A DNA stretch of 33,262 nucleotides from a bacterium. Lineage in GTDB: Bacteria > Patescibacteriota > Minisyncoccia > Phycocordibacterales > UBA2100. The position numbers and the translations under genes are program-made. Positions 1-33,262 of the stretch are shown one piece after another. Each line of letters opens with the position of its first letter. Within the stretch, counting starts at the first letter, position 1. Under the pieces are notes generated by a model. The model ran no database searches, was not told the origin of the DNA, and saw only the letters and a program-made list of their open reading frames with translations. The stretch is from the NCBI GenBank assembly GCA_021781955.1, contig JAJXVV010000002.1:138730-171991 (forward strand), in the 5' to 3' direction.

Positions 1-2868
1 ACGAGCCCTTTGATTCACTCGAGTGGCGCTCACGACGGCACGTGGTATTGGCAGGTCCGTGCGCAAGACGCAAATGGCACATGGGGTCCGTGGAGCGCGA
101 TTTGGAATATGACGATCGACACTGCCGCCGTCACGACCAATGCGGCGAGCCCCGTCGCGGATACGTCCGCGACCCTCAACGGGATCAACGGTCCCACCGA
201 CGCGAGTAATACATCGTTCTGGTGGGGCACTACCCCGATCTCGGGCACGTTGGTCGCGGGCACGGATCCAGGATCAAGTGAATTTCCCGCAAGCGGCTGG
301 CAGCATGATCCTGGTCTTGGCGCGGCGACCGCAGGCGCATCGCTTAGCGAACCTTTGACTGGCCTCACAGCAGGCACGACCTATTACTTCGTCGCGTGGT
401 CGTACATCGGTGGGACGTGGTATCCGGGCGGCGTGCAGTCATTCACGACGACTGGCGCGACACCAACTCCTTCTGCGACGACAAACCTCGCGAATCCGAT
501 CGATGCAACGGGCGCGACCTTGAATGGTACTAATGGCGGTATCACGGCTGGCAACACGTCCTTCTGGTGGGGAACGGCGAGCGCTGGGCCGTTCACTCCG
601 GATGCAAATCCTGGCGCAACCGAATTTCCAGTAAGCGGCTGGCAGCATGATCTCGGTCTCGGCACCGCTGCGGCAAATGCGCCGTTCAGCGAGCGACTTA
701 CCGGCTTGACGACGGGTATAAAGTACTATTTCACCGCGTGGTCGTTGGTAGGCGGTACATGGTATCCCGGGACGGTACAGTCGTTCACGACTCGACTTGA
801 GTCGCCGACCATCACTTCACCGCTCGATGGCACTGCGACGACGACCGCGGCACTGCAACAAGTGACGTGGACGACCGTGAGCGGTACTGGCGTTACCTAT
901 ATCTACCAATCGTCTGCGAGTAATGTGACGAACGGCGACGGTTCGTTCACGAGCCCGGCGTATACATCAGGGCTCTTGGGTACGACGTACATCGCTACCG
1001 CAGGTACGCCGCCCGCCACGTACTATCTGCATGTAATGGCGAAAGACTCGACCGGCAACACGAGCGCGTGGAGCTCGATCGTCGAAGTGCATGTCGTCGC
1101 ATCGAGCAGCGATTTGGTCGGACATCTTGTGATCGTGAAAAAGACCACCAATTCGAGCGCGGCTGACTTCAGTTTCGATGTCGGCAGCGCCACGATCGCT
1201 ACAACGACCGTAGACGTCTCGACTGATGCGACGGGTGTTGGCACCTCGACGACCACCAATCTTGCCCCGGATACGTACAATGTCATTGAGAACCCGCAAA
1301 GCGACTGGGTCTTGCAGAGCGTCTCCTGCGACAAGGGTTCGCTGAGTTCGATAACTGGCGGTGAAGCTGTGAACATCCAAACGGGCGTTACGACGACCTG
1401 CATCTTCACCAACGAGCCTGTGAGTACGGATACGGAATTGGTCTATCAAGGCGCGCTCGCAACCTCGACGACCGATGCGCTCACCAACCCGAGTAAGTGG
1501 TTCTTCTACAACGACACAACCGATGCAATCGACGACACGCTCGGCGGCATGGTTACCGGTCCGGGCGCTGCGCCGCTCGGAGTGGGCAGTGTCCAGTTCA
1601 CGCTCGCTGCAAGTCCGCTTGACCGGAAGAATGTCGCGACCTATCAGTTCGCCGGCATGAAACTTGCCGAGGTCACTGCGTTCTCGTACGCCGCATACTC
1701 GCACAGCGGTGTGGCGAGCGCGACCGAATCCCCGTTCTTCAACTTCAATGTCGATCTCAATGGAAGCAATGCATGGCAGGGCCGCTTGGTCTACGTGCCG
1801 AGTGCGAACATGGCATCTGTGCCGCAAGATGCATGGAACACATTTAACATGATCAGCAACGGCAGCGCGCTGTGGACGTGGTCGCACTACGCGAGCAATG
1901 GCAACAAATGGCCTGACGGCAACACGAATGAGTATCGCACTTGGAGCGACATCATGAGTTCATTCCCGAACGCGACTGTGCTCGCATCCGACCCGTGGCT
2001 CGGCATACGCGTCGGCGAACCGGGACCGGCGAGCTACACCGGCAACATTGATGACTTCTCGGTGACCGTGAATGACGGCTCGTATGCGACGACGACGATC
2101 GCTGACTTCGAACCAGATGTTAGCACCGAAACGGCGATTACGAACGTTTCGCCCGAACCTTCGACCGTCGGGAGTCCATATACGGTGAGCTGGAGCGTGA
2201 CACCTGATTCTGGAAGCGCGAGGCCGACCGGGACAGTAACGGTAACCGTCAACGGCGGCGCCGGATGCTCGGCCGCAGCTTCGGCAGGTTCGTGTGAGAT
2301 CACGCCGACCTCGCCCGGGACGGTAACGCTCGTCGCATTATTCGATGGCAATCCGGGCTTCAACTCGAGTGATTCTGCCGCGACAACAGTGACGCATGAG
2401 ATAGATAGCGCTCCGGTGGTGAAAAGTAGCGTCATCACGGGTGGCGGCAATGGCCCGGTCGTTGGCGGAGGCGGCATCGGTGTCGGCGGTCAAGTGCTCG
2501 GCGCTTCGATCGGCCCTGCAGGCAAAGTGCTTGGCGCCTCGACGTCGAACGTGAGTTGCAGTGCGATCGTCACTTCATATCTCGGACAGGGACATCAGAA
2601 TGATCCTGTTCAGGTGAAATCGCTCCAGACGTTCCTCAATGACGAAGTGAGCCCGGGGCTCCCGATTACAGGCTACTTCGGTCCGCTCACGGCGGCGGCG
2701 GTTAGTACGTTCCAACTCAAGTACTGGCAGGACGTGCTCGCCCCGTGGGTTCCATACGGTTTGCCGACGGACCACACGACGACCGGCTTCGTGGGGAAGA
2801 CAACCGAATGGAAGATAAATATGCTCGTGTGCCCATCGCTTGGTCTTCCGACGCCTTCGGTACCGTAG
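1..2868 (+). CDS. 5'-truncated modular secreted/surface protein: tandem FN3-like repeats, prealbumin-like fold, lectin-like domain, Ig-like domain, Gly-rich linker, C-terminal peptidoglycan-binding-like domain
   Basis: Frame is open from base 1 with no upstream start in the window. Two ~105-aa repeats with SFWWGT...YYF.AWS..GGTWYPG.VQSFTT; HLVIVKKTTNSSAADFSFDV...CIFTNEP prealbumin-like; C-terminal VKSLQTFLNDE..LPITGYFGPLTAAAVSTFQ resembles PG_binding_1. Confidence 0.85.
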   Translation, partial: TSPLIHSSGAHDGTWYWQVRAQDANGTWGPWSAIWNMTIDTAAVTTNAASPVADTSATLNGINGPTDASNTSFWWGTTPISGTLVAGTDPGSSEFPASGWQHDPGLGAATAGASLSEPLTGLTAGTTYYFVAWSYIGGTWYPGGVQSFTTTGATPTPSATTNLANPIDATGATLNGTNGGITAGNTSFWWGTASAGPFTPDANPGATEFPVSGWQHDLGLGTAAANAPFSERLTGLTTGIKYYFTAWSLVGGTWYPGTVQSFTTRLESPTITSPLDGTATTTAALQQVTWTTVSGTGVTYIYQSSASNVTNGDGSFTSPAYTSGLLGTTYIATAGTPPATYYLHVMAKDSTGNTSAWSSIVEVHVVASSSDLVGHLVIVKKTTNSSAADFSFDVGSATIATTTVDVSTDATGVGTSTTTNLAPDTYNVIENPQSDWVLQSVSCDKGSLSSITGGEAVNIQTGVTTTCIFTNEPVSTDTELVYQGALATSTTDALTNPSKWFFYNDTTDAIDDTLGGMVTGPGAAPLGVGSVQFTLAASPLDRKNVATYQFAGMKLAEVTAFSYAAYSHSGVASATESPFFNFNVDLNGSNAWQGRLVYVPSANMASVPQDAWNTFNMISNGSALWTWSHYASNGNKWPDGNTNEYRTWSDIMSSFPNATVLASDPWLGIRVGEPGPASYTGNIDDFSVTVNDGSYATTTIADFEPDVSTETAITNVSPEPSTVGSPYTVSWSVTPDSGSARPTGTVTVTVNGGAGCSAAASAGSCEITPTSPGTVTLVALFDGNPGFNSSDSAATTVTHEIDSAPVVKSSVITGGGNGPVVGGGGIGVGGQVLGASIGPAGKVLGASTSNVSCSAIVTSYLGQGHQNDPVQVKSLQTFLNDEVSPGLPITGYFGPLTAAAVSTFQLKYWQDVLAPWVPYGLPTDHTTTGFVGKTTEWKINMLVCPSLGLPTPSVP
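133..450 (+). repeat. Protein-level tandem repeat unit 1 (FN3-like)
   Basis: TTNAASPVADTSATLNG...GGTWYPGGVQSFTT aligns with the unit at 478-792. Confidence 0.75.
478..792 (+). repeat. Protein-level tandem repeat unit 2 (FN3-like)
   Basis: TTNLANPIDATGATLNG...GGTWYPGTVQSFTT; aligns with unit 1, including SFWWGT and SGWQHD.GLG. Confidence 0.75.
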
Positions 2869-2885
2869 CGTTCGGGCTTTGAAAG

Positions 2886-2921
2886 GCAGCAAAAACCCGC
2901 CCACAGGCGGGTTTTTGCTGC
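2886..2921 (+). terminator. Strong hairpin, likely terminator of the surface-protein gene
   Basis: gcagcaaaaacccgcc-caca-ggcgggtttttgctgc: perfect 16-bp stem, 18 nt after the stop codon. Confidence 0.85.
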
Positions 2922-2948
2922 TTCACGTTCGCGTGCGACAATAGCGAG

Positions 2949-4016
2949 GTGAAGAAAAAAGCCCGCAAAAAAGTGGTGCAACGTCCCGCGCATTCGTTTT
3001 TGCCGCGCGGCACTCGTGCGCGCCGCGAGGTCGAGTACTTGAGCGGTGCCGCGTTCGCCCTGCTCCTTATCGTCATCGTGCTTTCGTTCGGCGCTTCAGG
3101 ACTGCAACAGACGGCATTGCGCTCGCCCCAGGTCGCGGCGGTCGTTTCGGCAACGCTCGTCGACCTCGCCAATGGTGATCGCGCCTCGCAGGACCTGCCG
3201 GCGCTCACGGTCAACCCGCTCCTCGTGGAGGCGGCGCAGGCAAAGGCGAACGACATGGCGGCAAAAGGTTACTTCGCGCACGTTTCGCCGCAGGGTATCG
3301 ATCCGTGGTTTTGGTTCAAGCAGGTCGGGTACGATTTCGTGTACGCGGGCGAGAATTTAGCGGTCAATTTCTCCGATTCAAGCGACGTAAATACCGCGTG
3401 GATGAGCTCGCCCGAGCATCGCGCGAACATCCTCGACCCGCATTACACGCAGATCGGCATCGCGACCGCACAAGGCATGTACCAGGGCCGTCCCACCACG
3501 TTCGTCGTGCAGGAATTCGGATCGCCTTCGCTCACGCAAGCGCCGGTCGCGGCCGCGACCGTCCCGCAAGAGCCGACCGTGATCGCGACTGCCTCGACCA
3601 AGCCGCAATCCGCGGCAGGCACGAGCCGCGTGCTCGGTTCGGCCACTGCGCCCGCGCCGCAAAAAGTCTCAGAGCTGGTCTCACAGCCGTCGACACTCGC
3701 GCCGGTCTCGATGCCGATCGTCGTCGCGACGACCGATCCGGCGCTCGCCGCGGCGTACTCGCAGGTGATGGCCGGGCAAACGCCCGCATGGGCGCCGCTC
3801 GTCGCCGCGCCGCGCGATGCGTTGCGCGATCTCTATTGGGCGATAGGGCTCTTCGTCGTCCTCGCGCTCGGGCTCGACACCGGCTTTGAGCTCAAGTGGC
3901 ACCACCGCAAGCGTGCGATGCGCGTGGCCGCGCTCCTGGCCGTCATGAGCGTCCTTTTTGTCGTCGCGCAAGCATGGTTCTTCGCGCCGCCGGTCTTGGC
4001 GGCTGTCGGGTTGTAA
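2949..4016 (+). CDS. CAP (SCP/PR1-like) domain protein with N-terminal TM and C-terminal TM segments
   Basis: CAP motifs LVDLANGDRASQDLPALTVNPLLVEAAQAKANDMAAKGYFAHVSPQG, AGENLAVNF, AWMSSPEHRANILDPHYTQIGIA; hydrophobic segments at both ends; GTG start. Confidence 0.88.
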   Translation: MKKKARKKVVQRPAHSFLPRGTRARREVEYLSGAAFALLLIVIVLSFGASGLQQTALRSPQVAAVVSATLVDLANGDRASQDLPALTVNPLLVEAAQAKANDMAAKGYFAHVSPQGIDPWFWFKQVGYDFVYAGENLAVNFSDSSDVNTAWMSSPEHRANILDPHYTQIGIATAQGMYQGRPTTFVVQEFGSPSLTQAPVAAATVPQEPTVIATASTKPQSAAGTSRVLGSATAPAPQKVSELVSQPSTLAPVSMPIVVATTDPALAAAYSQVMAGQTPAWAPLVAAPRDALRDLYWAIGLFVVLALGLDTGFELKWHHRKRAMRVAALLAVMSVLFVVAQAWFFAPPVLAAVGL

Positions 4017-4019
4017 TGG

Positions 4020-4778
4020 TCACGCTGCGCAAGCAGCGAGGAGTTCGTCGAGGACGGCAGGAGTCTCTTCGGGGCCGGAAACGGCGCGGGTGACGACGCC
4101 GGTCGGAATGACGATGCGGTCGTTGCCGCCTTCGTAGAAGGCGTCGCCGACGTAATACATTTGCGCGGGAGCGATATCGAGGTGTTCAGCGAACCATTTC
4201 ACGCCGTAGGATTTGTTGATTCCCTTGCGCGTGATGTCGATCGTCGTCAATCCGCCGAGCAGGACCTCGCAGTCGGGGAGTGCGCGCGACAGCGTCTCCC
4301 ACAGGATGGCGCGCTTGGAGCCGTCCGGGTCCCAGGTGCGCTTCACCTCGAGCGATGCTTCGGATCCGGTCGGCGTGTACGCCACCTGCGCCTCGCGGTC
4401 GAACAGGCGCTCGCCCCAATGGGGGATGTCGCGCAGCTCCGAATACCGATCGAGCGTCTCTCGAATGGTCCGTTTGATGCGCTCACGCTCCTCGATCGTG
4501 AGCGCGAGGTTATAAAGCGTCGTCCAATCCGTATCGCGGTGTACGAGGCACTGGGCGGAGCTGTTGGGGAAGAGGTAGAAGCGGTCGAGATGAGCGGAAT
4601 CGAGGAATGAGCCCAAAAATTGCTCCTCCATGCGCTTAAAACCGGCGCCGGTCATGATGGCGACCGGCAGGTACTCCAAAAGCGACTTAACCTTGGCGAC
4701 GACCTCTGCCTTCGGCGGCCGAAAACTCTCGGCGAGCGTGTCGTCGAGGTCGAAAATGACCGCCTTAGGGCGCTCCAT
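4020..4778 (-). CDS. HAD-IIB family hydrolase (phosphosugar phosphatase/phosphomannomutase-like)
   Basis: N-terminal KAVIFDLDDTLAES; C-terminal YYVGDAFYEGGNDRIVIPTGVVTRAV. Confidence 0.8.
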   Translation of the reverse strand: MERPKAVIFDLDDTLAESFRPPKAEVVAKVKSLLEYLPVAIMTGAGFKRMEEQFLGSFLDSAHLDRFYLFPNSSAQCLVHRDTDWTTLYNLALTIEERERIKRTIRETLDRYSELRDIPHWGERLFDREAQVAYTPTGSEASLEVKRTWDPDGSKRAILWETLSRALPDCEVLLGGLTTIDITRKGINKSYGVKWFAEHLDIAPAQMYYVGDAFYEGGNDRIVIPTGVVTRAVSGPEETPAVLDELLAACAA

Positions 4779-4892
4779 CGCCTGAGAGTATCACGGCGGC
4801 GCCGCATCGGCCATGTCGTGCACTCTTTGTGTCCACCGCGCGCCGCAGCACATGTTACAATTATTGTCGATGATCGCCCGGACGGATCACCT

Positions 4893-6110
4893 ATGCGCAT
4901 TTTGATGTTTGGATGGGAGTTCCCTCCGTTCAATAGCGGGGGATTGGGGGTCGCCTGTCTCGGACTTACGAAAGCACTCTCAGGGCTCGGCGTCGAGGTG
5001 GTGTTCGTCATGCCCAAGCGACTGGATATCAAGACGCCGTGGGCGAAAATGGTGTTCGCGGATAGCATTACGGGTGTCGAGACGGTCGCGGTCAACTCAA
5101 CGCTCACCGCGTACGCCACCCACAAATCATACGTTCGGGGCTACCATCCGGTCGAGGATGCGGGCATCTATGGCGGCAGCCTTATCGAGGAGGTCACCAG
5201 ATACTCTCTGCGCGGCGGCGCGTTGGCCTTGCAGGAGCAATTCGATGTCATCTATGCCCACGATTGGCTTTCGTTTGGCGCGGGCGCGGCGGCAAAACGC
5301 GCAACTGGCAAGCCGCTCATTGTGCAAGTGCATGCGACCGAGATCGACCGCACGGGGAGTCCGTGGACGGTCAACAACGAAGTCTTCGCGCTTGAGAAAG
5401 CGGGAATGGAGGCTGCGGATGTCGTCATCACGGTCTCGGAAATGACGAAGAATATCATTGTGCGTGAGTATGGCATCGCGCCCGAGAAAGTACGCGTCGT
5501 GTACAACGGCATCGACGAGGCGACCGCGCCCTCAGGCTCGACCTCGCTCCCGCGCTTGCGTTCGCTCAAACGCGCCGGCTACAAGTTCGTCCTTTTTTTA
5601 GGGCGCGTGACGCTGCAAAAAGGGCCTGACTACTTCTTGCGCGCAGCCAAACGCGTGCTCGAGCGCAATCCCAACGTGCTTTTTATTCTCTCCGGATCTG
5701 GTGACATGGACGCACAGATGATGCGCATGAGCGGCGAGCTTGGCATCGGCGGACGTATCTTCTTCACGGGCTTTTTGCACGGCGCGGAGCGGCACGAAGT
5801 CTATCGCACCGCCGACCTCTTCGTCATGCCTTCCATTTCGGAACCGTTCGGCATCGCGGCGCTGGAGGCGATGAAGCTGGGCACGCCGATCCTCATCTCG
5901 AAGCAGTCCGGCGTATCGGAGGTGGTCAATCATGCCCTTAAGGTCGATTTCTGGGACGTGGACGAGATGGCCAACAAAATACTCTCGGTCGTCGGCTACC
6001 CTGGTTTGCGCGAAGCGCTCGCCGAGAACGCCGCGCGCGAGGCGGAGATGCTCACTTGGCGCCAGGCTGCCAGCAAGGTGACCGGCATTGTCAACGAACT
6101 TGTCCACTAG
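4893..6110 (+). CDS. Glycosyltransferase, glycogen/starch-synthase-like (GT4/GT5 fold)
   Basis: MRILMFGWEFPPFNSGGLGVACLGLTKAL; DVIYAHDWLSFGAG; KVRVVYNGID; FLGRVTLQKGPDYFLRAAK; MPSISEPFGIAALEAM. The ORF-track start at 4620 is too far upstream. Confidence 0.88.
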   Translation: MRILMFGWEFPPFNSGGLGVACLGLTKALSGLGVEVVFVMPKRLDIKTPWAKMVFADSITGVETVAVNSTLTAYATHKSYVRGYHPVEDAGIYGGSLIEEVTRYSLRGGALALQEQFDVIYAHDWLSFGAGAAAKRATGKPLIVQVHATEIDRTGSPWTVNNEVFALEKAGMEAADVVITVSEMTKNIIVREYGIAPEKVRVVYNGIDEATAPSGSTSLPRLRSLKRAGYKFVLFLGRVTLQKGPDYFLRAAKRVLERNPNVLFILSGSGDMDAQMMRMSGELGIGGRIFFTGFLHGAERHEVYRTADLFVMPSISEPFGIAALEAMKLGTPILISKQSGVSEVVNHALKVDFWDVDEMANKILSVVGYPGLREALAENAAREAEMLTWRQAASKVTGIVNELVH

Positions 6111-6164
6111 GTCCATGAAAATAGGCGGTACAATGCATCTATCGGCAACGGCCGGGCAGACTAT

Positions 6165-7361
6165 ATGAAGTCGGTTTGTTTCTATTTTCAAGTACACCAA
6201 CCATACCGCGTGAAGCGCTACAGCTTTTTTGACGTCGGCAATGACCCGGAATACTTCAACGATCGCAGCGATAGCGATCTCAACAATCGCCGCATCGTCG
6301 AGAAGGTCGCGCGCAAATCCTACATCCCCGCGACGCGGCTTCTCGTAGCGCTTCTCGACCGGCACCCGCAGATGCGCGCATCGTTCTCGTTCTCGGGCAT
6401 AGCGCTCGAGCAGATGGAGCGCTACGTGCCGGAGGCCATCGAACTTTTCAAACGGGCCGTGGATACCGGCCGCGTCGAGGTGTTGGGCGAGACCTACTAC
6501 CACAGCCTCGCGTTCTTCTACTCGCCGGTCGAATTCGAGAGTCAGGTAGCAAAGCACCGCGACATCATCCGTCGCATCTTCGGCGTGCGGCCGCGTGTGT
6601 TCCGCAACACCGAGCTCTCGTATCGCAATGATCTGGGCGAATGGGCCGACCGCAACGGCTACGCGGGCATCATCGCCGAAGGCTGGGACCCGATACTGGG
6701 CTGGCGTTCGCCCAATTACGTCTACACCCCGAAAGGTTCGGCCAATGCGCGGCTTTTGCTCAAGAACTATCGCCTTTCCGACGATGTTGCGTTCCGCTTC
6801 TCCTCGCAGCAGTGGAGCGAATGGCCGCTCACCGCCGAGAAATTCGCGCAGTGGGTGGGCGCCGCCGAGGGCGATACGGTGAACCTCTTCATGGACTACG
6901 AGACCTTCGGCGAGCACCAGTGGGAGGACACGGGCATCTTCAACTTCCTCGAGAGATTGCCCGAGGAGCTTGCCAAGAACCCCGGCATCGATTTCAAGAC
7001 GCCGTCGGAGGTGATCGCATCCTACGACCCTCGCGACGAGGTGGACATGCCGCACGTCGTGACCTGGGCAGACACCGATCGCGACCTCACGGCATGGGTT
7101 GGCAATCCGATGCAGCAAGCAGCGATCGACAATGTTTACGCGCTCGAGCCTGCCGTCATGCGCACCAACGACACGAAGCTGATCGACGATTGGCGCCGCC
7201 TCCAGACCTCCGATCATTTCTACTACATGTGCACCAAATGGTTCCAGGATGGTGATGTGCACGCCTACTTTTCGCCGTATGAGTCTCCGTACGAAGCGTA
7301 CATTGCGTACATGAACGCGCTGTCCGATTTTCGGTTCCGACTCGAGAAGCAACAGCGCTAG
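6165..7361 (+). CDS. Glycoside hydrolase family 57 (alpha-amylase-like)
   Basis: FYFQVHQPYRVKRYSFFDVG; VEVLGETYYHSLAFF; FRNTELSYRND (putative nucleophile Glu); NLFMDYETFGEHQW. Confidence 0.92.
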   Translation: MKSVCFYFQVHQPYRVKRYSFFDVGNDPEYFNDRSDSDLNNRRIVEKVARKSYIPATRLLVALLDRHPQMRASFSFSGIALEQMERYVPEAIELFKRAVDTGRVEVLGETYYHSLAFFYSPVEFESQVAKHRDIIRRIFGVRPRVFRNTELSYRNDLGEWADRNGYAGIIAEGWDPILGWRSPNYVYTPKGSANARLLLKNYRLSDDVAFRFSSQQWSEWPLTAEKFAQWVGAAEGDTVNLFMDYETFGEHQWEDTGIFNFLERLPEELAKNPGIDFKTPSEVIASYDPRDEVDMPHVVTWADTDRDLTAWVGNPMQQAAIDNVYALEPAVMRTNDTKLIDDWRRLQTSDHFYYMCTKWFQDGDVHAYFSPYESPYEAYIAYMNALSDFRFRLEKQQR

Positions 7362-7364
7362 ACC

Positions 7365-9323
7365 ATGGCTCGGTCGATTGTTCTTTCGAACGGCGAGTTG
7401 GCGGTCGGACTTGACCGCTTCGGCGAGGTGCGCGACCTCTACTTCCCGCACGTCGGCTATGAGGACCACGTACGCGGCCACTATGTCCACCGCATCGGCG
7501 TGTGGGTCGACGGCCAGATGAGCTGGCTCGATGAGGATCCGATGTGGCACATCCAGATCACCTGTGATGAAGATGCACTCGTCGGGCGTGTGTGTGCGAG
7601 CAATCCACGGCTGCAGATCGAGCTTTCGTTCACGGATCTCGTGTTCCACGAACTGCCGGTCTTTTTGCGTCGCGTGCAGGTCAGCAATCTCTCGGAAGGG
7701 AGGCGTGATATCCGGCTCTTTTTCGGCCAGCAGTTCGAGATATACAAATCGCACGGGGGCGACACGGCCTACTACGAGCCCGCGTCCCGCTCCATCATCC
7801 ACTACAAGGGACGCCGCGTGTTCCAGGTGCGGGCGGAACTCGAAGGTGAGCCATTTTCCGACTACGCCATCGGCCTCTCCAATTTCCACGGCAAAGAGGG
7901 AGCTTGGCGCGACGCCGACGACGGCGCACTTTCCAAGAATCCCATCGAGCACGGGCCGGTGGATTCGATCATTGGTCTCTACGCGACCTACGAACAGGGG
8001 CAGAGCAAGGTGTGCCACTACTCGCTCGCGGCCGAACGCTCTATTGCGCTCGCACAGGAGCTCACCGAGTATGTGACCCGCAAGGGCATGGAGTACCTGA
8101 TGGCGTCGACGGAAAAATATTGGAAGTCGTGGGTAGCGAAGCTCATGCCCGCAGATACCGCCGATCTGGAACTTGCGCATATTGCGCTCTACAAACGCTC
8201 GCTCATGCATGCGCGCGCGCATGCCGACCAGGATGGCGGCGTCATCGCCTCGCTCGACTCCGACATGCTCCAGTACGGGCTCGATACGTACTCGTACGTC
8301 TGGCCGCGCGATGCGGCGTTCCATGCGCTCGGCTTCATCATGGCCGGGGAGCCCGCGATTGCGAAGCGTTTTTTCGAGTTCGCGGCGGGATTGGTCACGC
8401 AGGGCGGCTATCTCATGCATAAATATCTACCGGACGGCTCGCTCGGCAGTTCGTGGCACCCTTGGATACGCGACGGCAAGCTCCAGCTTCCGATACAGGA
8501 GGACGAAACGGCGCTCGTCGTGTATGCGCTCGAGCGCTATGTGGAAGCGACCGGCGACGTGGAACTCGCGCAGTCGCTCTACGAGCCGCTCGTCGAACGC
8601 GCCGGTCGCTTCATGACGCAGTACCGCGACCGTCGCGGCTTGCCCGATCCTTCGTATGATCTGTGGGAAGAGAAGCGCGGCATTTCGACCTTCACCTCCG
8701 CGACGGTGTATGCCGGGCTCATGGCCGCCGCGCAGCTCTCTCGCGTCCTCGACAAGCACGACAAAGAAACGCTCTATCGCAATGCTGCGGAAGAGGTGCG
8801 CAGGGCGATACTTGAGCAATTGTGGGACGAGAAAGAGGGGGTCTTCGTCAAACTGCTGCGCTCAGACGGTACGACAGATCGCACGCTCGACGTCTCGAGC
8901 GCGTACGCGGTATTCGCGTTCGGCATTCTGCTGCCAGACGATGCGCGTCTCACGCGCGCGTGGGAGGCGACCGCGCGGAGGCTCAGTTTCGGTATCGAAG
9001 CGGGCGGTCTCGCACGCTACGAGGGCGACCAATATTTCCGAACCGAGCACGACCCCGCCGGTAATCCGTGGATACTCACGACGCTCTGGTACGCCGAGTA
9101 CCTCATCGCGCGCGCCAAGACAAAAGAGGAGCTGCGCCGTGCTCGCGACATCTTCACCTGGGTCGCCAAGCACGCCGAACTCTCCGGCATCCTTCCCGAA
9201 CAGATCGATCCGAAGACCGGCGCGCCGCTCTCCGCGACGCCCTTGGCCTGGAGCCACGCGGGGTATCTTATCGCGGTGCAAACGTACTTGCGCAAGTTCA
9301 AAGAGTTGGCAAATGTGAAGTGA
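7365..9323 (+). CDS. Glycoside hydrolase family 15 (glucoamylase-like)
   Basis: Full-length GH15-like: N-terminal LSNGELAVGLDRFGEVRDLYFPHVG; YSYVWPRDAAFHALGF; YDLWEEKRGISTFTSATVYAGL; PWILTTLWYAEY. Confidence 0.92.
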   Translation: MARSIVLSNGELAVGLDRFGEVRDLYFPHVGYEDHVRGHYVHRIGVWVDGQMSWLDEDPMWHIQITCDEDALVGRVCASNPRLQIELSFTDLVFHELPVFLRRVQVSNLSEGRRDIRLFFGQQFEIYKSHGGDTAYYEPASRSIIHYKGRRVFQVRAELEGEPFSDYAIGLSNFHGKEGAWRDADDGALSKNPIEHGPVDSIIGLYATYEQGQSKVCHYSLAAERSIALAQELTEYVTRKGMEYLMASTEKYWKSWVAKLMPADTADLELAHIALYKRSLMHARAHADQDGGVIASLDSDMLQYGLDTYSYVWPRDAAFHALGFIMAGEPAIAKRFFEFAAGLVTQGGYLMHKYLPDGSLGSSWHPWIRDGKLQLPIQEDETALVVYALERYVEATGDVELAQSLYEPLVERAGRFMTQYRDRRGLPDPSYDLWEEKRGISTFTSATVYAGLMAAAQLSRVLDKHDKETLYRNAAEEVRRAILEQLWDEKEGVFVKLLRSDGTTDRTLDVSSAYAVFAFGILLPDDARLTRAWEATARRLSFGIEAGGLARYEGDQYFRTEHDPAGNPWILTTLWYAEYLIARAKTKEELRRARDIFTWVAKHAELSGILPEQIDPKTGAPLSATPLAWSHAGYLIAVQTYLRKFKELANVK

Positions 9324-9329
9324 TATACT
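9324..9329 (+). promoter_or_regulatory. -10 element TATACT (TGa-extended), 6 nt before the start codon
   Basis: tgaTATACTtttcgtATG; leaderless arrangement for the cupin isomerase gene. Confidence 0.65.
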
Positions 9330-9335
9330 TTTCGT

Positions 9336-9914
9336 ATGGCATTCGAACCTTACGCAGCCCGGACGCATGAAAAGATGCTCGACGTGTTGATGGACCCGTC
9401 CGCCGAGGGTCCCGCTATTCATTACTACATGATCCGCGGCGGCTCCGACAAGCGCAACGTGACGGTCTGGGAGGCGGGCACCGTGGGCGGCGAGTACATC
9501 AAGACCTACGGCCACTACCATGTCGATGACCTTCCCGAGACGTACTGGTTCGTTGCCGGAGAGGGTGTCGCGCTCTTGCAGAAGATGGCTGTGATAAACG
9601 GCGTGCCGCAAGAGGACGTGCTCGATGAGTTTAAGGCCATTCGCGTGAAGGCGGGCGATGTGCTGCATATCCCGCCGCGCTACGGGCACCTCGTCGCCAA
9701 CGTCGGCAAAGAGTGGTTCGTCACGATCGACGACTCGCCGGTCGCCACTGGCGACTCGGCCTCGATGCCCGCGCATGCCGATTACCGCGCGGTGCAGCGC
9801 ATGCGCGGGTTCGCGTATTATGTGGTGGAAAAAGACGGCGCACCGGCGCTCGAGAAGAATCCGCTCTACAAGGAGATACGAACGGCCGACCTCGGCGGCA
9901 TACCTCTCGCCTAA
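9336..9914 (+). CDS. Cupin-type (archaeal-type) glucose-6-phosphate isomerase
   Basis: EAGTVGGEYIKTYGHYHVDDLPETYWFVAGEGVALLQ...VKAGDVLHIPPRYGHLVANVG; H-x-H, E and distal H metal-ligand pattern of PF06560-type enzymes. Confidence 0.82.
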   Translation: MAFEPYAARTHEKMLDVLMDPSAEGPAIHYYMIRGGSDKRNVTVWEAGTVGGEYIKTYGHYHVDDLPETYWFVAGEGVALLQKMAVINGVPQEDVLDEFKAIRVKAGDVLHIPPRYGHLVANVGKEWFVTIDDSPVATGDSASMPAHADYRAVQRMRGFAYYVVEKDGAPALEKNPLYKEIRTADLGGIPLA

Positions 9915-9915
9915 G

Positions 9916-10737
9916 ATGTACATCGTCGCGGATATCGGGGGGACGAAGACCCGCGTCGCGGCAAGCGTTGATGGCGCGACTTTCGGCGAGCCGGTCATGA
10001 TGGATACGCCGCTGCGCTACGGCGACGGCGTCGCCGCGTTCATCACGCATGCGCGCGGACTCTCGAACGGCCAAAAAATCGACGGCATCGCTATCGGCAT
10101 CAAGGGTGTCGTCGCGGCGGACAAGCGCTCGGTCATCACCGCGCCGCAAAACATCTTGCTCGATTGGAAAGACCGTCCGCTCGCGCAGGACATCGAGGCG
10201 CAGCTCGGCGCGAGCGTGCGCATGGAGAACGACACGGCGCTCGTGGGCCTCGGCGAGGCGGCCTTCGGCGCGGGGAAAGATCATTCCGTCGTCGCATACC
10301 TGACCGTCTCGACTGGCGTCAACGGCGTGCGCATCGTTGACGGTGCGATCGATCGCGGGCGGGCCGAGATTGGCGGACAGTACCTGCGGGCCGGCGATAC
10401 GCTCAAATCGATCGAGGATCACATCTCTGGCGCCGCGATATCGGATCGATACGGCGTACATCCGAAAGAAATAGACAAAGATTCGCCGCTGTGGGAGGAG
10501 CTCGCGCGCATCACGGCCTTCGGCGTGCACAATATGCTCTTGCACTGGTCGCCGGACATCGTCGTGCTGGGCGGTTCCATGTTCAATGAGATCGGCATTG
10601 CGGTGCCGCGCGTCGAGTATCACGTGAAAAACATCATGCGTAAGTTCCCGACGATCCCGCCGATGGTCCATTCGGTGCTCGGCGAGGTAGGCGGCCTCTG
10701 GGGCGGCTTGGCGCTCCTCGGAAGACTCGCTCGTTGA
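9916..10737 (+). CDS. ROK family sugar kinase (glucokinase-like)
   Basis: YIVADIGGTKTRVAASVDG; ENDTALVGLGEAAFGAGKDH; TVSTGVNGVRIVDG; DIVVLGGSMFN. Start is 2 nt after the previous stop. Confidence 0.88.
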   Translation: MYIVADIGGTKTRVAASVDGATFGEPVMMDTPLRYGDGVAAFITHARGLSNGQKIDGIAIGIKGVVAADKRSVITAPQNILLDWKDRPLAQDIEAQLGASVRMENDTALVGLGEAAFGAGKDHSVVAYLTVSTGVNGVRIVDGAIDRGRAEIGGQYLRAGDTLKSIEDHISGAAISDRYGVHPKEIDKDSPLWEELARITAFGVHNMLLHWSPDIVVLGGSMFNEIGIAVPRVEYHVKNIMRKFPTIPPMVHSVLGEVGGLWGGLALLGRLAR

Positions 10738-10749
10738 GCGATCTTACCG

Positions 10750-11343
10750 TTACTTCTGTGGCTCGTGACGGAGTTTCCAGACGAGCGGCACGAGCGACGC
10801 GATGATGATCACGATCACGATGGGGCCGACGTAATTGCCGATGAGCGGCACGCGCACCGCGAGATAGTAGCCGAGGAACGCGATGCCCGCGCCCCACAGG
10901 AGCGCGCCGACGACGTTGTACGCCAGGAAGGTCCGATAGCGCATCTTTACGACGCCGGCCACTATCGGCGCGAAGGTGCGCACGAACGGCACGAAACGCG
11001 CGAGAATGACGGCGTAGACGCCGTGGCGTTCATAGAATACTTTCGCCTGCTCAAGGTACGCGTGCTTGAAGAAGCGCGAATCAGGACGCAAGAAGATGCG
11101 GTAGCCGACCTTCGCGCCGAACCAGTACCCGGCGCTGTCGCCCAGGATAGCGGCGAAGGCGACGAGCGGGATAAGCGTCCAGATATTGAAGAATCCTTGG
11201 CTCGAAAGAAGCCCGGCCGTGAAGAGTATCGAAGCGCCCGGCAGGAAAAACCCGAAGAAAACGCCCGATTCGAGGAAAATGATTGCGAATATTCCGGGAT
11301 AGCCGACGAGCTTCACGAGCGGAATGAGCGCCAGATGATGCAT
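10750..11343 (-). CDS. DedA/SNARE-associated family membrane protein
   Basis: FLESGVFFGFFLPGASILFTAGLLSSQG; ILGDSAGYWFGAKVGYRIF; VPFVRTFAPIVAGVVKMRYRTFLAYNVVGALLWG. ORF track starts at 11352, but a -10 overlaps that ATG, so the second Met (11343) is favoured. Confidence 0.88.
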   Translation of the reverse strand: MHHLALIPLVKLVGYPGIFAIIFLESGVFFGFFLPGASILFTAGLLSSQGFFNIWTLIPLVAFAAILGDSAGYWFGAKVGYRIFLRPDSRFFKHAYLEQAKVFYERHGVYAVILARFVPFVRTFAPIVAGVVKMRYRTFLAYNVVGALLWGAGIAFLGYYLAVRVPLIGNYVGPIVIVIIIASLVPLVWKLRHEPQK

Positions 11344-11350
11344 TTGGACC

Positions 11351-11356
11351 ATTATA
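11351..11356 (-). promoter_or_regulatory. -10 TATAAT, 7 nt before the dedA ATG at 11343
   Basis: Minus strand gtagTATAATggtccaaATG. Confidence 0.65.
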
Positions 11357-11376
11357 CTACCGGCGGCCGTTGCGCG

Positions 11377-12720
11377 TTAGCGTTTCGTATCGCCCGGCAG
11401 AGGGTACTTTTTGCAGAACGATCTGATCTCTTTGCGGATAGCGAGCAGTTCTTCGTTGCGCGCCGCTCCCTTCTTGAATCTCGCGATGTAAGCGGCGCGC
11501 TCTTTCACGTCGCTCGGCATGCGGTACGAACCGACCGCGCGGATGCTGCGCGCGATCCACTCGCCAACCTTCTGCATCTCACGCTCTTTCATGCCACGCG
11601 TCGTGAGCGCAGGAGTGCCAAGGCGCACGCCGCTCGGATAGAAGGGCGACATGGGCTCTTTTGGGATCGTGTTCTTGTTGGCCGTCATGCCCGCGACCTC
11701 CATCGCGTCGCTCCCGAATACGCCGCCGCCAGGACCAAAGATGGGGGCGAGGTCGAGGAGGATCAGGTGGTTCTCGGTGCCGTCCGCGACGAGCGTGATG
11801 CCATTCTTTTTGAGGCTCGCGGCAAGCGCTTTCGCGTTCTTCACGATCTGTTTGCCGTACGCGGAGAACTTCGGCGTCGCGGCTTCCTTGAGCGCGATCG
11901 CGATAGCAGCCGTTTGGTGATCGTGCGGACCGCCCTGCAAGCCGGGGAAGACGGCCTTGTCGACCTTCTGTGCAAGGTCAGGATCTTTCTTAAGACCGCG
12001 GTCGGTGACCATGATCATGCCGCCGCGTGGGCCGCGGAGCGTTTTGTGCGTCGTCGTCGTGACGATGTGCGCGTGCGGGACCGGCGAAGGGTGAGCGCCA
12101 GCCACGATGAGCCCGGCAACGTGGGCGATGTCGGCCGCAAGGTAAGCGCCTACCTCGTCGGCGATCTCTGCGAATTTCTTGTAGTCGTATGCGTATGGGT
12201 AAGCGGTCGCACCGGCCCAGATGAGCTTCGGTTTGTGTTCTCGAGCGAGTTTCCGGAGTTCTTCAAAGTCTATCCGGCCATCGGCACGTACATGGTAGGG
12301 TACACTCTTGTAGAACATCGCGGTCGCCGAGACTTTCCAGCCGTGCGTGAGGTGGCCGCCCTCGGGCAAAGCCAGACCCATGATAGTGTCGCCGGGCGCA
12401 CAGGTCGCGAGGTAGACGGCGAGATTTGCCGGTGAGCCGGAGTAGGGCTGTACGTTGACGTGCTTGACGCGGAAAAGCTTTTTGGCGCGTTCGATCGCGA
12501 GCAGTTCGATGTGGTCGATGTGCTCGTTGCCGTTGTAGTAGCGCCTGCCCGCATAGCCTTCGGAATACTTGTTGGTGAGGATGCTGCCCATCGCTTCCAT
12601 GACGGCGGGCGAGGTGTAATTTTCCGAGGGAATGAGCTCAAGTCCTTCGGTCTGGCGCTTCTTTTCGTCGAGTATCGAGCGGTACAGTTCTGCGTCTTGA
12701 TTCTTGATGCGATCGTACAT
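11377..12720 (-). CDS. glyA: Serine hydroxymethyltransferase
   Basis: LIPSENYTSPAVMEAMGSILTNKYSEGYAGRRYYNGNEHID; THKTLRGPRGGMIM; FPGLQGGPHDH. Confidence 0.97.
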   Translation of the reverse strand: MYDRIKNQDAELYRSILDEKKRQTEGLELIPSENYTSPAVMEAMGSILTNKYSEGYAGRRYYNGNEHIDHIELLAIERAKKLFRVKHVNVQPYSGSPANLAVYLATCAPGDTIMGLALPEGGHLTHGWKVSATAMFYKSVPYHVRADGRIDFEELRKLAREHKPKLIWAGATAYPYAYDYKKFAEIADEVGAYLAADIAHVAGLIVAGAHPSPVPHAHIVTTTTHKTLRGPRGGMIMVTDRGLKKDPDLAQKVDKAVFPGLQGGPHDHQTAAIAIALKEAATPKFSAYGKQIVKNAKALAASLKKNGITLVADGTENHLILLDLAPIFGPGGGVFGSDAMEVAGMTANKNTIPKEPMSPFYPSGVRLGTPALTTRGMKEREMQKVGEWIARSIRAVGSYRMPSDVKERAAYIARFKKGAARNEELLAIRKEIRSFCKKYPLPGDTKR

Positions 12721-12779
12721 AGAAATTACCGGTTAGGGGGAACGTGATAAGTGGTGCGAACGCTAGATCATACGCGGAT

Positions 12780-13394
12780 TTAGAGCACTGATTGTACGGC
12801 ATCGCGCACGTCCTTCCAAACTTGCTCCTGCGGACGTTCGGTGTTGATAACGAAGGGGGTGCCGAACTCGCCGACATGCTTTTTGTATCCCTTGCGAACG
12901 CGTCGGTGGAACTCGAGCTTCTCGCGATCGAAACGGGTGGCTCGATCGGCGCGCTTCCGTATGCGTTCGGCCGCGATCTCGGGCGAGACGTCGAGCAACA
13001 GGCAGGCGTCCGGCTCGCAGTCCTCGAGCACGTGTGCGGAAACGTCCCGGTAGAGCCCCAAAAGTCCGGGACGTCGTCTGCCGTAGACTTGGTAGGCGAT
13101 AGAGGAGAGACTGAAACGATTGCACACGACCGTCTTGCCGGCTTTGAGTGCAGGGCGGATGATCTGTGCAACAAGCTCCGCGCGCGAGGCGAGGAAGAGC
13201 AACAGTTCCGTCTTAGCATCGATATGCTTTGAATCGTCCGACAGCAGAAGATCGCGCACGCGTGTCCCAAGTGGCGTGCCGCCCGGGTCTTGCGTGTACA
13301 CGAACGCGGGGAATTCTTTCTTGAGACGTTCGATATGGGTCGTTTTGCCCGACCCGTCGCCGCCTTCGAGGATGATGAATGTTCCTCGAGCCAT
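12780..13394 (-). CDS. tmk: dTMP kinase
   Basis: MARGTFIILEGGDGSGKTTHIERLKK; DPGGTPLGTRVRDLLL; LLLFLASRAELV; DRATRFDREKLEFHRRVRKGY. ORF track extends too far upstream into thyA. Confidence 0.95.
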   Translation of the reverse strand: MARGTFIILEGGDGSGKTTHIERLKKEFPAFVYTQDPGGTPLGTRVRDLLLSDDSKHIDAKTELLLFLASRAELVAQIIRPALKAGKTVVCNRFSLSSIAYQVYGRRRPGLLGLYRDVSAHVLEDCEPDACLLLDVSPEIAAERIRKRADRATRFDREKLEFHRRVRKGYKKHVGEFGTPFVINTERPQEQVWKDVRDAVQSVL

Positions 13395-13399
13395 GGTGA

Positions 13400-14362
13400 T
13401 CAATCGGGTTTGTTGTCCAAGTTGCGGAAGCCGGCGACCGTGAGCTCGGCACGGATGGGCGGATGGGCTTCGTAGCCGGCCAACGCCACGTGCTCGGGGC
13501 GGAACGCATCGAGGCTCGTCGCGGCGTCGCTTATCCTGATCGTCGGAAATGGTTTCGGGTCGCGGGAGAGCTGCTCTCTCACCGCTTCGATATGATCTTC
13601 GTAGATGTGCGCGTCGCCGAACGTGTGGACGAATTCGCCCGCTTCGCGTCCAAGTATCTTCGCGACGATGTGCGCCAGGAGCGCATAGCTCCCGATGTTG
13701 AACGGTACGCCCAGGAACATGTCGGCGGATCGCTGGTAGAGCTGGAGGCTCACCTTGCCGTGCTTGATGTTCATCTGGTACATGTTGTGGCAAATGGGGA
13801 AATGGTTGACCTCTTCCGGTTTTGCCATCGAGTAAAGGTACTCCGGGTTCCATGAGGTGACGATCGCGTTGTGGCAGCTCGGGTCCTGCTTGAGCTCGTT
13901 GATCGCCCACGCGAGCTGGTCGACGCCGCGGCCGTCCTTGGCCGGCCAGCGCCGCCACATTTCGCCATAAATGTGGCGCAGCTCGCCCCACTCGGCGGCG
14001 AACGCCTCATCCGAGGCTATCTTCGCGATGAACTCGTCCTTCGTGAGCGCGGGCAGGCCGCTTCGCTTTGCCTTCTCCGCGTACATTCGCCACGGATAGT
14101 CGTCCCAAATGTGCACGCCGTTATCGACGAGGTATTTGATATTGCTCTGGCCGGACATGAACCAGTAGAGCTCCTGCAAGACGCCTTTCCAGTAGACCTT
14201 TTTCGTCGTGAGCAGGGGGAAACCCTGCGAAAGGTCGAACCGTATCTGCCGGCCGAACACGCTGTAGGTTTTCTTGCCGTGGCCCGCGTCTACCTGCTCC
14301 TCGCCGTGCTCAAGCACTTCCCGCAAGAGGTCGAGGTACTGGTGCTCGGGATGCCGGTCCAT
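13400..14362 (-). CDS. thyA: Thymidylate synthase (ThyA)
   Basis: YLDLLREVLEHGEEQVD..GKKTYSVFGRQIRFDLSQGFPLLTTKKVYWKGVLQELYWFMSG; QRSADMFLGVPFNIGSYALLAH; GDAHIYEDHIEAV. Confidence 0.97.
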   Translation of the reverse strand: MDRHPEHQYLDLLREVLEHGEEQVDAGHGKKTYSVFGRQIRFDLSQGFPLLTTKKVYWKGVLQELYWFMSGQSNIKYLVDNGVHIWDDYPWRMYAEKAKRSGLPALTKDEFIAKIASDEAFAAEWGELRHIYGEMWRRWPAKDGRGVDQLAWAINELKQDPSCHNAIVTSWNPEYLYSMAKPEEVNHFPICHNMYQMNIKHGKVSLQLYQRSADMFLGVPFNIGSYALLAHIVAKILGREAGEFVHTFGDAHIYEDHIEAVREQLSRDPKPFPTIRISDAATSLDAFRPEHVALAGYEAHPPIRAELTVAGFRNLDNKPD

Positions 14363-14368
14363 AGCGCG

Positions 14369-14374
14369 AGTATA
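14369..14374 (-). promoter_or_regulatory. -10 TATACT (TGa-extended), 6 nt before the thyA ATG
   Basis: Minus strand tgaTATACTcgcgctATG. Confidence 0.7.
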
Positions 14375-14384
14375 TCACTGGCGA

Positions 14385-14939
14385 CTAGCGCTCCTTTTTC
14401 TTCTTCGCGGGTACGAAATGTTTCCAATTGTCCTTTGCGAAGCGGCCACTCTGGCGATAGCTCTGCTTGGTGGGCGAGGAGAGCATTGAGAAGGTAATCT
14501 GCGCTATCTCCATGCCCGGCCGCAAAATGATGGGCACGGTACTCTGGTTGGTGATCTCGAAGGTGATGTTGAGGAAGTGGCCCGGGTTGATGATGCCGGC
14601 GGTGTTGTGGACCATGAGTCCGATGCGTGCGAGCGAGCTTTTGCCGCCCACCTGGATAAGGTAGTGATCGGAGCCAAAGTACTCCTTTGACATACCGAGC
14701 ACGGACATGCCTGGGTGCAGCACGAACTCCGCGCCGTCCCTCACGATCGTTTCGCGGGTCTTCGCGTAGACACGCTTCACCGGGTCGACGAAAACGGTCG
14801 CACTCCCTTCGTTCTCGATGAATTTGTTGCCGAGGCGGATATCGTAGCTTGCGGGCTGGAGCTGGCGAACGTTGAACGGCTTGAGCGTAATGAGTCTCTG
14901 CTTCACGTGCTTCTGGATATCGACGTCGGAGAGGAACAT
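14385..14939 (-). CDS. dcd: dCTP deaminase
   Basis: MFLSDVDIQKHV; LQPASYDIRLGNKF; GGKSSLARIGLMVHNTAGIINPGHFLNITFEITNQ; PIILRPGMEIAQITF. Confidence 0.93.
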   Translation of the reverse strand: MFLSDVDIQKHVKQRLITLKPFNVRQLQPASYDIRLGNKFIENEGSATVFVDPVKRVYAKTRETIVRDGAEFVLHPGMSVLGMSKEYFGSDHYLIQVGGKSSLARIGLMVHNTAGIINPGHFLNITFEITNQSTVPIILRPGMEIAQITFSMLSSPTKQSYRQSGRFAKDNWKHFVPAKKKKER

Positions 14940-14946
14940 ACGCTGG

Positions 14947-15657
14947 TCACTCTATGGTAAAGACTGTATCAGTTCCGTAGTAATCCTGCCAGTGAGCGTT
15001 GTAGTGGGCGAACATGCGCTCGAGACGGTCTTGCGGCAATTCTTGGACTTTAAGCCTTTCCATGAGTGCGCGCACGTCGTGCTCGGCATTGGCCACCTGA
15101 TCGGCGTTCTCGACGATACGCTCGAACTCCGCGAGCCAGCCGTAGCCGGCGTTTTTATCAAGGGTTACGTTGATGCCGAGACATACGTATTCCTCGCGCT
15201 GGCGCGACCACTTGGCCTGATACGCGAAGCCGCACGACATGACGAGCTCGTCGAGGTCCTTGAGCGGGAGCTCTATGCGCTCGTCGAACTCGATTCGGGC
15301 GACGCCGTTCTGGCTCGAATCATCGCCAACGGATGCTTTGACGATAAGGTAGACCGCCTTCGCGTCGTCCGCTTCTTTGAGTCTTGTGCGTACCGAGTGA
15401 TCGGTCGCGCGCGCCGCAAGATCGGCGAGTCTCGCTGCGGCGGCCTTTTCCACGAGCGGTCGTGTCGCGTCGTACAATTGCTCGAGCGGGCTTTTCGCGC
15501 CGCCGTGCTCGGCGCTCGGCTCGAAGTAGTGGTTGAGCTGCCGATTGACCGCGAGGAGTTGGCACGTGGGATCGAGCTTCCGCATCGCTTTGCGCAACTC
15601 CTCGGCACGCTCCGATCCGCCCAGGAGCGCCTTCACCTCGACTTCGTAGGATTGCAT
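14947..15657 (-). CDS. CYTH-domain protein (adenylate cyclase class IV/triphosphatase-like)
   Basis: SYEVEVKALL; QLNHYFE; VRTRLKEADDAKAVYLIVKAS; RIEFDERIELPLKDLDELVMSCGFAYQAKWSRQREEYVCLGINVTLDKNAGYGWLAEFE. Confidence 0.75.
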   Translation of the reverse strand: MQSYEVEVKALLGGSERAEELRKAMRKLDPTCQLLAVNRQLNHYFEPSAEHGGAKSPLEQLYDATRPLVEKAAAARLADLAARATDHSVRTRLKEADDAKAVYLIVKASVGDDSSQNGVARIEFDERIELPLKDLDELVMSCGFAYQAKWSRQREEYVCLGINVTLDKNAGYGWLAEFERIVENADQVANAEHDVRALMERLKVQELPQDRLERMFAHYNAHWQDYYGTDTVFTIE

Positions 15658-15663
15658 GGGGCC

Positions 15664-15669
15664 AGTATA
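15664..15669 (-). promoter_or_regulatory. -10 TATACT, 6 nt before the CYTH ATG
   Basis: Minus strand aatTATACTggccccATG; overlaps the folA -10 by 4 bp. Confidence 0.65.
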
Positions 15670-15671
15670 AT
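15666..15671 (+). promoter_or_regulatory. -10 TATAAT, 6 nt before the folA ATG
   Basis: ccagTATAATtcggatATG. Confidence 0.7.
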
Positions 15672-15677
15672 TCGGAT

Positions 15678-16196
15678 ATGGAAAAAGGCACAGTAGCCGC
15701 GATCGCCGCGATAGGGACGCACCGGGAGCTTGGCTATCGCGACAAGCTGCTGTGGCACATTCCCGACGATCTTCAGCGTTTCAAGCGTCTCACGTTCGGT
15801 CATCCGGTCATCATGGGCCGCAAGACGTTCGACTCGATCGTCGGCTACCTCGGCAAGCCATTCCAAGGGCGCACGAGCGTCGTCGTCACGCGTGATCCTC
15901 AGTACGACGCATCGAAATACGGCGAAGGCGTGGTCGTTGCCCACTCGCTCGACGAAGCACTCGGTCTCGCGCGTCGACAGCCGGGCGGAGAAGAAGTGTT
16001 CATCGGCGGCGGCGCGGAGATCTATCGGCAGGCGCTCCCCCGCGTCGACCTGCTCCGGCTTACCATAATAGACGACACGAAGCTTGCGGACGCTTATTTT
16101 CCCGAATACGAACGGGAGTTCACGGAGGTCGCGTTCGAGGAAGCGCGTGAGTGGGAGGGGATCAAGTATCGGTACGTCGATCTCGAGCGCGGGTAA
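15678..16196 (+). CDS. folA: Dihydrofolate reductase
   Basis: KGTVAAIAAIGTHRELGYRDKLLWHIPDDLQRFKRLTFGHPVIMGRKTFDSI; FIGGGAEIYRQALPRVDLLRLTII. Confidence 0.93.
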   Translation: MEKGTVAAIAAIGTHRELGYRDKLLWHIPDDLQRFKRLTFGHPVIMGRKTFDSIVGYLGKPFQGRTSVVVTRDPQYDASKYGEGVVVAHSLDEALGLARRQPGGEEVFIGGGAEIYRQALPRVDLLRLTIIDDTKLADAYFPEYEREFTEVAFEEAREWEGIKYRYVDLERG

Positions 16197-16218
16197 CAAG
16201 GTTATCCCCAGATTCCTA

Positions 16219-16238
16219 CAGAGGACCGTCCTCCGGGT
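16219..16238. repeat. Palindromic intergenic motif, copy 1
   Basis: cagaggaccgtcctccgggt; 19/20 identical to 29182-29201. Confidence 0.6.
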
Positions 16239-16299
16239 TTGGCGTGGCGTGTTTGCGTCACGCAGTACGCGGCAGCTTGCGGGGCGCATGATGCCGCAC

Positions 16300-16305
16300 T
16301 ATACT
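16300..16305 (+). promoter_or_regulatory. -10 TATACT, 5 nt before the purSL ATG
   Basis: cacTATACTgcgccATG. Confidence 0.65.
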
Positions 16306-16310
16306 GCGCC

Positions 16311-19268
16311 ATGACATACCGAATCTCGGTATCCTCGAAAGTCGACGACGGACGAGCGCGCGTTTTCCTCCGCACCCTCCAGAACGCCTTTCCCAAAAGT
16401 GGCCTAACGGCCACTTCGTTCGTTCAGGTGTATGCCATCGACGCGGAGCTCACCCCCGAACAGGCGCAGGAGGCGGCGGAACGGTTCACCGATCCCCTCA
16501 TCGAATCGTACGGTATCGGAGAGATACCGCTGCCGCGCGAGTACACGTTCGCCATTGAGATCGGATTTTTGCCGGGCGTCACCGACAACGTCGGCCACAC
16601 GGCGCGCGAAATGATAGAAGACCTCACGGGCCGGACCTTCGTGCAAGGTGAAGACGTGTACACGTCGGGCGTCCTGTTCTTGAGAGGAGAGGTGAGCGCG
16701 CGCGAAGCCGAAGGCTTCGCGCGCGAGCTGCATAATCCGCTCATCGAGCGCGCCAGCGTATTCGCCCGAGGCGACATGATACCGCTCGTCGTCCCGAAAG
16801 TGCGGCTCGGACAGACGCCGGCAGCCGACATCGTAGATCTGGAGGTGAGCGATGCGGTACTGATGCGCATCAGCAAAGAAGGCATTGCGGGCCGCGGGCC
16901 GCTCGCGTTGCCGCTCGCGTCGATGAGAGCGATACGTGACCACTTCAAGCGGTTGGGAAGAAAGCCGACCGATATCGAGCTCGAGTCGCTCGCGCAGACG
17001 TGGTCGGAACACTGCAAGCACACCATCTTCGCCGACCCGATCGATGAGGTGAGAGAGGGGATCTATCGCCGATACATCAAAGGCGCGACCAAGAAGATCC
17101 GCAAGATGAAAGGCAGAAAGGATTTTTGCGCATCCGTCTTTACCGACAATGCTGGCGCTATAGCCTTCGACAAGGACTACCTCGTCACGCATAAAGTGGA
17201 GACGCACAATTCTCCCTCCGGACTCGACCCGTTTGGCGGCTCGGTCACGGCGATCGTCGGCGTGAATCGCGACTGCTTAGGCTTCGGGCTAGGCGCCAAG
17301 CCGATAGCCAATACCTACGGCTTTTGCGTCGGGAACCCGCTCGATCAGCGAGAGTTCTATCGTGATGAGTCGCGTACGAAGTCGCTTTTGCCCGCGCGGC
17401 GCATTCTCGAGGGCGTAGTGAAGGGCATCAACGTGGGAGGCAATCAAAGCGGCATCCCGACCCCGCTCGGATTCATTGTGGTGGACGATAGCTATCGCGG
17501 CAAGCCGCTCGTCTTCGGCGGCACGGTTGGCCTCATACCCCGGCGTTTACCGAGGACGGCCCTTGGGAGCAAAAAAAAGATCGCCCTCGGTAAGCGCGCA
17601 TACGAAAAGCGAGCACGACCCGGCGATTTGGTCGTAATGCTCGGCGGACGGGTCGGGCTTGACGGCATCCACGGCGCGACATTTTCGTCGGTCGAACTTT
17701 CCAAAGGATCGCCCGCGACCGCGGTGCAGATCGGCGACCCAATTACGCAGAAGAAATTCTCCGACGCGCTCGTTCGCGAGGCGCGTGATCGAGCGCTCTA
17801 CACGAGCATCACCGACAACGGCGCGGGTGGCTTGAGTGGTTCAGTGGGTGAGATGGCGAGGGAAAGCGGCGGCTGCGAGATCGCGCTTGAGCAGGTCCCG
17901 CTCAAATATCCCGGTCTCGCGCCGTGGCAGATATGGCTCTCCGAATCGCAAGAGCGCATGACGCTCGCAGTGCCTGCGAAAAAATGGCCGGAACTCAAAG
18001 CGCTGTTCGAAAGTCGCGATGTGGAGGCGACGGCCATCGGCAGGTTCACCGATTCTGGTCGCGTGGTTGTGCGTCATCATGACAAGATCGTGCTCGATCT
18101 CAGTCTCGATTTCCTGCATGACGGCAGGCCGGTGCATAAGCAGAAGAGCAAGAAGCCGAGAAAGGGAAAGATGCGGCGGGCGCCGCAGGCGCCCGCCGCA
18201 TCTTTCGGCAACTCGCTCCTCAAGCTGCTCGCATGCCCGTCCGTCGGGTCGACGTCGTTCGTCGCGCAACAGTACGATCACGAAGTATTGGGCTCGTCGG
18301 TGACGAAGCCGCTCCAGGGTCGCGGGCTCGTCAACGCCGATGCGGCCGTGATAGAGCCACTCGCGAGCTCTGCCAAAGGCGTTGTTCTGTCGCACGGGTA
18401 TGCGCCATGGTACTCGCAGCTCGACACGTACGCGATGGCAGCCGCTTCCATAGATACGGCGGTGCGCAACGCCGTATGTGCGGGCGCCCATCGCGACCAC
18501 CTCGCGATACTCGACAATTTCTGTTGGTCATCGTCCGATACGCCAGAGCGGCTCTACGAACTGAAGGAGGCGGCGCGCGCGTGCTACGACACCGCGGTCG
18601 CCCATGGCGTGCCGTTCATCTCCGGCAAGGACTCGATGTTCAACGATTTTCGCGGATTCGGCGCGCAGGGCGATGCCGTGCATATCGCCGCGTTGCCGAC
18701 ACTCCTCATATCCGCGATCGGCGTGATGCCGGACGCTTCGAAAGCCATGACGCTCGACTTCAAGCGTCCGGGCGACCTGCTCTATCTCGTCGGCGAGACG
18801 CACGATGAGCTCGGCGCGTCGGCATATTATGCGGTTCGCGATGCGCGGGGCGGCGTCGTCCCGCAGGTGTTCGCCAGGAAGAACGCGAAAGCGTACGATG
18901 CGCTCACGAAAGCGATAGACGCGGGACTCGTCGCCTCGGCGATCGGGCTTTCGCGCGGCGGGCTCAGTGTCGCGCTCGCCAAATCCTCGATCGCCGGGCA
19001 GCTCGGCGCTCGGATAGACATAACGAAGGCGGCGAAGAAGCTCCCTGCAGAAGCGTTCCTCTTTTCCGAATCCCAGGGCCGCATGCTCGTATCCGTGAGA
19101 CCGGACGCGTGCAAGCGTTTCGAGCAGCGGTTCAAAGGCGTGCCGTTCGCGCGCATCGGCGAAGTCGTGGCGGAGCCGATGTTTTCAGTCACGCATAGCG
19201 AAGGTTCCATTGAGCTGCCGCTCGCCGCCCTCGCCGACGCGTACCGTTCGTTCTTCAAGAACTGGTAA
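16311..19268 (+). CDS. purL: Phosphoribosylformylglycinamidine synthase, PurS-PurL fused form
   Basis: N-terminal PurS-like region, then DIELESLAQTWSEHCKHTIF; HKVETHNSPSGLDPFGGSVTAIVGVNRD; GNQSGIPTPLGF; ITDNGAGGLSGSVGEMA. No glutaminase domain; purQ follows. Confidence 0.93.
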   Translation: MTYRISVSSKVDDGRARVFLRTLQNAFPKSGLTATSFVQVYAIDAELTPEQAQEAAERFTDPLIESYGIGEIPLPREYTFAIEIGFLPGVTDNVGHTAREMIEDLTGRTFVQGEDVYTSGVLFLRGEVSAREAEGFARELHNPLIERASVFARGDMIPLVVPKVRLGQTPAADIVDLEVSDAVLMRISKEGIAGRGPLALPLASMRAIRDHFKRLGRKPTDIELESLAQTWSEHCKHTIFADPIDEVREGIYRRYIKGATKKIRKMKGRKDFCASVFTDNAGAIAFDKDYLVTHKVETHNSPSGLDPFGGSVTAIVGVNRDCLGFGLGAKPIANTYGFCVGNPLDQREFYRDESRTKSLLPARRILEGVVKGINVGGNQSGIPTPLGFIVVDDSYRGKPLVFGGTVGLIPRRLPRTALGSKKKIALGKRAYEKRARPGDLVVMLGGRVGLDGIHGATFSSVELSKGSPATAVQIGDPITQKKFSDALVREARDRALYTSITDNGAGGLSGSVGEMARESGGCEIALEQVPLKYPGLAPWQIWLSESQERMTLAVPAKKWPELKALFESRDVEATAIGRFTDSGRVVVRHHDKIVLDLSLDFLHDGRPVHKQKSKKPRKGKMRRAPQAPAASFGNSLLKLLACPSVGSTSFVAQQYDHEVLGSSVTKPLQGRGLVNADAAVIEPLASSAKGVVLSHGYAPWYSQLDTYAMAAASIDTAVRNAVCAGAHRDHLAILDNFCWSSSDTPERLYELKEAARACYDTAVAHGVPFISGKDSMFNDFRGFGAQGDAVHIAALPTLLISAIGVMPDASKAMTLDFKRPGDLLYLVGETHDELGASAYYAVRDARGGVVPQVFARKNAKAYDALTKAIDAGLVASAIGLSRGGLSVALAKSSIAGQLGARIDITKAAKKLPAEAFLFSESQGRMLVSVRPDACKRFEQRFKGVPFARIGEVVAEPMFSVTHSEGSIELPLAALADAYRSFFKNW
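16697..16725. repeat. 13-bp perfect inverted repeat inside purSL
   Basis: cgcgcgcgaagcc-gaa-ggcttcgcgcgcg. Confidence 0.6.
18167..18205. repeat. 18-bp perfect inverted repeat inside purSL
   Basis: aaagatgcggcgggcgcc-gca-ggcgcccgccgcatcttt; encodes part of a basic linker KPRKGKMRRAPQAPAASF. Confidence 0.85.
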
Positions 19269-19271
19269 CGT

Positions 19272-20042
19272 ATGAGAAAACCGTCCGTCATCATTCTCTC
19301 CGGCTACGGCCTCAATACCGAGGAGGAGACGAAGACCGCGTTCGAGCTCGCCGGTGCGCGCGCGAGAATCGTTCATATCAACGATCTCATCGCGAGGCCG
19401 TCGCTTCTCGACGCGACGCAGATCGCGGTCGTACCCGGGGGGTTCTCGTATGGCGACGACACTGGTTCTGGCAATGCGTACGGCAATCGTCTCAAGCAGC
19501 ACTTGGGCCGCACGCTCGAGCGGTTCCTCGCGCGCGATACGCTCATGCTCGGCATTTGCAACGGTTTCCAGATACTCACGAAAGCGGGCATTCTTCCCGG
19601 CGCGCTCATCGCCAACAACAACGCGCGCTACACCTGTCGCTGGGCCGACGTCGAAGTCGCAGGGGAAAGTCCGTGGCTCGGAGGCATCACGCGCATGTCG
19701 GTACCCATCGCGCATGGCGAGGGGAAATACTATGCGCCGCCGGCAATGCTCGCGGAGCTGAAGAAAAATAACGCCATCGCGCTCGCGTATGCGGAAGGCG
19801 AGACCGCACGCCATTTCGGTTTGCCGTTCAACCCAAACGGTTCGCTTGAGAACATCGCTGGCGTGACCGCATATGACGGGCGCGTTCTGGGACTCATGCC
19901 GCATCCGGAGCGCGCGGTGCGCTTCACGCAACTGCCGCACTGGACGCTCGTGCGCGAGGACTACGCACGCGCAGGCAAGAAGCTTCCGACCAAGGGCCCC
20001 GGCCTTCAGTTGTTTAGGAATGCGGTAAAATACTTCGCATGA
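19272..20042 (+). CDS. purQ: Phosphoribosylformylglycinamidine synthase, glutaminase subunit
   Basis: PGGFSYGDDTGSGNAYGNRL; LMLGICNGFQILTKAGILPG; VLGLMPHPERAV. Confidence 0.93.
   Translation: MRKPSVIILSGYGLNTEEETKTAFELAGARARIVHINDLIARPSLLDATQIAVVPGGFSYGDDTGSGNAYGNRLKQHLGRTLERFLARDTLMLGICNGFQILTKAGILPGALIANNNARYTCRWADVEVAGESPWLGGITRMSVPIAHGEGKYYAPPAMLAELKKNNAIALAYAEGETARHFGLPFNPNGSLENIAGVTAYDGRVLGLMPHPERAVRFTQLPHWTLVREDYARAGKKLPTKGPGLQLFRNAVKYFA
20026..20031 (+). promoter_or_regulatory. Candidate internal -10 TAAAAT, 7 nt before the purE ATG
   Basis: gcggTAAAATacttcgcATGA; lies within the 3' end of purQ. Confidence 0.45.
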
Positions 20043-20566
20043 ACATCCCGCTCGTCGGCATTATCATGGGTTCCGATTCCGACCTGCCGGCCATGCAGGA
20101 TGCGGCGAAGCTGCTCGATGAGCTCGGTGTCGGCTACGAGATACACACGCTTTCCGCGCACCGCACTCCCGAGGCGGTTGTCGAGTACGTCACGAAGAGC
20201 GAAGCGGCAGGGTACAAAGCATTTATCTGCGGCGCCGGAGGCGCGGCGCATTTGGCGGGAGCCGTCGCCGCGCACACCGCGCTGCCGGTCATCGGCGTCC
20301 CGATCATGAACAAATCCACCGGCGGCATCGACGCGCTCTTTTCGACCGCACAAATGCCGCCCGGCATTCCTGTGGCGACGGTCGCGATCAACGGTGCGAA
20401 GAACGCCGGCATACTGGCGGCACAAATCATCGGCGCGGGAGATGAAGCGACGCGGACGAAAGTTCGCGCATACAAGGAAAAGATTGCGAAAGACATCCAA
20501 GCGAAGGACGACGATCTGCAGCAAAAAGGTTTCAAGAAATACCTCGAGGACAGGGGGTTGGTATGA
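20039..20566 (+). CDS. purE: 5-(carboxyamino)imidazole ribonucleotide mutase
   Basis: VGIIMGSDSDLPAMQDAAKLLDELGV; SAHRTPEAV; ICGAGGAAHLAGAVAAHTALPVIGVPI; MPPGIPVATVAINGAKNAGILAAQI. ATGA overlap with purQ. Confidence 0.96.
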   Translation: MNIPLVGIIMGSDSDLPAMQDAAKLLDELGVGYEIHTLSAHRTPEAVVEYVTKSEAAGYKAFICGAGGAAHLAGAVAAHTALPVIGVPIMNKSTGGIDALFSTAQMPPGIPVATVAINGAKNAGILAAQIIGAGDEATRTKVRAYKEKIAKDIQAKDDDLQQKGFKKYLEDRGLV

Positions 20567-21618
20567 GCAAAAAGCTTTCGTACAAGAGTTCCGGCGTCGA
20601 TCGCGATACCGAGAACGAGACGAAAGAGGGAATGGCTTCGGCGCTCGAGACGAGCGATGCGCGGGTGCTCAACAAGATCGGCGCGTTCGCGTCGCTCTAC
20701 GACGGCGCGTTCCCGGAGTACGAGCATCCGGTCCTCGTACTGAAAACGGAAGAACCAGGAAGCAAGCAGCTGCTCGCAATGCGGTACGACAAAGTGGAGA
20801 ATGTGTGCCACGACCTCGTCAATCACCTGGTCAACGACTGCATCGTGATGGGAGCCAAACCGCTCTCGATACAGGATTGCATCGTGGCTGGCAAGGTAGA
20901 AAAAGATATCGTACTGCGCATGGTGCGGGCGTTCTCGGATGCGGCGAAAGAGAACGAGTGTTCGCTCACCGGCGGCGAGACCTCCTGGCAGCCGAACGTC
21001 ATTCCGGAGGGCACGTACGTGCTTACCGCAAGCATCGTCGGCGTCGTCGACAAGCATAAGGTCATCGACGGTTCGCGCATCCAGGAAGGCGACACGGTGC
21101 TGGCGTTCGCCTCGAGCGGCGTGCATACCAACGGCATCTCGCTCGTCCGCAAGATCATGGAGGCGGCGCCGGCCATTCTGAAAGAACGAGTTGATGGCGA
21201 GCTGTTCATTGATGCCGTTCTTACGCCGCACCGCGCCTATTACCGCGTGCTCAAGGGTTTGTTCGACAGCGAAGGTTTGACTGGCCTCGCGCACATCACG
21301 GGCGGCGGCATCAAAGAAAATCTCAATCGCATTTTGCCCGCAGGCCTCAGCGCGCAGGTAGACCTCTCGAAGATACGCGTATTACCTCTGTTCTCGCTCC
21401 TCAAGCGCTATGGCGCGCTCGACGATGCCGATATGCTCCGCACGTTCAATATGGGCGTTGGGCTAGCTGCGGTCGTTCGTCCGGAAGATTCCGGGAGAAT
21501 GATGGCTCATGTCGTGCGCATGGGCATCGATGCGTACGAGATCGGTACTATCACCACGGGGAGCGGAGCGGTCGAGTTCGCAGGTGCGTTACAATGGAGC
21601 AATATGCATCGCGTATGA
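20563..21618 (+). CDS. purM: Phosphoribosylformylglycinamidine cyclo-ligase (AIR synthase)
   Basis: YKSSGVDRDTENE; DLVNHLVNDCIVMGAKPLSIQDCIVAGK; ECSLTGGETSWQPN; ASSGVHTNGISLVRKI; LAHITGGGIKENLNRILP. ATGA overlap with purE. Confidence 0.95.
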   Translation: MSKKLSYKSSGVDRDTENETKEGMASALETSDARVLNKIGAFASLYDGAFPEYEHPVLVLKTEEPGSKQLLAMRYDKVENVCHDLVNHLVNDCIVMGAKPLSIQDCIVAGKVEKDIVLRMVRAFSDAAKENECSLTGGETSWQPNVIPEGTYVLTASIVGVVDKHKVIDGSRIQEGDTVLAFASSGVHTNGISLVRKIMEAAPAILKERVDGELFIDAVLTPHRAYYRVLKGLFDSEGLTGLAHITGGGIKENLNRILPAGLSAQVDLSKIRVLPLFSLLKRYGALDDADMLRTFNMGVGLAAVVRPEDSGRMMAHVVRMGIDAYEIGTITTGSGAVEFAGALQWSNMHRV

Positions 21619-22553
21619 TCGACGTGATCAGAGAGACAGACTTCGCCAACCTCGGTGGCAAGAAGGCCGGCAAGGTGCGTGATGTGTACCTGCAGTCTGA
21701 CAAGCTCATACTCGTTACGACCGACCGCCACTCCTCATTTGATCGCATCGTCGCGCACATTCCGTCGAAGGGGCAAGTGTTGAATCAGGTGAGCGCGTGG
21801 TGGTTCGACAAGACGAAAGACATTGTTCCCAATCACCTCCTCGCTGTTCCCGATCCGAACGTTACCATTGCGAAGCGTCTCACCTTGGTGCCGGTCGAGG
21901 CGGTGATGCGCGGGTATCTCACCGGCGTGACCGACACCTCTATCTGGACGCGCTACCTCAACGGGCAGCGGCGCTTTGGCGACCTCGCGCTGCCCGACGG
22001 TCTCAAAAAGAACATCAAACTGCCGTATCCGGTCTTTGATCCGACGACCAAAGAGGAAGGTCACGACCGCGCCATCTCGACCGACGACATGGTTGAGGAG
22101 GGGATCGTCACGCGCGAGATGCTCGCCAAGATGAAAGATGTTGCGACGCACCTTTTCATGCGCGGCCAAGAGATAGCCCTTAAACGCGGCCTCATCCTCG
22201 TGGATACCAAGTACGAATTCGGGACCGACGAGAAAGGCGAGCTCGTGCTCATCGATGAGATACACACGCCGGACTCCTCGCGCTACTGGCAGGTGGAAGG
22301 GTACGAGCAGAGCCTCGCGGCAGGTATCGAGCCGAGGAGTTTTGACAAAGAGTTCTTGCGCGTATGGTTCAAGGAGCACTGCGACCCGTACCACGACATC
22401 GAGATTCCTGCTGCTCCGGAAGATCTCGTGGTAGAGATGTCGCGACGCTATGTCCGCATGTACGAGCAGATCACGGGAGAAAAATTCGTCCCAGGTGAGC
22501 AGCCCGCGCTGCCGCGCATCGAGAAGAACCTCAAGTCGTATGAGTCCAGGTGA
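21615..22553 (+). CDS. purC: SAICAR synthase
   Basis: GKKAGKVRDVYLQSDKLILVTTDRHSSFDR; VPVEAVMRGYLTG; LVDTKYEFGTDEKGELVLIDEIHTPDSSRYW. ATGA overlap with the purM stop favours 21615 over 21594. Confidence 0.95.
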   Translation: MIDVIRETDFANLGGKKAGKVRDVYLQSDKLILVTTDRHSSFDRIVAHIPSKGQVLNQVSAWWFDKTKDIVPNHLLAVPDPNVTIAKRLTLVPVEAVMRGYLTGVTDTSIWTRYLNGQRRFGDLALPDGLKKNIKLPYPVFDPTTKEEGHDRAISTDDMVEEGIVTREMLAKMKDVATHLFMRGQEIALKRGLILVDTKYEFGTDEKGELVLIDEIHTPDSSRYWQVEGYEQSLAAGIEPRSFDKEFLRVWFKEHCDPYHDIEIPAAPEDLVVEMSRRYVRMYEQITGEKFVPGEQPALPRIEKNLKSYESR

Positions 22554-23952
22554 TCTCGTGCCGTTCGAGCCGCTCACGACGATTGGGCCTGTTGACGGAC
22601 GCTATTACGCGACGACGCGCGAGCTCACGAAGTATTTCAGCGAGTACGCGCTCATCCGCTACCGCTGCCTCGTCGAGTTCGGGTATCTCATCGCGCTCTC
22701 GGAGACACCGGGTACCGGCATTCGCGCGCTCGTGCAGCACGAGAAGGATTGGCTGCGCGCGGGCTCGACCTTCACCGTCGACGATGCACGCACCGTAAAG
22801 AAGATCGAGCGGGAAGGATGGGAGGGGATACCCGCGACGTACCATGACGTGAAAGCTGCGGAGTATTTCATCAAGAAACGCATGGCGGGCACATCGCTCG
22901 AAGATGTGACGGAGTGGGTGCATTTCGCGCTCACCTCGGAGGACGTCAACTCGGTCGCCTATGGACTCGCGTTGCGCGACGCGCTCCAAGAGGCGATGCT
23001 GCCGGCTCTGGACGAGGCGCGGAGCGCGCTTGATATGCTCGCGAAAAGGCACGCCGCAACGCCTATGCTCGCGCGTACGCATGGCCAACCCGCTTCACCG
23101 ACGACCTTTGGTAAAGAAATGCGCGTGTTTGAGCGGCGTCTCGCGCGGCAGATCGAACAGCTCCGTGCACGCACGGTGCTCGTCAAGTTCGCGGGCGCGA
23201 CCGGCAATTACAACGCGCACGCGACCGCGCTGCCGGAGGTGGATTGGCCGCTCTTCGCGCAGCGTTTCATCGCGGGGTTCAATTCGAACGCTGGTGTTCT
23301 CATCGAGCTCAACACGACGACGACGCAGATCGAGCCGCACGACACCTACGCGGAGCTCTTCGACGCGATACGCCGCACCAACGTCATTCTCACCGACCTC
23401 GCGCAGGACCTATGGCGCTACGTCTCCGACGGCTGGCTCACCCAAAAGCTGAAGGACGGGGAGATCGGCTCCTCCGCGATGCCGCACAAGGTGAACCCGA
23501 TAGATTTCGAGAATGCCGAAGGCAATCTCGGCCTCGCCAACGCGCTGTTCACCCACTTTTCGCAGAAACTCCCGATATCGCGCCTCCAGCGCGACCTCTC
23601 CGACTCGACCGTCGAGCGCTCTTTCGGCACCGCTTTCGCGCACTCGCTCATCGCCTACCGGGCGCTCCTGCGCGGCTTAGGCAAGGCGAACGTGGATGCG
23701 GAAGCGATGCGCGGAGCGCTCGCGGCGCACCCTGAGGTCTTGGCGGAAGCGTTCCAAACCGTCCTCCGCAAAGAAGGTGTCGCGGTGCCATACGAGAAAC
23801 TCAAGGAGCTCACGCGCGGCAAGCAGGTGACGCTCCAGGAGCTCGCACGGTTCATCGACGATCTCGACATCAGCGACGAAGTGAAAAAACGCCTCAAGGC
23901 GCTGCGCCCGGAGACGTACGTTGGCTTGGCGGAGCGCGTCGCGCGAGCGTAA
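22540..23952 (+). CDS. purB: Adenylosuccinate lyase
   Basis: PLTTIGPVDGRYYATTRELTKYFSEYALIRYRCLVEFGYL; HFALTSEDVNSVAYGL; ARTHGQPASPTTFGKEM; GSSAMPHKVNPIDFENAEGNL. ORF-track start (22450) lies deep inside purC. Confidence 0.95.
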   Translation: MSPGDLVPFEPLTTIGPVDGRYYATTRELTKYFSEYALIRYRCLVEFGYLIALSETPGTGIRALVQHEKDWLRAGSTFTVDDARTVKKIEREGWEGIPATYHDVKAAEYFIKKRMAGTSLEDVTEWVHFALTSEDVNSVAYGLALRDALQEAMLPALDEARSALDMLAKRHAATPMLARTHGQPASPTTFGKEMRVFERRLARQIEQLRARTVLVKFAGATGNYNAHATALPEVDWPLFAQRFIAGFNSNAGVLIELNTTTTQIEPHDTYAELFDAIRRTNVILTDLAQDLWRYVSDGWLTQKLKDGEIGSSAMPHKVNPIDFENAEGNLGLANALFTHFSQKLPISRLQRDLSDSTVERSFGTAFAHSLIAYRALLRGLGKANVDAEAMRGALAAHPEVLAEAFQTVLRKEGVAVPYEKLKELTRGKQVTLQELARFIDDLDISDEVKKRLKALRPETYVGLAERVARA

Positions 23953-23974
23953 TCGATCCCGTTGGACACGCCCC

Positions 23975-24757
23975 CTACTGCTTCAAGCCCAAGCCTTTCC
24001 TGATGAGGTACCAGTTGATAGCGATGAGTGCTACTATCAAGCCGCTGAGAACGGTGAGCGAGACCCATAGGGGGATATCGGCGACGCCGAGGAAACCGTA
24101 GCGGAAACCATTGATGAGATAGAAGATCGGGTTGATGTAGGTGACATACCGCGCCGCTTGCGGCAGCGAGTGGATGGAGTAAAAGACGCCGCCCAGGTAG
24201 ACCATCGGTTGGAGGACGAAGGTCGGCACGATGTTGATGCCGTCGATCGTTTTCGCGTAAACGCCGTTGACGAGTCCCGCGAGCGCGAAGACGAGCGCGG
24301 TGAGTATCGCAAAGAGGAGGATGACGAGCATGTTCGCTACCGCGAGGCGGAGGCCGGTGAAGAAGATCGAAATGAGGAGCACGAGCGTGCCGACCAAGAC
24401 GCCGCGAATGACTCCGCCCGAGACGAATCCAGCGATCATGAGCCACGGCGGCGTCGGGGAGACGAGTATCTCGTCGATTGAGCGCATGAAGAACTTCGAC
24501 TGGAAGAAGGTGAACGAGCTGTTGGAATAAGCGTTGGTGACGATGGCGAGCATGACGAGGCCCGGCACCACGAAGGTCATGTAATTGACTCCTTGCATTT
24601 GCCCGATGCGAGAGCCGAGTACCGTGCCGAAGATGAGGAAGTAGAGCGACGAAGTGATGACACTCGGGAGAAAGGTCTGCACCCAGATGCGGAACAAGCG
24701 CACGACGTCCTTGCGCATCATCGTGTAGAAACTGATCCAGAGTTCGTACGGCGACAT
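23975..24757 (-). CDS. ABC-2 type transporter permease
   Basis: Multi-TM protein: FLPSVITSSLYFLIFGTVLGSRIG...YMTFVVPGLVMLAIV...; directly downstream of an ABC ATPase. Confidence 0.9.
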   Translation of the reverse strand: MSPYELWISFYTMMRKDVVRLFRIWVQTFLPSVITSSLYFLIFGTVLGSRIGQMQGVNYMTFVVPGLVMLAIVTNAYSNSSFTFFQSKFFMRSIDEILVSPTPPWLMIAGFVSGGVIRGVLVGTLVLLISIFFTGLRLAVANMLVILLFAILTALVFALAGLVNGVYAKTIDGINIVPTFVLQPMVYLGGVFYSIHSLPQAARYVTYINPIFYLINGFRYGFLGVADIPLWVSLTVLSGLIVALIAINWYLIRKGLGLKQ

Positions 24758-24758
24758 A

Positions 24759-25517
24759 CTATTTTTCTGCGGTTAGTCGTAAGAATACCTCTTCGAGCCT
24801 ACCGCCGCGGAATCCATTCTCCGCCGCGCCGTCGCCGTCGTGCATCGCGAGCACGTCCTGCATCGTGCCGTTGACGATGATCTGGCCTTTGTTGATGATC
24901 GCAACATGCTTTGCGAGCTGCTCGGCTTCCTCAAGGTAGTGCGTGGTGAGGAGGACGGTAAGGCCGCGCGCGCTCAGTCCGGAGAGGTACTCCCACATGC
25001 CGCGGCGCAGTTCGACGTCGACCCCGGCGGTCGGCTCGTCGAGGATGAGGAAGCGCGGCTCGTTCACCAGCGCGCGGGCGATCATGAGGCGGCGCTTCAT
25101 GCCGCCGGAGAGCGTGCGGCTCTGCTCGCGCGCTTTGTCGGCGAGCCCGAGGTCGGCGAGCAATCTCTCGGCGCGCGGTATCGCGACCTTGCGCGGTATG
25201 CCGTAGTAGCCGGCTTGATTGACGACGATGTCGATCGGGTTCTCGAAGGGATTGAAGTTGATCTCCTGGCCGACGAGCCCGAGCAATGTCCGCGCTTTTT
25301 CCGGCCGCCGGTCGATGTCGTAGTCGAACACGGAAACGGTGCCGGAGGTTTTGTTGACAAGTCCTGCCGTAATGCCAATCAAGGTCGTCTTGCCTGCGCC
25401 ATTTGGACCAAGGAGTGCGAAGAAGTCGCCTTCGGGTATCGCGAGCGACACGCCGCTGAGCGCCACAACGCCGTTGCTGTAGGTTTTCTTGAGGTCGTTG
25501 ATCGTGAGGGCGTTCAT
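24759..25517 (-). CDS. ABC transporter ATP-binding protein
   Basis: Walker A LLGPNGAGKTTLIG; signature LSGGMKRRLMIARALV; Walker B PRFLILDEPTAGVD; switch LTTHYLEEAEQL. Confidence 0.96.
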   Translation of the reverse strand: MNALTINDLKKTYSNGVVALSGVSLAIPEGDFFALLGPNGAGKTTLIGITAGLVNKTSGTVSVFDYDIDRRPEKARTLLGLVGQEINFNPFENPIDIVVNQAGYYGIPRKVAIPRAERLLADLGLADKAREQSRTLSGGMKRRLMIARALVNEPRFLILDEPTAGVDVELRRGMWEYLSGLSARGLTVLLTTHYLEEAEQLAKHVAIINKGQIIVNGTMQDVLAMHDGDGAAENGFRGGRLEEVFLRLTAEK

Positions 25518-25526
25518 GGAAGATTG

Positions 25527-25532
25527 ATGATA
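25527..25532 (-). promoter_or_regulatory. -10 TATCAT (TGa-extended), 9 nt before the ABC ATPase ATG
   Basis: Minus strand tgaTATCATcaatcttccATG. Confidence 0.5.
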
Positions 25533-26264
25533 TCAAATGAGCAATGCGTTGGCGATGAAATCGAACGTGTCATCAGGGTTCTTCACGGCGCGTGTCGGTA
25601 TGACGCCGATGACCGCCTCGTCGTTGCCACCCGGAAAAAGCGCGTCGCCCAGGTACAGGCAATCCTCCTTTTTCCACCCTTCGAGTTCAAGCAGGCGGGA
25701 CACGTTGTGCCCCTTGTCTTTTCCTGCGGCAACGAAGTTGAACGTGGTCGTGCCGGCGGGGACGACCTCGACGTGCGCCGCGGTCAACGTCTTGAGCTCG
25801 TTCGGGAGCGCGCGAAGTGCAGCCTGCCGCTTTGAATCGCCGGGGTCGAAGGCATATTTTTCCTCGGCATCTTCGTGGAAACCGATAACGCTGTAGCTGA
25901 TCTGTGCGCCACGGTTTTCCACCAGGTCGTTTTCATCCTTCACTGAAAGGTCGAAGTGACGTTTGAGTGCGTCCACGAACGTCATGACTGAAGTTACTTG
26001 TGCTGATGTGAGCGGTTCGTTCCAAAGCTCGTTGCCTTGCTTGTCGAGTGCGTGATTGCCGCTCTGTGCGAGCGTGTAGTAGTGACCGTCGAAACGAGAG
26101 GTTATCTGCTCTCTGATCTGTTCGCGATTACCGCCGGACACAACGATCACGTCTCGTTTTGCGCATAATGCAGCGAACAATCCCTGATGTACCGCATCCA
26201 TAGGGGCGCGACTCACGGTGAGCGTCTTGTCGAGATCAAAGAATATGTGCGTCGGCGTGCTCAT
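25533..26264 (-). CDS. HAD-IIB family hydrolase (second in window)
   Basis: THIFFDLDKTLTVSRAPM; VIVVSGGNREQI; CLYLGDALFPGGNDEAVIGVIPTRAV. Confidence 0.82.
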   Translation of the reverse strand: MSTPTHIFFDLDKTLTVSRAPMDAVHQGLFAALCAKRDVIVVSGGNREQIREQITSRFDGHYYTLAQSGNHALDKQGNELWNEPLTSAQVTSVMTFVDALKRHFDLSVKDENDLVENRGAQISYSVIGFHEDAEEKYAFDPGDSKRQAALRALPNELKTLTAAHVEVVPAGTTTFNFVAAGKDKGHNVSRLLELEGWKKEDCLYLGDALFPGGNDEAVIGVIPTRAVKNPDDTFDFIANALLI

Positions 26265-26268
26265 TTAG

Positions 26269-26805
26269 TTAGTTGTCGTGAAGCACGAGGTCGACCAGGT
26301 AGTCGCCTTTGCCCAGCGCGATGCCGTTTTTGCGCAAAATAGCGTAGGCGGTGACGACGTGAAAGTAAAAGTTGGGCATGAGGTACTGCGTCGCGTAGTC
26401 GAAGGCCTTGAGGTGCTTGCCGGGGAAGTAGGGAAGCTCGACCTTGCGATCCTCGTGGCCCGCTACCGCATCGGGCTTGATGGTGTCGAGGAATGCGATC
26501 GTCTTGTCCAATCGCTCTTTCAGCTCCGCGACGGTCGATTCGGTATCTTCGAACGCGGGCGCTTCGATGCCGGCGAGCCGTGCGGCGCCGAGTTTCGCGT
26601 TGTCGGCGGCGATGCGTACCTGCATGACGAGCGGGAACTGATCGAAGACGAGGCGGTCGGCCAACAGTGCGTCTTCGTAGCTGCGGCGCGGGGTACGCTT
26701 GGACTCCGCGTGCGCGGAAGCCTTGTCGAGAATGCCCGCGAGCGCCTTGAGGGAGGTGCGCATGGGCGGTACCGTGACGGTATAAAGGTTCGTCTCCTGT
26801 TTCAT
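26269..26805 (-). CDS. DUF1993-like (DinB-like) protein
   Basis: MRTSLKALAGILDKASAHAE...DALLADRLVFDQFPLVMQVRIAADNAKLGAARLAG...YFPGKHLKAFDYATQYLMPNFYFHVVTAYAILRKNG. Confidence 0.75.
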   Translation of the reverse strand: MKQETNLYTVTVPPMRTSLKALAGILDKASAHAESKRTPRRSYEDALLADRLVFDQFPLVMQVRIAADNAKLGAARLAGIEAPAFEDTESTVAELKERLDKTIAFLDTIKPDAVAGHEDRKVELPYFPGKHLKAFDYATQYLMPNFYFHVVTAYAILRKNGIALGKGDYLVDLVLHDN

Positions 26806-26840
26806 GGTGCTTTACAAGTGAAAGTAATGGGCCAAGTGTA

Positions 26841-27404
26841 TCACGCGATCCGTCGTTCCCAATACGAGGCGGAGGTCGCCACGTAATCAGCCACGCGGCG
26901 CTCGGCGGCCGCGGCGAGCGCGATGCGGTAGCGCTCGTCGAACGCGCTCGCGGCTAAACGTTGTCCGAATTCATGGAGCTGCGCAGGGGAGGAGAGGACG
27001 AGGCGGCCGCCTTTAGCGGCCGCTCGCAAGAGCGTCGGCCCGCCGATGTCGGTTTTCTCGATGACTTCTGCCGGTGTTCCCCCGTTCGCAACGGCCTGTT
27101 CGAGCGGATAGAGCGTGACGTACACGAGGTCGATCCGCCGCACCCCAAGTTTCTTGAGTTCTGCCGCGTCCGCGTCGGTCGCGAGCAATCCGGCATGGAG
27201 TTCGCGCGAGAGCGTGACCACGCGATGGCCAAGAATGGGCGGGCCGACCAGTTCGGCTACGTCGCGGCAGGTAACGCCATTATCGCTCAAGTATTTCGCG
27301 GTTCCGGCTGAACCCAGCAACTCCCAGCCTGCGTCCGTGAGCGACTTGCCGAGCGAAAGCAGTGCCGCATCCTTTTCGTACGAAGCGAGCAGCGCGGTCT
27401 TCAT
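26841..27404 (-). CDS. Standalone IMP cyclohydrolase / PurH N-terminal (MGS-like) domain protein
   Basis: KTALLASYEKDAALLSLGKSLTDAGWELLGSAGTAKYLSDNG; ILGHRVVTLSRELHAGLLA; IDLVYVTLYPLEQAV; EKTDIGGPTLLRAAAKGGRLVLSSPAQ. The ORF ends with no AICAR transformylase domain. Confidence 0.85.
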   Translation of the reverse strand: MKTALLASYEKDAALLSLGKSLTDAGWELLGSAGTAKYLSDNGVTCRDVAELVGPPILGHRVVTLSRELHAGLLATDADAAELKKLGVRRIDLVYVTLYPLEQAVANGGTPAEVIEKTDIGGPTLLRAAAKGGRLVLSSPAQLHEFGQRLAASAFDERYRIALAAAAERRVADYVATSASYWERRIA

Positions 27405-27411
27405 GCCGCAC

Positions 27412-27417
27412 ATTTTA
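27412..27417 (-). promoter_or_regulatory. -10 TAAAAT (TGc-extended), 7 nt before the ATG at 27404
   Basis: Minus strand tgcTAAAATgtgcggcATG; overlaps the upstream ATG at 27413. Confidence 0.65.
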
Positions 27418-27436
27418 GCACGCGGCCTCGTGCGGA

Positions 27437-28309
27437 CTACAGCTTCAAACCATTCAAGAACGATGCGAATTCTCCGTTGAGATCCGGATGCTTGAGGCCG
27501 AACTCGACGACGGTCTTCAAGTACTCGAGCTTGTTGCCGGTGTCGTAGTACTTACCGCCTTTCGATTCGACCGCGTAGACATCCTGTTCTTTCATGAGGG
27601 CGACGATCGCATCGACGAGCCAGAGCTCGTTGCCCTGGCCGACCGGCGTTTGCGCCAGGAGCTCGAAGAGGCGCGGCGGCATGATGTAAGCGCCGCCGGT
27701 CATCATGTTGGAAGGCGCTTCGCCGACTTTCGGCTTTTCGACGAGGCGGTTGATCTTGTAGACGTTGTCCTTTACCGGCGAGATATCGGCGATGCCGTAC
27801 TTGCTCACGGACTGCTCCGGTACGCGCACGGCGGAGATACATGGTTTTCCGTATTGCTCCCACACGTCTATCATTTGCTTGAGGCGCGGCGGCTGTGCGT
27901 GTACGAATTCGTCGCCCCAGAGAATGGCGAACGGCTCGTCGCCGACGGCGCTCCACGCGTTCAAGACCGGCGTGCCGTTGCCGTACGAACCTTTTTGGCG
28001 GATGTAAATGAAGTTGGCGAGATCGGCGATGGCGCGGATCTCGTCGGCAAGCTTTTCCTTGCCCGCATCAAGCAGATGCCGTTCGAGTTCGTAGGGATGG
28101 TCGAAATGATCCTCAATCGCGCGCTTGTGCGAGCCGGTGACAATGATGATGTCCTCAATGCCGGCAGCGACCGCCTCCTCCACGACATACTGAATGATGG
28201 GTTTGTCGACGATAGGGAGCATCTCCTTGGGCATCGCCTTGGTCGCCGGGAGAAAGCGCGTCCCGAATCCTGCCGCTGGTATGACCGCCTTGCGCACTTT
28301 CTGTGCCAT
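27437..28309 (-). CDS. galU: UTP--glucose-1-phosphate uridylyltransferase
   Basis: RKAVIPAAGFGTRFLPATKAMPKEMLPIVDKPIIQYVVEEAVAAGIEDIIIVTG; VEKPKVGEAPSNMMTGGAYIMPP; KGGKYYDTGNKLEYLKTVVEFGL. Confidence 0.95.
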   Translation of the reverse strand: MAQKVRKAVIPAAGFGTRFLPATKAMPKEMLPIVDKPIIQYVVEEAVAAGIEDIIIVTGSHKRAIEDHFDHPYELERHLLDAGKEKLADEIRAIADLANFIYIRQKGSYGNGTPVLNAWSAVGDEPFAILWGDEFVHAQPPRLKQMIDVWEQYGKPCISAVRVPEQSVSKYGIADISPVKDNVYKINRLVEKPKVGEAPSNMMTGGAYIMPPRLFELLAQTPVGQGNELWLVDAIVALMKEQDVYAVESKGGKYYDTGNKLEYLKTVVEFGLKHPDLNGEFASFLNGLKL

Positions 28310-28318
28310 GGTGGGGCT

Positions 28319-28324
28319 ATTGTA
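28319..28324 (-). promoter_or_regulatory. -10 TACAAT (TGg-extended), 9 nt before the galU ATG
   Basis: Minus strand tggTACAATagccccaccATG. Confidence 0.55.
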
Positions 28325-28479
28325 CCAGATATGCGCCGGGAACGTCAGTCCGCCCCGGATCGCCTTCGGAGGTGGATAAAAGGCATTGCGCTCCATTCGG
28401 GGCAGCGTCATACTTATGCAATAAAGGTCGATTCTGCCCTGCCGGGCAGGGATTATAAGCCGATAGTTTCTCCGCATAT

Positions 28480-28710
28480 ATGAAAGATCTTCACAAAGTG
28501 GCGTGGGTACTGGTCATGATCGGGGGCCTCAACTGGCTTTTGGTCGGGCTCGGTGACTTCGTCGGGAGCAATTGGAACCTGGTCAACCTCATTGTTGGCT
28601 CGTGGCCGTGGCTTGAGGACCTGGTATACCTACTCGTAGGCCTTTCTGCCATCTACGAGATCGTGAAGCACAGGAGTATCTGCAAGAAGTGCGCGAAGTC
28701 TGCGATGTAG
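28480..28710 (+). CDS. DUF378 family small membrane protein
   Basis: KVAWVLVMIGGLNWLLVGLGDFVGSNWNLVNLIVGSWPWLEDLVYLLVGLSAIYEI. Confidence 0.87.
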   Translation: MKDLHKVAWVLVMIGGLNWLLVGLGDFVGSNWNLVNLIVGSWPWLEDLVYLLVGLSAIYEIVKHRSICKKCAKSAM

Positions 28711-28730
28711 AATCATGTTTTGTGCGAGAG

Positions 28731-28763
28731 GCAGCCTCGTCCGCCTTCGGCGGACGAGGCTGC
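28731..28763 (+). terminator. Hairpin, likely transcript end after DUF378
   Basis: gcagcctcgtccgcc-ttc-ggcggacgaggctgc: perfect 15-bp stem, no downstream T-tract. Confidence 0.6.
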
Positions 28764-28839
28764 CGAGTTATACACGCGGGGGCTGGCGCACCTCAAGAGG
28801 GTGGCTATAATCACCCCATACTAGTCAATTACATTATTT

Positions 28840-29097
28840 ATGGTCAGAAAAGCGAACCCCGCATTGCTTAAGCCGATGAATCTCTCAGCTGAACTCGAAG
28901 TCGTCGTGGGCAAGGGGCCGATGACTCGCGGCGCAGTCGTCAAAAAGATCTGGGAGTACATCAAGAAGAACGACCTTCAGAACCCTAAGAACAAGCGCAA
29001 CATCTTGGCCGATGAGAAAATGAAGCCGCTCTTTGGCGGCAAAGGCGAGGTGACCATGTTCGAAATGACCAAGCTCGTCTCCGCGCACCTGTCCTAG
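28840..29097 (+). CDS. SWIB/MDM2-domain protein
   Basis: LSAELEVVVGKGPMTRGAVVKKIWEYIKKNDLQNPKNKRNILADEKMKPLFGGKGEVTMFEMTKLVSAHL. Confidence 0.92.
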   Translation: MVRKANPALLKPMNLSAELEVVVGKGPMTRGAVVKKIWEYIKKNDLQNPKNKRNILADEKMKPLFGGKGEVTMFEMTKLVSAHLS

Positions 29098-29120
29098 ACG
29101 ATCTCGCAGGCATTCCTTAG

Positions 29121-29151
29121 CGGCCTCGCCCTCTCAAAGAGGGCGAGGCCG
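29121..29151 (+). terminator. Hairpin, likely transcript end after the SWIB gene
   Basis: cggcctcgccctct-caa-agagggcgaggccg: perfect 14-bp stem, no clear T-tract. Confidence 0.6.
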
Positions 29152-29181
29152 CCGTCGTTCTTGCATGCCCGCAGTTTTACC

Positions 29182-29201
29182 CAGAGGACCGTCCTCTGGG
29201 T
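29182..29201. repeat. Palindromic intergenic motif, copy 2
   Basis: cagaggaccgtcctctgggt, inside the dyad acccagaggac-c-gtcctctgggt (29179-29201). Confidence 0.6.
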
Positions 29202-29292
29202 GGGGGAGGGCCTCGCTCGGCACGATCTGCCGCAGCGCTCCGGCAGACGGTGGTAGGTTGCATTTCATGCGCGAGCGGGTATCGTATGGATC

Positions 29293-30147
29293 ATGAACGT
29301 GCCTGATCCTGTCGTCTTGTACGGCGCTGTGTACGCGTGGGTGATGACGAACGGTATCGCTATACTCGCGATCATCATTGGCGCGATCATCGTACGGATG
29401 GTCGGCAGGATGTTCCTCGAGCGCATCATCCGCCGTTTCGTGCCATCATCGGGATTCCCTTCCACGGAAGCGGGGCGCAAGCGTGAGGAAACGCTCATTC
29501 GCATCGCACGCGGCACGCTGACGGTCCTCGTGTGGATCGTCGGTTCCCTCATGGTGCTCTCGAAGGCGGGCATCGATATCGGCCCCCTGCTCGCCACCGT
29601 CGGCGTCGCCGGCGTAGCGGTCGGCTTCGGCACGCAGTATTTCATCCGTGACATCATCGCAGGCATCCTCGTCATCATCGAGGATCAATACCGCGTGGGA
29701 GACGCCGTTTGTCTCGATACGACGTGCGGGATCGTCGAGGACATCTCCATTCGCATGACGACGCTGCGCGATACCGATGGCACCGTACATCACATCGCGC
29801 ACGGCAGCACGACGAAAGCGTCCAATCTCTCGAAGGATTTCGCCAACGTCAACCTCAATGTCGGCGTTTCGTACGCGTCGGACCTTGAGCAGGTGATACG
29901 CATCATCAGCGAAGTGGGCGAAGAACTCGCCGCCGATCCCGTATGGAAAGCGGACATCCACAAAGCGCCGCACTTCGAGCGCGTCGACGACTTCGGCGAT
30001 TCTGCGGTCATCATCAAGATACTTGGCGAGACCGCGCCTTTGCGCCAGTGGGCGGTCACGGGCGAGTTGCGCAAACGCCTCAAGATAGCCTTCGACAGGG
30101 CGGGTATCGAGATACCGTTCCCGCAGCGCGTGATCCATCAAGCATAA
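29293..30147 (+). CDS. Mechanosensitive ion channel, MscS family
   Basis: GIDIGPLLATVGVAGVAVGFGTQYFIRDIIAGILVIIEDQYRVGDAVCL; VEDISIRMTTLRDTDGTVHHIAHG. Confidence 0.93.
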   Translation: MNVPDPVVLYGAVYAWVMTNGIAILAIIIGAIIVRMVGRMFLERIIRRFVPSSGFPSTEAGRKREETLIRIARGTLTVLVWIVGSLMVLSKAGIDIGPLLATVGVAGVAVGFGTQYFIRDIIAGILVIIEDQYRVGDAVCLDTTCGIVEDISIRMTTLRDTDGTVHHIAHGSTTKASNLSKDFANVNLNVGVSYASDLEQVIRIISEVGEELAADPVWKADIHKAPHFERVDDFGDSAVIIKILGETAPLRQWAVTGELRKRLKIAFDRAGIEIPFPQRVIHQA

Positions 30148-30203
30148 GGCAATCGTTCGCGAACTGTACCGAAGCGGCCATGACCCCGTAGCCGAGCGTC
30201 CGC

Positions 30204-30209
30204 TATACT
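30204..30209 (+). promoter_or_regulatory. -10 TATACT, 6 nt before the matrixin-like ATG
   Basis: cgcTATACTggggccATG. Confidence 0.65.
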
Positions 30210-30215
30210 GGGGCC

Positions 30216-31163
30216 ATGACGCGTCGCGTTCTCGATTGGACAGTGCTGCTCGCCGTGCTCGGCGTAGGCGGTTATTGGGTGTACGCTCACCACGCGCAGG
30301 TACAGACCGCGGTGCAGCTCGTGCGCTCGCAGGTGGCGCCGTGTTCGAGTCCGGTCACGTACTCGCTCGGCTCCATCGATCCGCGCTTTGGCATCGCAAC
30401 GAGCACCTTCATCGCCGACATGAAAGAAGCCGCGAGCATTTGGGCGCAATCCGGCAAGACGCTCTTGCAGTATGAGCCGGAAGGCGGCGCGGTGACGGTC
30501 AGCCTCGTGTACGATGCGCGCCAAGCGGCGACCGATCAGCTCAAGGCGGCGGGCATTCAGGTCGATCAGAGCAAAGCGACGTACGATTCGCTCAAGAGAC
30601 GTTACGACGCGCTCTCTGCGCAGGTCGATGCCGAGCAGGCGGCATACGACGAGCGCGTCGCCACGTACAAGAGCGACGAGTCGGCGTATAATACGGCGGT
30701 CGGTCAGTGGAACGCGCAGGGTGGTGCGCCGCCCGACGTATACACCCAGATGCAACAGCAACAACAGGCGCTCCAGAGCGAATACTCGAGCGTCAAATCC
30801 CAGGAAAGCGCGCTCAATGCCGACATTTCCATGCTGAACGCGCTTGCGACCACGATCAATCAGCTCATCGTTCAGCTCAACCTCAACGTGCAGCAGTACA
30901 ACCGTACGGGAACGGCGCAAGGAGAGTTCGAGGAGGGCGTCTACGTCCTTGCGGACGGCGCACAGACGATAAACATCTACGAGTTCAGCGGGCACGTGGA
31001 GCTCGTCCGCGTGCTCGCGCACGAGATGGGGCACGCGCTCGGGCTCCAACACGTCGCCGATCCGCAGGCCATCATGTATCACCTCAACAGTGGGACCAAC
31101 CTCACGCTCGCCAAAGCCGACCTCGCGGAGCTCGACTCCGCGTGTCACTTCGCGTCGCAGTAG
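30216..31163 (+). CDS. Membrane-anchored matrixin-like zinc metalloprotease with internal coiled coil
   Basis: N-terminal TM; VLAHEMGHALGLQHVADPQAIMYH gives HExxHxxGxxH plus Met-turn; long Gln/Ala-rich heptad-like region between the two parts of the catalytic domain. Confidence 0.85.
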   Translation: MTRRVLDWTVLLAVLGVGGYWVYAHHAQVQTAVQLVRSQVAPCSSPVTYSLGSIDPRFGIATSTFIADMKEAASIWAQSGKTLLQYEPEGGAVTVSLVYDARQAATDQLKAAGIQVDQSKATYDSLKRRYDALSAQVDAEQAAYDERVATYKSDESAYNTAVGQWNAQGGAPPDVYTQMQQQQQALQSEYSSVKSQESALNADISMLNALATTINQLIVQLNLNVQQYNRTGTAQGEFEEGVYVLADGAQTINIYEFSGHVELVRVLAHEMGHALGLQHVADPQAIMYHLNSGTNLTLAKADLAELDSACHFASQ

Positions 31164-31169
31164 TATAGT
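31164..31169 (+). promoter_or_regulatory. -10 TATAGT, 6 nt before the J-like/S41 ATG
   Basis: tagTATAGTggacgtATG, immediately after the upstream stop codon. Confidence 0.6.
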
Positions 31170-31175
31170 GGACGT

Positions 31176-32477
31176 ATGGCCACTCGGTCGCTCATCGTGC
31201 TCATCGTACTCGCCGTGCTCGCGGGAGGCGGCGGGTGGTACGCGTACATGCGCTTTACGCCGTCCGCTGCAGCGCAGTACAAGACGCCCGAGGAAGCGGC
31301 CAACGTGTACGTCCGTTTCGATATGGAGGCATTCGATACGATCATGGCGCAGTATTGGCAGAGCGGTAAAGAGAGCGATCTCGCCAGTTTGTATCAACTC
31401 GCGCTCGCGAAGGTTGAGAACACCAACGAAACGCTTCCGAGCGACGATCGTGCGGGCGTCGCGCAGATGCTCGCGGCGGCCTTTGCGGGCAAGAGTGACA
31501 CCGATCAGCACGACGAAGCGCTCAACGTGCTGCAGGTCGTGCTCTACAACCTTGCACCGACGGGACGCGACCAGCTCATGACAGGGCAGCAAGAGCAGTC
31601 ATTCCGCAATCACGTCGCCAACATCAACCCCGCGCAGGACCTCTACGCGACGCTCGGTTTGCAGGAGGGCGCGAGCACGAGCAGCGTGCAGCAGGCATAT
31701 CAGCAGAAAATCGCTGAACTTCAAGCATCGACCTCGCCTCAAGCGAAGCAGCAGCTTGCCGACGTGCGGCACGCGCACACGATCTTGAGCAATGCGACCG
31801 ACAAGCAGCTCTACGACCAGACCGGTATGCAGCCGAGCATATCGATGCGGGTCGTCGGCGCGCACACGCTCTATGTCGATCTCAGCAAGGTGACGCCCGC
31901 AAGCTTTGCCGAATTCGTGGCCGAGCTGCAGCAAAAAGCGGCTGATCCTGCGCTCACCGGCATGATCCTCGACCTGCGCGGCAACATCGGCGGCACGTTC
32001 GACTTCCTTCAGAATTTCCTCGCGCTTTTCATCGGGCCGAACGAGTACGCCTTCGATCTTTACAGCAAAGGACAGATGCAGCCGCAACGCACGACCAACG
32101 TCGCCAAGCTCGATGTGCTCTCGCGCTTCTCGAATATCGCGCTCCTCACCGACGGCATGACGCAATCCACCGCTGAGCTCACGACCGCAGTCTTCGAGCG
32201 TTATCATCTCGCGCGCGTGATCGGCGCGACGACGCGCGGTTGGGGTTCGGTCGAGAACACGTACCCGCTCACGACGACGATCGACGCGTCGAGCACCTAC
32301 GCGCTCCTCCTCGTCAACTCGCTTACGCTCGACGAGAACAATCAGCCCATCGAAGGCAACGGCGTCAAGCCGGACGTGGACGTGGGGCAGGGTGGCTGGC
32401 AGGCGAAGGTGCGGGCACTTTTCCCGCCAGACCTCGCACAAGCGGTCATCGGGGAGTTTTCGACGACTACGAAGTGA
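31176..32477 (+). CDS. Membrane-anchored J-like domain / S41-family peptidase fusion
   Basis: N-terminal TM; DLYATLGLQEGASTSSVQQAYQQKIAEL...RHAHTILSNATDKQLYDQTG (J-like, no HPD); GMILDLRGNIGGTFDFLQNFLALFI and LLTDGMTQSTAELTTAVFERYHLARVIGATTRGWGSVEN...EGNGVKPDVDV (S41). Confidence 0.83.
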   Translation: MATRSLIVLIVLAVLAGGGGWYAYMRFTPSAAAQYKTPEEAANVYVRFDMEAFDTIMAQYWQSGKESDLASLYQLALAKVENTNETLPSDDRAGVAQMLAAAFAGKSDTDQHDEALNVLQVVLYNLAPTGRDQLMTGQQEQSFRNHVANINPAQDLYATLGLQEGASTSSVQQAYQQKIAELQASTSPQAKQQLADVRHAHTILSNATDKQLYDQTGMQPSISMRVVGAHTLYVDLSKVTPASFAEFVAELQQKAADPALTGMILDLRGNIGGTFDFLQNFLALFIGPNEYAFDLYSKGQMQPQRTTNVAKLDVLSRFSNIALLTDGMTQSTAELTTAVFERYHLARVIGATTRGWGSVENTYPLTTTIDASSTYALLLVNSLTLDENNQPIEGNGVKPDVDVGQGGWQAKVRALFPPDLAQAVIGEFSTTTK

Positions 32478-32479
32478 TA

Positions 32480-32485
32480 TATACT
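32480..32485 (+). promoter_or_regulatory. -10 TATACT, 7 nt before the small-ORF ATG
   Basis: tgataTATACTttccggcATG. Confidence 0.6.
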
Positions 32486-32492
32486 TTCCGGC

Positions 32493-32624
32493 ATGCAACT
32501 TCTGACGCAGCTTGAGAGCATCGCGTTCGCGGCGTTCAATACGTTCTTCCAGCTCATCCTCTATTTCCTGCAATTCTTCGTCGTCCTCGCGCAGGGGGTA
32601 CTGAGCATCTTCCGCCTGCACTAA
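32493..32624 (+). CDS. Small hydrophobic protein, 43 aa (absent from the ORF track)
   Basis: MQLLTQLESIAFAAFNTFFQLILYFLQFFVVLAQGVLSIFRLH*: one predicted TM/amphipathic helix; positioned -10; fills the gap between two genes. Confidence 0.55.
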   Translation: MQLLTQLESIAFAAFNTFFQLILYFLQFFVVLAQGVLSIFRLH

Positions 32625-32633
32625 CAGTTCGAT

Positions 32634-33110
32634 ATGAAAGCGACCCTGCACACGTCCATCGGCGATATCGAGCTCGGACTTTTCGAGCATGACGCGCCGA
32701 ATACCGTCGCGAACTTCGCGAAGCTCTCGAAGCAAGGTTTTTATGACGGTACGAAGTTCCATCGCGTCATCGCCGGGTTCATGATCCAGGGCGGCGACCC
32801 GCAGAGCAAGGACGACTCGCTCATGCGCCGGTGGGGGACCGGCGGTCCGGGCTACACCTTTGCCGACGAGATCCATGCACACAACGAGAACGTCATTGGT
32901 ACCATATCGATGGCAAACGCAGGTCCGAATACCAACGGCTCGCAATTCTTCATCAACACCGCCGAAAACGACTTCCTCGACACCAAACACACCGTCTTCG
33001 GCAAGGTGGTGAACGGTATGGACGTGGTGCATGCCATCGAGCAAGCCTCGACGGGCGAGCAGGACCGCCCGCTGGAGCCGGTGACCATCAAGAGTATCTC
33101 GGTCGCGTAA
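32634..33110 (+). CDS. Peptidyl-prolyl cis-trans isomerase, cyclophilin type
   Basis: LHTSIGDIELGLFEHDAPNTVANFAKLSKQGFYDGTKFHRVIAGFMIQGGDP; GTISMANAGPNTNGSQFFINTAENDFLDTKHTVFGKVVNGMDVV. Confidence 0.96.
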   Translation: MKATLHTSIGDIELGLFEHDAPNTVANFAKLSKQGFYDGTKFHRVIAGFMIQGGDPQSKDDSLMRRWGTGGPGYTFADEIHAHNENVIGTISMANAGPNTNGSQFFINTAENDFLDTKHTVFGKVVNGMDVVHAIEQASTGEQDRPLEPVTIKSISVA

Positions 33111-33115
33111 TTGAA

Positions 33116-33143
33116 GCGGCGGTCGCCTTCTGGCGACCGCCGC
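33116..33143 (+). terminator. Hairpin, likely terminator after the cyclophilin gene
   Basis: gcggcggtcgcc-ttct-ggcgaccgccgc: perfect 12-bp stem just after the stop. Confidence 0.7.
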
Positions 33144-33153
33144 CCGAAGGATA

Positions 33154-33159
33154 TATAAT
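33154..33159 (+). promoter_or_regulatory. -10 TATAAT upstream of tRNA-Asn
   Basis: atatatATAATA context; 30 nt before the mature tRNA 5' end. Confidence 0.55.
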
Positions 33160-33189
33160 AACCGCGCGCCCCTGAGGCGCATCGAACAT

Positions 33190-33261
33190 TCCGGGGTAAC
33201 TCAACGGTAGAGTGGCTCCCTGTTAAGGAGTAAGTTGTGGGTTCGAATCCCACCCCCGGAG
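33190..33261 (+). tRNA. tRNA-Asn (anticodon GTT)
   Basis: Acceptor tccgggg/ccccgga; anticodon arm gctcc-ctGTTaa-ggagt; T arm gtggg-ttcgaat-cccac. Window ends at the discriminator/CCA boundary. Confidence 0.95.
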
Positions 33262-33262
33262 C

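Follow-up and report, generated by a model that had tools for sequence, protein, structure and literature searches.

Start-adjacent -10 elements and a missing anti-Shine-Dalgarno sequence suggest an unusual mode of protein start across an order of Patescibacteria

The window considered here, the whole stretch of 33,262 nucleotides that was analysed, raises a question about gene starts: what are the hexamers that end a few nucleotides ahead of so many of its start codons, and how might the host begin its proteins? The initial annotation listed 11 strong -10 boxes at 5-7 nt from start codons, and all 11 of the 11 are in the sequence at the spacings it gave. The weaker boxes that it named are likewise all present: GACAAT at the CAP gene, GATACT at HAD, TATCAT at ABC, TATCGT at mscS and TACAAT at galU. 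The strong boxes and that of galU are as follows.

9324..9329, + strand: TATACT box, spacer 6, ATG 9336, cupin-type glucose-6-phosphate isomerase (cupin/GPI)
11351..11356, - strand: TATAAT box, spacer 7, ATG 11343, VTT/DedA
14369..14374, - strand: TATACT box, spacer 6, ATG 14362, thymidylate synthase (thyA)
15664..15669, - strand: TATACT box, spacer 6, ATG 15657, CYTH; 4 bp overlap with the folA box
15666..15671, + strand: TATAAT box, spacer 6, ATG 15678, folA
16300..16305, + strand: TATACT box, spacer 5, ATG 16311, purL-type FGAR amidotransferase
20026..20031, + strand: TAAAAT box, spacer 7, ATG 20039, purE; within the 3' end of the upstream purQ-type gene
27412..27417, - strand: TAAAAT box, spacer 7, ATG 27404, MGS domain (PurH-N)
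28319..28324, - strand: TACAAT box, spacer 9, probable galU start ATG 28309
30204..30209, + strand: TATACT box, spacer 6, ATG 30216, matrixin-like peptidase
31164..31169, + strand: TATAGT box, spacer 6, ATG 31176, DnaJ + S41 peptidase (J/S41)
32480..32485, + strand: TATACT box, spacer 7, ATG 32493, 43-aa hydrophobic ORF whose stop ends at 32624

Genes were called from codon usage and coding potential alone (393 genes, 88.7% coding, 87% with ATG), so that the choice of start was independent of promoters. Some of the starts chosen in this way are wrong, and in the window the box corrects two of them: the cupin start lies at 9336 and not at the called 9375, and the VTT/DedA start lies at 11343 and not at 11352, where the ATG arises from the box itself (TATAATG). 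The galU start suggested by its box is six residues ahead of the NTP_transferase domain. At the divergent CYTH and folA genes, the two start codons are only 20 bp apart (CAT GGGGCC AGTATAAT TCGGAT ATG). When orthologues of the window genes were aligned, the box was found in 20 of 27 relatives, a count biased by a start choice within 8 codons that favoured boxes. The purH-N box is the cleanest case of conservation, since it sits in a non-coding gap and is present in 6/6 aligned relatives; conservation of the purE box is partly due to the overlapping purQ-type reading frame.

The host genome is 741,301 bp long, rated 99.95% complete and 60% G+C. The nearest relatives of its purM-like protein (AIRS domains) belong to Candidatus Kaiserbacteria (75% identity), which points to a Candidatus Kaiserbacteria-like source for the window, within the Parcubacteria/Patescibacteria. 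We sampled this genome in 20 stretches of at most 20 kb each, which together with the window make up ~389 kb, about half of the genome, and box statistics were computed on 382 genes from this sample. The first base of TANNNT peaks at -12, where it is found in 54 of the 382 genes, whereas positions -80 to -30 average 3.58 each. Within -15 to -11 the pattern occurs at 119 real starts (31%) vs 57 of 3608 internal ATGs (1.6%; Fisher p = 6e-85), and 100 dinucleotide shuffles gave a mean of 21 and a maximum of 32. Hexamers with at most one mismatch from TATAAT behave in the same way in this interval (70 starts, 7 internal ATGs, shuffle mean 3.7). The initial annotation had staked its reading on an enrichment of TANNNT at -11 to -13, and this enrichment is what both controls reveal. 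If any nearby in-frame start is allowed, the number of genes with a box rises to 161 of 382, so that the strict pattern covers 31-42% of all genes. Boxed genes start with ATG in 111 of 119 cases, and box-less genes in 221 of 263.

The alignment of the 119 boxes has the character of a promoter. The motif is TATAAT/TATACT with A2 and T6 fixed, an extended -10 TG stands at -3 in 35 of 119, and TTG is found 14 times at -23 and 11 times at -22 from the box, compared with about 1-2 elsewhere; this is the position of a -35 element at the 17-bp spacing of sigma70. With the A of ATG as +1 (and no zero), a -10 box at -12 to -7 has the canonical geometry for initiation on A, and the transcript should thus begin at the AUG or 1-3 nt before it. 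A pyrimidine is expected ahead of a transcription start at A, and the base at -1 from the start codon is a pyrimidine in ~75%. On these sequence features, the hexamers are sigma70 promoter elements and not an RNA motif.

In the same sample the Shine-Dalgarno (SD) signal is at background. SD motifs lie upstream of 9% of host starts vs 13% in the background, and individual k-mers at -20 to -3 are no more frequent than expected (AGGA 17 vs 18, GGAG 21 vs 22, GAGG 24 vs 22). A search for an alternative SD/anti-SD pairing among the enriched upstream k-mers returned -10-like sequences at the top. The same pipeline recovered SD motifs in E. coli (50% vs 8%; strong box 0%) and in Clostridia (61% vs 10%; strong box 1.7%), with no box peak in either, and a plasmid of the leaderless organism D. 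deserti, albeit with 29 genes only, gave TANNNT at 28% vs 4%, compared with 31% vs 5% in the host. With these positive controls, the absent enrichment speaks against a canonical SD-led bacterium.

The host 16S rRNA has a corresponding peculiarity at its 3' end. The tail is without CCUCC (GGAUCACCUCC -> GGAAUCAUUCAAA); in the genome sequence the terminus is GTAGCGGAAGCTGCTCGTGGAATCATTCAAAAAAG, with helix 45 intact and GGATCACCTCC absent. The host thus falls, on both sequence-level counts, into category iv of PMC10783764 (SD-scarce, CCUCC absent). Tails were tallied by hand for the order, the class and genomes outside it. In the order, the readable own-lineage tails of 29/29 genomes are without CCTCC. 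One of these genomes (G225) carries its own altered tail and a canonical tail on another contig, which is probably a contaminant. The rest of the class keeps CACCTCC in 50 of 132 readable genomes, the others ranging from CTCC-type tails to full loss, and contrasts occur within one family (f22; G425 lost, G115 intact) and within one genus (g235; G276 lost, G374 intact). Beyond the class, CCTCC is kept in 109 of 118 tails and fully lost in none. As judged from these genomic tails, loss of the anti-SD in the class is graded and recurrent.

We considered how else these observations might arise. Chance, or an artefact of start annotation in a genome of fluctuating A/T content, is a negligible prospect: the starts do come from coding potential only, with some errors among them, but wrong starts blur a single-position peak and do not create one, internal ATGs and shuffles have no such peak and so refute this reading, and further families of the order have the same peak. 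It is very improbable that faulty assembly, or a misreading of where the 16S ends, explains the absent anti-SD. The end was indeed taken from the genome sequence and not from mature rRNA, but helix 45 is intact, the altered tail is found in 29 genomes of the order with lineage-specific variants, the same search pattern recovers canonical tails in other families, and no CCTCC occurs in the ~50 nt downstream of the host 16S. It is somewhat less far-fetched, yet still unlikely, that the A/T-rich hexamers act in the mRNA and not as promoters, serving as an unstructured or AU-rich ribosome-binding signal on leadered transcripts as in Bacteroidota. Some non-SD signal is needed when SD motifs and anti-SD are both absent, and non-SD bacteria also show AT enrichment upstream of their starts. 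Fixed A2 and T6, the TGN extension and TTG at 17 bp are, however, properties of double-stranded promoter DNA, and divergent starts leave little space for leaders: elsewhere in the genome sample, divergent pairs lie 14-74 bp apart with one box per side.

A closer competitor is a mixed system, in which the start-adjacent promoters are real and leaderless mRNAs form a large minority, while most protein synthesis proceeds from leadered or internal polycistronic starts recognised by another signal, such as U at -1, low structure or coupling. This alternative shares the promoter reading with the explanation that we prefer, and the sole difference is the word 'mostly'. In its favour are the limited reach of the strict box over all genes, its rarity at overlapping genes (10 of 67, 15%) and at co-directional genes separated by >100 bp (22%), and a T at -1 in 49% of box-less genes vs 21% in the background, a preference reminiscent of the suggestion that U(-1) pairs with initiator-tRNA A37. 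In the sampled stretches no initiator tRNA is present, and a pattern search for its canonical arm gave no match. Against the mixed system, close divergent neighbours reach 62% with the strict pattern (30 of 48 genes 0-200 bp apart, null 8.2; 51-62% for all genes with a divergent neighbour), and the D. deserti control, where leaderless initiation is established, is no higher, although for so few genes. We regard the mixed system as a real possibility, and would not bet on it.

We think it very probable instead that transcription units in the host mostly begin with leaderless mRNAs, that recognition of SD sequences is gone and that operon-internal genes are reached by another route. In this preferred explanation, a sigma70-type promoter with a weak TTG -35, an extended TGN and a TATAAT/TATACT -10 would set the start of RNA polymerase on the A of ATG or 1-3 nt before it. 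The ribosome cannot choose starts through SD pairing, because the 16S tail is without CCUCC and no SD is enriched in the mRNAs; the 5'-terminal AUG would presumably be bound directly by an initiator-tRNA-loaded 30S subunit or by a 70S ribosome, as for known leaderless mRNAs. Many genes within apparent operons would have their own start-adjacent promoter: at co-directional genes with gaps of 5-40 bp, one count gives a box at 38%, vs ~4% further upstream, and another at 33 of 76 (null 3.2). Overlapping operon genes are mostly box-less and must start some other way, as a weaker suggestion probably by translational coupling, perhaps aided by the strong preference for U just before the AUG. Four observations sit less easily with this explanation: more than half of the genes are without a strict box, some Patescibacteria whose anti-SD is intact have the same box peak, a multi-S1-domain protein and a weak bS21-like match are still encoded in the host (many weak bS21 matches occur in genomes of both anti-SD states), and the avoidance of TANNNT-N6-ATG inside genes that a strong leaderless signal might predict is absent, with no depletion seen in the host gene sample. 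The initial annotation had proposed that the organism may rely mainly on leaderless mRNAs. The leaderless part of that proposal is supported by the geometry, the TGN and TTG elements, the pyrimidine at -1, the lack of SD enrichment and the lost anti-SD; 'mainly' calls for caution, given the share of genes with a strict box and the scarcity of boxes at overlapping genes.

The relatives, sampled at 14-60 kb per genome, bear on the order of events. A strong box is found at 21% vs 3% in the host's own order, at 12% vs 4.5% in those members of the class whose anti-SD is intact, and at 11% vs 3% in other Patescibacteria; some sampled genomes (G062, G417 and, within the host's order, G026) have no box peak. 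We considered and rejected the idea that the box peak strictly accompanies anti-SD loss, several genomes with an intact anti-SD sharing the peak. Anti-SD loss is therefore not the cause of the peak, and start-adjacent promoters are more widespread than the loss. The simplest order, on small samples per genome, would be leaderless transcription first and anti-SD decay later. A fuller scenario, to which we give slightly better than even chances, has the whole order abandoning SD initiation. Leaderless transcription would have come first and eased the constraint on the 3' end of the 16S rRNA, after which this tail would have degenerated in many families of the class independently of one another; genes inside operons would start by a separate mechanism, UAUG-type or coupled.

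Actinobacteria such as Streptomyces resemble the host in combining a high G+C content with TANNNT next to start codons, but there SD-led initiation coexists with leaderless genes, and in the host it appears absent. By the TANNNT-at-12 criterion, leaderless genes are common in Actinobacteria and in Deinococcus-Thermus (Zheng 2011, PMC3160421), and a similar criterion counts about 19% of S. coelicolor genes as leaderless (PMC3160421). Deinococcus-Thermus resembles the host in having TANNNT ~12 bp before the start of ~30% of ORFs, the highest average among the phyla studied (PMC12340547); there the motif is a true -10 box giving leaderless mRNA, its role having been proved in D. radiodurans (Zhong 2025, PMC12340547, which cites de Groot 2014 among the Deinococcus-Thermus leaderless work). 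In contrast to the host, with no SD enrichment and a 16S without CCUCC, that phylum also has an RBS (GGAG) motif (PMC12340547). Bacteroidota/Flavobacteriia share mRNAs without SD (PMC6847099), but F. johnsoniae ribosomes keep the anti-SD, with structure and Kozak-like bases modulating initiation (PMC6847099), whereas in the host a -10 promoter adjoins the start. One Campbellbacteria and one Wolfebacteria genome, Absconditabacteria and Nanoarchaeia are described as lacking CCUCC and SD in PMC10783764 (2024); the passages concerned do not give leaderless promoters as the way in which the bacterial candidate phyla initiate. In the present data CCUCC is gone from the whole order, its loss in the class is graded and has recurred, and it is linked to a promoter architecture. 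We found no leaderless-mRNA claim in the literature searched on Patescibacteria, CPR, Saccharibacteria and Parcubacteria, a search whose scope excluded subscription journals and preprints and so leaves priority uncertain. Within that literature, the order-level combination of leaderless -10 architecture with anti-SD loss looks new.

The finding has a practical implication for these genomes, where gene finders that expect an SD may misplace starts and a start-adjacent -10 box can correct them, as at 9336 and 11343. More broadly, it suggests an unusual mode of protein start across a whole bacterial order. If this is true, it would reveal how, and in which order of steps, a bacterial lineage can lose the best-known way of recognising starts. 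Because anti-SD sequences in the class run from intact through partly decayed to lost, at times with different states in a single genus (G374 and G276), the order of these events is testable.

The start codons of CYTH and folA lie only 20 bp apart in the window, and the -10 boxes of this divergent pair, hexamers of the TANNNT type adjoining each start, share 4 bp. This arrangement and three other features are listed here.

15657-15678, opposite strands, divergent pair of CYTH and folA
26841-27404, stand-alone MGS domain (PurH N-terminal half)
28840-29097, SWIB/MDM2-domain protein of 85 aa
32493-32624, hydrophobic ORF of 43 aa with a start-adjacent promoter of its own

Because the MGS domain stands alone, a split purH is suggested. 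The best-known sources of the SWIB/MDM2 domain are eukaryotes and chlamydiae. A cyclophilin gene lies directly downstream of the hydrophobic ORF.

In G225, a genome of the same order, the organism's own 16S tail, on contig C2, is altered and lacks the anti-SD CCUCC; a second tail, on contig C6 (262-307), carries the canonical anti-SD and has a non-Patescibacterial look, and C6 is probably a contaminant. Some same-order genomes likely carry large insertions or introns in their 16S genes: two of these genes are 2360 bp (L062, 1501-3860) and 2883 bp (L063, 1501-4383) long, and matches to several others are broken into pieces.

In 30 of the order's 31 genomes, a pattern search found no canonical anticodon arm of the initiator tRNA (GGGNTCATAACCC); this tRNA may have an altered sequence or be interrupted by an intron. 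Among genes of the window's own genome without a strict box, 49% have a T immediately 5' of the start codon, against a background of 21%; this T is possibly a start signal for non-leaderless genes.
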